Assembly: GCA_023212695.1 (NCBI GenBank)
Contig: JALCCG010000016.1
Span: forward strand, 98,095-162,094
Direction of reading: 5' to 3'
Length of the DNA: 64,000 nucleotides
Source of the DNA: Sporisorium sorghi
Lineage: Eukaryota; Basidiomycota; Ustilaginomycetes; Ustilaginales; Ustilaginaceae
Position numbers and translations under genes: made by a program. Positions 1 to 64,000 of the stretch are shown in pieces. Each line of letters starts with the position of its first letter. Position 1 is the stretch's first letter. The notes under the pieces are model-generated. The model was not told the DNA's origin, made no database searches, and saw nothing but the letters and a program-made list of their open reading frames with translations.

Positions 1-484
1 AAGCTTTTCGGTTCATGAGAGATGATAAACGCCTGCGGCGACATTTTGCCCAGCGTCTCCATCAGACGGCGCTCGTTCTTCCGTTTCACGAGAACCTGCA
101 GCAGAGCCGCTTGCCGTCCTTGCCATCCGCTTCCCATGCGGTCACGCCGTATCCCTTCTCCCGCAGGTTCATCGCCAGGTTGGTCTCTACGGAATTTACA
201 ATGACCTGTACCACGATGTACCCGAGTGCCAAATACTCCTCGATCCGGCTGCCGGCATATACCCCAAGGCCGAAGCCCAGGCAATAAGCCGCCATATTAA
301 AGGGATTGTCCAGATTTTGCAGAACGAGATTCAGACCGAGCAAGTAAACGAATACCTCCAGCATGGCAAGAAGAGAGGCTACCCCTCTTCTGCCTTTGAT
401 CATCAGAATCAAGCGCAGCGTAAAAATGGAGACATAGACTACGTTGATGCCGATGATCGAGCCGATAAGCGACAGCGAGATCAT
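1..484 (-). pseudogene. UPF0316 / DUF2179-type membrane protein, frameshifted and partial
   Basis: Small integral membrane protein of the UPF0316 family. The first reading frame (86-484) gives three hydrophobic segments within about 95 residues, then the start of the soluble C-terminal DUF2179 domain, and stops early at residue 132. At about 104-112 the conserved reading frame moves to another frame, which continues with LQVLVKRKNERR and stays open to the window edge, where the gene is cut. The gene therefore carries a one-base frameshift, or the sequence has an error there. The start ATG overlaps the ectD stop (ATGA), so it is the translationally coupled last visible gene of the ectoine operon. 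The family's function is unknown; a role in c-di-AMP or osmotic physiology is only a guess from position. Confidence 0.75.
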
Positions 485-1389
485 CGAGAATCACGGGCAG
501 CAATGTACTCCGGCCTAGGGCTCTGACCCGAGTAGGGCTGAACGATCTTATTTTCCACACTGTTATAGACCATGAAAATATTGCTGCGCGGCATAGGCGT
601 GATATTGCTGTTCGAGCCGTGCATAATGTTGCAGTCAAACAGCACGATCGATCCCGCTTTGCCAACAGGTGTATCAATTCCGCCTTCCTTCACCAAGCGT
701 GTCAGACTGTCATGGTCAGGAACGCCATATTCCTGCTTGCGCAGCGAATCCTTGAAGTGATTATCCGGTGTCTTGCCAACGCAAGCCACAAACTCCTTAT
801 GGGATCCAGGCACGACCATGAGCGGGCCATTAAAGGGATAGTTATCCTCTAGTGCGATGGAGCAGCTCAAAGCCCTCATCCGCGGCATGCCGTCCTCCAC
901 GTGCCACGTTTCGAAATCGGAGTGCCAGTAGAACTCCTTGCCCGTAAAACCCGGCTTGTAATTGATGCGCGATTGATGGATATAGGTCTCGCTTCCCAGC
1001 AGATATTCCACAATGGCCAGGAGTCTCGGATGCTGGGACAGCTCCTGGAATACCGCATGGCTGTGATGCACCGCGAACACCGAACGCACTTCGTCACCGC
1101 CTGGCTCTCGAATAACTTCATCCTTCTCCGACTCTCTCGCGGTCACCTGCAGACTGCGGGCTTCCGCCTGATAGTGCTGCAGTTCCTCCCGATCGAAGAA
1201 ACCTTCCAGAAACAAATATCCGTTGCGCTCATAGAATTCGGATTGCTCCAGTGTTATAGAAGCATCCGGTGTCCAGTCCGAATACACCACAGGATCCTGT
1301 CTCTTTAAGAGCCTTGGCTCTGAATGCAATCTCGAAGGATAAACGTCCATCTCTTTTTCCTGAAAGGCCGATACCTGATTATGACTCAT
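481..1389 (-). CDS. ectD: Ectoine hydroxylase EctD
   Basis: Fe(II)/2-oxoglutarate-dependent dioxygenase that converts ectoine to 5-hydroxyectoine in the cytosol. At 302 aa it has the usual family length. It shows the EctD signature around residues 152-176 (FYWHSDFETWHVEDGMPR), which contains the metal ligands H156 and D158; the third ligand is H257 in MHGSN. The ATG overlaps the ectC stop (ATGA), so the two are translationally coupled. Having both EctD and EctABC means the cell should make hydroxyectoine as well as ectoine, both protectants against osmotic, temperature and drying stress. Expression is expected to follow the riboswitch-controlled operon promoter near 7.2 kb. Confidence 0.97.
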   Translation of the reverse strand: MSHNQVSAFQEKEMDVYPSRLHSEPRLLKRQDPVVYSDWTPDASITLEQSEFYERNGYLFLEGFFDREELQHYQAEARSLQVTARESEKDEVIREPGGDEVRSVFAVHHSHAVFQELSQHPRLLAIVEYLLGSETYIHQSRINYKPGFTGKEFYWHSDFETWHVEDGMPRMRALSCSIALEDNYPFNGPLMVVPGSHKEFVACVGKTPDNHFKDSLRKQEYGVPDHDSLTRLVKEGGIDTPVGKAGSIVLFDCNIMHGSNSNITPMPRSNIFMVYNSVENKIVQPYSGQSPRPEYIAARDSR

Positions 1390-1796
1390 CGCATGTCATC
1401 TCCTTTGATCGATATGGGGGCAAGCAGCGGGTAGGTTCCTTCCTCGTCATGAACTTCAGCCCCCGTCAGCGGCGGATTGAACACGCAGACCATCCGCATC
1501 TGGGAACGAGCTCTCAAATAATGCTTTTCATGTCCATCCAGTGCGTACATCATCCCCGGAGAGATGGGGTAAGTCTCACCCCCGACCACCTGGATCTCAC
1601 CCTCTCCCTCGATGCAATATACAGCCTCGACATGATTTTTGTACCAGATCAGCGTCTCGGTTCCGGCCTTAATGATGGTGTCATTGAGGGAGAAGCCCAT
1701 GCCGTCTTTGGTGAGCAGGAGTCTTCTCGAATTCCAAGTCTTCGCATCGATATCGTCCTTCGTATCCACAATCTCTTTCAAATGTTTAACAATCAT
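1386..1796 (-). CDS. ectC: Ectoine synthase EctC
   Basis: Cupin-fold ectoine synthase of 136 aa. It closes the ring of N-gamma-acetyl-diaminobutyrate to give ectoine, the last step of the pathway. E57, Y84 and H92 sit where the catalytic iron ligands are known in the Paenibacillus lautus enzyme, and the conserved WNSRR (21-25) and GEGEI motifs are present. Its ATG overlaps the ectB stop (ATGA) and its TGA overlaps the ectD ATG, so ectB, ectC and ectD are probably translated in a coupled way. Confidence 0.97.
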   Translation of the reverse strand: MIVKHLKEIVDTKDDIDAKTWNSRRLLLTKDGMGFSLNDTIIKAGTETLIWYKNHVEAVYCIEGEGEIQVVGGETYPISPGMMYALDGHEKHYLRARSQMRMVCVFNPPLTGAEVHDEEGTYPLLAPISIKGDDMR

Positions 1797-3085
1797 GACA
1801 ACCTCTCCTCTGCTGCTAATTGTTTCACGCTGTTTATAAATATCCCCAATCCCTGCTCCAATGTGTCCAACTCAATCGTCAGCGGTGGCATGAGTTTCGC
1901 TACTTCACTGTGCGGACCTGACGTTTCCATAATCAGTCCCTGCTCGAAGGCGATTTCAGACAATCTGCCTGCGAGCTCCGGCTTATTAAAGGCAAATCCC
2001 TGGATCAGCCCCCTGCCCCGTATTTCACCGCTGAGCTGTGGATAATCCTTAGCTATACAATCCAAGGATTCGCGAATCTGATTCTCGCGAATACCGATAT
2101 CAAGCTGAAAATCTTCCGTTTCCCAATAATTCAGCGCTGCCGCTGCAGCAACGAATCCAAGATTGTTGCCCCGGAAGGTGCCGTTATGCTCGCCCGGCTC
2201 CCAAATATCGATCTCCGGCTTCATCAGCGTGAGCGCCATCGGCAAGCCGAAGCCGCCGATCGATTTCGAGAGGCATATGATGTCCGGCTCAATACCGGCA
2301 TCATCAAAGCTGAAGAACGGACCCGTTCGGCCGCAGCCCATCTGGATATCATCCAGAATGAGCAGCATCCCCTTATCCTTGCAGATGCGCGCAAGCTTTT
2401 GCAGCCATTCCCCGCTCGCAGCGTTCAACCCGCCTTCACCTTGTACAGCTTCAACGATAACCGCCGCCGGAAGCGGAATACCGCTCCCCGGATCATCCAG
2501 AAGCTTCTCCATATATGCCATCGTATCCACGTCATCGCCGAAGTAACCGTCATAAGGCATAAATACCGAGTGGCTCAGATCCACGCCAGCACCCTGCCGC
2601 TTGAAGGAATTGCCGGTAACAGCCAGTGAGCCGAGGGACATGCCGTGAAAGGCATTCGTGAAGCACAGAACGGTGCTGCGCCCTGTCACCTTCCGCGCGA
2701 TCTTGAGCGCTGCCTCTACCGCATTCGTGCCGGTCGGACCGGGGAACATCACTTTATAATCCCAGCCTCGCGGCTTTAGAATGACTTCCTGAAAGCGGGT
2801 CAGAAAGGTCTCCTTCGCTTCGGTAGCCATATCCAGACTGTGTGTAACACCATCCTGCATCATATAATCAACCAGCTTCTGTCGAATCTTCTCATTGTTG
2901 TGTCCGTAATTTAACGCGCCGGCGCCGGCAAAAAAATCAATGTATTCATTGCCTTGCGTATCCCACAGCCTTGCATTCCGAGCCTTGTCAAAGACCGTCT
3001 GGAAGCTGCGGCAATAACTTCTTACTTCCGATTCCAGATTGTTAAACACCGTAAGCTTCGGTTTCTCCATGACTTGATTGTCCAT
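1793..3085 (-). CDS. ectB: Diaminobutyrate-2-oxoglutarate transaminase EctB
   Basis: PLP-dependent class III aminotransferase that makes L-2,4-diaminobutyrate from aspartate semialdehyde with glutamate as amino donor, the first step of ectoine synthesis. The protein has 430 aa. K274 in the CLSKSIGGFG motif is the PLP lysine, and D245-D246 (LDDIQ) hold the cofactor. The ATG at 3085 was chosen because GGAGGG stands four bases upstream; an in-frame ATG at 3112 would overlap ectA and has no good ribosome site. It lies 16 bases after ectA in the ehu-ect operon. Confidence 0.96.
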   Translation of the reverse strand: MDNQVMEKPKLTVFNNLESEVRSYCRSFQTVFDKARNARLWDTQGNEYIDFFAGAGALNYGHNNEKIRQKLVDYMMQDGVTHSLDMATEAKETFLTRFQEVILKPRGWDYKVMFPGPTGTNAVEAALKIARKVTGRSTVLCFTNAFHGMSLGSLAVTGNSFKRQGAGVDLSHSVFMPYDGYFGDDVDTMAYMEKLLDDPGSGIPLPAAVIVEAVQGEGGLNAASGEWLQKLARICKDKGMLLILDDIQMGCGRTGPFFSFDDAGIEPDIICLSKSIGGFGLPMALTLMKPEIDIWEPGEHNGTFRGNNLGFVAAAAALNYWETEDFQLDIGIRENQIRESLDCIAKDYPQLSGEIRGRGLIQGFAFNKPELAGRLSEIAFEQGLIMETSGPHSEVAKLMPPLTIELDTLEQGLGIFINSVKQLAAEERLS

Positions 3086-3101
3086 AATTCCCTCCATTGG
3101 T

Positions 3102-3614
3102 CTAAATGTCATTGAAAAAGGGGCCTATCACGAATAATGGCTCATCTTCATGTGACGTTCCATCCGGGAACATCTCCGCTCCATAACCTACGGTTACGGT
3201 GCTGGGAATGGATTTCTCCTCGGCATAACCGAGAAATAACCGGCGGGATGCCATGTTGCTTGGCGATACCGTTGTTTCAATGAAGCGAACGCCGTGACAT
3301 GCCCTCTGGTTCATGAGTCCTGTCAGCATGGCCTTCGCAATCCCTTGCCTCCGATGCGAGCCGGCAACGGCCACCTGCCATACAAACAGCGTTTCCGGAT
3401 TACGCGGTGAGCGGAATGCAGAGATAAAACCGATGATGTCTCCTTCGTGCTCGGCGATCATACAGGTATCATTGAAATAGTCTCCAAGCAGCATATAGCA
3501 ATAGGGGGAATTCAGATCTAGTGATCCGGTATCTCTTACGAGCTCCCACACCCGGGCGCCATCCTGCGCTTCCGGTCTGCGATAAACGATGTCCACTCCA
3601 GTATCAACAATCAT
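3102..3614 (-). CDS. ectA: Diaminobutyrate acetyltransferase EctA
   Basis: GNAT-fold acetyltransferase that transfers acetyl from acetyl-CoA to L-2,4-diaminobutyrate, the second pathway step. The chosen ATG (3614) has GAGGTG ten bases upstream and gives 170 aa, normal for the family. A longer reading from a TTG at 3662, overlapping the ehuA stop, would add 16 residues and cannot be excluded. Visible motifs are LDLNSPYCY, typical of EctA, and the acetyl-CoA loop HRRQGIA. It follows the transporter ATPase gene directly, so import and synthesis genes are one transcription unit. Confidence 0.95.
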   Translation of the reverse strand: MIVDTGVDIVYRRPEAQDGARVWELVRDTGSLDLNSPYCYMLLGDYFNDTCMIAEHEGDIIGFISAFRSPRNPETLFVWQVAVAGSHRRQGIAKAMLTGLMNQRACHGVRFIETTVSPSNMASRRLFLGYAEEKSIPSTVTVGYGAEMFPDGTSHEDEPLFVIGPFFNDI

Positions 3615-3658
3615 TCTATACAAGCACCTCTTTCCATGATCAGTCCCCTGCTCATTTT

Positions 3659-4501
3659 TCAATTAGAGCGGAATCGCTGCAGAAAGTTTTGCAGCCGCTC
3701 GCTCCGGGGATTATCGAATATCTCCTCCGGCGTCCCCTGCTCGACGATCAAGCCGTCCGCACCGAATATGACCCGGTCGGCGATTTCCTTGGCAAAATCC
3801 ATTTCATGCGTAATCAGCATCATCGCCATATCGCCTTCTTCCGCGATTTCCCAGATCACCTCCAGCACCTCGCCTACCAGCTCCGGATCCAGAGCCGAGG
3901 TCACCTCGTCGAACACCATCACCTTCGGCCGCATGACCAGCGCTCGTGCGATAGCAACACGCTGCTTCTGCCCCCCGGACAGATTGGCCGGGTACATCTT
4001 CAGCTTGTCGTCCAAGCCGACTTTGCCCAGCATGGAGACGGCCCGCTCCTCCGCCTCCTCCTTGGATAAACCCAGCACTTTGCGCGGAGCCTCCGTCACA
4101 TTGCGAAGCACACTCATATGCGGGAACAGATTAAAATGCTGGAAAACCATACCGACGCTGCAGCGCATTCGGTGCAAATGCTTCTCGTTTGCCCGAACAA
4201 GCCTGCCCTTCTCTTGCATATGCCAGAGAAGCTCACCATCAACCTCGATGGTGCCTTCAGTCGGTTCCTCCAGTGTCATTAACATCCGCCCCATCGTCGT
4301 TTTGCCCGAGCCGCTCGGACCAATAACAGCCACCTTTTCTCCAGGCTGCATCTCCAGATCGATGCCTTTAAGCACCTGGAGATTACCAAACGACTTCGTC
4401 ACGCCCTTGTATCTCACCATCGGCTTCACTTCCGCTGCCGGGTTTGGATCAGGCTGCGGCACCTCGGCTCCGGCAAACGCATCAATCACTACTGCGTTCA
4501 A
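3659..4501 (-). CDS. ehuA: Ectoine/hydroxyectoine ABC transporter ATPase, EhuA-like
   Basis: ATPase of a polar amino acid type ABC importer, 280 aa. Walker A GPSGSGKTT is at 61-69, the ABC signature LSGGQKQR at 174-181 and Walker B VMVFDEVTSALD near 194-205. The start is a TTG (4501) with GGAGGG seven bases upstream; the first 25 residues are a family-atypical acidic leader. It is the last transporter gene and touches ectA. The substrate (ectoine or hydroxyectoine) is inferred from fusion to ectABCD and from similarity in type to Ehu systems; a general amino acid substrate is the alternative. Confidence 0.85.
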   Translation of the reverse strand: MNAVVIDAFAGAEVPQPDPNPAAEVKPMVRYKGVTKSFGNLQVLKGIDLEMQPGEKVAVIGPSGSGKTTMGRMLMTLEEPTEGTIEVDGELLWHMQEKGRLVRANEKHLHRMRCSVGMVFQHFNLFPHMSVLRNVTEAPRKVLGLSKEEAEERAVSMLGKVGLDDKLKMYPANLSGGQKQRVAIARALVMRPKVMVFDEVTSALDPELVGEVLEVIWEIAEEGDMAMMLITHEMDFAKEIADRVIFGADGLIVEQGTPEEIFDNPRSERLQNFLQRFRSN

Positions 4502-4513
4502 TAGACTCCCTCC

Positions 4514-5176
4514 TTATTTTCCACGCTGCAGATTCATTCGTTTCTCCAGCCTTTGCACCAGCAAAGACGCGATATAACTGATAATTAGAAACAGAATGCC
4601 AACCAGCGTATACGGCTCGAATGCACGAAACGACTGGGAAACGATATTCTTGGCTGTCAGCATCATCTCAACAAGCGTAATGGCACACAGAATCGGTGTT
4701 TCCTTAAACATGACAATCAAATAATTGCCCAGCACCGGAATAATAGGCGGCACCGCTTGCGGCAGAATAATGCTCCGCCAGGTTTGGGCTTTCGTGTAAT
4801 TCAGAGCAGTTGCAGCTTCCCACTGCCCCTTGGGGACCCCTTCGATGCCAGAACGATACACTTCGGACAGATACGTGCTGTAATGCAGCCCAAGACCGAT
4901 CACCCCGGCATAGAAGGCCGGAATGGAGATTCCGGTAAGGAGCGGCAGACTGTAGTACAGGAAGAAGACCTGAACCAGCAGCGGTGTATTGCGGATAAAT
5001 TCGATAAGACCTTTGGTCATGAGCGACACAGGCTTCCACTGGCTTCGAGCAGCAAAGGCAAGCAGCAGTCCGATTATCAAGGCCACCACAAAAGCGCAGA
5101 GCGTCACCCATACCGTCATTTTTAATGCACTCAGCAATTCCGGCAGGATATCAAACACATAATTCCAATCCCACAT
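4514..5176 (-). CDS. ehuD: Ectoine/hydroxyectoine ABC transporter permease, EhuD-like
   Basis: Membrane permease of the HisMQ/GlnP type, 220 aa, with about five hydrophobic segments. The EAA-type cytoplasmic loop (GVPKGQWEAATAL, then ILPQAVPPIIPVLGN) contacts the ATPase. The ATG has GGGAGG about ten bases upstream and lies three bases after the ehuC stop. With EhuC it would form the heterodimeric channel. The substrate is inferred from the operon. Confidence 0.85.
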   Translation of the reverse strand: MWDWNYVFDILPELLSALKMTVWVTLCAFVVALIIGLLLAFAARSQWKPVSLMTKGLIEFIRNTPLLVQVFFLYYSLPLLTGISIPAFYAGVIGLGLHYSTYLSEVYRSGIEGVPKGQWEAATALNYTKAQTWRSIILPQAVPPIIPVLGNYLIVMFKETPILCAITLVEMMLTAKNIVSQSFRAFEPYTLVGILFLIISYIASLLVQRLEKRMNLQRGK

Positions 5177-5179
5177 CCG

Positions 5180-5833
5180 CTATAGCCTCCCCGCCGTCCA
5201 TTTACGCTCCAGCAGCCGAACTGCCATCGAGACAAGCGTAGCTATGACAAAATACATAAGAAGCAGCAGCACCAGAATCTCGGTTGTCCAGGAAATATAG
5301 TTGTTGCGCAACACCATGGCCTGATACGTCAGATCCGCCATCGTGATGAAATAGACAAGTGACGTAGATTTGATGAGTTCCACCAGCTGATTTCCGAATG
5401 GCGGGAGCATTCGCAGTGAAGCTTGAGGCAATATAACATTCCACATCCTTTGCCATGGCTTCATATTAAGCGCCACCGAAGCTTCCCACTGTCCTTTTGG
5501 AACAGCCAGCACCGCGCTTCGGACAATCTCGGAGCCATATGCGCCAAAGTTGAATCCAATCGCAAGGATGGCTGCCAGCATTTTGGGAAGCTCAATGCCG
5601 ATAAACGGAAGAGCAAAATACAACCAGAACAGCTGCACCAGCAAGGAGGTTCCCCGAAAGATTTCCACATACACGGCTGTAACCGTGCGGACGATCCACA
5701 GCTTCGACAGTCTGGATAAACCGGCTGCGAAGGACATGGCAATGGCCAGAACAGCTGAAAAGAAGGCGACCAAAACCGTAATCTCCGCTCCTTTCAGCAG
5801 AGTAGGAAGAAAATCGATCCATGAATTCGGCAT
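5180..5833 (-). CDS. ehuC: Ectoine/hydroxyectoine ABC transporter permease, EhuC-like
   Basis: Second HisMQ-type permease, with the matching EAA loop (AVPKGQWEASVAL ... ILPQASLRMLPPFGN). It begins where ehuB ends. Two starts are possible: a GTG at 5842 overlapping the ehuB stop by eight bases, or the ATG at 5833 with GGTGA just upstream, chosen here (217 aa). It is related to EhuD, as usual for this two-permease class. Specificity is inferred from gene context. Confidence 0.84.
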   Translation of the reverse strand: MPNSWIDFLPTLLKGAEITVLVAFFSAVLAIAMSFAAGLSRLSKLWIVRTVTAVYVEIFRGTSLLVQLFWLYFALPFIGIELPKMLAAILAIGFNFGAYGSEIVRSAVLAVPKGQWEASVALNMKPWQRMWNVILPQASLRMLPPFGNQLVELIKSTSLVYFITMADLTYQAMVLRNNYISWTTEILVLLLLMYFVIATLVSMAVRLLERKWTAGRL

Positions 5834-5834
5834 A

Positions 5835-6692
5835 CTATTCACCGCAAAGCGCAGCGGCTGTCATCTCGCCCGGCAGCTCTTCTTCGGTAAATCCAAACTT
5901 CTGCAAGATCTCCAGCAGCTCACCTGACTCCTTCATTTTTTCAAGCTCCGCATTATAAGCCTCCTGGAATTCGGTATCCGCTTGACGGAATGCCGTGGCC
6001 CCATAGCCCCGAACGCTTTCACCGTCGATGACCGGCTGTTCGAAATCCGCGACGCGTTCGATGTTGTCATCGCTGGCCGAATCCAGCATCGCCTGCAGGG
6101 ACGGTCCCGTCATGGTAATCGCCTGCACCCGGTCTGCCTGGAGGGCACTGATGGCCGAGGCCTGATCGGGAACCTGTATGATCCGGTCCGAAGGGATGCC
6201 TGACTTCTCCATATAGCCGATTTCAACCGCGCCAGTCATGACGGCCACCTTCGCCTGATCATCCTTGGCAATATCTTCGTAACTTCCGAGTCCACTTGGA
6301 TTCCCTTGCTTCACGGCAAGAGCTTCCCCTATGCTGTACTCCGGATTAGCAAACAAAACGGCGGAGCAGCGGTCCGGATTGATGAACATGCCTGCAGTGA
6401 TCAGGTCAAACCGTTCCGCCTGAAGCCCGGCAACCAGGGAGCCGAACTCCGTAAGCTCACCTCTCATCTCCTTAATGCCAAGTCGCTCCAGAATGACACG
6501 GGCAATCTCAACGGCTTCGCCTGTAAGCTCCCCGCTGGCCTCTTTGTAGGCATAAGGCTTCTCATTGGCAAAACCTACGGTAATATACCCCTGCTCTTTG
6601 GCCCGTTCCAGCGTGCTCCCCTTATCGCCGCAGGCCGCGAGCGATACCACCATAACCAATGACAACAACAGCACAACAACTTTCTTCAACAC
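5835..6692 (-). CDS. ehuB: Ectoine/hydroxyectoine-binding lipoprotein, EhuB-like
   Basis: Extracellular solute-binding protein (SBP family 3) anchored as a lipoprotein: a short basic N-terminus, a hydrophobic stretch and a lipobox VSLAAC within the first 30 residues, then the mature binding domain (ITVGFANEKPYAYKEASGEL). It is the first gene of the ehu-ect operon. The start is unclear: GTG at 6692, nine bases after AAAGG, is chosen; a TTG at 6701 touches that ribosome site. The leader of nearly 500 nt upstream carries a c-di-AMP riboswitch. Ectoine specificity rests on context. Confidence 0.85.
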   Translation of the reverse strand: MLKKVVVLLLSLVMVVSLAACGDKGSTLERAKEQGYITVGFANEKPYAYKEASGELTGEAVEIARVILERLGIKEMRGELTEFGSLVAGLQAERFDLITAGMFINPDRCSAVLFANPEYSIGEALAVKQGNPSGLGSYEDIAKDDQAKVAVMTGAVEIGYMEKSGIPSDRIIQVPDQASAISALQADRVQAITMTGPSLQAMLDSASDDNIERVADFEQPVIDGESVRGYGATAFRQADTEFQEAYNAELEKMKESGELLEILQKFGFTEEELPGEMTAAALCGE

Positions 6693-6970
6693 CTTCCACA
6701 ACCTTTCGCAATGACTTTGTCGTTCCTAAAAACGGCATGAGGAAATTATCCATGTTAACACATGAGTTAACTCGGATATGTGACATTCAGACACACTTGC
6801 ACAGTCCAGGGGCTCAGGGGAGAGGTTGCATCCATTTCCCTGTGCCTTGTAAACCCAAACCGTCTGACTGATTCAATTGGCTAAACATTAGCAGGCATTG
6901 CCCTCCTCTTTTGCAGAATACAAAAAGACCACCAAACAGGGGATCTAGACATAGCTCCGCCAGCAGGGGG

Positions 6971-7014
6971 TCAAAAAATAGAGAAAAGGCCCCTATAGAG
7001 AATAAAGGGCCTTT
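6971..7014 (-). terminator. Intrinsic terminator in the ehu-ect leader (riboswitch expression platform)
   Basis: Perfect 8-bp stem AAAGGCCC/GGGCCTTT with a 14-nt loop, followed on the minus strand by a T-rich tract (TTTTCTCTATTTTTT). It lies about 40 nt downstream of the c-di-AMP aptamer and about 280 nt before ehuB, where a transcription-terminating expression platform is expected. Confidence 0.85.
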
Positions 7015-7049
7015 GTTATGAACATCCATTATGTATACAAGACCCATCC

Positions 7050-7175
7050 ACTGCTGACGAGGTTAGCTGACGGACTCGGGTAAGATGGTACCCTACACTC
7101 GTGAATTCAAGTGACTCGCCCCTGATGAAACTGGTTCCCCCGCTCTCCGGAAATGTATGCCGGAAACTAAGCGTG
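7050..7175 (-). promoter_or_regulatory. c-di-AMP riboswitch (ydaO/yuaA type)
   Basis: Read on the minus strand, this leader shows the conserved blocks of the ydaO aptamer in order: TTTCCGGAGAGCGGGGGAACC, then CAGGGGCGAGTC, TAGGGTACC, and the highly conserved 3' end CCGAGTCCGTCAGCTAACCTC. These match the family consensus I know (GGGGGAACC, GGGGUGA-like block, AGGGU, CCGUCAGCUAACCUCG). The aptamer starts just after a SigA-type promoter and is followed by a terminator, so ligand binding should end transcription before ehuB. Known ydaO switches turn genes off when c-di-AMP is high. Confidence 0.93.
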
Positions 7176-7181
7176 TGTTCA

Positions 7182-7210
7182 TGATAAAGGGAAGCTCAGT
7201 AAAAGTCAAA
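7182..7210 (-). promoter_or_regulatory. SigA-type promoter of the ehu-ect operon
   Basis: On the minus strand TTGACT (7205-7210) and TATCAT (7182-7187) are separated by exactly 17 bases. The predicted transcription start near 7175 coincides with the 5' edge of the c-di-AMP aptamer. Confidence 0.8.
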
Positions 7211-7239
7211 CCCCTGGAGCTGCATTTTCTGGAAATTCG

Positions 7240-7665
7240 GAGGTGAAATCAGGGCTCTTCCAAGGCATATTAGTAGCCATAATCTCCACAAATTCAGGGC
7301 TGTCCCCTGCCTGTCGCCTCCTTGTTCGGAGGTGTGTTTTTCGCTATACAGCAGGCATTGCGCCCATCAGATAACAGATAATTCATGCGGTAGATCATTC
7401 ATGACATGAATCATGAACGATGCAGAGGAGACAAGCCCTCAACTTCGAAACAGAATTTTTTTTTCAACACGATCCATTATAAGCTTTGTTAGCCCCCAAT
7501 TTCGCTATTCCAATATCATCACGATCGCTTTTTTTCGCTATTCGTTTATAGACTGATTCCTCAGAGGCTATCGTACATTCTTAAAATAATAGGTATATAT
7601 CTATCATTTATAAGCTGTTAACCCATGCGGCTAAGAGAGCATTTGCGTAGTATAAAGCAAATCTA
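7240..7665. other. Intergenic region before the BclB-like gene
   Basis: No convincing gene on either strand. A small hairpin CCTCC-TTGTTC-GGAGG followed by GTGTGTTTTT lies at about 7317-7341 on the plus strand. The part from 7440 to 7660 is AT-rich and probably holds the (likely sporulation-specific) promoter of the downstream gene, but I could not fix a sigma factor box with confidence. Confidence 0.5.
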
Positions 7666-7680
7666 AAGGAGGTGCTTGAT

Positions 7681-8628
7681 TTGGATTGTTCTTCTAGAAA
7701 GAGAAAATTGTGTGCTCTTAAAAAGATAGAGAAAAAAGTACTGCACGCCAAGAAAAAAAGATGTCCTGATAACGGCAATAGTGGTAAAGGTGGACACAAG
7801 CCGATTCGTCGCCACTGTGTCAGAGGTCCCCGCGGACCGGTTGGACCGCAGGGACCTCTTGGACCAGTCGGACCTATGGGGCCGGTTGGAGCTCTTGGAC
7901 CCGTTGGACCGGTCGGGCCAGCTGGGCCAATTGGGCCTGCTGGACCTGCTGGATCGTCAACAGGCATTCCGGGTCCAACAGGACCTGCAGGACCCGTTGG
8001 ACCTGTTGGACCTGTCGGTGCTGCTGGAGCTGCTGGAGCGATCGGACCCGTTGGTCCTGCTGGAGCCGTCGGCCCTACTGGGCCAACAGGGGCTACTGGG
8101 TTGCCAGGTGGAGGAGCGATCATTCCTTTCGCATCCGGCATACCTCTTGCGCTTACAACCATTGTTGGAGGTTTGGTCGGAACGGTTGGTCTCGTAGGCT
8201 TCGGTATTTCGGGTCCAACCGTTACGCTCGCTGGCGGAACGATCGACCTTACGGGTGCGGGAGGTACTGCGCTTGACTTTGCTTTCAATACGCCTCGCGC
8301 AGGCACCATCACGGCAATTTCCGCAACCTTCAGCAACACCTTGGCACTCGACCTGCTTGGAACTACTGTTACGGTCACAGCCCAGCTGTACAGCGCTCCG
8401 GCTACAAGCAATATCTTCACGCCAATCCCCGGTGCCCTTGTCACATTGGCTCCCCCATATACCGGCGCAGTCACATTGGGTACGGTCAGCAACGGCTTCT
8501 TGGATGGCCTGGCTATTCCGGTTGCAGCAAATACCCGCTTGTTGATGGTATTCTCCACAACAGCAACAGGTCTGACTCTGATCACTGCAACTGCCGGTTA
8601 CGGCAGTGCTGGCGTCAGTATTATATAA
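7681..8628 (+). CDS. BclB-like collagen-repeat exosporium protein
   Basis: Spore-surface glycoprotein candidate of 315 aa. The N-terminus is rich in Lys, Arg and Cys; residues about 45-140 are Gly-X-Y collagen repeats, mostly GPVGP, GPAGP and GATG; the C-terminal 170 residues match the BclB C-terminal beta-sandwich type (IIPFASG at its start, [27 protein letters not shown]). The TTG start at 7681 is chosen because AGGAGG ends eight bases before it; a GTG at 7672 would lie inside that ribosome site. It is monocistronic, flanked by a terminator. Trimerisation through the C-terminal domain and filament formation are known for this family; location on the spore is inferred. Confidence 0.88.
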
Positions 8629-8660
8629 TTTGCCCTATCCCGTATCTGTCATATATAACA

Positions 8661-8690
8661 AAGAAGCCCCGAGCATGCTCGGGGCTTCTT
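8661..8690. terminator. Bidirectional terminator
   Basis: Perfect 30-base palindrome AAGAAGCCCCGAGCA/TGCTCGGGGCTTCTT between the convergent BclB-like gene and the SDR gene; it can end transcription from both sides. Confidence 0.9.
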
Positions 8691-8698
8691 CATATGGT

Positions 8699-9442
8699 TT
8701 AAACCGCTGTATATCCGCCATCCACCAGCAAGGTGGTGCCAGTAATAAAGGATGCGTCTTCGCTGGCAAGAAACAGCACGGCTTTAGCTACTTCTTCAGG
8801 CTGCCCCAAGCGCCCCATCGGATGCAGGCCGACCAAGTGCTGCGTGATCGCTTCAGTTCTTCCCTGAATAAGCGGAGTATCGATATAACCCGGGCACACT
8901 GCATTGACCCGGATTCCTCTGGAGGCATAATCAGCGCCCATCGACTGCGTCAGCAGCTTAACGCCGCCTTTAGCCGAAGCATATGCGGTTACTCCTGCTT
9001 TTCCGACATGGCTATGGATCGATCCGCAGTTTACAATAGCCCCGCCCGATCCCTGGGATAACAGCTGCTGGATTACATATTTATCACAGAGAAACACGCC
9101 TGTAAGATTAATATCAATCGTTCTCTGCCAATTCTCCATCGTTAACTGATCTGCGGGAGCGTCATGCGCAATGCCTGCATTCGCAAACAAGATATCCACA
9201 CGCCCATACTGCTTGACCGTCTGTTCAACCATGTTGGCAACATCCTGCTCCTTGGTTACATCGGTTTTGACAAACAGGGTGTTAAACCCCGCTGCACTTA
9301 ATTCGTCTGAAACAGCTTGTCCCCGGTCAGAGAAATCCGCAATAACAACGCTGGCTCCCTCTTTAACAAAAAGCCTTACCGTTGCCTCGCCAATCCCGCT
9401 GGCGCCTCCTGTTACGATAACAACCTTCGATTGAAATCTCAT
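8699..9442 (-). CDS. SDR family oxidoreductase
   Basis: Classical short-chain dehydrogenase/reductase, 247 aa, with the NAD(P)-binding motif TGGASGIG (11-18), NAG (88-90), and catalytic N112, S141, Y154 and K158 (YASAK). D36 after the second beta strand suggests NAD(H) preference. The ATG has AGGAG upstream. It is the third gene after a VOC dioxygenase and a flavin reductase, 52 bases downstream of the latter and ended by the 8661-8690 terminator. The substrate is not readable; context suggests an aromatic or quinone-derived alcohol or ketone. Confidence 0.88.
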   Translation of the reverse strand: MRFQSKVVIVTGGASGIGEATVRLFVKEGASVVIADFSDRGQAVSDELSAAGFNTLFVKTDVTKEQDVANMVEQTVKQYGRVDILFANAGIAHDAPADQLTMENWQRTIDINLTGVFLCDKYVIQQLLSQGSGGAIVNCGSIHSHVGKAGVTAYASAKGGVKLLTQSMGADYASRGIRVNAVCPGYIDTPLIQGRTEAITQHLVGLHPMGRLGQPEEVAKAVLFLASEDASFITGTTLLVDGGYTAV

Positions 9443-9494
9443 CCGTTAACCACTCCTCCTATATCGTTGAATTATTTATCGTATCTCGCCTGCG

Positions 9495-10106
9495 TTATAA
9501 TGGCCGCTCAATGGTGAACATATCTCCCAGAGCAGCATAGATGTTCCCCGCCATACGGCTCACAGGCTTCAGCTTGGCAGCGTCAATCCGGCCCTTCTCG
9601 TAGAGTTCCTCCGATACGTGAAACCTTACCACGCGGACGATCAGCAGATCAGCAGCTGGCCTCTGTTCTGCGTCATTCAAGGCAACCGCCTGTTCCAGTA
9701 CACATTCCATGCGAATCTTGCTTTCCTGAATGCCGGGAACGGCAACAGCCTCACTGGCCACCGGCGTCAGATTCGTTCGTTCAATCTCGCTTTCATGCGG
9801 TAGAAGATTCGCAGCCGTTTCATTCACGGCTGCCACGTTATCTTCGTCCACGATATGGATGACAAGCTCACCCTTAAGCATGGCATTCCTCGCCGTATCC
9901 TTTGCGATGCCATTCTTTCGCTGAACCGAAACGGACAGCATGGGAGGATTGCTGGACACAATCGAGAAATAGCTGAACGGCGCCGCGTTCAGCACGCCAT
10001 CCGCTGATAATGTTGTAACAAAAGCGATCGGTCGGGGGACAACACTGCCAATCAAAAGCTTGTAATTGTCCCGTTCGTCTTGGACTTTTGGATCAATGGA
10101 TATCAT
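9495..10106 (-). CDS. Flavin reductase-like (FMN-binding) domain protein
   Basis: Flavoprotein of the flavin_reduct family, about 203 aa, with the typical N-terminal block (LLIGSVVPRPIAFVTTLSADGVLNAAPFSYF) that binds FMN. The ATG at 10106 is used because GAGAGGGG stands upstream and the start overlaps the end of the dioxygenase gene; a longer open frame to 10160 lacks a ribosome site. In this operon it may supply reduced flavin or itself reduce quinones. The exact substrate is unknown. Confidence 0.85.
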   Translation of the reverse strand: MISIDPKVQDERDNYKLLIGSVVPRPIAFVTTLSADGVLNAAPFSYFSIVSSNPPMLSVSVQRKNGIAKDTARNAMLKGELVIHIVDEDNVAAVNETAANLLPHESEIERTNLTPVASEAVAVPGIQESKIRMECVLEQAVALNDAEQRPAADLLIVRVVRFHVSEELYEKGRIDAAKLKPVSRMAGNIYAALGDMFTIERPL

Positions 10107-10107
10107 T

Positions 10108-11055
10108 TCACTTGCCCCTCTCCAGTGTACGAATTTGGATCGGCTCCAGTCCTTCCTCAATTCGGAGGCGTTCCGGCTCCAACCACGCAGGAAGTTTCAA
10201 TCGTTCACCCAATGAACGGAGATCCTCATCCATCGTAAATCCAGGCACATCCGTGGCAATCTCAAACAATATGCCCCCTCGTTCCCTAAAATATAACGAT
10301 TTAAAATAATTGCGGTTCATCATATCGGTGGATGCGTACCCGTACTTCTTCACCCATTCCTTCCATTCACCGAGTTCCATATCGTCTTTTGCCCGCCAAG
10401 CAATATGATGAGCAGTTCCGGCACCTCCAGCGCCCCAAGAGATATCCCGCATCGGAAGATCAATCATATTCCCGCAGGGTCCCGCGGACGCATACCGGGC
10501 ATAGTTCACATCCTCCCCAATGAATGTAAGTCCCAGTACCTGCTCAAGCGCCTCCTTCGTTTCCTTCCACTTGCTGCTGAACAGCACCGCACCGCCGAAT
10601 CCTTTAATTGCTGTCTCCGAAGTAATGTCATCCACGCTCCACCCGCTCATCGATCCGCTGTCCCGCTCAACCAGTTCCAGGCGAAGCCCATCACGATCAG
10701 AGAATTGAAGATAAGGCTCATTAAACCTGAACGCTTTCATAACCGAGACGCCAAAACTCCGCAACCGCTGCTCCCAGTAGGAAAGAGCGCCTATAGGCAC
10801 TGCAAATGTGATATAACCGACCTGCCCCCCTCCATGCATGCCTCTTCGCGAAGCAGAAGACGGAAAGAACGTAATAATCGTTCCTGGCTGCCCTGCCTCA
10901 TCCCCGAAATACAAATGATAAACCTCTGGCGCATCATAATTGACCGTCCTCTTCACCATTCTTAACCCAAGCACGCCAGTATAAAAATCAACGTTCCTCT
11001 GCGGATCCTGTGCATAAGCCGTAATATGATGAATGCCTGCCGTTTGTAACGTCAT
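10108..11055 (-). CDS. VOC family ring-cleaving dioxygenase
   Basis: Two-domain vicinal-oxygen-chelate protein, 315 aa, of the MhqO/PcpA-like group. The first VOC module starts at residue 6 (GIHHITAYAQDPQRNVDFY), the second near 155. Putative metal ligands are H9-H10 in GIHHIT, H217-H218 in AHHIAW and the glutamate in GILFEIATD. MhqO-type enzymes act on hydroquinones or catechols and are induced by quinone stress. It leads an operon with a flavin reductase and an SDR; a 16-bp palindrome about 75 bases upstream may be its operator. Confidence 0.87.
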   Translation of the reverse strand: MTLQTAGIHHITAYAQDPQRNVDFYTGVLGLRMVKRTVNYDAPEVYHLYFGDEAGQPGTIITFFPSSASRRGMHGGGQVGYITFAVPIGALSYWEQRLRSFGVSVMKAFRFNEPYLQFSDRDGLRLELVERDSGSMSGWSVDDITSETAIKGFGGAVLFSSKWKETKEALEQVLGLTFIGEDVNYARYASAGPCGNMIDLPMRDISWGAGGAGTAHHIAWRAKDDMELGEWKEWVKKYGYASTDMMNRNYFKSLYFRERGGILFEIATDVPGFTMDEDLRSLGERLKLPAWLEPERLRIEEGLEPIQIRTLERGK

Positions 11056-11128
11056 GTTTCTTCTCCCCCTTATCGAACGTTATTTGGTAGATGATCATAG
11101 TTATTTGAATACAATCTCAATTTATAAT

Positions 11129-11144
11129 ATCTTTAATTAAAGAT
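11129..11144. promoter_or_regulatory. 16-bp palindrome, putative operator of the dioxygenase operon
   Basis: Perfect palindrome ATCTTTAATTAAAGAT, 74-89 bases upstream of the dioxygenase start. Quinone-responsive MarR repressors such as MhqR use inverted repeats of this size; which regulator binds here is not shown. Confidence 0.5.
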
Positions 11145-11204
11145 TATATATTTTCCTATTTGTTGTCAAGCAAGATATTCTGTTCCAAGCCCCTTTCCCT
11201 TCAT

Positions 11205-11242
11205 AAAAAAGCCGTCAAGAACGAATACCCGTTCTTAACGGC
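11205..11242 (-). terminator. Terminator of the AI-2E transporter gene
   Basis: Stem GCCGT-CAAGAACG/CGTTCTT-AACGGC with a six-base run of T on the minus strand after it, about 30 bases beyond the stop codon. Confidence 0.85.
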
Positions 11243-11273
11243 TTCACTTTTTACATTCAGCTCATTTCTGAGC

Positions 11274-12353
11274 TCAAGCTTTTTCCCATTTTTCCTTAAA
11301 GAACAGCTGATACACTCTGGTAACCACAATTTTAATGATCATATACACGGGCACCACGATCAGAATTCCGATAATCCCGCCAAGATCCTGTCCCACCAGA
11401 ACGAGGATGATGATTGTAATCGGGTGAATGGCCAGCTGTTTACCAAAGATATACGGTCCAATCAGGTTATCCTGAACTTGCTGAGCGGCCAGAATGACAA
11501 CGAGGGACCAGATCGCCGTTCCCGGGGATTGGATGAACCCGATGATAACGATCGGGATGGAGGACAGAATGGCCCCGATAAACGGAATAAAGTTTGCAAA
11601 GAACGCTACCACTGTAAGCAGCAAGGCATACGGCAGCCCAATAATGAGGAAGCCGAAGTACATCAAGACGCCCAAAGCCAAATTGACGAGCACCCGTCCC
11701 ACGATAAACCCTTTGAGTGCGCTATTGATTTCATCCAGTACCGAAGCACCCACTTCCTTGAAGCGGTTCGGCATAAAGCTGACAATCATCTTCCCAAACT
11801 TCCCGCCTTCCTTCAGCATGTAGTAGAGCATGATCGGGAACGTAAACAATACAATGGCAAAGTTCGATACAATCGAGAACAGATTCATAATGTAATTCGT
11901 GAGGAACGTAAAGCCTTGATTCAAATAGTCGGTTAATTGGGTAAGTGGATTAGAATCCTCCGGAAATATCTCCTTGAACAAACCGTTATTTTCCCATTCC
12001 TGCAGCTGTTCCCCTAATGCAGCAAACAACGCAGGCGCATTGTCCACAAGCGCAATGATTTGATCACGCAGGGACGGCCACACTCCGATAATGAATCCCG
12101 TGAATATACCGGCAAATACGACATAAATGAGCAGAATCGCCAGCGAGCGATTGAGCTTTCGCTTTTCCAGAAGATCAACCAGCGGCCTGAGCAGGTAATA
12201 GAAAAATCCCGATAGCATCAAAGGCACGAGGATAATGGAGAAGAACGAAAGAATCGGTCTGAATATAAAATTCACCAGCGATCCCAAGTAAATAATGATC
12301 AGAACCAGGATCACGGCAAGACACAATTTGAAAAACTTATTCATTTTCAGCAA
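11274..12353 (-). CDS. AI-2E family transporter (YtvI/TqsA-like permease)
   Basis: Integral membrane protein of 359 aa, eight or so hydrophobic segments, with the AI-2E transporter (UPF0118) C-terminal signature region (LQQVQDNLIGPYIFGK-like, here AAQQVQDNLIGPYIFGKQ) and LGGIIGILIVVPVY. Family members export AI-2 or act as Na+(Li+)/H+ antiporters; the substrate here is not known. Start is a TTG with AAGGGG nine bases upstream; an ATG three codons later is possible. It is monocistronic and divergent from cardiolipin synthase. Confidence 0.88.
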   Translation of the reverse strand: MLKMNKFFKLCLAVILVLIIIYLGSLVNFIFRPILSFFSIILVPLMLSGFFYYLLRPLVDLLEKRKLNRSLAILLIYVVFAGIFTGFIIGVWPSLRDQIIALVDNAPALFAALGEQLQEWENNGLFKEIFPEDSNPLTQLTDYLNQGFTFLTNYIMNLFSIVSNFAIVLFTFPIMLYYMLKEGGKFGKMIVSFMPNRFKEVGASVLDEINSALKGFIVGRVLVNLALGVLMYFGFLIIGLPYALLLTVVAFFANFIPFIGAILSSIPIVIIGFIQSPGTAIWSLVVILAAQQVQDNLIGPYIFGKQLAIHPITIIILVLVGQDLGGIIGILIVVPVYMIIKIVVTRVYQLFFKEKWEKA

Positions 12354-12579
12354 AACAGCATGCCCCTTCTCCTACTTTTTTCAATCATCGTATCATGACA
12401 ACGAGTTGTGATACAAATAGCAACCGTGACAGCTTGTATGAAATGAAGACGCTGCCGCATCCACCGTTTAAAAACATCGGTTGCACACCATACTGCGGAT
12501 ATATACTTCTCCTAACGGCTCACGTATAATATGAAGCATTGCAAGGGCAAGGCTATAGTTTAGGAGGATAATTAAAAAC

Positions 12580-14028
12580 ATGCATGTTACTTCCATTATT
12601 CTTGGTCTGATCATCATTCTGAATATTGTGTTCTCCATGTTCGTGGTCTTTAGGGAACGGCGGGATGCCGGCTCGACTTGGGCATGGCTGTTGGTGCTGT
12701 CCTTTATACCCATTCTCGGGTTTATTCTGTACCTGCTGTTCGCTCAAAACTTAAGAAGAATCCGACTCTTTCATTGGGATGACCTGCAGAAAACCGGTAT
12801 TGAGAAGGTGTTACTGTCCCAGATGGAAGGAATGAGTTCCGGGGAATACCCGTTTCGCAACCAGGCCGCCAAGGATAACAGCGATTTGATTCATATGCAC
12901 ATCAACGAAAATCAGGCTATTCTTACGGACGACAACGACGTCGAGATTTTCACGGATGGACGCAAGAAGTTTGAACGACTGTTTCAGGATATTGAGGAAG
13001 CCAAAGTCTACATACACATTCAATACTATATTATCCGTCGTGATGAGCTTGGCAAGAAGTTGATGACCCTGTTAACCAAAAAGGTAAAAGAAGGCGTGAA
13101 AGTCCGGGTTCTATACGATGAGCTCGGCTCACGTCAATTAACCAAGGGATTCTTCAAGGCATTTCGCGAAGCTGGTGGTGAAGCCGAGGCCTTCTTCCCT
13201 TCCAAGCTGCGCTTCATTAATCTGCGCTTAAATTACCGAAATCACCGGAAGCTGGCGATCATTGATGGCAATATCGGCTATGTCGGAGGTTTTAATGTCG
13301 GGGATGAGTATTTGGGCCTGAACTCCAAATTCGGGTATTGGCGTGATACCCATCTGCGCATCTTAGGCGAAGCCGTCTACGCGATGCAGGTTCGTTTCAT
13401 TCTGGACTGGAACCAGGCTTCTCACCATAATGACATCTCCTATGAATCCAATCTGTTTCCCAAAATCAATTCACCGGGTAATGTCGGCATTCAGATTGTC
13501 ACCAGCGGTCCCGATTCAAGATACGAGCACATCAAGAACGGTTATATCAAAATGATCTCGTCCGCCAAACAATCAATTTATATCCAGACGCCCTATTTTA
13601 TCCCGGATGCAAGCCTGCTTGATGCGCTTCGCATTGCGGCGCTGTCCGGTGTAGAGGTTCACCTGATGATCCCGGATAAACCGGATCATCCCTTTGTGTA
13701 CTGGGCAACCTTGTCCTACATCGGGGAGATGCTGAGAACGGGTGCTAACGTATATCTATACAATAACGGGTTCATTCATGCCAAAACCATCATCATTGAT
13801 GAGAAAATCTCATCCGTTGGCACGGCGAACATTGATGTTCGCAGCTTCAAGCTCAATTTCGAAGTGAATGCCTTCCTGTACGATGAGCAGCTGTCGAAAC
13901 GATTGACTCGAATATTCCACCATGATCTTCGTGTATCCAGCCAGCTCACCATGAAGCAGTATCTTGAACGCTCGAGATGGGTCAAGTTCAAGGAGTCGAT
14001 CTCCCGTCTGCTGTCACCTATTCTGTAG
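12580..14028 (+). CDS. cls: Cardiolipin synthase
   Basis: Membrane phospholipase D superfamily enzyme, 482 aa, that joins two phosphatidylglycerols into cardiolipin and glycerol. Two N-terminal membrane segments (1-25 and 32-55) precede two HKD motifs: H222-K224-D229 in HRKLAIIDG and H400-K402-D407 in HAKTIIIDE. Length and layout match bacterial ClsA/ClsB of Bacillota. AGGAGG lies well placed before the ATG, and a TATAAT at 12525-12530 may be its -10 box although no good -35 box matches. More cardiolipin is a common response to salt, which fits the ectoine genes nearby, but no shared control is visible. Confidence 0.94.
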   Translation: MHVTSIILGLIIILNIVFSMFVVFRERRDAGSTWAWLLVLSFIPILGFILYLLFAQNLRRIRLFHWDDLQKTGIEKVLLSQMEGMSSGEYPFRNQAAKDNSDLIHMHINENQAILTDDNDVEIFTDGRKKFERLFQDIEEAKVYIHIQYYIIRRDELGKKLMTLLTKKVKEGVKVRVLYDELGSRQLTKGFFKAFREAGGEAEAFFPSKLRFINLRLNYRNHRKLAIIDGNIGYVGGFNVGDEYLGLNSKFGYWRDTHLRILGEAVYAMQVRFILDWNQASHHNDISYESNLFPKINSPGNVGIQIVTSGPDSRYEHIKNGYIKMISSAKQSIYIQTPYFIPDASLLDALRIAALSGVEVHLMIPDKPDHPFVYWATLSYIGEMLRTGANVYLYNNGFIHAKTIIIDEKISSVGTANIDVRSFKLNFEVNAFLYDEQLSKRLTRIFHHDLRVSSQLTMKQYLERSRWVKFKESISRLLSPIL

Positions 14029-14054
14029 GACGAACCCGTACACTGCTTTAAATA

Positions 14055-14207
14055 GATTCGGATGCACATGAAGACTTTGACCGACTGGCAGAGGGCGGCA
14101 AGGTCATTGACCCGCTGAAGATTCAGTTCTGGGGAGCGCTGTTCGGTGTGCTGGAGGACAAGTTCGGCGTATTATGGCAAGTTACAACAGAAGCTCAAAT
14201 CAATTAA
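14055..14207 (+). pseudogene. C-terminal fragment of a PhnB-like VOC protein
   Basis: An open stretch of 50 codons without a start codon, bounded upstream by TAA at 14049. It reads DSDAHEDFDRLAEGGKV, then QFWGALFGVLEDKFGVLW, ending at TAA 14205-14207. The WGALFGVLxDKFGVxW block is the characteristic C-terminal end of PhnB-like VOC proteins. The N-terminal two thirds are gone, apparently replaced by the cls 3' end, so this is a gene relic left by a deletion. Confidence 0.8.
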
Positions 14208-14209
14208 AC

Positions 14210-14247
14210 GAAGAAGGCCCTTCAAGTTACCTTGGAGGGCCTTCTTC
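14210..14247. terminator. Terminator between the VOC relic and the azoreductase gene
   Basis: Long hairpin GAAGAAGGCCCTTCAAG / CTTGGAGGGCCTTCTTC with a 4-base loop (one G-T pair). It lies between convergent transcription units and probably first served the now broken VOC gene. Confidence 0.75.
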
Positions 14248-14333
14248 TCATATTAGCTCCGTGGTTAGAGAGCCGCGGCTGGTATAACGTTTTTATTGAA
14301 AACTCAATAATGGATGTGTTATTCCAACACCGG

Positions 14334-14990
14334 TTAACCTGCCTCCGACGGTTTTTCTCCACTCCACCGCTCGGCAATCTCGGCAGCCGCCAAACGGCTT
14401 GTATCCAGAATATCGTTTTTATCCAGAACAGCGTGCCCCTGCGCACGGATGATCTGATAATCGGTAATGCCCAGAAATTCGAACATGGATTTCAAATACT
14501 TATGCGAATATTCAACCTCACTATACCAATCGTTCTCGGTATATACCCCATCACTGCCCTGAATCACCACAACGCTTCGGCCATCCGTAAGGAGTCCCTC
14601 GGAACCGCTTTCGGTGTATCTGAACGTTTCCTGCGGTATGATGATGTTGTCCAAATAATCCTTCAGCCTGGAAGGGACGTTAAAATTATGCAGCGGCATA
14701 GCGATCACATATTTCGTAGCCCTCTTGAACTGCTGCAAGATTTCTGCCATCCGGCCCATCACCTTCTCCTCATCTTCTGTTAGAAGCTCCCCGGTTTCAA
14801 GCTTTCCCCACCCGTTCAACAAATTCACATCAATGGCAGGCACATGCTCTCGATATAAATCAATCTGTTCGAGCACGCTCTCAGGACTATGTGCGCGATA
14901 CTGACTTATGAAATGATCCAACACCTGCAAGCTTAGAGAATCTGCACTTACAACTCTAGGATGGGCATTAATGACAAGTACTCTTTCCAT
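14334..14990 (-). CDS. azoR: FMN-dependent NADH:quinone oxidoreductase / azoreductase
   Basis: Flavodoxin-fold AzoR family protein, about 218 aa, that reduces quinones and azo compounds by two electrons using NADH. Visible are the N-terminal beta strand and phosphate loop (VLVINAHPR ... SADSLSLQV), the PLHNFNVPSRLKDYLD block that binds FMN, and GSDGVYTEND. Start ATG at 14990 or 14999; AAGGAG is three bases before the outer one and twelve before the inner one, so neither is ideal. A 16-base operator upstream is shared with the next marR gene, implying control by that repressor. Confidence 0.9.
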   Translation of the reverse strand: MERVLVINAHPRVVSADSLSLQVLDHFISQYRAHSPESVLEQIDLYREHVPAIDVNLLNGWGKLETGELLTEDEEKVMGRMAEILQQFKRATKYVIAMPLHNFNVPSRLKDYLDNIIIPQETFRYTESGSEGLLTDGRSVVVIQGSDGVYTENDWYSEVEYSHKYLKSMFEFLGITDYQIIRAQGHAVLDKNDILDTSRLAAAEIAERWSGEKPSEAG

Positions 14991-15114
14991 ATGAACCATT
15001 CACTCCTTTAATATGTTGTTTGTTCCAGATAACCGATAACCCGTAATGACGAAGTGAATCCACCTCCTTGTTAGAATCAAGATTCAGTTGTGAAGCTCAT
15101 TATTTTATATATAT

Positions 15115-15130
15115 TTGTTTGTACATACAA
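15115..15130. promoter_or_regulatory. MarR operator upstream of the azoreductase gene
   Basis: TTGTTTGTACATACAA, a near-perfect inverted repeat. The same 16-mer with one change occurs at 15628-15643 before the marR gene, so it is very probably the site of that regulator. Confidence 0.7.
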
Positions 15131-15161
15131 TTATTATTCGTGAAAATAAAGACCTCAGTCC

Positions 15162-15581
15162 TTATTCTAATTGATCGCTAACCTCATAGAGCCGCAGTGA
15201 TAATTCGTCGCCTTCAGCGTTGCCTAAGATGGCACCATACCGGCTGCGCAGATGGTTCCAGCATTCGTGAATAACCTCTTCGAGCGCCTTCCCTTTATCC
15301 GTTGTGTAGATCAGCGACATCCTTCCCTCTACCCGATTATACACAAGGCCTTTGACGGCCAGCTTCTCAATCAGTCGGGTAACCGTAGAAGGCTGAAGAT
15401 GGAGAATTTCGCCTAATTCCTTCTGCGAGATCCCTTCCTTCTCATATACAGCCATAAGTAAATAAGCATACGTTGGTGATAATCCGCTTGCGGCAAACTC
15501 GTCTTCTGCCATCTTCGTAATCACCCGGCTAAGACGATTGGCTGTAAAGTACAGGCATTCTTTGATATACGTATTCAGCAT
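15162..15581 (-). CDS. MarR family transcriptional regulator (quinone/thiol-stress type)
   Basis: Winged-helix MarR repressor, about 139 aa. The DNA-reading part runs from ISQKELGEILHLQPSTVTRLIEKL to the wing (YNRVEGRMSLIYTTDKG). A long upstream open frame to 15692 is not used: AGAGGT stands before ATG codons at 15584 and 15581. C9 (ECLYF) in the N-terminal helix is a possible redox-sensing residue as in other thiol-sensing MarR proteins, though this is inference. It is followed by azoR, and matching operators lie before both genes, suggesting autorepression plus control of the azoreductase. Confidence 0.88.
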   Translation of the reverse strand: MLNTYIKECLYFTANRLSRVITKMAEDEFAASGLSPTYAYLLMAVYEKEGISQKELGEILHLQPSTVTRLIEKLAVKGLVYNRVEGRMSLIYTTDKGKALEEVIHECWNHLRSRYGAILGNAEGDELSLRLYEVSDQLE

Positions 15582-15627
15582 CATGGCTACCTCTTTCGCT
15601 AAGTTCATCACGATGATCAACCATTTA

Positions 15628-15643
15628 TTGTTTGCACATACAA
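15628..15643. promoter_or_regulatory. MarR operator upstream of the marR gene
   Basis: TTGTTTGCACATACAA, one base different from the site at 15115-15130; about 45-60 bases before the marR start, where an autorepressor would act. Confidence 0.7.
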
Positions 15644-15765
15644 ATATAATGGATTTCCAAATAAAAGTAAAGCGGCAGTTTCCCCATAACACTTGGAGTC
15701 TTCCGCCGCTTCATTTTATGGTTTCTATGCTTCATTACGGTTTGTGCTTTTAATGTGAATCACTT

Positions 15766-16176
15766 TTATTCTACGTGACCCGGATCCATGTACATGACTT
15801 CCCACAGATGACCATCTGGATCCTGGAAGCTCCATCCATACATAAATCCATGATCCACCGGGTCATTGGAAGGCGATCCCCCTGCAGCGAGTGCATGATT
15901 CACGATTTCGTCTACCTGCTCACGACTGTCTGCCGACAATGCCAGAATAACTTCCGTTGTATTGGCCGCATTGGACAAATCTTTCTTCGTGAAAGTTTTG
16001 AAATAATCCTCGGTGAGCAGCATCGCAAAAATATTGTCGCCGATTACCAGGCAGGCTGCGTTCTTATCCGTAAATTGCGCGTTAAATTCAAAACCGATTT
16101 TCGAGAAGAATTCCTTCGTTTTCTCCAGGTCCTTTACAGGCAGGTTCACAAAAATATTATCGCATTTCAACGCCAT
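15766..16176 (-). CDS. VOC family protein (glyoxalase/bleomycin resistance type)
   Basis: Single-module VOC protein, 136 aa, with the family opening (NIFVNLPVKDLEKTKEFFSKIGF) and closing (GWSFQDPDGHLWEVMYM) blocks. Such PhnB/YaeR-like proteins usually dimerise; the activity cannot be read from sequence. The ATG is preceded by GAGGTGATCC. It stands alone between two MarR genes, and the product of the broken VOC gene at 14055 belongs to a related branch. Confidence 0.85.
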   Translation of the reverse strand: MALKCDNIFVNLPVKDLEKTKEFFSKIGFEFNAQFTDKNAACLVIGDNIFAMLLTEDYFKTFTKKDLSNAANTTEVILALSADSREQVDEIVNHALAAGGSPSNDPVDHGFMYGWSFQDPDGHLWEVMYMDPGHVE

Positions 16177-16262
16177 CTCGGGATCACCTCATTTTATTTG
16201 ATAGACTCATCTTAACACGGGCAGCAGTACAACATTTCTCTTCACTTGCTATGTTCAAACCA

Positions 16263-17009
16263 TTATTCGTCGAATTCAGTGAAAAACACATCCGTCAAAA
16301 TGGCCTCCGCTCTCTTCAAGCTGGGGGAATCCAGCCTGCGGAGCATGCTCAGGATCCTCTCGATCTCCTCCGTTTCACTTCCGAAAACTGATAGCGGAAC
16401 CCCCTCAGTCTTGAGTTGGTCTTCGGGGAGGCACAGTTCGCCAGCTTCCCCTTGAATCAGGCTCGGCACCTCGCTGTCTTCAAAGTTAACCCAAGATGCA
16501 TCGATCGTATCCTGCATACTGCGATTCAAAAATTGCAGTTCATCCTCGCTGTATCTTCGCAAGAAAAGGCTGATTCCGAGATCCATTTGCTCGTGCAGCG
16601 CACCATGCAGCTTGAAGATCTCTCTTCCGGCAGGAGTCAGCGTAAATATGATTTCCTTTTTGTTATCCGGCAGATTCTCCATATGGAGAATCTGTTTATC
16701 AACCAATCTTTTGGTTATTTTGGAGACGCTGCCCTTCGGAATCCCGAACTGTTTGGAAATCGTGATCCCGTTAACAGGCTCCAATCTGCCTACCGCATCC
16801 ACCACGTGCAGCATCGTGACGGTCATTTCCCTCAGCAACTCGATTAGCTCCGGCTGATTGCAGCGTTGTATCATCCACTGTCTCTCTTCGTCATCCTCGG
16901 CCTGGAATTTCTTCTGCAGCACGGAAACCTTCTGCTTTAATTCAAGGATCCATTGATCCTTCCGAGAGGTTCGTTCCGAAGAAGAAGCAAAATTCCGGTC
17001 TATTTCCAT
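16263..17009 (-). CDS. MarR-type winged-helix regulator, extended form
   Basis: Regulator of 248 aa. The winged helix lies at about residues 58-135 (TVTMLHVVDAVGRLEPVNGITISKQFGIPKGSVSKITKRLVDKQIL), then the wing and a MarR-like dimerisation helix. It is about 100 residues longer than a simple MarR, with an N-terminal charged helix and a C-terminal acidic tail of unknown role. Divergent to it lies a truncated oxidoreductase gene whose promoter is flanked by two GTTTCC-type inverted repeats, the likely operator pair. Confidence 0.82.
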   Translation of the reverse strand: MEIDRNFASSSERTSRKDQWILELKQKVSVLQKKFQAEDDEERQWMIQRCNQPELIELLREMTVTMLHVVDAVGRLEPVNGITISKQFGIPKGSVSKITKRLVDKQILHMENLPDNKKEIIFTLTPAGREIFKLHGALHEQMDLGISLFLRRYSEDELQFLNRSMQDTIDASWVNFEDSEVPSLIQGEAGELCLPEDQLKTEGVPLSVFGSETEEIERILSMLRRLDSPSLKRAEAILTDVFFTEFDE

Positions 17010-17074
17010 ATCCGTATCTCCTTACGCTCGGCTATCGTCCTATTTAGTATAACAAGATCCTGGAACTAATTAAA

Positions 17075-17088
17075 GTTTCCTTGGAAAC
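17075..17088. promoter_or_regulatory. Inverted-repeat operator, copy 1
   Basis: GTTTCC-TT-GGAAAC, a perfect dyad about 65 bases upstream of the MarR-type gene. It lies just before a TTGACT (17093-17098) that could be a plus-strand -35 box. Confidence 0.65.
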
Positions 17089-17121
17089 AATATTGACTTA
17101 ATGGGCATGGATATATTAATT

Positions 17122-17136
17122 TGTTCCCTAGAAACA
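17122..17136. promoter_or_regulatory. Inverted-repeat operator, copy 2
   Basis: TGTTCCCTAGAAACA repeats the GTTYCC/GRAAC dyad of copy 1, 47 bases away. The two copies flank the presumed plus-strand promoter, a layout suited to repression by a dimeric MarR protein. Confidence 0.6.
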
Positions 17137-17181
17137 TATTTATAATCACGGAGACAATATTCCTGAGAAGAGAGGTCATTT

Positions 17182-17280
17182 ATGAGAGCCGTTATTGTGT
17201 TTGATCATCCCTATGGCGGAAGGCATCCGAAAATGTTGCCCATCGAAGAAGTTTTTCTGAAGCACGGGTTCGTTTTCTGA
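17182..17280 (+). pseudogene. N-terminal remnant of a flavodoxin-fold NAD(P)H oxidoreductase
   Basis: A 32-codon open frame with a good ribosome site (AGAGAGG) starts MRAVIVFDHPYGG and stops at TGA 17278-17280. The IVFDHPY opening is typical of KefF/MdaB-like NAD(P)H dehydrogenases, which continue for about 170 more residues; none of that follows before the chitinase terminator. The gene is therefore a 5' relic still sitting behind its operators and divergent from its likely regulator. Confidence 0.6.
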
Positions 17281-17329
17281 ACCATACGCAGCAGCGTTTC
17301 AGCCGACTGTAAGCTGTACCCATGAATCG

Positions 17330-17374
17330 AAAAAAAGATGCCTCCAGGCAGCGTCAAATCGCCTGAAAGGCATC
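17330..17374 (-). terminator. Terminator of the chitinase gene
   Basis: Stem GATGCCT-TTCAGGC / GCCTGG-AGGCATC on the minus strand followed by seven T, 27 bases after the stop codon. Confidence 0.9.
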
Positions 17375-17400
17375 CATTTAATTTGATTCCGTCATGTTTA

Positions 17401-20400
17401 TTAGTTCAATAACTCCGCTACGCGCAGCAATCTCATGACAGTTACAACCGTTTGAGCTTTCGTCACATGGGATTGCGGATCCAGCTTGGCAGCGGATACC
17501 CCCTGCATAATCTTCTGTTCCACTACGAAGGCGACGGACAACTTCGCATAGGACGACACCTTGGAGTGATCTTTGAATTTGTTTAACAGCCCTTGACCAG
17601 CCTCATTCTTCTTGCCTGCATATTCCAGTACACTGCTCAGGATAACAGCCAATTCCTCACGGGTAATCAGACTGTTTGGATCAAAGATATCGCCTGTACG
17701 CCCCTTCACCAGCCCTGCTGCCTTGGCAGCCGCAATTTCTTTGGCATAAGGGGCATTCGCGCTCACATCCTGGAAATTAGCAAGGCTATCATCTGGAAGA
17801 ATACCCAGCCCTTTCACGACAATGGATATCATTTCGGCACGGGTAATGTTTTTATTCGCACCAAACGTGCTGATGCTCTCCCCAGACACAATCATCTTCG
17901 CAGCCGCTTGTGCCACGTCTTCCTGTGCCCAAGAAGGAATCCTATCGTTAAACCGGACATCCTGCTGAAGCAGAACATAAATACCGCTTCCCGTCCTCCT
18001 CATCTCCACGGTAACCGTACCGTCCGCATTATCCTTATACAAGGTTGGAGAGGATCGAAGCTCATTTGTGCCTGATATATAAACCACTCCGCCCGCGCGC
18101 TTTGTATCTATCTTTTTGGCATCCACGGTTACCAGCTCACTGACATAGGATTTCCCGTAATGTTTCAGCTCCGTAGTTGTTTTATCCGCGTTCAGCTGCT
18201 CGAGCTTGAACAACAGCGGAGAAGTCAGAGTTTCTTTACCCTTAAGCAGGGATGCCACGCTCGTTGCATCGGCTGCACCGGGAGCCACAATGGAGACTTT
18301 CACATGGCCGGAAACCGAGATCAGCGAAGCCGGAATCCGATATTCTGTGCCGTTTACGATAACGGACAGACTTGCCTGGGCTCCTTTTTTCGCGATGGCT
18401 GCAATCACTTCTTGTGGAATCTCAAACTCAGCCTGCTTCGCACCCGTGCCCGCATGAATCTGGAAGCTGGAAGAGTCCGAAAGGTTAATGCTATTAACTG
18501 CTGCCGTTGGCACGGTAACCACTGCCTTATCTCCCTCAAGCACAACTTTTGCTTCCAGTTCATCCTTTCCTTTAGGCGGCTGCGGCGTCGAAGGCGTAGT
18601 AGAACCGGATCCGCTTGATCCGCCGGAACCCTCAGATCCGCCTGTGCTGTTGCCAGAAGTCGTAACGCTCAGTAGATTCGAAGCGCTGGATACGCGGTTA
18701 ATTTCATCCCCCGCCCGATCCACAGCAAGCACATGAATCTTGTAATTCGTTAGAGCGTTAAGGCCATTAATGATATAACCCTTCTCGGTGACTGAACCTG
18801 CCAATGCATGGTTCACATAGACTTCGTACCCCGTTGCCCCTGGCACTGCATCCCATGTGACTTGAATGGAGCTGGAGTCGGCATTGACCCGTTGAAGATT
18901 CGTTGGGGCCTGTAATGCTGAAGCATTGACTTTGCCGTTAACCGGCAGGTCATGGACTAATTGGGTGGTTAATGTTTTATTACGATCACCGCTTATTTCC
19001 CAGCTCATGACACCTGCAATATCCAACGATTTCACGATGGAAGCCGTATACTTCATGGTGTTCTTATCGTTGTAGGTGATGAACACTTTATTCTGATCAT
19101 TGTACAGATAAGGCACCTTAGCCGATTCGTTCCAATATCTCTTGTACCCGTTCTTGTCGATGTAGTTGTTCTCGAGATCACTGAAATCGAAAATGGCATT
19201 TTCCCAAGACTTCAAATCAGTCCCGCCCTTATTGCAAGTCTGATACTGACCGAGTGGCCCGCAGCCATCCCAGCCCTTGCCATAGTAGGGTACTCCCACA
19301 ATCAATTTATGCTGTGGTACCCCGCCATTCAGATGGCCTAACAATCCGCCAAGCACATGATTTCTTGGAGCAGAAGACTTTGAAAGAGCTTTATCATAGA
19401 ACAATGGTGAATTATGATGACCAAACGGGTCATCTTTGCCACTATAGTCATAAGTCATAATATTAATGAAATCCAGATACTGGACTGAATTCGCAAAATC
19501 TGCGTTAACGGTAAAGTTATCTCCCTGACCGGAAGCAATCGTCAGCAGATAATATTTTCCATCTTCTGACCCCGCAGCATCCAATGCCTCGCGAACGGTT
19601 TTCATTAATAATGTGAAGTTTTCTTTATCCTCCGGTGCTCTGGAGTTTTCTTCCACCCCACCTTCGACCGGGTACTCCCAATCGATATCCAAACCGTCAA
19701 GCTTGTAGTCCCGGAGGAATTTCACAGCAGAGTTAGCAAAAGCACGGCGTGTTTCTTCCGTCATGGCTACATTAGAAAAATTTCTAGACCAGGACCAGCC
19801 GCCTACTGAAACCATAAGCTTCAAATGAGGGTTCGATGCCTTGATGGATTCGAAAGCTGCGAAATTCTGAAAATCAAATGTCGGATCTCCAATCACAATT
19901 TCTCCGTCATGGACGTATCGATCCTGTGCAGGAATATTAGGGTCTTCGCAGGCTCTCGGCCCGCTCCCGTATTTTTTCCAGCATATATCGGCGAAGGCAT
20001 AGTTAATGTGGGTGATCTGTGATACATCCAAGTCACCAGGATGAAAATTACGCTCTTCGGTACTAGCTGACCAAGAAGTGTAGTACGTAATATTGTTATA
20101 ATTGCTGCCAGGCACTACCGACACAGCTTCGCTTTCAGGCGAAGTCCATAGGCTGTTATGACCCACTATCTTATACGAATAGGTCTTTCCTTCTTCCAGT
20201 CCAGCAGCTACATATCGGCTCCCGCTACTCGAGCCAACCTTTACCCCATCCTGATAAATGTCGTAACTTGTGGCCCCGGGCACCGGTGCCCAGCCAAGTG
20301 AAGCCGTAGATCGTGTAGTAGTGACTACTTGTAACCCTCGAGGTTGAGCCAGCTCCCCCCATTTAAGGGTAACAGCATTACTATTGGCGGATGCTTCCAA

Positions 20401-21102
20401 AGCTCCATTCACACTTCTCTGTGCACCTACTTTAAAAGTATAAGTCTCTCCTGCTTCCAAAGGTCCATAAGTAGCCGTGGTAACGGAGTTTTCCCAAGTG
20501 CCGCCTTTCCATGCTCCATTAATATAAATGTCATAGGCTTCGGCCCCGGGACTCGAACCCCAACTCAGCGTAACCGTATCTTCCGTTGCATCTTCAATCT
20601 TAAGATGACTTGGAGGAGTCAACGGTGCATCTTTATATTCAGCTTCATCTTTGGTTGTGGTGAATTCCAATACATTGCTTTTGTGTTCTTTTTTCACGTC
20701 GCCGTCCCAAGTAATATAGATTCGGTAGGTCGTTTCAGGTGTCAATCCGGTCACCGCACGAGTCCAGAAGTTTCCCCATGCCAGCCAGTTGCCTGAATCC
20801 GCGTCCCACACTTGTATATTATTTTCACCTTCGACGGGTTTGAAATCCCATTGAAATATCGCCATGTTATGAGAGACACTTTCAATACGAAGATTCTGCG
20901 GCGCCAACGGATCCTGAGATCCATAAGTTGCGCTTGTTACCGTCAACGGATCGACGCTGGAACTGACTGCCGGTATGTCTGAGGGAGGGGCACCATCTGA
21001 AGCATAGGATACAGGCGCGTTGAGAAGAGGGGTAAAGATAAGGATTAGAGCCAGAAACCATACCACCCATTTCGGGTGCTTTTTCGTCATAAATGAGTTC
21101 AC
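17401..21102 (-). CDS. SLH-anchored GH18 chitinase with fibronectin type III domains
   Basis: Secreted modular chitinase of 1233 aa. Order: signal peptide (to about residue 34), three FN3 domains (about 65-150, 160-245, 252-330), a GH18 barrel (about 338-725) with SVGGWSWS and the catalytic DGLDIDWE (469-476, acid E476), a fourth FN3 (about 745-820), a Gly/Ser/Pro linker, a 190-residue region of unknown type, and three S-layer homology repeats at the C-terminus (about 1050-1230) that bind secondary cell-wall polymer. It hydrolyses chitin at the cell surface. Start: GTG at 21102, six bases after AGAGGTG; longer frames to 21180 lack a signal peptide at their N-terminus. A cre site at 21240 suggests catabolite repression. 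Confidence 0.93.
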   Translation of the reverse strand: MNSFMTKKHPKWVVWFLALILIFTPLLNAPVSYASDGAPPSDIPAVSSSVDPLTVTSATYGSQDPLAPQNLRIESVSHNMAIFQWDFKPVEGENNIQVWDADSGNWLAWGNFWTRAVTGLTPETTYRIYITWDGDVKKEHKSNVLEFTTTKDEAEYKDAPLTPPSHLKIEDATEDTVTLSWGSSPGAEAYDIYINGAWKGGTWENSVTTATYGPLEAGETYTFKVGAQRSVNGALEASANSNAVTLKWGELAQPRGLQVVTTTRSTASLGWAPVPGATSYDIYQDGVKVGSSSGSRYVAAGLEEGKTYSYKIVGHNSLWTSPESEAVSVVPGSNYNNITYYTSWSASTEERNFHPGDLDVSQITHINYAFADICWKKYGSGPRACEDPNIPAQDRYVHDGEIVIGDPTFDFQNFAAFESIKASNPHLKLMVSVGGWSWSRNFSNVAMTEETRRAFANSAVKFLRDYKLDGLDIDWEYPVEGGVEENSRAPEDKENFTLLMKTVREALDAAGSEDGKYYLLTIASGQGDNFTVNADFANSVQYLDFINIMTYDYSGKDDPFGHHNSPLFYDKALSKSSAPRNHVLGGLLGHLNGGVPQHKLIVGVPYYGKGWDGCGPLGQYQTCNKGGTDLKSWENAIFDFSDLENNYIDKNGYKRYWNESAKVPYLYNDQNKVFITYNDKNTMKYTASIVKSLDIAGVMSWEISGDRNKTLTTQLVHDLPVNGKVNASALQAPTNLQRVNADSSSIQVTWDAVPGATGYEVYVNHALAGSVTEKGYIINGLNALTNYKIHVLAVDRAGDEINRVSSASNLLSVTTSGNSTGGSEGSGGSSGSGSTTPSTPQPPKGKDELEAKVVLEGDKAVVTVPTAAVNSINLSDSSSFQIHAGTGAKQAEFEIPQEVIAAIAKKGAQASLSVIVNGTEYRIPASLISVSGHVKVSIVAPGAADATSVASLLKGKETLTSPLLFKLEQLNADKTTTELKHYGKSYVSELVTVDAKKIDTKRAGGVVYISGTNELRSSPTLYKDNADGTVTVEMRRTGSGIYVLLQQDVRFNDRIPSWAQEDVAQAAAKMIVSGESISTFGANKNITRAEMISIVVKGLGILPDDSLANFQDVSANAPYAKEIAAAKAAGLVKGRTGDIFDPNSLITREELAVILSSVLEYAGKKNEAGQGLLNKFKDHSKVSSYAKLSVAFVVEQKIMQGVSAAKLDPQSHVTKAQTVVTVMRLLRVAELLN

Positions 21103-21239
21103 CGTTTTCACCTCTGTCGATATATTTCGATTGCAAAGGATACAGCATTTTTCCATGAATGTCTGTTCTCTCGGTGTCATCGGGTTATATCCATGATGGC
21201 TTGCCCCATTTCGAATTTCGCCCGAAATTCAACTTATTT

Positions 21240-21253
21240 TGAAAGCGGTTACT
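21240..21253. promoter_or_regulatory. cre site (CcpA box) upstream of the chitinase gene
   Basis: TGAAAGCGGTTACT matches the consensus TGWAANCGNTNWCA at 13 of 14 positions. At about 140 bases before the chitinase start it fits repression when better sugars are present. Confidence 0.65.
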
Positions 21254-21735
21254 ATTTTTTCCAGATGGATTGTGTAACGTTTATCATATCCCCCTCTTCA
21301 TTCCAGTATATCAATCTCTTATCCCAACGCTCTGCTACAGCCTCCCTTCAAAGAACTTCATATATTTTTAATGCATATTCATATTTGTATCATGGAACCT
21401 AACCTCTCTATTGAGAAGGGATACATTTCCATAAACATGGGATAAAATCTTGTGATTTTATATTCTGTTAATAAATTCAATCTATATAGAATCAGCTAGT
21501 GTCCACTAAACGAATGTTTTGCATAAAAAAGAAAAGGAGTACCATCATAAAAAAACTCAAGCAGCCGTTACATCTGCTCAAGGGGAAGCGTTCCATATTC
21601 AGCCCGTTGAATTATCCGATCCCAAAAGCAACGAAGTGCCATAATGAAGCCTTCTAGGATTCCAAGCGGGGCGGGGCGATTAAACCCACTGTACGAATGG
21701 AGCCGGTCCAGTAATCAAAGCAGACGTATGAGCTG
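21254..21735. other. Intergenic region with a possible decayed small gene
   Basis: AT-rich sequence upstream of the chitinase gene. On the plus strand AAAAGGAG at 21533 is followed seven bases later by ATA, not ATG, then 36 open codons (KKLKQPLHLLKGKRSIF...) to a TAG, with the same frame continuing past that stop and a later TAA up to the terminator at 21736. This could be a small gene with a lost start codon. I do not recognise the product. Confidence 0.3.
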
Positions 21736-21762
21736 AAAAAGAGCCCTCCAGGGGCTCTTTTG
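21736..21762 (+). terminator. Intrinsic terminator
   Basis: AAAAAGAGCCC-TCCA-GGGGCTCTTTT: a strong short hairpin with T-tract on the plus strand and an A-run before it, so it could also serve the minus strand. No intact plus-strand gene ends here. Confidence 0.8.
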
Positions 21763-21805
21763 TCTATTCACTTCCCTATGTAAGCAAACCATAATAATCT
21801 TCGAT

Positions 21806-22174
21806 CTACTTCATCGAACTTAAATGCTCATGCTTTAATTTCCATGATCCCTCGACATCTCGAATAAACACATTGGTGGCTCTGCCGCTCCCGGACATAA
21901 ATGTCCCCTGGTGATAACCCTCGAAGTGATAGGTGTAGATACACACCGCCGAATGGGCATCACTCGCAATCCATTCCACATCCTCCGCCCGGTATACCTC
22001 CTCCCGAATGGCATCCCACGCCTGCTCGAAATACAACCTGATCTCATCCAAGGTCGTGCAGCTCCGGTCCGAAAACCAATAAACCGCCTCTTCATCCAGC
22101 AGCCGGGCCACTTGATCAAAGTCATGTGTGTTCGTAGCCGCAATATAAGCCTCAAGTGCGTTCTGATATGACAT
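21806..22174 (-). CDS. SnoaL/NTF2-like protein
   Basis: Protein of 122 aa with the NTF2-like (SnoaL, DUF4440-type) pattern: an N-terminal helix (YQNALEAYIAATNTHDFDQVARLLDEEAVYWF), a shared cone-shaped fold and the closing strand (VFIRDVEGSWKLKHEHLS). Such proteins are small isomerases, binding proteins or of unknown role; no active site is clear. GGTTAAGC before the ATG is a weak ribosome site. It is a single gene. Confidence 0.82.
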   Translation of the reverse strand: MSYQNALEAYIAATNTHDFDQVARLLDEEAVYWFSDRSCTTLDEIRLYFEQAWDAIREEVYRAEDVEWIASDAHSAVCIYTYHFEGYHQGTFMSGSGRATNVFIRDVEGSWKLKHEHLSSMK

Positions 22175-22223
22175 TTCGCTTAACCTCCCATCTCTAATCC
22201 ATTATAAGGATGGCACATTTTTT

Positions 22224-22388
22224 TTACTGAACCTTTTTCCACACACCGGCTTGGCCAGGCGTTTCCCCTTTGGTCCACCATTTTGCTTCACAAACAGCTC
22301 CATTGTAAGATACCCGTTCACCGCCAATGTAAGCCTTGGAGCTGTTCCAAGCCACGGTTGCTTTGTTAAAGTCCTGCGACTTCTCCAT
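22224..22388 (-). pseudogene. Chitin-binding module (CBM5/12) fragment
   Basis: The frame ending at TAA 22224-22226 encodes about 45 residues of a CBM5/12 module: AWNSSKAYIGGERVSYNG, CEAKWWTKGETPG and VWKKV, with the aromatic residues that stack on chitin. No signal peptide or catalytic domain precedes it; upstream codons in this frame look non-coding. It is the 3' end of a lost chitinase or chitin-binding protein gene. Confidence 0.7.
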
Positions 22389-22568
22389 AAAACAGAACGT
22401 ACACAGGAACTCAACGTTGAACAGGTTCTCAACACGCCGGATGAGCACGAAGATATCATTGCCCTCACCGATCGTCTGACCTCTTCCCTGGCTGAGGCAA
22501 TTGAAGCCGCTGAGGAAGTAGTCCGGCTGCTGCGTGGGCATATAAAAAATGAAGGAACACACAGATGA
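22370..22568 (+). pseudogene. Possible remnant of an unknown helical protein
   Basis: Of all frames here, the plus one ending at 22568 looks most protein-like: an acidic amphipathic helix run (NTPDEHEDIIALTDRL, then SLAEAIEAAEEVVRLLRG) with GC-rich third positions. It has no plausible start and meets the CBM relic of the opposite strand at its 5' end. I do not recognise the family. Confidence 0.35.
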
Positions 22569-22583
22569 TCTGTATGCTCCTTC
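22543..22583 (-). terminator. Terminator of the GTPase/tubulin operon
   Basis: On the minus strand GAAGGAGCATACAGAT / ATCTGTGTGTTCCTTC forms a stem of about 16 bp followed by ATTTTTTAT, just after the last stop codon of the long operon. Confidence 0.88.
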
Positions 22584-22596
22584 GGCCTCATTATAT

Positions 22597-25500
22597 TCAA
22601 TTTCCGCTGCCAGGCTCATTCTCAGATGTCTCATTTATTTCAGATGTTCCATTCTCAGGCGTCTGCTCTTCAGAAAGCGCACTTTCATCGGACAGCTCAT
22701 AAGATACGCCATCCACAACAACCTTGTCGATTAGGGACACATCCAGCGGTTTATCCAACTTCACGATGATTTTGCTTGTATATGGCAGGTTCTGCTGTGA
22801 GTCATTGTCGGTTCCTGAGGACCCCGGTTCTTCTCCACTATCAACCGACTCGGAAGAGTCTGAGCCTGCTCCTTCTGCGTCTCCCACTGTTGTGCCCAAA
22901 TTCGAATTCGTCTGATCCTGGCTCGAACCAGAATCCGTTCCTGTTGGAGCGGTGTCCGCTCCCCCTGTTGTTTCATCCGCGCACGTCCGCGATAGTTCAG
23001 GACTTGCCGCTTCAAACAATGGGTTTGCATCCTGACCCAGGACCTGGAGATTCTCCATATTGAAATCCCGGCAAGCCGCCGATTGTTTGAAATGGAAGCT
23101 CAGTTCAGTCAAGCCCTTCTGTTCACCTTCTTCCACTACGGACGCCGTCAACAGCGGCTGCTCCGGAACGGTATCCTGCGAAACAGGAGGTACGCTAACT
23201 GGAGGCGTAACGACTGAATTCGGATCAGCAGGATCCGAAGGTGTCTTCCCGTTTTGCACCATGAGAAAGATACCGCCTGCCAAGATGAGGACAAGTGCAG
23301 CTGAAGCTATTTTTACGAACCTCGGATGGCTTCGGATAAATCTCATGAATGGCGAAGCCAGCTCAGCCCTAACCTTCGTATAGACCCCTTTAAGAACAGG
23401 GTCAGGGTTACTAAAATAAGTCTTCACATACTCCTTATTCTTGAATGCTTCGCGGTCATGGGTCTTGAAGTACTGGACGATCGCGGCAGCATAAGCCGGC
23501 ACGAGACCCCGTGGTTTAACGAATACCGGCTGCTTCGCAGACCATTGAATATACTGGTAGACCACTTCAGGACTCTTGCTGTACTTATGTACATAATCCA
23601 GCAGGCCACGGTAGTCAATAGCGCCGGAATGAATCTCCGTGCAGAAGGCCAAGGTGATGCTTTCAAAATGGGATGGCGCCACATCCTGCTGCAGCCACCT
23701 CCGCATAATATGCTGGGTGCGCTCCCGCTCCTCGGTTGAAAGATCGGCAAGCACCTCCGCTTTAACTTCGGTTCTGCTGCACCACTGGTACAGCGCCAGC
23801 ATGACAGCCGCTTTGGAGCGTATTCGGGAATCAAAACGTTCTACCCACCCTTTGAATTCCTTGGGCATTTGCAGAAATCCAATGTCCAGAAGCTGCTTCC
23901 GGTTCAATTGCTCAGGCTCCAATTCTCGCAAGAGAAAGAGGTTGGCTGCATAAATCATTCGGTCTGCAAATGCGGTCCCGCCTTGGTAACGACCGATCCC
24001 CCGCTCTTCGTGATGCTCCAGGGAATCCAATTGATCCAGCACGGCGTTGACCGCTCTTACAGGATCTGCATCATGCTGTAATTTATCGATGAGCTGGGCT
24101 TCAGCCAGCCTAACATAATTCTCCTGTTCCAGCAGAAGGGGATGGTTCCTCACCCATAGACTGATCAGATCAACCAGATCCGTTGGCGTTGCCCTCTGTT
24201 TCATACTGGCTTTCATATAAGGATCGAACATCAGCGCAGGCAGCCCCGGGCTGGTCAGCACCCTGGCATAGAAGGCACGGCTTAGAGCCGGACTGCCCTC
24301 CAGCAAGCCATAAATCGCCTGGGTCACATCTTGACGCTGCTTCGACAAGGCATTATTTAATGAGCGAATAAAATATTCCACAATCATGTCATTGTGCTGT
24401 CTAGGGTTGATGCTGTGATAGTCCTTCACGGACCCGGCAATCGCCGGATCGGGAACCTGTCCTCCCTTCACAAGCTCAAACTCATGGGCAAACAGGGCAA
24501 GGAACAGATCATCCAGCCGTTTCTTTAAACCCAGAGCCCCGGCTGGCTCCAGATAGAGCAGCAAGGCACGAAGCACAGCAAACTTATGGTCGGTATACAG
24601 ATCTTCACGGCCCTCTTCGATCTGGAACAGCACGCATAAATCGTCGTAGCTATCCAGAGAAATCTGGCGGGACGGCTCCATATCCGAGAGCATCTGCTCC
24701 GCGAAGGCAAAAAAACGTTCGGATCGGGCCAGATCCAGCACTGTATCCCATGCAAAATCAAGATAAGGCTGCTCGGACCATTTCAAATCCGCATTAATGA
24801 CCCTTCCGGCAGCAAGCTCAAATAAATAGTCCTTCTCAATGTTGCGGTCATTCAGGCGCAGGCCGCCCTTCTCCACGAACATGAGATGAAGTCCCTTCTT
24901 GCTGTAGGGTTCCTTGGCATACGTTACGAACCCAAGCACCCGGCGCAGCGCATAAGGCAGTCGGCCAAACAACACAAAGAGCAGCTGCTCCGCCTTCGCG
25001 GACAACTGTTCCACCGGTACATCCAGTACGATATACACCTTTTTCTTACCCGCAGCTGCGGTTATCGATGCATAGAGCAGTTGCTTGAATACCTTCTCGT
25101 CAATGCCCAGCTCCTGCAGTAAGGCCGGGGTTTGGTCAGGCGAGACAGGAACTTGCGGGTGAGCCTGAACCGGCATGGCAGATAACTCCGGCAGCTCTAT
25201 CCCCTCTTCAATATCGTAATGATTGGCAAAAGAGGCCTGAAGCCAAGTCCGGTAAGCGGAATGCTCATCTTCCAGAAATCCGTCAGGAATCACATAATGG
25301 TGCGTAAAAAAAGCGCTGCGAAGTCCCGTGAAATCCGCTGGCTGAAACACACTGCGCCCCAGCACCGTCTCCCCTGTTTCCGTATGGAACAGATGAAGAG
25401 CGGCAGGATAAGCCTCGGCGTCCTTCTCGCTGCGTGCCGTAAGCTCTGCCGGAGCTTCATACTGGCAAAAGGGATGCAGCACCTTTTTGATATAAGAGGG

Positions 25501-25614
25501 TTCCAATCCTGACGAGCGCGCAACCGTATCAAATCCTTCAGCCGAGCGAAACACGCCCCGCCGTTCCCTCGTGTACATTTGCTGCTGTATGTTTCGGAAA
25601 GGGAAATCCGGCAC
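22597..25614 (-). CDS. GTPase-associated protein 1 (GAP1)-like membrane protein
   Basis: Large protein of 1005 aa. The N-terminus (QQMYTRERRGVFRSAEGFDTVARSSG ... TGETVLGRSVFQPADFTGLRSAFFTHHYVIP) looks like the GAP1-N2 domain that comparative genomics links to DO-type GTPases. Then come about 600 mostly helical residues, one membrane segment (about 770-790, ALVLILAGGIFLMV), and an outside tail rich in Ser, Gly, Asp, Thr with a small folded part (KIIVKLDKPLDVSLIDKVVVDG). The start is GTG, overlapping the last base of the GTPase stop (TAGTG), so both are co-translated. Known: family association with GTPases. Inferred: an inside GTPase-responsive domain tethered to the membrane. Function unproven. 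Confidence 0.72.
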   Translation of the reverse strand: MPDFPFRNIQQQMYTRERRGVFRSAEGFDTVARSSGLEPSYIKKVLHPFCQYEAPAELTARSEKDAEAYPAALHLFHTETGETVLGRSVFQPADFTGLRSAFFTHHYVIPDGFLEDEHSAYRTWLQASFANHYDIEEGIELPELSAMPVQAHPQVPVSPDQTPALLQELGIDEKVFKQLLYASITAAAGKKKVYIVLDVPVEQLSAKAEQLLFVLFGRLPYALRRVLGFVTYAKEPYSKKGLHLMFVEKGGLRLNDRNIEKDYLFELAAGRVINADLKWSEQPYLDFAWDTVLDLARSERFFAFAEQMLSDMEPSRQISLDSYDDLCVLFQIEEGREDLYTDHKFAVLRALLLYLEPAGALGLKKRLDDLFLALFAHEFELVKGGQVPDPAIAGSVKDYHSINPRQHNDMIVEYFIRSLNNALSKQRQDVTQAIYGLLEGSPALSRAFYARVLTSPGLPALMFDPYMKASMKQRATPTDLVDLISLWVRNHPLLLEQENYVRLAEAQLIDKLQHDADPVRAVNAVLDQLDSLEHHEERGIGRYQGGTAFADRMIYAANLFLLRELEPEQLNRKQLLDIGFLQMPKEFKGWVERFDSRIRSKAAVMLALYQWCSRTEVKAEVLADLSTEERERTQHIMRRWLQQDVAPSHFESITLAFCTEIHSGAIDYRGLLDYVHKYSKSPEVVYQYIQWSAKQPVFVKPRGLVPAYAAAIVQYFKTHDREAFKNKEYVKTYFSNPDPVLKGVYTKVRAELASPFMRFIRSHPRFVKIASAALVLILAGGIFLMVQNGKTPSDPADPNSVVTPPVSVPPVSQDTVPEQPLLTASVVEEGEQKGLTELSFHFKQSAACRDFNMENLQVLGQDANPLFEAASPELSRTCADETTGGADTAPTGTDSGSSQDQTNSNLGTTVGDAEGAGSDSSESVDSGEEPGSSGTDNDSQQNLPYTSKIIVKLDKPLDVSLIDKVVVDGVSYELSDESALSEEQTPENGTSEINETSENEPGSGN

Positions 25615-26876
25615 TAGTCATCCCTCCCCTCAATATACTTCAGCTTGTACAGAAGCCAGATGAACGGTTCGTCCACCCGGATCGGGCTGACCACGCTCTG
25701 CAGCTTCTGATCCACAGGGTTGCTGCCTAAGGCAGACACGGCAAAATACGCTGTATTCGAAAAATATACATCCATCGTGCCCTTGAACGGACGGTCGACC
25801 TTCTCGATAAAGCGGCGAATCTCGCCATCGATATTTTCAAACTCGGTCATGTTCAAATGCTTGCGGTGCACCATATTGTTGAATATGTTGCTGTTCAGCT
25901 TCACATATTCGCCATCCTCATCCTTAAGCGCATGAAGCATATCGCTCTTGGTTAGGACGACAGCTGTCGGAATATCCGTTTTGCCCTTGTCCTCATAAGC
26001 AATGAAATCACCGAACATGGTGAGGACAACATCGCGAGGTTCATCGTACTGGGATACCCATTCGCCTGGCTGATCGCCGAACTTCAAACGGATTTTCTCC
26101 CGAATGGAGCGAATCTGGAGCGGATCGACCATAAACAGAATGCCCGCGGAGTTCTTGATGTGCTGTCCATGAAGTCCCAGGTAGTCCTCGTCCACCATGC
26201 CTTCACCCGCCACGTCAAAAAATACAAGCGTTAACGGCGGCTTCGATTCATCCTTGAACACGAATTGAAATATAAAAGGCTCCTGCATCTTCTCCTTCTG
26301 AGTAGACGCCAGCAAATCTCCGCGTTCAAACAACGGTTCCTCATATCCGGTGCGGAACTTGCGGCTGATCTCCGCATTCAGCGGCATACAGGCCGCATCG
26401 AAGTGATCCGCCGTCGTATGCTGCAATGTATGGATCAGCGAAGTCATATACACCGACTTGCCCACTTGGGATGCACCGATAATCGAGATAATGTTGCTCG
26501 GTACCTTCCCTGCGGTCACAGGCAGCTCATTATGGCATTTCGGGCATAAGCGTCTGCGTGTGACGACACCGTAGCGGTCGTTCAATCCAACCAGCACATG
26601 ATCCGAATAAATGTGATGTTCCTCCGGTATGTCGCTTGGCCGGATGATAGCCTCAATATCATAGACCGAATCCAGCCCAAAGCGTTCGCGGTAACGATTC
26701 AGCTCGTCGTCTTCCCCAAGCGCATAATCCTCGTCGTCCTCACGGTCGTGGGCAGCCCGGAAGACAACCTCCTTCGGCGTGAACTTACTGAAACAGTAAG
26801 GGCACACAATATCATAAAACAGCGGCCTTGGCTCCGGCTCCGGCTTCTTCTTGAAAATATCAAAAATGCCCATCAT
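25614..26876 (-). CDS. Zinc-ribbon TRAFAC/DO-type GTPase
   Basis: Protein of 420 aa. A split zinc-binding site, C25-x2-C28 and C111-x2-C114, frames an acidic insertion (43-60). The P-loop GASQVGKS lies at 134-141, the G3 motif DVAG (FFDVAGEG) about 80 residues later, and a G4-like TKSD specific for guanine near 305. The order of motifs and zinc ribbon match the DO-GTPase2 type (predicted conflict or signalling GTPases) as I remember the family. Start ATG with GGAGGT five bases upstream. Coupled to the GAP1-like gene downstream, its probable partner. Confidence 0.75.
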   Translation of the reverse strand: MMGIFDIFKKKPEPEPRPLFYDIVCPYCFSKFTPKEVVFRAAHDREDDEDYALGEDDELNRYRERFGLDSVYDIEAIIRPSDIPEEHHIYSDHVLVGLNDRYGVVTRRRLCPKCHNELPVTAGKVPSNIISIIGASQVGKSVYMTSLIHTLQHTTADHFDAACMPLNAEISRKFRTGYEEPLFERGDLLASTQKEKMQEPFIFQFVFKDESKPPLTLVFFDVAGEGMVDEDYLGLHGQHIKNSAGILFMVDPLQIRSIREKIRLKFGDQPGEWVSQYDEPRDVVLTMFGDFIAYEDKGKTDIPTAVVLTKSDMLHALKDEDGEYVKLNSNIFNNMVHRKHLNMTEFENIDGEIRRFIEKVDRPFKGTMDVYFSNTAYFAVSALGSNPVDQKLQSVVSPIRVDEPFIWLLYKLKYIEGRDD

Positions 26877-26949
26877 TTGTACCTCCCTCTAAACCTCTGG
26901 ATTGCATGGACGCTTTCGTTGTTGTCACTGTGTTCTATCTCTGCTCTCT

Positions 26950-27591
26950 CTATCTATACACCAGCTCATACCGTTGTCCATACTTCTTCCCGTCCGTAAA
27001 AAACAGGCGTACATAATCGTTCTTACCGACCTCAATGACGGGCAGTACATTCCGTCCGGCCGCAAAATCCGTAACGAACGGGTACAATATCCCGTCTTCC
27101 TTGTTCACCGGATAAGCTCCCTCTTTCTTCACATAGCAGAGAGCCTCCTTCGGTACAGGCACTTCGGCTGTAACCTGAATTTCAATCGTTTTATAGGATT
27201 GCAGCCAGCGGCTTTTTTCGCGAATGGAGTATACCAGCATGGCTTTACCGGTGCTGAACTGAATGCAGTTCGCTTCATCGGGCTGTGTGATCAAAGTGGT
27301 CTCCCCGTTTTCAGAAGAGAAGGCATACACCGTATATGAGATCTGCCCAACACCATCCACACGATCCCGATAACCATTATTCGCCTTGTATTCGTCTCTG
27401 GTATACAAGCGCAGGCTGCCAAGATGCGGATCTCCATTCGATGCGGCGAATTCGTCATCCATCACACGTTGAATGTATACCGCTTGAAGACCAGGCGGCC
27501 AGTTCCAGCGAATCGTGCAGAAACCTTCGTCCAATTGATGGCTTAATCCCTGAATAACCCAATCTCCGGGCTCCGCATTTTTATACTGCAT
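26950..27591 (-). CDS. Small beta-rich protein of the GTPase/tubulin operon
   Basis: Product of about 213 aa, no recognised family and no signal or membrane segment. Alternating hydrophobic strands (LQAVYIQRV, CIQFSTGKAMLVYSIRE, KTIEIQVTAEVPVP, DYVRLFFTDGKKYGQRYELVY) suggest two beta-sandwich or FN3-like domains. The ATG at 27591 has AGGGGG nine bases upstream; a longer frame from 27648 would overlap the preceding vWA gene by 41 bases. Being always inside the same transcription unit, it is likely a soluble partner of the vWA protein or the GTPase. Confidence 0.7.
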   Translation of the reverse strand: MQYKNAEPGDWVIQGLSHQLDEGFCTIRWNWPPGLQAVYIQRVMDDEFAASNGDPHLGSLRLYTRDEYKANNGYRDRVDGVGQISYTVYAFSSENGETTLITQPDEANCIQFSTGKAMLVYSIREKSRWLQSYKTIEIQVTAEVPVPKEALCYVKKEGAYPVNKEDGILYPFVTDFAAGRNVLPVIEVGKNDYVRLFFTDGKKYGQRYELVYR

Positions 27592-27607
27592 ATCGAACGC
27601 CCCCTGC

Positions 27608-28873
27608 TTAAAATCCTCGGCTTGTCGAATCATTCGGCCGTTGTCCACGTCCTGTTCGGCCCGGCCGCTGCGTGCCGCCAGTTAACCTGCCGTTCTCCTT
27701 GACAGGTATCACCAGCGTGAACAAGGTCATCATACCTGCGAGGATGAAGCATGCCAAGAGACGCACACTGGCATCTCTGACTTCTCCCCCGGAGAGGCCA
27801 AATTCCAGAACAACGCCCGCCAGTAAGCCCGATACCGCACCGCCTATGCTAAAACTGCGCGCGAGATAACGGTTGTCAAACACCAGGCCGAGCGCCAGAC
27901 CCATGGCAGTGCCAATGAGCAGCATCGCAGCAATTCTTCCGATCTGATAATAAACGCTGTCTTCCATAGCGCCCGTTCGCTTCGTCAACAGCGAACGGTC
28001 CCCGACATCATCATAAATTTTCTGAAAAACAAAAGACAAATCTGCCGCATTCTGCACATCGTAATATTGCCCGCCCGTCTCGGCTGCAATCGTTTGAAGC
28101 AGATTGGCACCATCCTTATACACGAGGCTAAGGCCAATCGTATTCACCGCGATTTGCTGCTGCTTGTAGTCCGCAAGCACACGATCATGGTCGGTTTCGC
28201 TAAATCCGTCTGACAGCATAATGACCATGGCGCTTCGCCCCGCATCCTGGCTTTCCTGAATATGCGACATGGTATCCTCAAGCGCGAGACTAATGTCCGT
28301 ACCACCGTCAGTTGTTGCCAAACCGTCGATTTCCGCCATGATCTCATCCTTGATTTCCTGGTTCTTCACACGGGTAAATGGCTGCAGTAACGTTGTTGCA
28401 TGATCAAACACGATCACCGATACCCTGTTATCCCGATCCATGCGGTTGATCAGATTTTTGGCTGCTGTATAGCGATCCTGATTCGGGTCGGTATCCTTCA
28501 TGCTGCCGGAATTGTCTATGACCAGAACAACGTCCTTCACGGGCTTGGCGCTGCCCGGGTTCAGCTGGTACACCCACTCAAACAGCAGGCCAAGCAGGAA
28601 CAGTGCCACCAAAGTGGATGGAATCAGCAGCTTCCACGATGTGCCCGTGTATCGCTGTCTCCAGGAGCTCCCGCTCAAACGGGGGGAGATCAATTCTGCG
28701 ATTAAGCAGGCCAAGCCGATGCAGAAGGCCAGAATCCCGAAATAGATTCCCGTAACCACAATAACGGGAAGCCCTGTTCCCCACTGGCGGAGCAGAAATT
28801 CCCCAATGGCAAATCCAATTCCCCCGCCGACCAGACTCAACAGCAGCAGGAGAGGGTTTATTTTTCGTTGCAC
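27608..28873 (-). CDS. Membrane-embedded vWA-domain protein
   Basis: Protein of 421 aa. Three N-terminal membrane segments (about 7-27, 36-62, 82-103), a von Willebrand factor A domain with the complete metal site DNSGSM (120-125), T and D loops (TTDGGTDISLAL, MLSDGFSETD), and three C-terminal membrane segments with a glycine-rich turn. The vWA lies between membrane spans, probably outside. Ends in a basic Arg/Gly tail. GTG start with only weak ribosome site; follows the 794-aa gene by 37 bases. vWA domains bind partners in a Mg2+-dependent way; the second vWA protein of the same operon is the likely counterpart. Confidence 0.82.
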   Translation of the reverse strand: MQRKINPLLLLLSLVGGGIGFAIGEFLLRQWGTGLPVIVVTGIYFGILAFCIGLACLIAELISPRLSGSSWRQRYTGTSWKLLIPSTLVALFLLGLLFEWVYQLNPGSAKPVKDVVLVIDNSGSMKDTDPNQDRYTAAKNLINRMDRDNRVSVIVFDHATTLLQPFTRVKNQEIKDEIMAEIDGLATTDGGTDISLALEDTMSHIQESQDAGRSAMVIMLSDGFSETDHDRVLADYKQQQIAVNTIGLSLVYKDGANLLQTIAAETGGQYYDVQNAADLSFVFQKIYDDVGDRSLLTKRTGAMEDSVYYQIGRIAAMLLIGTAMGLALGLVFDNRYLARSFSIGGAVSGLLAGVVLEFGLSGGEVRDASVRLLACFILAGMMTLFTLVIPVKENGRLTGGTQRPGRTGRGQRPNDSTSRGF

Positions 28874-28910
28874 AATACGCGCCTACTCTCTTTATCAGAA
28901 TCTAAGAACG

Positions 28911-31295
28911 CTAGCGCAGCTCCGGGAGCAGCGCCGGTTCCATTCCATGAAATTCATAACCGTTCGCCGTATAGGTTTCGTAGTAAGCTCTGCCATTCCG
29001 GTAATACATCAGATCCTCCAGATGGAAGCCCCCCATCAGATTCAGCTTCTCGACCCCGCTGGAGCGCTTCTCATGCACGATGCCAAGCTTGTATACTCGT
29101 AATGCTTCATCCGCACGGATGGCGTAGCGAACGAATTCGCTGTCGGCATCGCCGAAGAAATATTTCTCTTCATATCGATGCTCCTGCGTATAGTCCAGCA
29201 GCCTGACCAAAGTAACGGAATTCTCCTCCAGCATCCGGTAGAGCACCTTAAACAAATCTTCCTTGGCAAGCACCTGCTTGTTATGATACTCGATGGTTAC
29301 GTTCGCCCGGCGCAGCAGCTCCTCCTCGAAGGTCTGCACAAACGGCTCTGCCGTCAATAAATCCCTTAGACAGACTCGAATCATATTGGCCAGGATCGGC
29401 TCCGTACCTTCGTGAGTGAGAACGGATAAATTGCCGACATAGCGATCCTCGAAGAATACAGCCGCGCCGCGCTTACTTTCCAGCTCCAGCATCAGCTCCT
29501 CGGTCACCAGGCCATAATACTCCATCAAGTTCTGACCGATATAATCGTCTGCCGTGCGGATACTGGACTGAGCTGCTTCCAGCAATTCTGCTTCCAACTG
29601 GTCCAGCATGCTCGCTTGCTGCTTGTAATGCCGGTGAATCTGCTCAAGCTCCGCCTCATATAACCTGTACAGCGCAAGTTCGGTCTCCAGAAGCAGCAGC
29701 TCATACCTGCGATGATAAATATCGCCTACAAAAAAACGAATGAACTGGCGCACGTTCTGTTTATCCCGAAAGGGCAGTTTCTTGAAGGGCTGGGTTTCCA
29801 CGCTTTCTTCATAATAGCGGGTTAGTCCTTCCTGCTCCGTCTTCAGCAGGTTGCCGAGATCCCGGATTCGGGAACGGACCGCTTCGAGCAGGATCCCCGC
29901 TCCACCCTTGTCGCTTGTCCACTCCACGATTTGATAACAGCCGATATGCGGATGTGTGGACAACGAGCGGCGAAGGGCAGCGTGTACTTCTTCGGCTGTG
30001 CTCGTATCCCTCAGTCTCTTCTGGACCTCCAGCTCATAATTGCTATGGAAAAACTGCTGGCAGCCTTCTCCGAACAGTGCCTCTTCGGCCTCGCGGATAT
30101 TCATCCGCTTCAGTCCGGCATAACTGACAGGATGGGACATCATGCCTTTCAGTCCGTCCAGATGTTCGACATTCGGGAGCATCCGGTTCGCTCTAGCCGT
30201 TACGGCTTCCGGGTCGAGGCCGAAGTAAGTCAGGCATTCCTGTACCTCCGGTTCAGGTCCGGTCTTCATGCGCTGGAGAAGTCCCCGGCAGAGATGATAG
30301 AGGACCGTTAAGGCAATCGGCTCGTTCGGCCTTTTTACCCGGGCAAAGCCAGCCGAGACAAAGCCTTGGCGACCGGATTCGGTCATGATGTTGCTTTTGA
30401 AGGATGTATTGTTGTAAACGCCTCTGATCCCGTCATATGCCTCGTCCTTCTGCTTCCGATTCTTAAGCAAGCCGAGATGACAGATGATATCATAGATATC
30501 CTGCATGCCGGAGTAACCGGAGATGCCCCGCTCATTCTTATCGGACAGCACGTAGACCAGATCAAACAACGGCGAAGCCGGGTGAACGACCGGGATGCTC
30601 AGTCCATCCTCCGTCATTTGAAGCGGTGCGGAGAAGCTGTAATCCCGGCTCTGCATCAACTCAAGCTCCCGTAAGAAGGCGACCCCCACGGAGCTCGCAT
30701 AGCCATAGGTTTCAATCTGCTCCCTCTCATTGATTAGCGCGTACAAATCCATCTGCACCGATTTGAACGACTGATTGAAGATGGATTCTGCCAGTAATGA
30801 AATTTCCGGGATAAATACATTAAACGGGTCATCGACCCGTGTAATGATAGACAGATGGACCCGGTCAAAAGACGAATAACTGCGTCCATAATCTGAAATA
30901 TGGTGGCTCAACTTCCGAATGGCTTTATTTAACCCAGACAGGGGGCCCCGTTCTTGATAGAACGCCTGATACAGCTCTTTGCGCAAGGACTTGGACGCAC
31001 CGTCTGCCACCGGCAGATCCAGTTGATAACTGTGAAGACGATTGGAGGATTCGGAGCCTTTCGGCCCCGGCCTGCCGCCACGGTCCGTTCCCACATGAAA
31101 ATAGATGACGCTAGCGCTGTTGTCCCATTTGCGGTCATGAATCTCCATGATCGGTTCGATGGCTGCCGCCGTCATATCACCGATGAACAAGTATACCTCC
31201 GGGTAGTGGATGCTGCTCTGATCATCCTCCATCAAGGTAAGCTGCTCTTCCGACTTGGCATAGCCGGCAGCATACTGGCGAAGAATTTCCCTCAT
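28911..31295 (-). CDS. Uncharacterised 794-aa protein co-encoded with the tubulin-like GTPase
   Basis: No known family seen. The N-terminal 180 residues contain beta strands of a nucleotide- or tubulin-like alpha/beta fold (VYLFIGDMTAAAIEPIME, SVIYFHVGTD); the middle is mixed; residues 470-620 are long charged helices that look coiled-coil (ELLLLETELALYRLYEAELEQIHRHYKQQASML). No signal or membrane segments. It starts three bases after the tubulin-like gene, so fixed stoichiometry with it is likely; an adaptor or filament-binding role is inference. The same pair occurs, as far as I recall, in other Tubulin_2 operons. Confidence 0.75.
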   Translation of the reverse strand: MREILRQYAAGYAKSEEQLTLMEDDQSSIHYPEVYLFIGDMTAAAIEPIMEIHDRKWDNSASVIYFHVGTDRGGRPGPKGSESSNRLHSYQLDLPVADGASKSLRKELYQAFYQERGPLSGLNKAIRKLSHHISDYGRSYSSFDRVHLSIITRVDDPFNVFIPEISLLAESIFNQSFKSVQMDLYALINEREQIETYGYASSVGVAFLRELELMQSRDYSFSAPLQMTEDGLSIPVVHPASPLFDLVYVLSDKNERGISGYSGMQDIYDIICHLGLLKNRKQKDEAYDGIRGVYNNTSFKSNIMTESGRQGFVSAGFARVKRPNEPIALTVLYHLCRGLLQRMKTGPEPEVQECLTYFGLDPEAVTARANRMLPNVEHLDGLKGMMSHPVSYAGLKRMNIREAEEALFGEGCQQFFHSNYELEVQKRLRDTSTAEEVHAALRRSLSTHPHIGCYQIVEWTSDKGGAGILLEAVRSRIRDLGNLLKTEQEGLTRYYEESVETQPFKKLPFRDKQNVRQFIRFFVGDIYHRRYELLLLETELALYRLYEAELEQIHRHYKQQASMLDQLEAELLEAAQSSIRTADDYIGQNLMEYYGLVTEELMLELESKRGAAVFFEDRYVGNLSVLTHEGTEPILANMIRVCLRDLLTAEPFVQTFEEELLRRANVTIEYHNKQVLAKEDLFKVLYRMLEENSVTLVRLLDYTQEHRYEEKYFFGDADSEFVRYAIRADEALRVYKLGIVHEKRSSGVEKLNLMGGFHLEDLMYYRNGRAYYETYTANGYEFHGMEPALLPELR

Positions 31296-31298
31296 CGT

Positions 31299-34200
31299 CT
31301 ATTTCAACCTTCTTCGAATGTCGTTTAATTTGGAGGATACCTGTCGGTAGAACTGGTACCGCTCTTCGCCGTCCGCTAGCTCCACCTTCTCGTATTCCAA
31401 CCGATCGCGCGTCTCCAGGAAACGCTCAGCCAATTCCTCCAGCTTACCGAGCAGCGGCGTAATATCTTCGGAAGCGGTCAGTTCCTGATCCCGGCGGGAA
31501 GATTTGCGCAGCAGCGTGCTCCGGATTTTCTCATCCAGCTGGCGGAAATGCTTGTAGACTTCATACTCCACGTCATTCACGCTTTTCAGCAGATTGGCAA
31601 ACGGCTCCCAGGAATCCTCTTCCGGATCGCGGTCATAGACGAACAGCGCACCCTTCTTGGTAATGGTCCCGGTATACATTGCCTCGATAAATTGATCCAG
31701 CCATTTCTCCTCATTCTGATTGTCGCTGATCAAGAGCTCGAATGTCGTGATTTTGGCGGCGATGGCGGCATACTTCTTCAACTCTTCACGCACGCTGCGA
31801 ATCATTTCCGGTGAACGGATCAAATTCTCTTTAGCCATATCCTCATTGATGCTGTTGAAGATATCCTTGGACCCCACCGGCTCGAGGCCTTCGTTCATCA
31901 GCCGCTTCAGCTCCGTCCAGGCCCGCTTCACTTCGCCCAGATTAGGCTTAGGCGTGTCCAGCTGAAGATCATAGGCACGAAGCAGCTCGCTGAGATCAAA
32001 TGGCTTCGTGAACACAACCGCATAACGGCTGCTTGTATTCTGGTCCACATCCTTCTCCATGATAACTTTATACGTAAGTGCCTGGTTGAATTCTGCACGA
32101 ACCCGGGCGTTATAATCCTGAACCCGCGGGTTGATATAAGTATCGCCCCAGGACTTCTCAGGAATCGGCGAAGGCAGGTAGGTCCAGTTGTTGCGGTCTG
32201 TCTGCACCAAATGACGCCCTACGCCTTCCTTGTCCATGATGGTGCGTTCGTAACTCTCCTCATAAACCTTAAGCGGCGTGTAAACGAACAGCGGCACACC
32301 GTTCTTTGTATTCAACCAGAATATCCGATTCTTCACTTCACTTTCCTTCACCGTGAAATGGGATTTACCCACCGAATTGTTCTGGTAATTGCGAATGCCC
32401 TTCAGAATGCTTGGCGCCTGCACAGGCACGGACACAAAGCCCCAGGATGGGAAGTACAAATTGCCCGCGCTGTTGCTCAGATGGAAGACCGGCACGGCTT
32501 CATCATCCAGCTTGCTGGCGATGTTGCGCTCGACGAACTTTTCGATGGAATCCTCCTGCCCGAATTTCATGGTCAGGAAGTCCTCCATCGAGCGGGTGAT
32601 CAAATCGCCGAATTTGTCCGTCAGAAACTCGGAGATGGATCTGACGATATCAATCTCCTGCTCCCGGGTCCAACGATTGGCATGGCTCAGCAGTTCCTGT
32701 GCGAAATCCCGGATGAGATCGTCCACATCTTTTTGATCCATGATTTTGTTGATCACATCGGAGATGTCAGGCACGCTGACCAAGTTCCAGTAATACGTCT
32801 TGTTCCCTTTATGATCCTGCTGTTCATCACCGTTGACAAGGATGTCCCCGTTCTTGGCAAATATGGAGTTCAGCGCGTTCAGAATTTCGGTATATACGCT
32901 ATAAATCCGGTTGTTCTCCTGGTTGAGCAGATCGTATAAATCCTCATAGAATTCAATCATCTGCTCGGTGCGTTCCACATCGGCTTCCAGCCAGTATTCA
33001 TTGATCTTTGCTTCAATATAGATGTTCTTCTTCTTATCCTTCGAGACAAAAGCACTCTTCGCATCGCCCAGGCGTTCGATCGCCTGTTCTCTGGCCGACT
33101 CGATATCGCGGGGAATGCGGGTCAGGTTCTCCCGGAGCGTTTCGATGTAAGACAGCAGCATCTTCAGCAGGCTGAAGCCCTTCTCCGTATAAATCAGACG
33201 GGATACATAGAACGGTCCTTGCTGCGGATGCAGGAACATCCGGCGGATTTGGTCGCTGAATTGATCCACGATCTCGCCTGGAAGCTGCTTCTTCGCTTTG
33301 ATGTATTCCTCACGGGCTCTGGCGAGAAAATTCTGCTCCAGCTCCGTATCCATATTAATGACCTGATTCTTCACCACATTGGCATAGCTGAGCCGCTCGC
33401 TGTTCTGATACCCGGGCAGCGGCTCCGGTACGCGGGACTCGAAATTCTTCGTCATTGAGTCCAGGTCGATGCCCAGCTTGCTTGCAAACTTCTCAACGTC
33501 CTCCTGGCTTGGCGCTTTCTCGAACATGGTTTGCATTTTGCCAAATACGCGGTATGCCAGATAGGTGGTCATCTCCTCGATAGGCAGCACGGCCGAGGAT
33601 GCTCCGATAATGTTGTAATCGTAATTGGCAGGATAGGCTTTGTTCATCTGGGCAATGTTGGTTCGGATGTTGCTGATATAATCATGGATTGCAAACTCTT
33701 CGCCGGACTGCTTTTCCTCGCTGGCCATGAAGTTCGTGATATTCTCGGCGGTGACATTCATGCAGTAATCATAGGCGTTCTCCAGCAGTTTGCCCTCCGT
33801 ATTGGTAGCAGAGATGAGATGGCACAGATTAAACGGAGGCAGCGGCGAATTCACGCTCAGAATACTGCCATACTGCTGCTTGAACCGTTCGCCTCTGGCA
33901 TCCACGTTCATCCAGTAGTCAAGCTCCTTCAGCGCCGCATATCCGTTCTTCTTGATGTACTCGCGTGTGTGCTCGCTCAAGCTTTTGTTAGCCAGATTGA
34001 TATCCGGCGTAAACAGATAACCGAGTGTGTTCACACGGTCAATCCCCGCAGAGCCGTGATCGCGCTCAATAATGCCGCGGACGATATAAGCAATATCAAG
34101 GAAGCAGCCGCTGCCTGTCCCGCCGGACAATCCGGTCAACAGGAAGACCATCAGCTTTTTGTTGGTGCCCACCGATAATGTCTTAATCTTCTTGTCGATC

Positions 34201-34688
34201 GCTTGCACCACTTGGGTGATTTTCGTAAACAGAAGCAAGCGGCCGGCCTGACGGACACCGGCTGCCCCGTTCATTCCATCGGTAATGCTTAGCTCCGGCG
34301 ACAGCCAATCCGTAATGTACGGCTCCAGGATGCTGCGATTCTGAAGGAGCCCTCCAATCTCCGCATTCGAGAGAAGCACGAATTCATTGATCGGATCAAG
34401 CCCTATTCCCTTATAGCGTTTATTCTTATCCTGTTCGTTGGTCTCAAAAGCCAGAAACTCCACATTGTCCGGCTTGTCCATTCTTTTCTTGGACAAGGGA
34501 TCCTCCGGCAGCTTAAATCGGCGGTTAATCTGATATTTCAGGCGCAGCAGCGCATCGATCCCCGTGCCTCCAAGTCCAATGATGAGAATCGGGTTGTCGA
34601 TGGTATCCACTCGTATTTTCTCACTGACAATCCCGCCTCCGAGTGAAACGTCAAGCTGTTGTATATGTTCTCTAACTACCGGTTTCAT
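31299..34688 (-). CDS. Tubulin/FtsZ-like GTPase (Tubulin_2 type), 1129 aa
   Basis: Huge tubulin-like protein. A Rossmann-type start ILIIGLGGTGIDALLRLK (34-51) resembles the first FtsZ/tubulin loop, and the tubulin signature SGGTGSG lies at 188-194 (FLLTGLSGGTGSGCFLD). The GTPase part covers about the first 400 residues; the remaining 700 are largely helical with coiled-coil stretches (480-560, 650-700) and have no recognised domain. No membrane segment. The ATG at 34688 has AGGAGGGG five bases upstream; a longer frame to 34730 lacks one. Family members are predicted cytoskeletal GTPases; polymerisation is not shown. Confidence 0.85.
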   Translation of the reverse strand: MKPVVREHIQQLDVSLGGGIVSEKIRVDTIDNPILIIGLGGTGIDALLRLKYQINRRFKLPEDPLSKKRMDKPDNVEFLAFETNEQDKNKRYKGIGLDPINEFVLLSNAEIGGLLQNRSILEPYITDWLSPELSITDGMNGAAGVRQAGRLLLFTKITQVVQAIDKKIKTLSVGTNKKLMVFLLTGLSGGTGSGCFLDIAYIVRGIIERDHGSAGIDRVNTLGYLFTPDINLANKSLSEHTREYIKKNGYAALKELDYWMNVDARGERFKQQYGSILSVNSPLPPFNLCHLISATNTEGKLLENAYDYCMNVTAENITNFMASEEKQSGEEFAIHDYISNIRTNIAQMNKAYPANYDYNIIGASSAVLPIEEMTTYLAYRVFGKMQTMFEKAPSQEDVEKFASKLGIDLDSMTKNFESRVPEPLPGYQNSERLSYANVVKNQVINMDTELEQNFLARAREEYIKAKKQLPGEIVDQFSDQIRRMFLHPQQGPFYVSRLIYTEKGFSLLKMLLSYIETLRENLTRIPRDIESAREQAIERLGDAKSAFVSKDKKKNIYIEAKINEYWLEADVERTEQMIEFYEDLYDLLNQENNRIYSVYTEILNALNSIFAKNGDILVNGDEQQDHKGNKTYYWNLVSVPDISDVINKIMDQKDVDDLIRDFAQELLSHANRWTREQEIDIVRSISEFLTDKFGDLITRSMEDFLTMKFGQEDSIEKFVERNIASKLDDEAVPVFHLSNSAGNLYFPSWGFVSVPVQAPSILKGIRNYQNNSVGKSHFTVKESEVKNRIFWLNTKNGVPLFVYTPLKVYEESYERTIMDKEGVGRHLVQTDRNNWTYLPSPIPEKSWGDTYINPRVQDYNARVRAEFNQALTYKVIMEKDVDQNTSSRYAVVFTKPFDLSELLRAYDLQLDTPKPNLGEVKRAWTELKRLMNEGLEPVGSKDIFNSINEDMAKENLIRSPEMIRSVREELKKYAAIAAKITTFELLISDNQNEEKWLDQFIEAMYTGTITKKGALFVYDRDPEEDSWEPFANLLKSVNDVEYEVYKHFRQLDEKIRSTLLRKSSRRDQELTASEDITPLLGKLEELAERFLETRDRLEYEKVELADGEERYQFYRQVSSKLNDIRRRLK

Positions 34689-34760
34689 AATTTCCCCTCC
34701 TGATAGGTCATGGCTTAAGAGGTTGTTCAAAAAGTCCGCTTTTGATCATGAACACGCACT

Positions 34761-36548
34761 TTAAGCCAAATATTCAAATAATATGGTCTTGTCAGCCTGC
34801 TGCAGGGAAACTCTCAGCCGGTCTCCGTTCTTCAGTTCCGTCCCTTTCGTGGCATCCAGGGCACGTCCCGACTTCTCAATCACAGCCGAAGAATTATTTC
34901 TAAGCATGATGCGATCATTCTTGCCCGGCGTGAACAGAATCTTCTCCGTCTCCTTCAGCTCAGGTGCCAGCTGCAGAAGCTGGTGCAGGTTGAACTTCCC
35001 TTTGAATGAAGTCAGCTTTTTGTATTGCGGGAAGGTCTTCTCGCCGGTATTCTCATCCCTGATTTCAATCACGATCTGACCGACAAAGCCCTTGTTCGCT
35101 TTCTTAATCGCGCCTAGTATGAAATAAGCTCCAGCCCCCATAATGAGCAGAGCAGCGATGCCAATGATTACGGGCCATAATGGAAAAGGTTTCTCTTCAT
35201 CGCCTGCGGTCAGCTCATTCCCACCGCTGCCGGAGCCCGCGGCGGCTGCTTTCGCACTGATCTTCACAGGCGCGCTTTCGCGGTAGAAGCTCTGCTCCTC
35301 CGCCCTTACCCGCAGCTCATAGTCATGCTTCTGCGGAATTTTGTAACTCCCTTCAAAGCTGCCGCCTTTGTTCTCCAGCTCGACCTCCGACTCGTCACCG
35401 GTGTCGAGATCCTTCACCAACAGCTTGGCCTTCATGTTGCCGTACAGCTCATTGTTTTGCAGCTTCTGTCCGTTGCTGACAAGATACGCGTTAATATCGA
35501 TTGTATCCCCTGCCTTCACCTTCGATGATGACGGAGGATCCATGGTCAGCTCCAGATCGTAGTTGAACACAAGATTGATATCGATTTTGTCTTTGGATAC
35601 ACCCTTCACCTGCAGCTTCCAATCGCCCTGCTGCGGCTTCAGCAGCTTGAGAAGCGAGTAGGAATTGGATGTGGAGCGCATGACATTAGCCGATGGAATG
35701 CTCTGCTCAGCACCAGTGGGGTCCATCAGTTTAACGTCCACGGGACTTGAGGACATAATGGAAATATTCGCTTCCAGCACGTTTGCATTCGGTACGTTGA
35801 CCGTGACCTCCTGATAGCTGCCATTGCCGGTAATCGACTGCACGGGTACAATCTTGAGCTGCTGGTGGCTGGCAAAAATCTCGCTTAGAATTTGCGGCAA
35901 ATCATCCGCCGAGCTCGTGGTAAAGGATTTTCCTCCCGTTTGGTTCGCCAGCTCAGCCAAAGCCTCTTTATTCAGCTTCCCGTCGGCGTTCAGACCAATC
36001 GTATAGATCGGGATGCCGCTTCCTTTGGCCTCCTGAACCGCCTGGTTCAAATGATCTGACGCTTCTTGGCTCGTCTTGCCTGTGTTGGGGTCCAGATCAT
36101 TGTTACCGTCGGCCAAAACAACGATCATGGGTGCATGAGCCGGGTCCATGCCCTGCTTCAGCACCTTCACCGCTTCATCAAGACCTACCGAAATGTCAGT
36201 GTAAGGACCGCGGTCCAGTTGGTCGATAAACTCCTTTAGCGCCGTTTTGTCCGCCTCCGATTGAATTTCCAGCAGTGCCTTCTCCCGCTGAATCCGGTCG
36301 GTATAGGAAACAACGCCGACTTTGTCGCCGGTTGTGGACAGCATGTCGATGAACATCTTCATTGCTTCGCTGCCGATTCTGTCAGGATCACTGTTTTTCA
36401 TCGAGTTGCTGGCATCCATCACCAGAACGGCATCTATCTTGGAGCCTTGCGAGGCTGCCATTGCCTGAGGCAAGGTTCCCCCGCTCCAGGTCACGATCAG
36501 CAGCGCTGCTGCCATCAGACAGAGCAGCCATTTATTGTTACGTAGCAT
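34761..36548 (-). CDS. Secreted vWA protein with one membrane anchor and FHA-like C-terminal domain
   Basis: First gene of the minus arm, 595 aa. Signal peptide (1-31, QAMAAS), vWA domain with metal site DASNS (45-49) and ADGNNDL, an Ig-like region (about 230-420), a low-complexity Gly/Ser/Ala hinge, a membrane segment (about 455-478) and an inside domain of about 115 residues whose last part (KNDRIMLRNNSSAVI ... LKNGDRLRVSLQ) resembles a forkhead-associated fold, though the canonical phosphothreonine-binding residues are not clear. ATG at 36548 has GAAGGAG eight bases upstream. A receptor-like layout: ligand-binding vWA outside, signalling domain inside. Confidence 0.82.
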   Translation of the reverse strand: MLRNNKWLLCLMAAALLIVTWSGGTLPQAMAASQGSKIDAVLVMDASNSMKNSDPDRIGSEAMKMFIDMLSTTGDKVGVVSYTDRIQREKALLEIQSEADKTALKEFIDQLDRGPYTDISVGLDEAVKVLKQGMDPAHAPMIVVLADGNNDLDPNTGKTSQEASDHLNQAVQEAKGSGIPIYTIGLNADGKLNKEALAELANQTGGKSFTTSSADDLPQILSEIFASHQQLKIVPVQSITGNGSYQEVTVNVPNANVLEANISIMSSSPVDVKLMDPTGAEQSIPSANVMRSTSNSYSLLKLLKPQQGDWKLQVKGVSKDKIDINLVFNYDLELTMDPPSSSKVKAGDTIDINAYLVSNGQKLQNNELYGNMKAKLLVKDLDTGDESEVELENKGGSFEGSYKIPQKHDYELRVRAEEQSFYRESAPVKISAKAAAAGSGSGGNELTAGDEEKPFPLWPVIIGIAALLIMGAGAYFILGAIKKANKGFVGQIVIEIRDENTGEKTFPQYKKLTSFKGKFNLHQLLQLAPELKETEKILFTPGKNDRIMLRNNSSAVIEKSGRALDATKGTELKNGDRLRVSLQQADKTILFEYLA

Positions 36549-36856
36549 TGATTTTACTCCTTCACCCATTTAATCTAGCATTTGAGGATGCCTATGTTCG
36601 ATCCTCTAATCTAACTGTAGGCATTAAGTCTTAAAAATATATGAAAAAAAGCTTAAAAACGATACATCCACTTTCATTTCCTTGGTATGTTTATATAGGA
36701 AATACCATGCAACTCACTAAAATATCCCAGTACTATGTCCATATGATATAATTATACCTGCCAAAGTTCAACATAATCAGTGTATCACCCGGACTTAGGA
36801 CACAAGGCTCATTCACCATTTTCACCCCCATTACGATACCGGAAAGGAATAGGTAT
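36549..36856. other. Divergent promoter region of the GTPase/tubulin system
   Basis: AT-rich space between the two arms. TATAATTATA at 36747-36756 offers a -10 box on either strand, without a clear -35 match. TGGTAT (36683-36688) and ATACCA (36702-36707) form an inverted repeat that could be an operator for the minus arm. Nothing else stands out. Confidence 0.45.
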
Positions 36857-37009
36857 ATGATTACATACGGATGTCTCGGGATTTTGTTTCTTTTTGTCAT
36901 CATCAAGATCACGGCATACTTCAAACGTAAGAAGAACGCCCCGACACCGGAGCAGCTGCACCAAACGCTGCTAGAAGTCGCCAATTCAAAGAGGGAACGG
37001 CATGGATAA
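36857..37009 (+). CDS. 50-aa single-span membrane peptide
   Basis: ATG at 36857 with AAAGGA nine bases upstream opens 50 codons: a hydrophobic segment (YGCLGILFLFVIIKITAYF, residues 4-22), then KRKK and a charged helix ending ANSKRERHG. Its stop overlaps the start of the zinc-ribbon gene by eight bases, so it is the translationally coupled first gene of the plus arm. Too short for usual gene calling; no family recognised. Orientation by the positive-inside rule puts the C-terminus in the cytosol. Confidence 0.7.
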   Translation: MITYGCLGILFLFVIIKITAYFKRKKNAPTPEQLHQTLLEVANSKRERHG

Positions 37010-37937
37010 GAAAAAGCCGGTACAACTTCGTCCCTATATTAAAACGAGATATGTCTACCAAAAGTTAAGGGTTTGCAAACATTGCCACAATTTTACGATT
37101 CTGTGGGAAGACAGCTGCGCGTTCTGTAAACGCCACTCGCTGGTCCACGTGATGGAGCTTGCAGAGAAAAAGGCCAAGCGTTCCATGCAGAGTGACCGGC
37201 TTCTCTTCTATATTATAGGACTCTCTGCCGTACTTCTTAGTCAGACCTTCTTGCAGATCGTGATCTCCTTTGCTTGTATGGTGGTCCTGCTCGTATGGTT
37301 ATGGCTGATCCAGCGGCGAGTGCTGCAAACGGAGACCCTGCATGCTCTGGACAAGTTAATACGAAGTCATCAAAAACAGATTCTTGATGGCCTGGATCTG
37401 AACAAAGCAACGGCTGCTGCCGCCATCAAGGAAGATGCCCAACTAGGGTATGAGATCGTCAGGGAAATTTCTTCCCTGGTCCGAAATGACCGAACCCGCC
37501 TGCAGCAGATTGTTCTTCTACAAACCTTCAGCCTGCGCAAGGATATGGAGCTTGAACTTGAACCGCTGCTGCTGAATGAGTTTGATCCGGACTTGGCCGC
37601 TTATATTGGTGAAATCGCCAAAATCAAGCGGGAACTGATTAACAGTAAAGCCATCCGTTACCTGCTTGATCATGAGGCTGACATTTTGCGGATGGAGCAA
37701 GGCAGGCAGATTATGATTGACGCTGCCGGAGCAGCGGTACGGAAGAAAAAATATATCGACACATTCCCTGATTTTATTAGCCGCTATGCGGATGGACTGC
37801 CAAGATATCGCTTCCTCCGCTTGTATCAGATCGTACGCCGCAATCCCGGCTTGTCGTGGAACGGCCTGCGGGACCGGGTATCTGCCATTTATAATGAACA
37901 ATACCGCTCGGACCCTGATTTTCAAAAATGGGATTAG
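37002..37937 (+). CDS. Zinc-ribbon membrane protein of the GTPase/tubulin system
   Basis: Protein of 311 aa. A four-cysteine zinc ribbon (C25, C28, C39, C42) is followed by two membrane segments (about 67-104) and a 200-residue helical cytosolic domain (QIVLLQTFSLRKDMELELEPLLLN ...) with no known family. It reuses the zinc ribbon/membrane theme of the minus arm. GAGGGAACGG stands before the ATG. The next gene starts 15 bases after its stop. Function unknown; likely a membrane scaffold. Confidence 0.75.
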   Translation: MDKKKPVQLRPYIKTRYVYQKLRVCKHCHNFTILWEDSCAFCKRHSLVHVMELAEKKAKRSMQSDRLLFYIIGLSAVLLSQTFLQIVISFACMVVLLVWLWLIQRRVLQTETLHALDKLIRSHQKQILDGLDLNKATAAAAIKEDAQLGYEIVREISSLVRNDRTRLQQIVLLQTFSLRKDMELELEPLLLNEFDPDLAAYIGEIAKIKRELINSKAIRYLLDHEADILRMEQGRQIMIDAAGAAVRKKKYIDTFPDFISRYADGLPRYRFLRLYQIVRRNPGLSWNGLRDRVSAIYNEQYRSDPDFQKWD

Positions 37938-37952
37938 AGGGGCTATACCGTT

Positions 37953-39863
37953 ATGACGATAAAAAACACGCTAACCCTGCGTAATCTGTATTTTTTTCTA
38001 TGTATAGTCCTTCTGTTGTTGATTGGATATAAGGGCGTTCATATCTATCAAAAAATCCAGACGATGGCGCAAGCCGAACGATTGTATGCTCAGAAGAAAC
38101 TCGTTCAGGCTGAGGAGTGGTATCAGAAGGCAAGCCGAAACCACTCCCTTCTATATAAAGAAGCGTTGCTGGCCTCAAGGCTTCAGGAGCTCGCCCCCAT
38201 TACGTCTATGAAGCAGAATCTCTCCTCTCTAGATCAACGGTTGAATCAAGTGGGAGAAGCAGGCGACTTTTCCGCCTTCATGAACGTATATGCCGAGTTG
38301 CTTGATGCGGAGGAGAAGCTGACGGGGCACCAGGGATCATACGCTTCGTATTACGATGAAATTGTTGCGTTCTATGGCATACCCGATGATGTGAAGCGAA
38401 TTTTCCTGCAATTCATCGGTTTGTTTAACCGCCAGGCCGACGAGCAGCTTGAAGAGTTGCAGTATGATGACAACAGCTTTAAATGGAACTTGCTTCGCAT
38501 CCCGGACTCATTCTATGGCGGCGAGAAGCAGAAGGATGAGAAGCTGCTCAGCCTGTTCCAGCGTTACGATGAGACGGTAATGACCCGGTTGGCAGGAGCC
38601 GGACATTACGCCGAGCTGCTAAACTGGTCCCATGCCATAAGCTCCGAATATGCCAGCCGTTCAGTGAAGGCTGCTTGGGTGAGCGGCAAGACAGATGAAC
38701 TTGTGCTTGCCATGCTGCAAAAGGATGCACAGCGGGAACGGCCGGCAGACTTTGTTTCACACGCCAAGGGTTACAGAGACTACTTGAATCGGAGTAATCA
38801 ACAGAATTCGGATATGCTGGAGTATATTCAGAATCAGATCAACCGGTGGATCCTGGCTGCGGATGAAATGGTAACAGAGCAGAACTACGAGGAAGCTGTA
38901 GCGCTCTATGAAGCGCTGTCCGGGTACCAGGATATGAGCAGACCATTGCAAGCTGCAAAATTGGCCTGGACTATTCACTATCCCATTCGTTTGTTCAATA
39001 TGGCAGATATTCAAGGCAACTTTAGTTATGTCAGCGGAGGTGGGAAACGTTTCGGGGGATTGGCATATGCCATTGGAGTCGATGAGGGGAATATTATCTA
39101 TCTAGCGGTTTTAAATGCCGATGAAAGCGTGCAATTATTCCAAAATCATGATTTCCCGTCTGAAATCGCGATCCGCCAAGTTTCAATTGAAGAATCGCTC
39201 AGCACGGAGACAAATCCGGTCGTCCTGGTGGAAGGCGGCACAGGAACCGATCTGGTATGGTATTCAGCCTATGAAGCCAGGGCTTCCAATCTGATTCCGC
39301 TGTTCCAGTTTACCGCCGAAAGCTATCAAATCCTGCCGGATAAGTCTCTGCTGGTTACCAACTTCGAAGGAGCAAGCCCGGAAGAGATCGCCATCTTCGA
39401 GCGTCAGGGAGATCAATACGGATTCACAGGGTTTCAGCCCAATTATACCGACATCGATATTGCTGATATCGAAAGTCACCGGAACAAGAAAGTCCGCTTC
39501 ACCATCAATATCCTGGCAGGGGGCTATGGTGAAGCCCTTGCTGAACGGGATGGCCACTATGTGATCTTAAGAGGCGAGCTGGATTTCCCTGCGGGGAGTG
39601 CAAGCATTATAGGAACGTTTAGCGAGTATCAGCAGATGGAGATACCAGGCAGCCAGGCCCCTCCTGCCTCCGACCCGACCGAACCGGAGGATATACCAGC
39701 TGAGGGCGATTCCATGGAGGAAACGGATATTCCAGGAGATTCCGTCCCCACCGAGGTAATCAATCCTGAGGATGCCCAACCAGACAACAGTGAGAGTCGT
39801 GACAGTACTGAAACTGCTAAACTCACGCAGGTTCCTGTCATTCAGGTAGAATCGATAGAATGA
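37953..39863 (+). CDS. Membrane-anchored 636-aa protein of the GTPase/tubulin system
   Basis: Single N-terminal membrane segment (about 9-27, LYFFLCIVLLLLIGYKG), then an outside part: helices like TPR repeats (AERLYAQKKLVQAEEWYQKAS; NYEEAVALYEALSGYQD), a beta-rich middle (about 350-560) and a disordered acidic, Pro-rich tail. No known family for the whole. It follows the zinc-ribbon gene with GAGGGGC before its ATG, and ends the plus arm at an inverted repeat (39891-39919). A surface-exposed partner for the vWA proteins is a reasonable inference. Confidence 0.75.
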   Translation: MTIKNTLTLRNLYFFLCIVLLLLIGYKGVHIYQKIQTMAQAERLYAQKKLVQAEEWYQKASRNHSLLYKEALLASRLQELAPITSMKQNLSSLDQRLNQVGEAGDFSAFMNVYAELLDAEEKLTGHQGSYASYYDEIVAFYGIPDDVKRIFLQFIGLFNRQADEQLEELQYDDNSFKWNLLRIPDSFYGGEKQKDEKLLSLFQRYDETVMTRLAGAGHYAELLNWSHAISSEYASRSVKAAWVSGKTDELVLAMLQKDAQRERPADFVSHAKGYRDYLNRSNQQNSDMLEYIQNQINRWILAADEMVTEQNYEEAVALYEALSGYQDMSRPLQAAKLAWTIHYPIRLFNMADIQGNFSYVSGGGKRFGGLAYAIGVDEGNIIYLAVLNADESVQLFQNHDFPSEIAIRQVSIEESLSTETNPVVLVEGGTGTDLVWYSAYEARASNLIPLFQFTAESYQILPDKSLLVTNFEGASPEEIAIFERQGDQYGFTGFQPNYTDIDIADIESHRNKKVRFTINILAGGYGEALAERDGHYVILRGELDFPAGSASIIGTFSEYQQMEIPGSQAPPASDPTEPEDIPAEGDSMEETDIPGDSVPTEVINPEDAQPDNSESRDSTETAKLTQVPVIQVESIE

Positions 39864-39890
39864 GTCATAAGAATGAAGGCCTGTCACAAT

Positions 39891-39919
39891 GAATTCATCC
39901 TATTGGCAAGGATGAATTC
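39891..39919 (+). repeat. Inverted repeat after the plus arm
   Basis: Perfect 10-bp arms GAATTCATCC / GGATGAATTC with a 9-base loop, 28 bases after the 636-aa gene. No T-tract follows, so it may slow or protect the 3' end and not terminate by itself. Confidence 0.55.
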
Positions 39920-39981
39920 AAGATGGAAGAGAAATTACAGGAAATATCGGCAAGACATATTAAGGCGTATAAACGATACCG

Positions 39982-40045
39982 AAAGAGGTCCCCACTTTCA
40001 TCAAGCTATGCAGATGCAGATGTAGAAGTGGGGTGGCCTCTTTAT
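39982..40045. terminator. Bidirectional terminator
   Basis: Long stem AAGAGG-TCCCCACTT / AAGTGGGG-TGGCCTCTT between the convergent plus arm and the dicarboxylate transporter gene; A- and T-runs on both outer sides. It slightly overlaps the transporter's last codons. Confidence 0.7.
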
Positions 40046-41754
40046 GCCTTATTCAAGAAACTTTCAGGGACAACGGTAAGATCAAACCCAAAAACAATGG
40101 GAAGCAAATAATACACGGCAAGGATAATAATGATTGTGGCAAATATGTTAACGGAGAAACCTGCCCGAACCATGTCAATAATCTTTATTTTCCCCGTGCC
40201 GAATATGATCGCATTGGGCGGCGTGCCGACAGGCAGCATGAAGGCACAGTTGGCCGCCATGGCGCAAGGCACCATAAGAGCGAATGGATGAATACCAAGG
40301 GCGATGGCAAGGGCAGCTACGACAGGCAAGATCATCGTTGCTGTTGCCGTATTGGACGTGATCTCGGTCATCATGATGATGAGAAGTGTAGCACATGAAA
40401 TAATAACAATAAGATGAGAACCATTGAGTATAGTCAACTGCTCACCCATCCAGTCAGATAAGCCGCTGGAACGGAACCCTGCCGCAATAGCCAAGCCGCC
40501 TCCAAAAAGAAGGAGTACACCCCACGGAATTTCCTTCGAATCACTCCAATTTAAAATACGAGAGCTTGTTTTTGCTTTAGCTGGAATCATAAACAAAAGT
40601 GCGGTTGCCATAATTGCAATCATCCCATCCGAGATCCCGGGAATTGGGATGAGTAAACCATCTTCTACCCATAAAAACTCACGAGTGATCCACATAAATG
40701 CAGCAAATACAAACACCGCGCCAACCATACCTTCTTCAAAGGATAACTTGCCAAGTTTTCCGCGCTCGCTTTGAATCAATTCTCTTCCGCCTGGAAGTTG
40801 TTTAATGGACGTGTTGAACTTCATTTTCCCCAAATAAAACCATGTGAAGAACAGCATTACAATGACAACGGGTACGGCAAACAGCATCCACTGGGCAAAG
40901 GAAATGGTAATACCAAATAACTCATTCATTTGGGCAGCTAGAATAATATTGGGCGGAGTGCCGATTAATGTCCCGAGTCCACCGATCGTTCCTGCATAGC
41001 CAATAGCAAAAATAAGGGACTTCTCAAATTTCGGCAGATCCTTTTCTTCCGGCCTTCCCTTCAAAGCACTGGCAACCTGGGCGGTAATCGCAAGGCCCAT
41101 TGGGACCATCATCATAACAGCCGCGGTATTTGACACCCACATCGATAAAAATCCAGTTGCAACCATAAAACCTAGCAAGATACGCTGTGTGCTGGTACCG
41201 ATCATCGAGATGATAAATAGGGCCATTCTTTTATGCAAATTCCACTTTTCCATCGCCGTAGCAATGAAAAAACCGCCCAGAAACAGAAAAATAATATCGT
41301 TGCCGTATGATGATGCCACCTCACTGCCCTGCATCGCTCCTGTAACAGGAAGAAGTATGAGCGGCAGCAATGATGCAGCCGGTATAGGGATCGCCTCTGT
41401 AATCCACCATGTGGCAATCCATAACGTAACGGCGAGCACGGATTTCCCTTCCGTGGACAGTCCGTCAGGTTGGAAAAATAACATCGTCAATATGAACAAT
41501 GCTGGCCCCAGTATAAGCCCGATTAGCTGAGCTTTTGAGTACGGCTTATTGGAGTTTTCATTCGGTTCTTGACTCTTCATATCCTCAACAGCATTTTCTT
41601 CGTTATGTTGAATAGCTATCTTGTCTGATGCTTGTTTAGGTACTGGCACAGCTGCTGATTGATTCCGATAAAAGAATACATTCAGTATGTTTTTTGTTCG
41701 TTTGTGCTGTGCCCACAGGCTGCGCCAAGCTGACAAAGCCAGTTGTCTCATCAT
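40042..41754 (-). CDS. SLC13/DASS family dicarboxylate:sodium symporter
   Basis: Importer of di- or tricarboxylates (succinate, malate, citrate type), 570 aa with about 11-12 membrane segments. The two SNT motifs that bind sodium and carboxylate are present: SNTAAVMMMVPM and SNTATATMILPV, each followed by a proline-containing GTPPN loop (IGTPPNIIL, VGTPPNAII). An unusual N-terminal extension of about 75 polar residues precedes the first span. GGAGGGG before the ATG. Its own two-component system lies upstream in the same direction, and two direct repeats plus a cre site lie before it, implying induction by substrate and glucose repression. Confidence 0.92.
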   Translation of the reverse strand: MMRQLALSAWRSLWAQHKRTKNILNVFFYRNQSAAVPVPKQASDKIAIQHNEENAVEDMKSQEPNENSNKPYSKAQLIGLILGPALFILTMLFFQPDGLSTEGKSVLAVTLWIATWWITEAIPIPAASLLPLILLPVTGAMQGSEVASSYGNDIIFLFLGGFFIATAMEKWNLHKRMALFIISMIGTSTQRILLGFMVATGFLSMWVSNTAAVMMMVPMGLAITAQVASALKGRPEEKDLPKFEKSLIFAIGYAGTIGGLGTLIGTPPNIILAAQMNELFGITISFAQWMLFAVPVVIVMLFFTWFYLGKMKFNTSIKQLPGGRELIQSERGKLGKLSFEEGMVGAVFVFAAFMWITREFLWVEDGLLIPIPGISDGMIAIMATALLFMIPAKAKTSSRILNWSDSKEIPWGVLLLFGGGLAIAAGFRSSGLSDWMGEQLTILNGSHLIVIISCATLLIIMMTEITSNTATATMILPVVAALAIALGIHPFALMVPCAMAANCAFMLPVGTPPNAIIFGTGKIKIIDMVRAGFSVNIFATIIIILAVYYLLPIVFGFDLTVVPESFLNKA

Positions 41755-41768
41755 TTACCCCTCCATTT

Positions 41769-41782
41769 TGTAAGCGCTTTCG
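41769..41782. promoter_or_regulatory. cre site (CcpA box) before the dicarboxylate transporter gene
   Basis: TGTAAGCGCTTTCG matches the cre consensus in 13 of 14 positions and contains the symmetric AAGCGCTT core; it lies 15 bases before the start codon, a roadblock position. Confidence 0.65.
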
Positions 41783-41816
41783 ATAATTCTCTTATATATT
41801 TCTCTTTCCGTATAGG

Positions 41817-41849
41817 TTTTGTAACTAATATCTGGTTTTTTGTAACTAA
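41817..41849 (-). promoter_or_regulatory. Tandem response-regulator sites before the transporter gene
   Basis: Two identical 12-mers, TTTTGTAACTAA at 41817-41828 and 41838-41849, with starts 21 bases apart, two helical turns. They lie between the response regulator gene and the transporter, as expected for its activator sites. Confidence 0.6.
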
Positions 41850-41914
41850 AAAAAGTGTGTGAACATGAAAAAACTCGTTGCAAATTTGCAAACGAGCTGC
41901 ATGAACTTCATTTT

Positions 41915-42634
41915 TTATCTGGTTTTTTGCAGAATAGAAAGCACGTAATCATGCCCCTCCTGACTAAGCTTGTAGCGATGAAGCGGACGGCCGCTGCCTT
42001 CATAGCTGACATCATTAAGCAGTATGTTGCAGTCCTCCAGGAAGCGCAGATATTTTCGCAGCGAGACTCTTGAAATCCCTGTTACCTCAGCTAACGCAGC
42101 TGTGGAAAACCAGTCCTCCAGCCTATGAAGCTCACGTAGAACACGAATATATGTTTCTTTTGTAATCCCTTTGGGCAAGTTCTCCTCAGTTCTTTCTTTG
42201 TTCCCGTTCCCTTGATGAAATAATTCATCCAGCTCTTTTTGCTGAATTCCTTCTTTTTGCAAATGGATATATCTGAACTTGTATCGCATAAGCGCCTCTT
42301 GAAACCGCTCAAAATCAAAGGGCTTGATTAAATAGTCAACAGCCCCGTAACGAAGAGCCGTTTGTATAGAGCCTTGGTCATTCGCGGAAGAGACAACGAT
42401 AACATCAACTGAATGGTTAGATTTCCGTACATCAACGAGTAAATCAAGCCCGTTCTTGTTCGCCAGATATACGTCAAGTAAAATTAAATCAACTTTTTTA
42501 TTTTTTAGAATCTCCCATCCCGCTTCCACTCTATCTGCCGTTCCTGCCAATTCAAATCCTGACACCTTGTCCACGTACATTCCGTTAAACTTTGCCACCA
42601 TCGGATCATCTTCAATAATCAAGACCTGAATCAT
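41915..42634 (-). CDS. CitT/DcuR-type response regulator
   Basis: Response regulator of 239 aa: receiver domain with D9-D10, phosphoacceptor D54 (LLDVY) and K106 region (IKPFDF), then a C-terminal winged helix (TGISRVSLRKYLRFLEDCNIL) of the CitB/DcuR class. The ATG at 42634 overlaps the kinase stop (ATGA); a longer open frame to 42787 is inside the kinase gene and not used. It should activate the dicarboxylate transporter gene 160 bases downstream. Confidence 0.92.
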   Translation of the reverse strand: MIQVLIIEDDPMVAKFNGMYVDKVSGFELAGTADRVEAGWEILKNKKVDLILLDVYLANKNGLDLLVDVRKSNHSVDVIVVSSANDQGSIQTALRYGAVDYLIKPFDFERFQEALMRYKFRYIHLQKEGIQQKELDELFHQGNGNKERTEENLPKGITKETYIRVLRELHRLEDWFSTAALAEVTGISRVSLRKYLRFLEDCNILLNDVSYEGSGRPLHRYKLSQEGHDYVLSILQKTR

Positions 42635-44244
42635 GCCTGGTATGGGATGCGCACCGTCAATTTCATCCCGTCTCCTTTCCTTGATGATATATGCACAGTG
42701 CCGTCTGTGTCTGCCGCCGCTTTGTGGATTAGATGCATGCCGTAGCCCCGTCCCTCTCCTTTGGTAGAACTTCCTTTTCTGATCCATTCCCCTGGAAGCT
42801 CTTCCGATAGACCTGGGCCATTGTCACGCACCGTCCATTCAAGCCAGCCGTCCTTGGTTGAAGACAATTCAACCGTTATTTCTTTTTCTTCCTGCCCGGC
42901 CATCGCTTCATAGGCGTTGTCCAAACTGTTTCCTATTATGGTAGTAAGCGCATCCAGAACTTCTGACCGTGCAATGGAAGGCCACGCTTCTTGCCCTGTA
43001 AGTGTGACTTTGACATCATGACCCTGTAAAAAGGTGAGCTTATTAAGCAAATATCCTGCTAACACAGGGTCTTTCACATAGTTGGAGACCCAGCCTACAT
43101 CTTTTTGATAGTAATTTGAAATTTGTTTTATATACTCCAGCAATTCCTTGTAAGATTCTGTATGTACCATTGCTGATATCACATGAAGCTTATTCATGAA
43201 CTCATGCGTGTGAACCCGAAGGCTTTCTGCATAATTTTTGGCCCCTGATAATTGCTCCAGCATGCTTGTCAACTCCCTCTTATCACGAAACGTAGCCAGT
43301 GCTCCTACGAGTTTGCCTGCTGCCTTAACAGGAACACAGTTTACGACGATTTCCAGATTGTTAAGTTTTTGCGGCTGGTCCATCTCTGCTCTTTGATGAA
43401 TGAGAACTTCCTGCAGCTTTGATTCTGGCATAATTTCTTGCACATTTTTCCCAATAGGATCGACTCCAAGACCAGCCCTCTTAAATATATCCCGTGCTGC
43501 CGGATTGGCCACCACCATGATCCCCTTTTCATCAATAGCCACTACTCCCTCACGAACGGAAGCCAGCATCGCTTCCTTTTCCTCCAGTAATTTGCTTATT
43601 TCAGCCGGCTCCAGCCCATGCATCGTGTTCTTGACCTTTTGCGCCAGCAGGAGTGCACCAACTAAGCCTGCAGCCAAACCAATGCTCATGCCGAAAAGGA
43701 TAATCTTTTGACTATGAAAAACCGCATCATTTATTTTATCCTTTGCCATCCCCACCGCCACTGCGCCAACCTGCTCTGCTCCGTCCCAAATTGGCACAAA
43801 GGCACGCATCGACTCTCCCAAAGTGCCGAGAGCGACCGATGTATAGCTTTCTCCTGCAAGGGCTGGCCCTTCGTCTCCTCCTACAAACCTTCTGCCAATC
43901 ATCTCTTCGTTAGGATGAGAGAGGCGAATGCTATTCATATCCATGACCACGATGTACTCAATGTTTGTGTCCGCTTGAACATCCTTTGTATAGGTCTGGA
44001 CCGAACCGCCATAACTTCCATTGCGCAGGCTTTCCAGAGTGGTGGAGGTGTGCCCCACTGCACTTGCAATCGCTTTAGCTTTATCTTCGAGATTTCTCTG
44101 GGTTGTAGTTGCATAGTCATTTGCAATAAGTATACCTGTCAAAATAAGAGACACCGCAAGCACAACGGTTACCAGTAAAATGATTAGCGTTTTTAATTTA
44201 TAAGGTCTATTCGAAAAAACAAATGTTTTGAGACCGTGTACCAT
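42631..44244 (-). CDS. CitA/DcuS-type sensor histidine kinase
   Basis: Membrane sensor of 537 aa. First span (about 18-40), an outside single-Cache/PAS-like sensing domain (about 45-180), second span (about 185-205), inside PAS domain (about 225-325; SVREGVVAIDEKGIMVVANPAA), phosphoacceptor helix with H in RVHTHEFMNKLHV, and an HATPase domain (NSLDNAYEA, DNGPGLS, GRGYGMHLI). This is the layout of citrate/C4-dicarboxylate sensors, which fits the SLC13 transporter downstream. Coupled to its regulator by a four-base overlap. Confidence 0.92.
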   Translation of the reverse strand: MVHGLKTFVFSNRPYKLKTLIILLVTVVLAVSLILTGILIANDYATTTQRNLEDKAKAIASAVGHTSTTLESLRNGSYGGSVQTYTKDVQADTNIEYIVVMDMNSIRLSHPNEEMIGRRFVGGDEGPALAGESYTSVALGTLGESMRAFVPIWDGAEQVGAVAVGMAKDKINDAVFHSQKIILFGMSIGLAAGLVGALLLAQKVKNTMHGLEPAEISKLLEEKEAMLASVREGVVAIDEKGIMVVANPAARDIFKRAGLGVDPIGKNVQEIMPESKLQEVLIHQRAEMDQPQKLNNLEIVVNCVPVKAAGKLVGALATFRDKRELTSMLEQLSGAKNYAESLRVHTHEFMNKLHVISAMVHTESYKELLEYIKQISNYYQKDVGWVSNYVKDPVLAGYLLNKLTFLQGHDVKVTLTGQEAWPSIARSEVLDALTTIIGNSLDNAYEAMAGQEEKEITVELSSTKDGWLEWTVRDNGPGLSEELPGEWIRKGSSTKGEGRGYGMHLIHKAAADTDGTVHISSRKGDGMKLTVRIPYQA

Positions 44245-44626
44245 CCATCTTGGTCACCTTTCTATCTTGTTTTGATAAAATGTAGTGGAGTCGGTTTTCC
44301 TTGCAGATAAATTCGACAACGATGTCACAAAACCCTTGTGAAATAAGGATTTTGTGATTCTGCAGACCTCTCCTCGGCACATTAACTCAACTGCTTGACG
44401 CCCATAGTAATAGTAACCGGCATGCTTTTAATGCTTTTTACAGTCCCTTGTGCTGAACACCCATCGTCAGAAAAGATACTCTTAAAACATCCCCCTGCAA
44501 TTTACCTTGAATTCACTCCTAATCATCATTCAATAATGAAAGAATTTGTGCATCTTTCGCCTACAGGCCACATTTTCATCAGGATACAATGGGAGCTATC
44601 AATAGGCGAGAGGAGATTAATCAATC
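44245..44626. other. Divergent intergenic region with a strong inverted repeat
   Basis: Between the sensor kinase and the sugar permease genes. TCACAAAA-C-CCTT / AAGG-A-TTTTGTGA at 44325-44357 is a near-perfect hairpin with a 7-base loop and no T-tract, so an operator is more likely than a terminator. No gene is seen; a plus-strand open frame of 87 codons at 44395 has no coding character. Confidence 0.5.
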
Positions 44627-45592
44627 ATGAATTCACAAACGGTACAGTCGGCGGGTAAGGTCGAACTGGACAAAAAAATGAAAGCGATTACCAAAAGGTT
44701 CAAAGGACGCTGGAACGCTCCGTTAGCCGGCTACCTGTTCATCGCACCCTGGCTGCTGGGCTTTCTCATTTTACAGCTGTGGCCCATCATCCAATCCTTC
44801 TATTTATCCTTCACCGAGTATTCGCTGCTGGAGCCGGCCCGCTGGATCGGACTCAAAAATTACCAGGATATCTCCCAAGATCGGCTTTTCTTCAATTCGC
44901 TGAAGGTGACCTTTCTGTACGTGATCGCTTCCGTGCCGCTGAAACTGCTGGCTGCGCTGGCTGTAGCCCTGCTGCTGAACCGGAACATCCGTGGAATCTC
45001 CTTCTACCGGACCATCATCTACCTGCCTTCTCTGATCGGCGGAAGCTTGGCGGTGGCCGTGCTGTGGCGCAATATCTTCGGCCTGAACGGCTTCATTAAT
45101 CATCTCGCGATTTGGGTCGGACTCGCCCCCAAAAACTGGATTGGCACCCCCTCCACCGCCCTTGCCACCCTGGTGCTGCTGACGGCATGGCAGTTCGGTT
45201 CATCGATGATTATTTTCCTTGCCGGTCTCAAACAAATCCCTGGTGAGTTATATGAGGCTGCCTCCGTGGACGGAGCATCGCCGCTCCGCAAGTTTATCCG
45301 GATTACCCTGCCCATGTTATCCCCGGTCATCCTGTTTAATCTGATCATGGGCATCATCAACGCATTCCAGATGTTCACTTCGGCTTTTGTGGTCACGAAT
45401 GGAGGACCGGTCAATTCAACCGAGATGTTTGCCTTGTTCCTCTACAATAAAGCCTTCGGTTCGCTGCAGATGGGTTACGCCTCGGCCTTGGCCTGGATAC
45501 TGCTCGTTATCATCGGCATTGCCACGGCGCTCAATTTTGTCGCGTCCAAATACTGGGTGTTCTACGAAACTGAAACGGAGGGTCGCAAATGA
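44627..45592 (+). CDS. Sugar ABC transporter permease, MalF/UgpA type
   Basis: CUT1 family permease, 321 aa, six membrane segments after a 35-residue charged N-terminus. The EAA loop reads ELYEAASVDGASPLRKFIRITLPML. AGGAG before the ATG. It pairs with the next gene (four-base overlap) to form the channel. The substrate, probably an oligosaccharide, cannot be read. No ATPase gene is in the cluster; a shared MsmX-like ATPase is usual for such importers. Confidence 0.92.
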   Translation: MNSQTVQSAGKVELDKKMKAITKRFKGRWNAPLAGYLFIAPWLLGFLILQLWPIIQSFYLSFTEYSLLEPARWIGLKNYQDISQDRLFFNSLKVTFLYVIASVPLKLLAALAVALLLNRNIRGISFYRTIIYLPSLIGGSLAVAVLWRNIFGLNGFINHLAIWVGLAPKNWIGTPSTALATLVLLTAWQFGSSMIIFLAGLKQIPGELYEAASVDGASPLRKFIRITLPMLSPVILFNLIMGIINAFQMFTSAFVVTNGGPVNSTEMFALFLYNKAFGSLQMGYASALAWILLVIIGIATALNFVASKYWVFYETETEGRK

Positions 45593-46425
45593 CAGGGGCT
45601 CATAATAAACAAAATTGGCTGGTCCATGTGCTGATGATTGCGTTCTGTTTTGTGATGTTCTATCCCGTGCTTTGGTGGATCGGCGCTTCTTTTAAGTCTA
45701 CACCAGAAATCAGTCTGCCCACCCTGTTCCCCAAGGTATGGCTGTGGCAAAATTATACGGAAGGCTGGATGGCATTGCCCAAGTATACGTTTACACGCTT
45801 CTTTATGAACAGCCTCAAGCTCAACGTGGCGACTACGATCATTCACGTTATTTCAGCCAGCATGGTGGCTTTCGGCTTCGCTAGGCTGACCTTTCCGCTG
45901 AAGGGATTATGGTTTTCCATCCTGCTCATGACCCTGATGCTTCCGGGGCAGGTCACGCTCATCCCGCAGTATACGATGTTCCATTCCTTCGACTGGATCA
46001 ACACCTATCTGCCGCTGATCATCCCGTCAGCCATGGGCGGAGCTTTCTTTATTTTCCTGATTGTCCAATTCATCCGCGGTATTCCGCGAGAGCTCGATGA
46101 GTCAGCAAAAATCGACGGCTGCACCTGGTTCGGCATTTATCTGCGCATCATCATGCCGCTGACTCTCCCGGCGCTCATTACGGTCACGATTTTCTCGTTT
46201 ATTTGGGGCTGGGACGAATATTTCGGCCCGCTGATTTATCTGAATACCGTGGACAAGTATACCGTCCCGCTCGCGCTCAGGATGTTCATCGATTCTCAGT
46301 CAGCCGTTCCGTGGGGACAACTGCTTGCCGTATCCCTGCTCTCCGTGCTGCCGCCGGTTGTCATCTTCTTTCTGGCGCAAAAGCACTTCGTGGAGGGGAT
46401 CGCCACAACCGGGCTGAAAGGTTAG
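45589..46425 (+). CDS. Sugar ABC transporter permease, MalG/UgpE type
   Basis: CUT1 permease, 278 aa, six membrane segments; EAA loop ELDESAKIDGCTWFGIYLRIIMPLTLPAL is complete. Its ATG overlaps the stop of the MalF-type gene (ATGA). Partner permease of the same importer. Confidence 0.92.
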   Translation: MTGAHNKQNWLVHVLMIAFCFVMFYPVLWWIGASFKSTPEISLPTLFPKVWLWQNYTEGWMALPKYTFTRFFMNSLKLNVATTIIHVISASMVAFGFARLTFPLKGLWFSILLMTLMLPGQVTLIPQYTMFHSFDWINTYLPLIIPSAMGGAFFIFLIVQFIRGIPRELDESAKIDGCTWFGIYLRIIMPLTLPALITVTIFSFIWGWDEYFGPLIYLNTVDKYTVPLALRMFIDSQSAVPWGQLLAVSLLSVLPPVVIFFLAQKHFVEGIATTGLKG

Positions 46426-46588
46426 GTATCAGATCGGTAAACGGATCGCTGTGCCAAGTTTATTCCAGCTCTTCTTCAGGCAGCGGTTAAGCCGGACGGA
46501 CTCGTTCATTCGGCTTCCGTCAACGTTGGCTTTGAGGCAGCAGAGCGAATGCAGAGTCCTCACAGCTACCAAGAGGAGGGAAAAACGC

Positions 46589-48376
46589 ATGAATCCGTTT
46601 CGCACGTTCCGCATCGATTACGTCTTTTTCTTCAGCTTTGCCGGTTTTGTCGCGGTCCTCATCACGATCATGATGATCGTTAGCTATCGGTTCTCGGCAG
46701 CTGAGCAGGCGGACAGCACCTCCATGTACCAGCAGGCGGTGCTGCAGCAGCTCAACAAGCAGCTTACCGACCATATGAGTGCTGTGGAGCAAACCTCGTT
46801 AGCCGTGTCCATTAACTCGCCTCTGGTCAACTATGTAACGATGAACGGAGATTATTATGCACGAAAGACAGCGAGGGACGAGCTGAACCGGGATTATTTG
46901 GCGCCGATGCTGAATAGCTCTCGCTCGATGTTCTCCTTTCAGATTTATATGAATGATCCGCTTCAGGTCGACCCGAACGCCAACATTCAGTACCTCCCTC
47001 TCGCCTCGGCCAGCCGGGAGAGCTGGTATCCGGCCGTGGATAAGTCCGACTTTGTCTGGATCGGCCAGCGTGAGGTCGGTTCCCCGCAGGGGAAGCAGCA
47101 GGTAATAAGCTTTATCCGTAAAATCACCACGCTGGATGGCGTGAACCGGGGGATTCTGATCATCAATGTCCGGGTTAAATTTTTGCAGCAAATTCTGACG
47201 GAAGACAACTCCTCGGCCAGCCGACTGCTGCTCGACTCCGGCGGCCGGATGATCATGCACACCCGGATTGCTCCGCCTCCCGGGGAAATCAACGCCATCC
47301 TGGAGCGGGTCGACGGGGACACCGGCCAAGCGCATCAGGTGCTGGCTGCCGCCGGCTCGCTGCCGGAGAAGAGCATGCTCACCGTATGGTCCCGGACGTC
47401 CCCGGGCAGCTGGATGCTGGTGGAGCTTACGCCCTGGAAGGACATCACCAGCGGAAGTGTACGTCTGGCGTGGACGATGGCTGTAGTTGGAGCCGCCGCC
47501 ATTCTGCTGTCCTTGTTCTTCACAATGTTCCTATCCCGGAATTTCACGCGGCCGATCCGGAAGCTCGTTCAGCTGATGCAGGCGTTTAATCCCGAGAAGC
47601 GCGGACAGCCGCTGCCGACAGAATACCGCAACGAATTCGGCAGCCTGTTCAGCGGCTACCGCAAGCTTACCGAGCGGATCGAAACCCTGTATCAATCCCT
47701 GGAGCAGCAGTATAAAGCACAGCGCGAAGCGGAGATTAAGGCGCTGCAAGCGATGATTAACCCCCATTTTCTCTACAACACGCTGGATCAGCTGAATTGG
47801 ATGGCCCTTGAAGCTGGCCAGGAGAAGATCAGCCAAGTGCTCGAGCTGATGGGACAGATGTTCCGCATCGGGCTGTCAGGCGGCGAATCCATGATTACGC
47901 TTCAGGAAGAGCTTCTGCACGTGGATTGCTTTCTGAAAATCCAGCAGTTCAAGTGGGGCGAAGAATTGGAATGGCACATCGATTGCCCGGAGGAATTACG
48001 GCATCTGATGATTCCAAAACTGACCCTGCAGCCCTTTGTAGAAAACGCCGTTATGCATGGTTTTCATGGCAGACGCCAGGGCCGGATTCATCTGATTTGC
48101 ATGGAAGAGGACCGAGGCATCCGGATTTGGATTCGGGATGACGGCATCGGACTGCGTGAAGACTGGAAGACTCGTAAACGCCATCCCACGGGCGGATACG
48201 GGATCCGCAATGTAAAGGAGCGCATACAGGTTTATTTCGGCCCGCCCTTTGGCGTTTCGCTTCGCAACCGTACCGATGCGCCAGGCTCCGAAGCGGAGAT
48301 CTATTGGCCGAAGGTAAATCAGCCGCGGGATCAGAAAGGGGGAGGAATACATGTGGACCATCGCTATCGTGGATGA
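46589..48376 (+). CDS. YesM/LytS-type sensor histidine kinase
   Basis: Membrane kinase of about 595 aa: first span (about 10-33), outside dCache-like sensing region (about 35-290), second span (about 295-318), HAMP linker, His_kinase domain with phosphoacceptor in ALQAMINPHFLYNTLDQLNW, and HATPase (DDGIGL, GGYGIRNVKERI). The ATG at 46589 follows GAGGAGGG by eight bases; an upstream frame to 46451 has no coding features. It overlaps the regulator gene by 26 bases. This pair normally controls a neighbouring sugar importer. Confidence 0.92.
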   Translation: MNPFRTFRIDYVFFFSFAGFVAVLITIMMIVSYRFSAAEQADSTSMYQQAVLQQLNKQLTDHMSAVEQTSLAVSINSPLVNYVTMNGDYYARKTARDELNRDYLAPMLNSSRSMFSFQIYMNDPLQVDPNANIQYLPLASASRESWYPAVDKSDFVWIGQREVGSPQGKQQVISFIRKITTLDGVNRGILIINVRVKFLQQILTEDNSSASRLLLDSGGRMIMHTRIAPPPGEINAILERVDGDTGQAHQVLAAAGSLPEKSMLTVWSRTSPGSWMLVELTPWKDITSGSVRLAWTMAVVGAAAILLSLFFTMFLSRNFTRPIRKLVQLMQAFNPEKRGQPLPTEYRNEFGSLFSGYRKLTERIETLYQSLEQQYKAQREAEIKALQAMINPHFLYNTLDQLNWMALEAGQEKISQVLELMGQMFRIGLSGGESMITLQEELLHVDCFLKIQQFKWGEELEWHIDCPEELRHLMIPKLTLQPFVENAVMHGFHGRRQGRIHLICMEEDRGIRIWIRDDGIGLREDWKTRKRHPTGGYGIRNVKERIQVYFGPPFGVSLRNRTDAPGSEAEIYWPKVNQPRDQKGGGIHVDHRYRG

Positions 48377-49970
48377 CGACCGGCAAGTGCTCAGCGGCAT
48401 GTCCCGGCTGATTCCCTGGGAGCAGCTCGGAGTCCGGCCTGTCGGGGAGGCTCTAGATGGTGAAGAAGGACTTCGGCTGATTGAAGCGACTCAGCCCGAT
48501 ATTGTCATTACGGATATTTATATGCCGGTGATGAATGGTCTCGATATGATTGAACAGCTCCGTAAGCAGCAGTACGCTGGCAAAATCATCATTTTGAGCG
48601 GGTACTCGGATTTTGACTACGCTCGTAAAGCGCTTCGGCTTCAGGTTGATGATTATTTACCGAAGCCGGCCTCACCGACCACGATCCGCGAGGTGCTGCA
48701 GCGCGTCACCCGCGAGCTTGCGGAACGCCGAGCGCTGGAACACAGAGAGCAGGAGATTCAAACCCAGCTTATGCAGTATGAGCCTTATCTGGAAAGGGAA
48801 TGGGTCAAGTCCGCCCTCACCGGAGGAACACCCTCCCCGCTGACAGATCCCTCCCGAATGCTGGAACGGCTCGGCTGGAAGAATGCCCAATTCATGATGC
48901 TGGCCTTAGAAATCAAGCGGCAAGGACGTATGGAGGGAATCTCCGTCCGTGACTGGCACCTGTTCCGTTTCGCCGTGGGCAACACGGTCGAGGAGCTAGC
49001 CGGCCAGGATGGGCTGCGCAGCTATTTCCTGGAGCTGCATAGTCACCATATGGCACTGCTGCTGTATAAGCCCCTCTCCTGGCCGACAGAGGCGTTCCGC
49101 TCGGAAGTTCTGGCACTGGCAGGGCGAATCAATTCATCTGTGCATCGGTTCCTCAAGGTCAAGCTGCACATCGGGGCAGGTCTTCGCAAGGACGACTGGC
49201 TTGCCATCCCCGATTCTACCGAAGAAGCATTTCAGGCACTCGCCGAGCGGCGCGAACCGGATGTCGCCTTTCCCTGTGTCTACGTTTATAACGAAGGCGG
49301 TTTCCGGCATTCAGCAGCCCGGAGCGTACGGCCGGTGCGATTTTTCCAGGAGATGACCGACGCTGTTCGAACCTTCGATGAGCCCCGGGCGCTGCTGGCG
49401 CTGGATGATTTCTTCCGCAGGGATAACGGCGCGGCCCGGCTCCAACCCGAAGAGCTTACCGCCATCGGAACGCAGCTGTTCGCCATCCTCTCCTTCACCC
49501 TGTATGAGTCCGGCATCCGGCTCGACGATGAACTGCCTCTCACGGACTTGACCAAAGAGCTGGACCAAATGGAAGATGCGTTGCAGTGGAAAGCATGGAT
49601 AGCGGAGAAAGTGAAACGAATCTGCTCGCGTTACACGCCTAACGAGAACCTCAAGCATAAGGAAACGGTCGATTATATCATCCAATACATTCATGAGCAT
49701 TATGCCGAGAACATCCACCTTCAGGATTTGGCCGACCAGGTCTATATCTCCAAAAACTATCTCAGCACGTTATTCCGCCAGTTTACAGGCGAAACCTTTG
49801 GCGATTATCTAACCAGGGTCCGAATGGAAAAAGCCAAGCGCATGGTTCTCGAGAAAAAACTGCTGATCGCCGAAATCGCCGAGCGGGTCGGTTATCGGAA
49901 TGTTCCGTACTTCACCACCCTGTTTAAAAAGCATACCGGGCGCAGTCCCACTGAGTTCCACAGAGCCTGA
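48351..49970 (+). CDS. YesN-type response regulator with AraC DNA-binding domain
   Basis: Regulator of 539 aa: receiver with D8-D10, phosphoacceptor D55 (VITDIYMP) and a PKPAS lysine block; a 300-residue middle of low conservation; C-terminal AraC pair of helix-turn-helix motifs (IHLQDLADQVYISKNYLSTLF; LLIAEIAERVGYRNVPYFTTLFKK). GGAGG before the ATG. It probably activates the binding-protein gene 165 bases downstream and the permease operon. Confidence 0.92.
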   Translation: MWTIAIVDDDRQVLSGMSRLIPWEQLGVRPVGEALDGEEGLRLIEATQPDIVITDIYMPVMNGLDMIEQLRKQQYAGKIIILSGYSDFDYARKALRLQVDDYLPKPASPTTIREVLQRVTRELAERRALEHREQEIQTQLMQYEPYLEREWVKSALTGGTPSPLTDPSRMLERLGWKNAQFMMLALEIKRQGRMEGISVRDWHLFRFAVGNTVEELAGQDGLRSYFLELHSHHMALLLYKPLSWPTEAFRSEVLALAGRINSSVHRFLKVKLHIGAGLRKDDWLAIPDSTEEAFQALAERREPDVAFPCVYVYNEGGFRHSAARSVRPVRFFQEMTDAVRTFDEPRALLALDDFFRRDNGAARLQPEELTAIGTQLFAILSFTLYESGIRLDDELPLTDLTKELDQMEDALQWKAWIAEKVKRICSRYTPNENLKHKETVDYIIQYIHEHYAENIHLQDLADQVYISKNYLSTLFRQFTGETFGDYLTRVRMEKAKRMVLEKKLLIAEIAERVGYRNVPYFTTLFKKHTGRSPTEFHRA

Positions 49971-50134
49971 ACGAACGGTTCCCGGTTATTCCTGGCGTTA
50001 AGCATCTGCCTCCCCCTCCATTCGATAATCGTAAAATACTGAAACGATTTGTTGATTTATCCACTACGAGGGAGGCTCTGGACTTGGTACGTTAAATGAA
50101 GAAGTAGATCAGTTACTTAAGGGAGGTTCATCCG

Positions 50135-51424
50135 ATGAGAAAATCATGGCATCGTCTCGCCGCTGGCGCTGCAGCAGTGCTTTCACTATCACTCATTCTC
50201 TCTGCTTGCAGCGGGGTCAAGAAGGAAGAAGGCGGATCCGCGGATTCGGGAAACGGCAAGTCCATCACACTCCGGATCATGTGGTGGGGCTCTCAAGCCC
50301 GGCATGACGCAACTTTGAAAGCGCTTGATTTATACTCTGAAAAGCATCCGGGCATCACTTTCGAACCAGAGTACCAGTCGTTCGACGGGTACCAGGACAA
50401 GCTGTCTACCCAGTCCGCGGGGAAAAATACACCGGATATCTTCCAAATGGATGCCGCCTGGTTCAACGATTGGGCATCCAGCGGACGGCTGGAGGATCTC
50501 TCCTCCATTCCGACGGACAAGATCGATAAGGTGCTGCTTGAGACTGGCACCTATCAGGGCAAATTGTACGCGATGCCGCTGGGCAACAATGCCTGGGGCA
50601 TGGTGTACAACAAAACGATGATGGACAGTCTCGGCATTCAACCGCCAAAGACATGGGACGAGTTTTTTGCCATGGCGCGCAACCTGAAGCCGAGGCTGGC
50701 CAAAGACCAATACCTCACGCGGGACCTGACCGCGGATGGCGCGTCCTATATGTCCTATCAGCTGAGCATGGGCAAAGGCTTCTCCATGAGCAAGGACGGA
50801 AAATTCCATTATGACGAGGCTACCTGGAAGGATTGGATGAACCAATGGGCTGAGCTTCGCAAAGAACAACTTGTGACACCTCCTGACGTGACCGTGTCGG
50901 ATAAAGGGCAGGACGCACAAATGGACCTGCTCATCCAGGAAAAGATTCTGCTTCGGGGCGCACATGCGGCGGAATTCGGCGGAACGGATGCCTTAAAACC
51001 TGGCGTGATGGCACTAACGACTCAGCCGAGGGCCACGCAGGCGAGCGGCTGGCTGAAAGCCTCCATGTATTGGAGTGTCAGCCCCAACAGCCAATATAAA
51101 GAGGAAGCGAAGGAGTTTATCGACTGGTTCGTCAACAGCGAAGAAGCCGGAGAAATCTTGGGCACTTCGAGGGGGATTCCCGTTAATAAAAGCGTAGCCG
51201 ATGCGCTCCAGCCTAAATTTACGGACGTCGATAAAAGCTCCCTCGGTCTGATCAATGAGGTATCCAAGGACGGCGCCGCATTTGACCCCGGCCCAGGGAA
51301 CAAGGGTGGCTGGGCTAACTTCACGAAGGAGTACGACAACATCACGCAGTCGATTATGTTCGGTAAAATCAGCATCGACGAGGGCTGGAACCAGATTGTC
51401 AAATTAAGCCAAAGCTTGGAGTAA
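50135..51424 (+). CDS. Sugar-binding lipoprotein of the ABC importer
   Basis: Extracellular solute-binding protein family 1, 429 aa. Signal peptide with lipobox LILSACSG (C25 region), then the typical start ITLRIMWWGSQARHDATLKAL and ASSGRLEDLS, WGMVYNKTMMD, PKTWDEF blocks. GGGAGG before the ATG. Placed after the two-component genes and not with the permeases, it may have its own promoter in the 164-base gap. Ends before a 12-base tandem repeat and terminator. Confidence 0.92.
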   Translation: MRKSWHRLAAGAAAVLSLSLILSACSGVKKEEGGSADSGNGKSITLRIMWWGSQARHDATLKALDLYSEKHPGITFEPEYQSFDGYQDKLSTQSAGKNTPDIFQMDAAWFNDWASSGRLEDLSSIPTDKIDKVLLETGTYQGKLYAMPLGNNAWGMVYNKTMMDSLGIQPPKTWDEFFAMARNLKPRLAKDQYLTRDLTADGASYMSYQLSMGKGFSMSKDGKFHYDEATWKDWMNQWAELRKEQLVTPPDVTVSDKGQDAQMDLLIQEKILLRGAHAAEFGGTDALKPGVMALTTQPRATQASGWLKASMYWSVSPNSQYKEEAKEFIDWFVNSEEAGEILGTSRGIPVNKSVADALQPKFTDVDKSSLGLINEVSKDGAAFDPGPGNKGGWANFTKEYDNITQSIMFGKISIDEGWNQIVKLSQSLE

Positions 51425-51480
51425 GCTATGTCCCATAAGGGCTGGATTACGTTTGCATAAAATGCCGTACGCGCGGCAGC

Positions 51481-51522
51481 GTAGCAATAGCAGTAGCAAT
51501 AGCAGTAGCAATAGCAGTAGCA
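51481..51522. repeat. 12-bp tandem repeat
   Basis: GTAGCAATAGCA is repeated three times exactly, followed by half a unit (GTAGCA), 42 bases in all, in the 3' untranslated region of the binding-protein gene. Each unit is itself made of two diverged GTAGCA hexamers. Prone to slip, so the copy number may vary between strains. Confidence 0.9.
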
Positions 51523-51524
51523 CA

Positions 51525-51559
51525 CCAAAAAGCACCTGATACTATCAGGTGCTTTTTGG
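51525..51559 (+). terminator. Terminator of the sugar importer operon
   Basis: CCAAAAAGCACCTGATA / TATCAGGTGCTTTTTGG palindrome with U-tract, after the tandem repeat. Confidence 0.9.
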
Positions 51560-51764
51560 TGTTTGCTTTTCAGTTCTGAGCGGCATCTTGTAAGTCAGCT
51601 TTACCGCAACAATATAGGGAGCACCGACTTTCCTGGGTCGGCACAACTCCATCGAATCACAGCCAGCCACGATCGCTTTGGAATTTCGATGAGATAAACA
51701 AGCTCAAACAGCTTCTTTAAACCAGCACATATAAAATTTCTACACGAAATAATGTTCATTGAAA
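51560..51764. other. Intergenic spacer
   Basis: No gene seen. A small stem CCGAC-TTTCCTGG-GTCGG occurs near 51628-51645. Otherwise AT-rich and without recognisable signals. Confidence 0.4.
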
Positions 51765-51806
51765 TAAAAAGAGGGCAGCCTGGGATGACTCCCTTAGACT
51801 GCCCTC
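51765..51806 (-). terminator. Terminator of glmS
   Basis: GAGGGCAG/CTGCCCTC stem with further pairing inside and a run of T on the minus strand, about 100 bases after the glmS stop. Confidence 0.82.
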
Positions 51807-51903
51807 TATATACGATATCTTATATGTGTTTCCACACATTTTTACTCTTCTACACTTCGTACCACTAGGAAGCTCATATTTCCCTTGCTCCCACCCTCTT
51901 TCC

Positions 51904-53736
51904 TTACTCCACCGTCACACTCTTCGCCAGGTTACGCGGCTTATCCACATCATTGCCACGGGCAAGAGATGCATAGTAAGCAAGGAGCTGCAGTGGAACT
52001 ACAGACACGGCAGCCGTCAAGATCGGCAAGGTCTTCGGAATGGCAAAGGCTTGATCCACGGATTTCAGCAGGCCAGCCACATGCTCTTCATACGTAATTG
52101 CCATTACTTCAGCACCACGTGCTTTCACTTCCTTGATGTTACTTACGGTTTTCTCCAACACCGCTTCCTGGGTTGCCAGGGCAATGACTGGTATCCCCTC
52201 TTCAATAAGGGCGAGCGTACCATGCTTCAGCTCGCCGGCAGCATACGCCTCGGAATGAATGTAAGAGATCTCCTTGAGTTTCAGGGAGCCTTCCTGTGCC
52301 ACGGCGTAGTCCTGACCACGGCCGATGAAGAAGAGGTTCTCATGCTCCGCAATTTGCTCGGCATATCCCTTAATGGATTCCGCGTTGGTCAGCATGGATT
52401 CCACCTGTTCAGGCAGTGCTTCCATCGCTGCAATGACTTCAGCAACAGCGTCCCCGGTCATTGTACCGCGCACTTGAGCCAGGTACAAACCAAACAGATA
52501 GAACGCAATCAACTGTGAGGTATAAGCTTTAGTGGATGCTACGGCAATCTCTGGACCAGCCAGCGTGCCGAGTACATCATTCGCTTCACGGGCAATCGAG
52601 CTGCCTACTACGTTCGTGATGGCCAGTACATGAGCGCCGTGGCTCTGGGCCTCACGAAGCGCAGCCAAAGTGTCAGCTGTCTCACCGGATTGGCTCACTA
52701 CGATGACAAGGGTCTCCGGTGTAACGATTGGCGAACGGTAACGATACTCGGAAGCCACATCATTTTCTACCGGAATGCGTACCATTTCTTCGATCACGCT
52801 GCGTCCAACAAGACCGGCATGATAAGCAGTACCACAGGCAACGATCTGCACATTGCGAATGTTCTTAATCTGTTCCTGGGTCAGCTTCAGTTCAGGCAGA
52901 ACCACTTTGCGTCCGCTCTCATCCACGCGGCCCAGCATCGTATCACGGTATGCTTTTGGCTGCTCATGGATTTCCTTCAGCATGAAGTGATCGAATCCGC
53001 CTTTTTCCGCTGTAACAGCATCCCAATCGACACGAATCATTTCCCGAGAAATAAAGTTCCCCTCAATGGTCATTAATTCGACAGCATCTGCCGTCAAGAG
53101 AGCCATCTCTCCATCGTTAAGAATATATACGTTCCGTGTATATTTCAAAATCGCCGGAATATCAGAACCGATGAAATTCTCTCCTTCGCCAAGACCGATA
53201 ATAAGCGGGCTTGCTTGACGCACAGCCACCAGACGATCCGGCTCATACTCAGTTAAGACTCCAAGGGCAAATGCCCCCCTCATGTAAGAGATCGCCTTCT
53301 GGACAGCCTTAACGATATCACCGTCATACTCACGGGCAATGAGGTGGGAAATAACTTCTGTATCGGTCTCCGAAACAAAGTGATGTCCTTGACTGATCAG
53401 CTCTTCCTTCAGCTCCAAATAGTTCTCAACGATACCGTTATGAACAACAGAGAACTTCTGGCTTTCGTCTGTATGCGGATGAGAGTTCACGTCCGATGGA
53501 CGGCCATGCGTAGCCCAGCGGGTATGACCGATACCTGCGGTTCCTACGAGGGGAGCAGACTCCAGTCTCTCCTCCAAGTTGGCAAGACGTCCTTGTGCCT
53601 TCGCAACGCGCAGACCTTCATTCGTGAAGACCGCGATCCCAGCAGAATCGTATCCACGATACTCAAGCTTTCTCAATCCTTCGATCAACACCGTTTGCGT
53701 TTTCTGATTTCCAATATATCCGACAATACCACACAT
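51904..53736 (-). CDS. glmS: Glutamine-fructose-6-phosphate aminotransferase (GlcN-6-P synthase)
   Basis: Makes glucosamine-6-phosphate from fructose-6-phosphate and glutamine, the entry to cell-wall amino sugars. 610 aa: N-terminal glutaminase with Cys2 nucleophile (MCGIVGYIG) and RWATHG, then two SIS sugar-isomerase domains (VACGTAYHAG, SQSGETADT) and the C-terminal DKPRNLAKSVTVE end typical of the family. GGAGG before the ATG. Expression is limited by a glmS ribozyme in the leader, cut when the product accumulates. Confidence 0.98.
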   Translation of the reverse strand: MCGIVGYIGNQKTQTVLIEGLRKLEYRGYDSAGIAVFTNEGLRVAKAQGRLANLEERLESAPLVGTAGIGHTRWATHGRPSDVNSHPHTDESQKFSVVHNGIVENYLELKEELISQGHHFVSETDTEVISHLIAREYDGDIVKAVQKAISYMRGAFALGVLTEYEPDRLVAVRQASPLIIGLGEGENFIGSDIPAILKYTRNVYILNDGEMALLTADAVELMTIEGNFISREMIRVDWDAVTAEKGGFDHFMLKEIHEQPKAYRDTMLGRVDESGRKVVLPELKLTQEQIKNIRNVQIVACGTAYHAGLVGRSVIEEMVRIPVENDVASEYRYRSPIVTPETLVIVVSQSGETADTLAALREAQSHGAHVLAITNVVGSSIAREANDVLGTLAGPEIAVASTKAYTSQLIAFYLFGLYLAQVRGTMTGDAVAEVIAAMEALPEQVESMLTNAESIKGYAEQIAEHENLFFIGRGQDYAVAQEGSLKLKEISYIHSEAYAAGELKHGTLALIEEGIPVIALATQEAVLEKTVSNIKEVKARGAEVMAITYEEHVAGLLKSVDQAFAIPKTLPILTAAVSVVPLQLLAYYASLARGNDVDKPRNLAKSVTVE

Positions 53737-53949
53737 AGTATGATTCCTCCGTTCGATTTCCCTATAATAGTTAGGCGGAAATAGAACACGGCAGCATCTG
53801 TGCGGTATGAGGAAAGAAGAATGATCTATTCAATTATCAACGTTCAAGAAACCCAGCAATACGTAGGCTGATTTTAGTTGAACAGACATGAATGCACTCT
53901 TCTTCCACCGCGCTGTCGCATTCTAGATCGCACATTCATGTTTTGGTAT

Positions 53950-54152
53950 ATAAGTTATTGTGCAGCACCTGCAAATACGTTGTCAGAACGGTCGCCCATT
54001 CCTTTTCCGTGATCCGCTTACGGTTGGTGCATCACCGAGAGGTCCCCGCCGAATAATCCGAACACCTCTACCTCGTCAACTTGCGTTCTGCCGTTTGGTC
54101 ATTCCATCAAGCAATAACCAATCCCCGCGCAGGTACAAGCTCTGGCGCTTAT
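53950..54152 (-). ncRNA. glmS ribozyme (GlcN-6-P-dependent self-cleaving leader)
   Basis: On the minus strand the leader starts AGCGCCAGAG at 54149, the conserved 5' end just after the cleavage site (between 54150 and 54149), followed by the core GCAAGTTGACGAGG, then TTCGGCGGGGACCTCTCGG and ACCGTAAGCGG pieces in order, as in known glmS ribozymes. It uses GlcN-6-P as a cofactor for cleavage, after which the mRNA is degraded. The 3' limit is approximate. Confidence 0.95.
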
Positions 54153-54206
54153 GAAGCTTATAGTAACCTCACGGTCCTCACTTTCTATTCTTGAATGACA
54201 TCCTTT

Positions 54207-54235
54207 ATTATATTCACACATCATCACTTTGGCAA
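54207..54235 (-). promoter_or_regulatory. SigA-type promoter of glmS
   Basis: TTGCCA (54230-54235) and TATAAT (54207-54212) with a 17-base spacer on the minus strand, about 50 bases upstream of the ribozyme cleavage site. Confidence 0.85.
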
Positions 54236-54392
54236 CTCGGCCGTTTCCTTGCCCGACTGGACTCTACACGCTATAACCCACGCTGATGACATCGAATGAC
54301 CTATGTTCACAGGCGATGACTTACACAGCTATGTTCGCAGACAGGACAGGGTGTGTTGCGCTTTCATACACTCGACATATTGGAAAAGCTGT

Positions 54393-54427
54393 GGGCCAGT
54401 GAACCGAACAACATAGTTCACTGGCCC
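54393..54427 (-). terminator. Hairpin after glmM
   Basis: Perfect 12-bp stem GGGCCAGTGAAC / GTTCACTGGCCC, 45 bases after the glmM stop; the tail is only moderately T-rich (CAGCTTTTCC), so termination may be partial. Confidence 0.65.
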
Positions 54428-54471
54428 TGACAGAAATTAGTCTGCTTTCCTTGAAAAATACACCCTTAGAC

Positions 54472-55812
54472 TTACGCCAATTCCCGCTTCACTACATCCG
54501 CAATCTGCGTAACATAACGATCGAGCTCTTCTTTGTCCGGGCCTTCAGCCATGACTCGAATAAGGGATTCCGTACCCGATGGGCGAACCAAGACACGGCC
54601 GTTATCGCCCAGAATGCCCTCAACCTCGGCAATCGCGGACTCGATAACCGCATTTCCTTGATATTTGCTCTTATCACCCACTCGAACATTAACCAGCACT
54701 TGCGGGTACTTGCGCATGCTGCTCTTCAGCTCATGCAGAGGCTTCCCGGAGGCTACCAACGTATCCACCAGTTGAATCCCCGTCAAAATGCCATCACCGG
54801 TTGTGTTGTGATCCAGGAAAATGACATGTCCGGATTGCTCTCCGCCCAGGTTATACCCGCCGCGGCGCATTTCTTCCATGACATAACGGTCGCCGACTGC
54901 GGTTTTTGCTGTTTTCAGTTCCAGGCTCTCACATGCTTTATAAAAGCCGATGTTACTCATGACGGTCGAAACGATCGTGCCTTCCTTCAGCTTGCCCGCA
55001 CGGTTCATAGCGTCACCGCAAATGCATAGGATGAAGTCGCCATCCACTTCCTCGCCTTTACCGTCAATCGCAATCAGACGATCCGCATCACCGTCAAAAG
55101 CAAGACCGAGATCAGCCCCATGAGCAAGCACAGCCTCAACGAGTTTCTCTGGGTGTGTAGATCCACAGTGATCATTAATATTCAGGCCATTCGGCTCAGC
55201 CCCAATGGTGATTACGTCAGCACCCAACTCACGGAAAAGTTTCGGAGCCAGCTCATAAGCAGCACCATTTGCACAGTCGAGCACAATTTTCAAGCCGTCA
55301 AACCGGTTGTTAACCGTGGTTTTCAGATAATCCAGGTATTTATATTTCGATTCATCATCAACGAGAAGCTCACCTAAATCAGCTCCGATCGGACGCGGCA
55401 GATTATCCGTTTCGGCATCCATCAGCTCTTCAATCTTGAGTTCTGTTTCATCCGACAGCTTGAAGCCGTCTCCGCCGAAGAATTTGATGCCGTTGTCCTG
55501 CACCGGATTGTGCGATGCCGAGATCATGACACCTGCATCAGCTTTCAACAGTCTTGTAATATAAGCCACCGCGGGAGTGCTTACAACACCCAAACGAATG
55601 ACGTGTGCACCGATGGACAGCAGGCCTGCAACCAAAGCCGACTCCAGCATAGCCCCGGATACCCGAGTATCCATACCGATGATTACGGTTGGCTTCTCTT
55701 TATCACCTGTCAACACATAGCCGCCGCAGCGACCGATGCTATAAGCCATTTCCGCTGTCAGTTCTTGATTCGCAACTCCTCTTACTCCATCTGTACCAAA
55801 ATATTTCCCCAT
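54472..55812 (-). CDS. glmM: Phosphoglucosamine mutase
   Basis: Interconverts glucosamine-6-phosphate and glucosamine-1-phosphate. 446 aa, start [12 protein letters not shown]; phosphoserine loop S100 in ISASHNP; metal-binding DGDADR; sugar loop GGEQSGH; phosphate-binding RPSGTE. GlmM is also known to bind and inhibit CdaA in several Bacillota, fitting its place next to cdaA and cdaR. ATG has AAAGGAG upstream. Separated from cdaR by 32 bases in one operon. Confidence 0.98.
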
Positions 55813-55844
55813 GTTTTATATACTCCTTTATCTACTCTTCGATA

Positions 55845-57305
55845 TTATCCATCTTGTGATGATTCTGACCCCGTTGTTCCATCGTTCGATCCGTCTCCCG
55901 GCGGATGGGATGGACTTTCTCCTGATCCGGAGTTATCCGTGCCCTCGTTCGTGGGAGGCGCAGGCGGATTCTCCACTTGATCATTACCTGATCCCGTTCC
56001 CGGTGAATCAGGCTTGTCTTTGTCGGTTCCCTCGTTGTTAGAGCTGCTTGGATCCGTTGTAACTGGCTTGGAATTGTCCTTCAGCTCCACTTTAATGACA
56101 AGTCGATTCCGGTCCGCTCGGTTGATGAAACTTGGCAATGTGATCTGCAGCGGAATTTCGTGCACTCCCGCCTTCAAGCCGGCCGCATTCGCTTCAACCC
56201 CGATGTCCGATGGCTCCAGACTATTCAGCAAATCCGGCGCACCGGTAAGCGTCAAGGATATCGTCTGTGTTTTCGGATCGGTTATTACAGCATCCAGGCC
56301 TGAGGAGACCCCTTTTAACGTAATGGGAATGCCATTAACAACCCGTTCACCATGCGATACGGCCGTAACATCCACTGTTATAGAGCTCGGCTCGATTTTC
56401 TCAAAACCTTCGGGCGGCGTCAAGTCGGCCGTAAGCACTGTTGTTCCGGAGTTCCTAACTTCTCCCAAGTTGATCGCGGCTTCGATATAGGTCCCAGCTC
56501 CTGCGAGTGCCTCCTTGCTGCCGAACAGCTTCACTTCTTTTACCTTTTGGTCTACCTTGGATAAAACGAATCCTTCCGGGAGTCTTCCCGTATACTCAAG
56601 CTCCAGAGGAAGAGTCACGAACGCAGGTTCAATCGGTACTTCAGCCGCTACCGCAGCAGGTTCAATGACCGCATCCTCCATCTCGACGCCTTGCTTATCA
56701 TATGCTGTAAGCTTGACTCGCTTCTCCGTAATTTTCTCCTTGGCTCCATCCAGATCCACGTTACCTTTGACCTGTCCCAAATTCGCCATCGACGATTCTG
56801 GCAGGGTTACGGTGACCTGTCGTGGGTCAATCAGCACGGGTGTTCCGGCCCGGTAATCTTTTGCCGGTTCCCCCTTCGTGCCAATACTTACCGTAACGGA
56901 TTCCGATACTCTTGTCTCTACCGTTACGGTTACAGCGGAAGGTTCCATCGATACCAGCTCAACTCCGCTTGGAATCGAGTAAGTTAGCGGAAGTGTGTGT
57001 GTACCCGGTTCTCTGACAGTACTCAGATCAAGTTTCACTTTATATTCATCCGTCAAGAGCGCAATGTTGGACTTCTTCCCTCGAACTTCGAGATTCACGC
57101 GATCTTTATCAATGCCGGTTAATGCATATTCACTATCATCAAATCCATAAGTCTGGATCTTAACGCCTTCAATGATCTTGGTATCATAAAATGTAGTTGG
57201 CGGGGCAGGCGCTCCACTGTCCATATGAACCATTGCCCATAACAGGATACTGACCGCCAAAGCAATCAATTTGCTTGCCGTGTTGTTCTTGATCCATTTA
57301 TCCAT
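55845..57305 (-). CDS. cdaR: CdaA regulator CdaR (YbbR-domain protein)
   Basis: Membrane protein of about 486 aa: one N-terminal span (about 12-30, ASKLIALAVSILLWAMVHM), then four YbbR repeats outside (about 40-400) and a disordered Ser/Gly/Asp/Pro tail of about 75 residues, longer than in Bacillus subtilis. It modulates the c-di-AMP synthase CdaA. ATG at 57305 lies nine bases after GGAAGGGGG and overlaps the cdaA end; an ATG three codons earlier touches the ribosome site. Confidence 0.95.
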   Translation of the reverse strand: MDKWIKNNTASKLIALAVSILLWAMVHMDSGAPAPPTTFYDTKIIEGVKIQTYGFDDSEYALTGIDKDRVNLEVRGKKSNIALLTDEYKVKLDLSTVREPGTHTLPLTYSIPSGVELVSMEPSAVTVTVETRVSESVTVSIGTKGEPAKDYRAGTPVLIDPRQVTVTLPESSMANLGQVKGNVDLDGAKEKITEKRVKLTAYDKQGVEMEDAVIEPAAVAAEVPIEPAFVTLPLELEYTGRLPEGFVLSKVDQKVKEVKLFGSKEALAGAGTYIEAAINLGEVRNSGTTVLTADLTPPEGFEKIEPSSITVDVTAVSHGERVVNGIPITLKGVSSGLDAVITDPKTQTISLTLTGAPDLLNSLEPSDIGVEANAAGLKAGVHEIPLQITLPSFINRADRNRLVIKVELKDNSKPVTTDPSSSNNEGTDKDKPDSPGTGSGNDQVENPPAPPTNEGTDNSGSGESPSHPPGDGSNDGTTGSESSQDG

Positions 57306-58128
57306 TACGGCCATCCCCCTTCCGTTTCCAGAAGAACGAGCGTTTCTCCTTTATGGATGCGGCAGGACGAAGCTCCTCATACAGCTTGGAGATCAGAGAC
57401 TCTTCCTTGATATCCCGAACCACTTGTCCATTCAAAGCCAGCGATACTTGTCCAGTCTCCTCAGATACAACAACAGAAATGGCATCCCCCACCTCACTGA
57501 TCCCGATGGCTGCACGATGCCTCGTTCCCAGTTCCTTACTGATAAAAGGATTCTCTGATAGTGGCAAATAACAGCCTGCCGCTGCAATTTGACCATTCTG
57601 AATGATGACCGCCCCATCATGGAGAGGTGTATTCGGTATAAAAATGTTAATGAACAACTCCGAGCTGATCACAGACCGCATCGGAATTCCCGATTCTACA
57701 AATTCATTCAGACCTGTGGTCCGCTCAAACACGATCAGAGCCCCTATTTTGCGCCTCGACAAATAATTAATCGCCTTAATGGTTTCGCTGATTAACTTAT
57801 TCGTCTCCTCATCAACATCCCCGCCCCGTCCGAACAGCTTACCTCGCCCAAGCTGCTCCAGACCACGTCTAAGCTCCGGTTGGAAGATGATAAAGATGGC
57901 AAGCACCCCAAATGTAAAGATCTGATTCATCAGCCATTTGAGTGTGTACAAATCAAACCAGGTGCTAAGCGCCCAGATGACAACCAGCACAAGAATCCCT
58001 TTAAGCAGTTGGACCGCCCTTGTACCTCGGACGAGCAGAATCAATTGATATATTATATAAGTAACGATAAGGATATCGATGATATCTTTAATGGTTTCAC
58101 CCCAGGTCATATCTGTGAAATACTCCAT
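57298..58128 (-). CDS. cdaA: Diadenylate cyclase CdaA (c-di-AMP synthase)
   Basis: Membrane-bound enzyme that joins two ATP into cyclic di-AMP. 276 aa from the ATG at 58128 (GGGGGTTGCTGT upstream); a longer frame to 58218 is not conserved. Three spans (about 15-33, 38-55, 62-83), then the DAC domain with DGA (171-173) and RHR (203-205) motifs. c-di-AMP controls potassium and osmolyte transport and is sensed by ydaO riboswitches, one of which precedes the ectoine operon of this window. Order with cdaR, glmM, glmS matches Bacillus. Confidence 0.97.
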   Translation of the reverse strand: MEYFTDMTWGETIKDIIDILIVTYIIYQLILLVRGTRAVQLLKGILVLVVIWALSTWFDLYTLKWLMNQIFTFGVLAIFIIFQPELRRGLEQLGRGKLFGRGGDVDEETNKLISETIKAINYLSRRKIGALIVFERTTGLNEFVESGIPMRSVISSELFINIFIPNTPLHDGAVIIQNGQIAAAGCYLPLSENPFISKELGTRHRAAIGISEVGDAISVVVSEETGQVSLALNGQVVRDIKEESLISKLYEELRPAASIKEKRSFFWKRKGDGRNG

Positions 58129-58384
58129 ACAGCAACCCCCGTCATTTCCTTTAAGTGCGGGCCCAATCCATCCGGTTCCTCGAAGATGATCGCAGGATTC
58201 GATACCGAACCTGCCCACATGATCCTTCGTGAATGCCCCAGGACTTTTTGAACTTCCTCTTGAGTAACGCTTGAGACTATATATGTAGTATGTGCTCTAC
58301 ACTCTCTAGGTTATAACGTTAATCTTTCCGATGCAAGCGGACGTCCCTCGCTTTTCGTATTTAGAAGCCTAAAATCAACAAAAG
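58129..58384. other. Intergenic region upstream of cdaA
   Basis: Holds the cdaA leader. A weak promoter candidate on the minus strand is TTGCAT-15-TATAAC around 58310-58337. No gene seen. Confidence 0.35.
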
Positions 58385-58416
58385 AAGCGCCTTCTTTTCA
58401 CTGAAAAGAGGCGCTT
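58385..58416. terminator. Terminator of the sigW-rsiW unit
   Basis: AAGCGCCTTCTTTTC / GAAAAGAGGCGCTT hairpin with a 3-base loop and T-rich flanks, 25 bases after the rsiW stop. Confidence 0.85.
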
Positions 58417-58441
58417 TCATTCAGCAAGCTGCGGCTTTCAC

Positions 58442-59056
58442 CTAGCGGTAAGCGACATCTGTAAACAGAGTGGAAATTTTATACCATATCCAATCCATTG
58501 CCCTATCTATATCTTTCACTTGACCTGCTATATGTGCGGTGGAAGCCTGAAATAATTCTCCGTCAATGACCGTCAAATTGCCATTAACCTGGCCATAAAC
58601 CTTAGCTTTGCCATTCTCAACTGTAATATCTCCCGTGATGATCTGATCTGGAGGAATAATGACGGTATCTCCTTCAATCACCAGTTTTTCGAATTCATCA
58701 CTCTTCACAACCAGCTGATTATCCTGACTCCAAAAACTGATTGTACTAAAGAGCATGACAACCAAGAACATTGCTGCAGCCGTGAGCGCAGGATGATTCC
58801 TAACCCATTTGACCCAGACTTTTTGTGTCTTGGGCTGCGGCAGCATGCCCATTATACGATCCGTTAAATCATCTGATGGCTTGGTCGCATGATGAGTTAA
58901 GGAAAAAAGAAGCATATCGGTATGCTCCAGCTTCTCGAAGTAATTCCGACAGTCAGCACAATCCAGCAAATGCTTCTGCAATTCTAGCTGCTGCGGGTTG
59001 GACAAGTCATTATCCAGATAATCATGCATCAAAGAGACGGCTAATTTGCAATCCAT
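58442..59056 (-). CDS. rsiW: Anti-sigma factor RsiW-like (zinc-binding)
   Basis: Membrane anti-sigma factor of about 204 aa. Zinc-binding anti-sigma motif H29-x3-C33-x2-C36 in KHLLDCADC, a membrane span at about 84-106, then an outside domain with a bactofilin-like repeat (GDITVENGKAKVYGQVNGNLTVIDG). It should hold SigW inactive until cut under envelope stress. ATG at 59056, with AAAGGA eleven bases upstream, is chosen over a longer frame to 59134. Downstream of sigW. Confidence 0.9.
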   Translation of the reverse strand: MDCKLAVSLMHDYLDNDLSNPQQLELQKHLLDCADCRNYFEKLEHTDMLLFSLTHHATKPSDDLTDRIMGMLPQPKTQKVWVKWVRNHPALTAAAMFLVVMLFSTISFWSQDNQLVVKSDEFEKLVIEGDTVIIPPDQIITGDITVENGKAKVYGQVNGNLTVIDGELFQASTAHIAGQVKDIDRAMDWIWYKISTLFTDVAYR

Positions 59057-59220
59057 TTGTGAGCCAATCCTTTCATTCAATCTCTTTGCTGGGTCTATAC
59101 CTCCTGAGAGGCATAAGACTTGCTTATTGTTCATACGTGCCGGAATCGGGGATGTTTCAATTTTTTTTTAAGAAAATCGGAAAGAAAGATGAAATGACAT
59201 GACTTTCTGATTCCTCAAGA

Positions 59221-59277
59221 AAAAGCGCCCATAAACGCTGTCTGTCTTCCTCTAAGAACGGCGATAGGCGTTTTTCC
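59221..59277 (-). terminator. Possible weak terminator after sigW
   Basis: Outer stem AAAAACGCC/GGGCGCTTTTT with a long interior; imperfect. If active it would reduce rsiW relative to sigW, but read-through is expected because the two must be co-expressed. Confidence 0.35.
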
Positions 59278-59847
59278 TCAAAGCTTGTACTCTAATTTTT
59301 TTCGCAAAAATTCACGTCCGCGATGTACTCTCGTCTTGATCGTTGTTACAGGCAAGTCCATAATCTCGCTGACCTCCTGCAGTGATAAATCCTGGATGTA
59401 CCGAAGGATCATGATCGTCTTGTACTTTGCAGGGAGTCCATCAATAGCCTGATGAATGATGCGCTGTGTTTCGGACAGCAGCATCTCGCTCTCAGGTGTA
59501 CGGTTATCACTTGGAATCAGGGAGTAGCCGTCCATGCCTTCACTTTCATTCAGATCTGCGTCCAGCGAGAAAGAAGGCTTGCGTTTACGCAGCCGATCAA
59601 TGCTAAGATTTGTGCCAATACGATATATCCAAGTTGAGAATTTTTGGTTCTCGTCATATCGATCAAGGTTCTTATACACACGCAGAAAAGTCTCTTGTAC
59701 GACATCCTCAGCCTCATGGCGGTTGCTCAGCATCCGGTAAGCCAGATGAAAAATCTTATCCTTATACAGCTCTACGATTTCGGCAAAAGCTCTCTGATCC
59801 CCTTTTCGGGCCAGCTTCGCCAGTCTTACATCCAAATTGTCCACCAT
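59278..59847 (-). CDS. sigW: ECF sigma factor SigW
   Basis: Extracytoplasmic-function sigma factor of about 189 aa with region 2 (FAEIVELYKDKIFHLAYRMLSN, AEDVVQETFLRVYKNL, FSTWIYRIGTN) and region 4 (LPAKYKTIMILRYIQDLSLQEVSEIM, TIKTRVHRGREFL). Placed before rsiW and cdaA as in Bacillus, where SigW answers envelope stress. ATG at 59847 follows GGGGGA; the longer frame to 59892 has no ribosome site. I saw no clear self-type promoter (AAAC-16-CGTA) upstream. Confidence 0.94.
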   Translation of the reverse strand: MVDNLDVRLAKLARKGDQRAFAEIVELYKDKIFHLAYRMLSNRHEAEDVVQETFLRVYKNLDRYDENQKFSTWIYRIGTNLSIDRLRKRKPSFSLDADLNESEGMDGYSLIPSDNRTPESEMLLSETQRIIHQAIDGLPAKYKTIMILRYIQDLSLQEVSEIMDLPVTTIKTRVHRGREFLRKKLEYKL

Positions 59848-60017
59848 AATTCCCCCAGAATGGTCTGATGGGTAACGTCTAAAAAGCATCATTCAAATGG
59901 TAATTCAACTGTTTCTAAAAATCAACAATAATTCAAAAACAATCCCATTTCCATATCAAAGATACGCTTCCTGCAGCCTGTAAATTCATGATCAGCAGGC
60001 AAGCAACCTCATAGATG

Positions 60018-60046
60018 AAAAAACGAGGCCCACAGGGGAACCTCGC
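60018..60046 (-). terminator. Terminator of ppc
   Basis: CGAGG-TT-CCC / GGG-CCTCG hairpin followed by six T on the minus strand, 43 bases after the ppc stop. Confidence 0.85.
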
Positions 60047-60088
60047 TTTATATTAACCCTTGCCTACCCTTTTGACCAGTTACAAAAA

Positions 60089-62878
60089 TCAACCTGTATT
60101 GCGCAGCCCTGCTGCAATGCCGTTGATCGTGAGGAGTACTTCCCGGAGCAGATCCGGATCGTCATCCTGCTCTTGCTCTCTAAGTTCACGCAGCTCATTA
60201 AGCAGTTGAACCTGCAAATAGCTGAGCGGATCGACATAAGGGTTACGGAGACGGATGGACTCCTGAAGGACCGGCTGGTTATCCAGAATGTCCTGTTGAC
60301 CCGTTATCTTGAGAACAAGCTCCTTCGTCAAATTGAACTCATCCTGTATCAAACCGAAGATACGCTCTCGAGCTTTATCATCCTTCGTCATCAAGGAGTA
60401 CTCCTTGGCGATGATCAGATCGGCCTTGGCAAGAGCCATCTGAAGCGTGTCAATTAACGAAGTAAAGAACGGATAACTCGTATACATCTTCTGAAGCACC
60501 TTCAGATTTTCTTCCTTGTCCTGATAGAAGCTCTGTAAGCCCGTACCAGCCGCGTACCATGCTGGAAGCAGGTAACGGCTCTGCGTCCACGCAAACACCC
60601 AAGGAATGGCTCTCAGGTCCTCGAAACGGTCACTGTTCTTACGCTTGGAAGGTCGGGAGCCAATATTCAGTTCTCCCACCTCAGGAAGCGGTGTGGATTC
60701 CTTGAAGAAGCTAAGGAAATCCGGGTCACGGAATATCAAATCCTGATATTTCTTCTGTGAAGCGGCCGAAATGCTGGAAGAAATCTCTTCCCATTCCTTC
60801 TCGGTCGATTCGGTTTCAGCATAGCGTGCATTCAGAGAAGCCGTAATAAGTGCTGAAGTGGCCTGGTCCAAGCTGCGGTAAGCTATTCCTTTCAAGGAAT
60901 AGCGGGAGGATATCACCTCGCCTTGTTCCGTGATTTTGATGCCGCCAGCAATAGTAGATGCCGGCTGGGCCAAAATGCTGCGGTTCAGAGGCATGCCGCC
61001 GCGTCCAAGCGATCCGCCGCGTCCATGGAAGTATTTCAGCCTGATGCCGTATTCGTTGCCTACAGCGGTAATATCCTTGAGCGCTACTTGCAGCTCCCAA
61101 TTTGCTGTAATAGCTCCGCCATCCTTGTTGCTGTCAGAGTAGCCCAGCATGATCTCCTGCAGTTCATTCATTGCGCTTACGGCCTCACGATAAATCGGCA
61201 GGCTGAAGAGCTTGCGCATAATTTCAGGCGCTGCATGAAGGTCCTCAATCGTCTCGAACAATGGGGCAGCCTGTAATGTAGCAACCACAGAACCATCATT
61301 ATCCTTGCGGAAGAGTCCGACCTCTTTGGCAAACACCATCACTTCAAGAATGTCGCTTGCTCCTTCCGACATACTGATCAAGTAACTCGAAATACATTTC
61401 ACACCAAATTCCTGCTGTGCGCGGAATACCGTGCGATAGACTTCAAGGCATTCTTCGGTGCTGTCGCTATACTCCTGATATGGAGTTGTCAACGGTCGAG
61501 GATCGTTAAGCAGGTTATTGAGCAGCTCGATTTTCTCGTCCTCGCTCATTTGTGCATAATCCTGAGTGACGTTCATTTTACGAAGAATTTCGGCCATTGC
61601 GTTCTCATGCTCTTGGCTATGCTGTCTGATATCCAGTGTTGCTGTATGGAAACCAAACAACTCCGCCTGGCGAATCAGCTTCTGGATATAAGTGTCTGCA
61701 ACATAGTCAGCAAAATGGAAACGCAAGCTTCGATCAATGATATTCAAGTCCTCAATAAACTCTTCAGGAGACTGGTACCGCTCGCTTCCTGTCATGTTTT
61801 CATCAAGAATATGACTCATTTTAGCTAACATATATACCAGTTTTACACGATAAGGCTCTTTCTCATTGTGCCAAATTTCCATCTTTTTCAGTGTCACATG
61901 CTCGCGGTCTTTTTCGATGGATTGAAGCAATTCATCCGACACGCTCACAATGGATGAACTGAAGCTGAGGTATTTCATGAATTCACGCAAGATCCGTTGA
62001 TATTCACGAACCGCAAGCTTCCGCTGCATTTCGAGCGTTCTCCATGTTACGTCCGCCGTCACTGAAGGATTTCCGTCCCGATCGCCACCAATCCATGAAC
62101 CGAAACGCAAATAGGTTGGAACGTGCCAATGGTGACCCGGGTAATACTTACTTAGGCAGCGCTCCAGCTCTTGATAAACCTCTGGCAGAATGTGAAACAG
62201 AGTCTCGTGAAAATAATACATGCCGTTTCTGACTTCATCAAGAACCGTCGGCTTGCGATCACGAAGCTCATCGGTTTGCCACAGTGTGATAACCTCATTC
62301 AGTAATTTCTCCCGAAGCTGCTCTCGTTCGCGGAATGTCAGTGTCGGGTTGTCCAGTTGCATAACATCGTCTGCTATCCGTTTATGAATATCCAGAATAG
62401 CCCGACGCATCGCTTCTGTCGGATGAGCTGTCATTACCAGCTCAAGGGATAGACTTTCGAGAATTTCTTGAACTTCTTCAAACGTAATATTGCGCTCTTT
62501 CAAATCCTGGATCGCACTTTCAATGGAACCTGGTTGAACACTCTCCCCAGCGGAACGCTCGTAATCACGCTTGCGGCGTATGCGATGATTCTGCTCTGCG
62601 ATATTAACCAATTGAAAGTAAATGGCAAACGCACGAATCACCTGATGGCGAATGTCTGGTTCCAGCGTGCTGATAATCCCTTTGAAATCTGCAAACAATT
62701 CCGGCAGGAATACGGATCGCAACGATTTACTCGTTTCGCGAATTTTCTCAACTATATCTAAAAGCTCATTGCCTCCTTGATGGACAAGAACTTCCCCAAG
62801 AATATTGCCAAGGAACCGTACATCACGCCGCAGCAGATTGTTGGAATTGCTCTTTGCGGTTACTGTAAGTTCAGTCAT
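60089..62878 (-). CDS. ppc: Phosphoenolpyruvate carboxylase
   Basis: Anaplerotic enzyme that forms oxaloacetate from phosphoenolpyruvate and bicarbonate. 929 aa, full length. Catalytic H152 in VMTAHPTEAMRR, the second active site FHGRGGSLGRGG with the neighbouring LGYSDSNKDGG, the C-terminal QDDDPDL region and the final NGIAAGLRNTG that all family members end with. It supplies oxaloacetate and so aspartate, the precursor of ectoine. Single gene with its own terminator. Confidence 0.98.
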   Translation of the reverse strand: MTELTVTAKSNSNNLLRRDVRFLGNILGEVLVHQGGNELLDIVEKIRETSKSLRSVFLPELFADFKGIISTLEPDIRHQVIRAFAIYFQLVNIAEQNHRIRRKRDYERSAGESVQPGSIESAIQDLKERNITFEEVQEILESLSLELVMTAHPTEAMRRAILDIHKRIADDVMQLDNPTLTFREREQLREKLLNEVITLWQTDELRDRKPTVLDEVRNGMYYFHETLFHILPEVYQELERCLSKYYPGHHWHVPTYLRFGSWIGGDRDGNPSVTADVTWRTLEMQRKLAVREYQRILREFMKYLSFSSSIVSVSDELLQSIEKDREHVTLKKMEIWHNEKEPYRVKLVYMLAKMSHILDENMTGSERYQSPEEFIEDLNIIDRSLRFHFADYVADTYIQKLIRQAELFGFHTATLDIRQHSQEHENAMAEILRKMNVTQDYAQMSEDEKIELLNNLLNDPRPLTTPYQEYSDSTEECLEVYRTVFRAQQEFGVKCISSYLISMSEGASDILEVMVFAKEVGLFRKDNDGSVVATLQAAPLFETIEDLHAAPEIMRKLFSLPIYREAVSAMNELQEIMLGYSDSNKDGGAITANWELQVALKDITAVGNEYGIRLKYFHGRGGSLGRGGMPLNRSILAQPASTIAGGIKITEQGEVISSRYSLKGIAYRSLDQATSALITASLNARYAETESTEKEWEEISSSISAASQKKYQDLIFRDPDFLSFFKESTPLPEVGELNIGSRPSKRKNSDRFEDLRAIPWVFAWTQSRYLLPAWYAAGTGLQSFYQDKEENLKVLQKMYTSYPFFTSLIDTLQMALAKADLIIAKEYSLMTKDDKARERIFGLIQDEFNLTKELVLKITGQQDILDNQPVLQESIRLRNPYVDPLSYLQVQLLNELRELREQEQDDDPDLLREVLLTINGIAAGLRNTG

Positions 62879-63112
62879 GCTACTCCTCCCATCTCAACCC
62901 GTTTCAGCAGTTTATCTTTAGGACGTAACGCCTTCCTAACATCATACAATAAAAGCGAATGAAAATCTGCATTTTTCAGGCGAAAAAATTAGCCAAATCG
63001 ACAAAACTCATGCTATTGATATGCCCTTCTACGATAAACATTAGTCCAAGAAACCCTTGATATGACTGCATTCTTTATCACATTAACACTTCGCAGGATA
63101 GTCGTGTAAATA

Positions 63113-63141
63113 TGTAAAAAAAACATCACACACGGTGATGT
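63113..63141 (-). terminator. Terminator of the tRNA operon
   Basis: ACATCAC / GTGATGT stem with a 5-base loop followed by eight T on the minus strand, 13 bases after tRNA-Gly(TCC). Confidence 0.92.
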
Positions 63142-63153
63142 CCTGCATATGTA

Positions 63154-63227
63154 TGGAGCGGGTGATGGGAATCGAACCCACGCTACCAGCTTGGAAGGCT
63201 GGAGTTCTACCATTGAACTACACCCGC
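63154..63227 (-). tRNA. tRNA-Gly (anticodon TCC)
   Basis: Cloverleaf with acceptor GCGGGTG/CACCCGC, anticodon loop CTTCCAA, TTCGATT loop, encoded CCA. Last gene of the cluster. Confidence 0.96.
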
Positions 63228-63300
63228 ATATCACCCCACAAAAGTGACCTTATGCTTTAGCATATTCTGATTACTTTTATGGGCAAAACGCCTAAGCAAA

Positions 63301-63374
63301 TCGGGATGACACGATTTGAACATGCGACCCCCTGGTCCCAAACCAGGTGCTCTACCAAGCTGAGCTACATCCCG
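63301..63374 (-). tRNA. tRNA-Pro (anticodon TGG)
   Basis: Acceptor CGGGATG/CATCCCG, anticodon loop TTTGGGA, T loop TTCAAAT. CCA is not encoded, unlike in the other seven genes here. Confidence 0.95.
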
Positions 63375-63393
63375 ATATTAATCTTTGAAAAAA

Positions 63394-63470
63394 TGGCACG
63401 CCCTGAGAGATTCGAACTCCCGACCTTTTGATTCGTAGTCAAACGCTCTATCCAGCTGAGCTAAGGGCGC
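63394..63470 (-). tRNA. tRNA-Arg (anticodon ACG)
   Basis: Acceptor GCGCCCT/AGGGCGT, anticodon loop CTACGAA (A34 would be edited to inosine by TadA), CCA encoded. Confidence 0.96.
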
Positions 63471-63473
63471 AAA

Positions 63474-63548
63474 TGGAGCGGACGACGGGAATCGAACCCG
63501 CGACCCTCGCCTTGGCAAGGCGATGCTCTACCGCTGAGCCACGTCCGC
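63474..63548 (-). tRNA. tRNA-Gly (anticodon GCC)
   Basis: Acceptor GCGGACG/CGTCCGC, anticodon loop TTGCCAA, CCA encoded. A second glycine tRNA in the same operon. Confidence 0.96.
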
Positions 63549-63553
63549 ATAAA

Positions 63554-63637
63554 TGGTGCGCGTGGAGGGACTTGAACCCCCACGTCAAAGACGCTAGATC
63601 CTAAGTCTAGTGCGTCTGCCAATTCCGCCACACGCGC
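63554..63637 (-). tRNA. tRNA-Leu (anticodon TAG)
   Basis: Class II tRNA with a long variable arm (GCGTCTTTGACGT), acceptor GCGCGTG/CACGCGC, anticodon loop CTTAGGA, CCA encoded. Confidence 0.96.
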
Positions 63638-63651
63638 ACAAGATGAAACAA

Positions 63652-63727
63652 TGGTGAGCCATGAAGGACTCGAACCTTCGACACCCTGATTAAAAGTCAG
63701 GTGCTCTACCAACTGAGCTAATGGCTC
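63652..63727 (-). tRNA. tRNA-Lys (anticodon TTT)
   Basis: Acceptor GAGCCAT/ATGGCTC, anticodon loop CTTTTAA, CCA encoded. Confidence 0.96.
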
Positions 63728-63794
63728 GCATATCAGGGCCCCCGAAAGTATTCGGAATCACCTTCAAAGCGCAACTTCACTTTTTGGTGTGAAG

Positions 63795-63869
63795 TGGCTG
63801 GGGATATAGGATTCGAACCTATGCATGACGGAGTCAAAGTCCGTTGCCTTACCGCTTGGCTAATCCCCA
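63795..63869 (-). tRNA. tRNA-Gln (anticodon TTG)
   Basis: Acceptor TGGGGAT/ATCCCCA, anticodon loop CTTTGAC, CCA encoded. Confidence 0.95.
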
Positions 63870-63924
63870 ATATCGATGAATATTTCTATTTTGCATTTCA
63901 AAACTCTAATAATCATGAGTTAAA

Positions 63925-64000
63925 TGGTGGAGGCTGAGGGGTTCGAACCCCCGACCCTCTGCTTGTAAGGCAGATGCTCTCCCAGCTGAGCTAAGCCTCC
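63925..64000 (-). tRNA. tRNA-Val (anticodon TAC)
   Basis: Acceptor GGAGGCT/AGCCTCC, anticodon loop CTTACAA, CCA encoded. Its first base is the last base of the window; more tRNA genes may lie upstream outside it. Confidence 0.95.

What the first reader, a model, noticed from the sequence alone, without database searches (positions are those of the whole stretch)
22597..39863. A 17-kb GTPase/tubulin/vWA system in two divergent arms
Eight co-directed or divergent genes encode a 1129-aa tubulin-like GTPase, a zinc-ribbon TRAFAC GTPase, a GAP1-like membrane protein, two vWA proteins, a 794-aa unknown, a beta-rich protein, and on the other arm a zinc-ribbon membrane protein, a 50-aa membrane peptide and an anchored surface protein. 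Overlapping starts and stops suggest assembly into one complex that spans the membrane, with a filament-forming GTPase inside and vWA sensors outside. GAP1 and DO-GTPase families have been proposed from comparative genomics to act in conflict or signalling systems, but I know of no experimental role.
Basis: partly seen in the sequence, partly recalled or inferred. Interest (0 to 1): 0.88.

Follow-up and report, generated by a model that had tools for sequence, protein, structure and literature searches.

The report
Paenibacillus two-tubulin GTPase membrane locus
Ten neighbouring genes in a soil bacterium look like one machine that spans the cell membrane and joins a tubulin-like protein, a companion tubulin that lacks the GTP-binding loop, a molecular switch and outward-facing sensors; machines of this type have been predicted before from genome comparisons, but I found no experiment on one.

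Summary
In detail: window 22597-39863 carries two divergent arms, seven leftward and three rightward genes. It is a member of a described kind, the firmicute tubulin theme of GAP1-N2/DO-GTPase systems (Kaur 2020), whose tubulin family is FtsZl1 (Makarova & Koonin 2010). Added here: the 794-aa 'unknown' (F) is a second tubulin-fold protein; the GGTGSG loop present in 97 of 97 G proteins is absent from 97 of 97 F proteins. The beta-rich protein models as two FNIII domains. The right arm belongs to the system: over 295 Paenibacillaceae genomes, right-arm protein K occurs in 170, each also with G; one further genome has only a weak G match. All 80 best loci and 16 of 20 further Bacilli regions keep the gene order. 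G had no match in plasmid, phage or viral collections. Most likely mechanism (inferred): a membrane-spanning envelope sensor in which DO-GTPase/GAP1 controls an active/pseudo-tubulin assembly. Defence and membrane remodelling remain live rivals. Interest is moderate: the kind is known in silico, its function is open, and this makes it more testable.

The parts
34761..36569 (-). H: secreted, membrane-anchored vWA protein (signal-like segment, vWA, beta domains, TM, cytosolic tail)
   Evidence: Pfam VWA over cut-off; VWA in 18 of 18 members; D46, S48, S50 invariant in 18; two hydrophobic segments
31299..34688 (-). G: Tubulin_2 (FtsZl1-type) protein, 1129 aa, GTP-binding loop intact
   Evidence: Pfam Tubulin_2 E 4.5e-77; GGTGSG in 97 of 97
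28911..31295 (-). F: second tubulin-fold protein, 794 aa, without the tubulin G-box
   Evidence: Tubulin_2 in 13 of 22 relatives at E <= 0.1, not in the window's own copy; fold; GGTG in 0 of 97
27608..28873 (-). E: multi-TM vWA protein
   Evidence: Pfam VWA over cut-off; six hydrophobic segments
26950..27591 (-). D: two FNIII domains, no signal-like or TM segment (ORF runs on to 27648; start moved by comparison)
   Evidence: AF2 mean pLDDT 88.1; FNIII matches; relatives; no fn3 match by sequence in 21 members
25614..26876 (-). C: DO-GTPase with N-terminal CxxC motifs
   Evidence: DO-GTPase2 29.8 bits against cut-off 27; Walker A and DVAGE in 97 of 97, TKxD-type motif in 95 of 97
22597..25614 (-). 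B: GAP1 (N2 and M domains), C-terminal TM and polar tail
   Evidence: Pfam GAP1-N2 E 1.5e-47, GAP1-M E 6.6e-25; C-terminal TM in 90 of 97
36570..36856 (.). intergenic region between the arms, presumably with both promoters
   Evidence: read; a TGATATAAT-like site towards J is seen by eye in several loci; no motif general to all loci was found
36857..37009 (+). J: 50-aa single-TM peptide
   Evidence: tblastn match in 72 of 80 loci; TM mini-ORF before K in 87 of 97; one ORF with K in L021
37002..37937 (+). K: zinc-ribbon protein with a TM hairpin and a soluble C-terminal domain
   Evidence: 80 of 80, 16 of 16 block-bearing Bacilli regions, 170 of 295 genomes; four cysteines invariant in 21 of 21
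37953..39863 (+). L: N-terminally anchored surface protein; accessory
   Evidence: 36 of 80 loci, 15 of 16 (21-26% identity); TPR_2 in 7 and SH3_3 in 4 of 18 members at E <= 0.1

Best explanation
This is a GAP1-N2/DO-GTPase/tubulin system of the firmicute type. Shown: its parts, their co-inheritance, an intact GTPase motif set in C, an intact tubulin G-box in G and its absence in the tubulin-fold protein F. Inferred: the outward vWA proteins (E, H) and the anchored surface protein (L) sense or bind the cell wall or surface. H, E, K, J and the GAP1 membrane segment carry that state inward. The DO-GTPase switches with GAP1 as partner and sets the assembly state of a G-F (active/pseudo-tubulin) structure at the inner face of the membrane, with the FNIII protein D as adaptor. 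The output would be local reorganisation or reinforcement of the envelope under stress, possibly including phage attack. My odds: identity of the system 0.95; F a pseudo-GTPase partner of G 0.5; envelope-sensing role 0.4.
For: Domains; F fold and lost G-box; D as FNIII. Same order in 80 of 80 and 16 of 20 regions; K and G in the same genomes. Block gene trees agree with each other. Slow C and G (85 and 83% mean identity in 25 Paenibacillus genomes) and fast B, K, F (40, 46, 53%). Membrane segments in B, E, H, J, K, L and none in C, D, F, G. SH3_3 in 4 of 18 L proteins, a domain associated with wall binding (recalled; PMC7159879 section 29 also calls bacterial SH3 peptidoglycan-binding). PMC11237479 (passages only) notes a DO-GTPase in phage-shock operons, predicted to act in membrane stress.
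Against: No experiment. F and G are not significantly alike by BLASTP (E 0.34) and weakly by profile comparison (probability 3.6%, E 0.012). Foldseek alone gave no match at E <= 0.001 for F, and its model is only fair (mean pLDDT 70.4, pTM 0.49). The site could bind GTP without the canonical loop. No common regulatory motif. Fast-evolving parts also fit an arms race. The block moves to new neighbourhoods and partly conflicts with rpoB (6 of 16 strong splits).
Confidence: 0.4

Rival explanations
1. A biological-conflict (anti-invader) system, as Kaur et al. 2020 propose for GAP1-N2 systems: variable parts sense an invader, DO-GTPase/GAP1 is the trigger, and the tubulins build a structure that contains the invader or kills the cell.
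For: Same kind of locus as in PMC7159879 section 29. Fast B, K, F, D, E and L. Patchy presence: 31 of the 150 nearest genomes by rpoB lack it. Flanks vary.
Against: No match of G in 72,556 plasmid and 50,697 phage records, nor in viral contigs. PADLOC gives the nine larger block proteins one match at E <= 1 (0.023). Of ten neighbours one, a PLD-domain protein, matches PADLOC models, by its common domain. One fixed gene set and order rather than swapped effectors. No recognisable toxic effector among the parts.
Confidence: 0.3
2. A membrane-remodelling or cell-shape cytoskeleton, as Makarova and Koonin 2010 propose for FtsZl1: G (with F) forms membrane-bound polymers that deform or organise the membrane; the vWA and TM proteins are anchors rather than sensors.
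For: G is FtsZl1-type; many membrane partners; PMC2875224 (parts 1-3 of 5 read). G is strongly constrained.
Against: 31 of the 150 nearest genomes lack it, so it is no basic shape system. The elements known to make FtsZ filaments were not recognisable in FtsZl1. It does not explain the DO-GTPase/GAP1 pair.
Confidence: 0.25
3. F is not a partner of G but a decayed or repurposed tubulin with an unrelated role, or it still binds nucleotide through a changed loop.
For: F evolves fast (53% against 83% for G); its T4 region is replaced by other conserved residues (TRVDDPLN-like pattern in 79 of 97), which could be a new site.
Against: F lies directly downstream of G in 80 of 80 and 16 of 16 block loci; the replaced loop is itself conserved; the F and G trees do not conflict at strong splits.
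Confidence: 0.3
4. The right arm (J, K, L) is only a neighbour, not part of the system.
For: The arms are transcribed apart, and L is missing from many loci.
Against: K is beside the left arm in 80 of 80 and 16 of 16 block loci; K and G have the same distribution over 295 genomes but for one weak G match; K shares 10 of 11 strong splits with the left-arm tree.
Confidence: 0.02

Closest known systems
Firmicute tubulin theme of GAP1-N2 DO-GTPase systems (Kaur, Burroughs, Iyer, Aravind 2020, PMC7159879)
   Same: GAP1-N2 with polar C-terminal extension, DO-GTPase, two tubulin-domain proteins with coiled coil, two vWA proteins (one multi-TM), FNIII protein
   Different: Section 29 does not mention the divergent J-K-L arm or a missing G-box in one tubulin; figures and source data were not seen. 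The YtkA domain was not recognised here
FtsZl1 family and its vWA/GTPase operons (Makarova and Koonin 2010, PMC2875224)
   Same: G: N-terminal FtsZ-like domain, long C-terminal part, beside vWA and a GTPase gene
   Different: No OmpA-type partner among the block proteins; F lacks the G-box that marks the superfamily; GAP1, FNIII and right-arm proteins are not in the parts of the paper that I read
Two-subunit tubulins such as eukaryotic alpha/beta and bacterial BtubAB (recalled)
   Same: Two tubulin-fold proteins encoded together and perhaps used together
   Different: There both subunits bind GTP (recalled); here F lacks the G-box, and both proteins carry large extra C-terminal parts

Membership tests
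Kaur 2020 GAP1-N2 tubulin theme | GAP1-N2 and GAP1-M domains | tested here: met
   B: E 1.5e-47 and 6.6e-25, both over cut-off
Kaur 2020 GAP1-N2 tubulin theme | DO-GTPase with conserved Walker B glutamate | tested here: met
   C: DO-GTPase2 over cut-off; DVAGE in 97 of 97; that this is the Walker B glutamate is my reading
Kaur 2020 GAP1-N2 tubulin theme | two N-terminal zinc ribbons on the GTPase | tested here: inconclusive
   A CxxC motif in 97 of 97; two CxxC pairs in the window copy, enough for one ribbon
Kaur 2020 GAP1-N2 tubulin theme | FNIII-repeat protein | tested here: met
   D models as two FNIII domains; no fn3 match by sequence
Kaur 2020 GAP1-N2 tubulin theme | two tubulin-domain proteins with C-terminal coiled coil | tested here: met
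   G by Pfam, F by fold and by relatives; helix 511-581 in the F model; the coiled coil of G was not tested
Kaur 2020 GAP1-N2 tubulin theme | one vWA protein with YtkA domain | tested here: inconclusive
   H has vWA plus weak MG2 and hemicentin-type matches; YtkA not among the families shown (25 of 29 shown)
Kaur 2020 GAP1-N2 tubulin theme | one multi-TM vWA protein | tested here: met
   E: six hydrophobic segments in the window; 5 or 6 in 94 of 97
Kaur 2020 GAP1-N2 tubulin theme | polar C-terminal extension of GAP1 | tested here: met
   B: TM at 766-784 followed by a Ser/Glu-rich tail
Kaur 2020 GAP1-N2 tubulin theme | role in conflict with invaders | not testable with these tools
   needs phage and plasmid challenge
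FtsZl1 (for G) | N-terminal FtsZ-like domain with the GTP-binding loop | tested here: met
   Tubulin_2 E 4.5e-77; GGTGSG in 97 of 97
FtsZl1 (for G) | vWA and GTPase genes in the operon | tested here: met
FtsZl1 / tubulin GTPase (for F) | GGGTG(S/T)G-type loop | tested here: not met
   GGTG in 0 of 97; a looser pattern hits 1 of 97, not inspected. F is filed as tubulin-fold, not as a tubulin GTPase
FtsZl1 / tubulin GTPase (for F) | tubulin/FtsZ fold | tested here: met
Known anti-phage systems in PADLOC 2.0.0 | match to a component model | tested here: not met
   Nine block proteins (J not scanned): one match at E <= 1, at 0.023

The most novel reading that the evidence does not exclude
G and F form an obligate hetero-assembly of an active tubulin and a dedicated pseudo-tubulin, whose growth is gated by the DO-GTPase/GAP1 switch and read out across the membrane through vWA proteins and a wall-binding surface protein: a bacterial tubulin machine coupled directly to the state of the cell wall, unlike FtsZ, TubZ, CetZ or BtubAB.
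Probability: 0.25. Interest if true: 0.8.

Novelty: new member of a known kind. Interest (0 to 1): 0.5.

Why it matters
GAP1-N2/DO-GTPase/tubulin systems are known only from genome comparison in the papers I found, and the published guesses (conflict, membrane remodelling) differ. This locus gives a clean model: single copy, fixed order, culturable hosts, a ten-gene parts list with the divergent arm included, and a concrete biochemical prediction (one tubulin with and one without the GTP-binding loop). If the pair works as proposed, it widens what tubulins do in bacteria from tasks inside the cell to coupling with the wall outside.

Tried and rejected
Shared regulator: a YTTAAN-N5-YTTAAN direct repeat upstream of H looked striking in a few loci but occurs in only 9 of 97 intergenic regions; rejected as a general signal. 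Profile comparison of the F and G alignments was too weak to use alone, as was BLASTP. Neighbouring genes as part of the system: the chitinase and the symporter of the window are matched in 2 and 1 of 80 loci, so the block ends at B and L. Mobile-element origin: no plasmid, phage or viral-contig match of G. Solved structures found by sequence for G, K and C: none. Foldseek's top rows for F (IniA, a glucosyltransferase, BDLP) had TM-scores under 0.2; the two dynamin-like rows span nearly the whole model at rmsd above 40 and were not believed. Four weak Tubulin_2 regions (L097-L100) carry none of the block proteins and were dropped before the 97-locus counts. Genome size: among genomes copied by hand, 22 close relatives without the block had median 4.95 Mb and 43 with it 6.3 Mb; this is a partial list, not corrected for kinship, and only hints at repeated loss. 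One search used a badly chosen pattern, found nothing and only told the size of the assembly.
Full report
WHAT IS THERE. The window is Paenibacillus DNA: its tubulin-like protein is 100% identical to that of P. glucanolyticus NBRC 15330 (L003). Its assembly is 23.2 Mb in 469 contigs and holds one full bacterial rpoB plus below-cut-off matches to second-subunit-type RNA polymerase genes on three other contigs, so it looks like a eukaryotic assembly with a Paenibacillus genome mixed in (inference). ORF calls confirm ten genes between 22597 and 39863 in two divergent arms. Left arm, in order of transcription: H (secreted vWA), G (Tubulin_2), F (794 aa), E (TM vWA), D, C (DO-GTPase), B (GAP1). Right arm: J (50 aa), K (311 aa), L (636 aa).

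ONE UNIT. A genome scan with the G alignment found 287 relatives; the best 80 were kept, 77 titled Paenibacillus and 3 Bacillus sp.. These are close relatives by design. All 80 carry B, C, D, E, F, G, H in order with K divergent; J is matched in 72 and L in 36. Of 20 regions taken from other Bacilli genomes (unnamed; contig lengths of L081, L082 and L095 equal those listed for Aneurinibacillus and Brevibacillus proteins), 16 carry the same order with K, 15 of them with a weak L (21-26% identity); the other 4, chosen from weak Tubulin_2 hits, carry none. By position, a TM mini-ORF precedes K in 87 of 97 loci and an ORF of 150 aa or more follows it in 47 of 97, so L is accessory. In L021 J and K are one ORF. 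Over 295 Paenibacillaceae genomes G matches 171 and K 170; the sets differ only by G086, whose G match is weak (E 1.4e-9). Trees of eight block genes over 28 genomes contradict each other at no more than one strong split per pair; K shares 10 of 11 strong splits with the concatenated left arm and contradicts it at 1. Of 16 strong rpoB splits the left-arm tree shares 7 and contradicts 6. Mantel correlations with rpoB are 0.68-0.89 over all 28 and 0.32-0.55 within the 25 Paenibacillus, each p = 0.001. So the block is inherited, or moved, as one piece; strict vertical descent is not shown.

TEMPO AND DISTRIBUTION. Mean identities among the 25 Paenibacillus genomes: rpoB 92, C 85, G 83, H 63, D 55, E 54, F 53, K 46, B 40%. 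The two proteins with intact GTP-binding motifs are the most constrained. Of the 150 genomes nearest by rpoB 119 have G, against 51 of the other 145 (weak G086 not counted). PF13809 matches 67 of 398 Bacilli genomes and GAP1-N2 10 of 398 Bacillota. No match of G in plasmids or phages; in viral contigs 34 stretches matched a pattern and none encoded a relative. The most widely shared flanking gene family is in 16 of 97 loci.

HOW IT MAY WORK (inference). The hydrophobicity scan of the window proteins gives no membrane segment in G, F, C, D; one in J, L and near the C-terminus of B; two in H and K; six in E. A loose DxSxS motif occurs in 97 of 97 E and 97 of 97 H proteins (a stricter pattern in 77 and 80). 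The reading that fits is a membrane-spanning device: outward vWA domains and a surface protein that in some relatives bears a wall-binding-type domain; a GTPase/GAP1 switch whose genes overlap by 1 nt; a tubulin pair inside. One tubulin keeps the G-box and the other lacks it in every sampled relative, while the replaced loop is itself conserved in most; that suggests a regulatory or capping partner rather than decay.

COMPARISON. Most defining features of Kaur's firmicute tubulin theme were tested and met; the YtkA domain and the number of zinc ribbons are inconclusive, and the conflict role is not testable here (membership table). I read section 29 of PMC7159879 whole and passages elsewhere. 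Section 29 does not mention the divergent arm or a missing G-box; figures and source data were not seen, so I do not claim that these are unreported. PMC2875224 was read in parts 1-3 of 5. PMC9871819 (passages) sets Tubulin_2 proteins apart from the main FtsZ/tubulin family. PMC11237479 was seen in passages. Searches for work on this family (listings with abstract starts) showed me no experiment on it; the library holds open-licence papers only.

VERDICT. Observation confirmed; interpretation partly supported; a new member of a known kind, with two additions that make it more testable: a G-box-less tubulin partner and a co-inherited membrane arm.

Noticed in passing
G000 contigs C79 (window), C453, C107, C133, C194: The 23.2-Mb assembly holds one full bacterial rpoB (C453) and below-cut-off RNA polymerase second-subunit matches on three other contigs: probably a eukaryotic assembly with a Paenibacillus glucanolyticus-like genome mixed in.
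   Followed up: partly
protein P0121: A 98%-identical copy of G is labelled Yersinia pestis by its source; most likely a contaminated or mislabelled record.
   Followed up: no
28911-31295: Many relatives of F carry the name 'transcription initiation factor TFIID' in public records, which nothing here supports.
   Followed up: partly
17401-21180: Large secreted chitinase-like protein (GH18, fn3, SLH domains) next to the block; not conserved beside it.
   Followed up: no
L021 6612-7742: J and K are a single 376-aa ORF in this Paenibacillus anaericanus locus, which hints that they act together.
   Followed up: partly
L097-L100: Some Bacilli carry weak Tubulin_2-like proteins (open frames of about 390-625 aa) without any of the block proteins: another, unexamined kind.
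   Followed up: no
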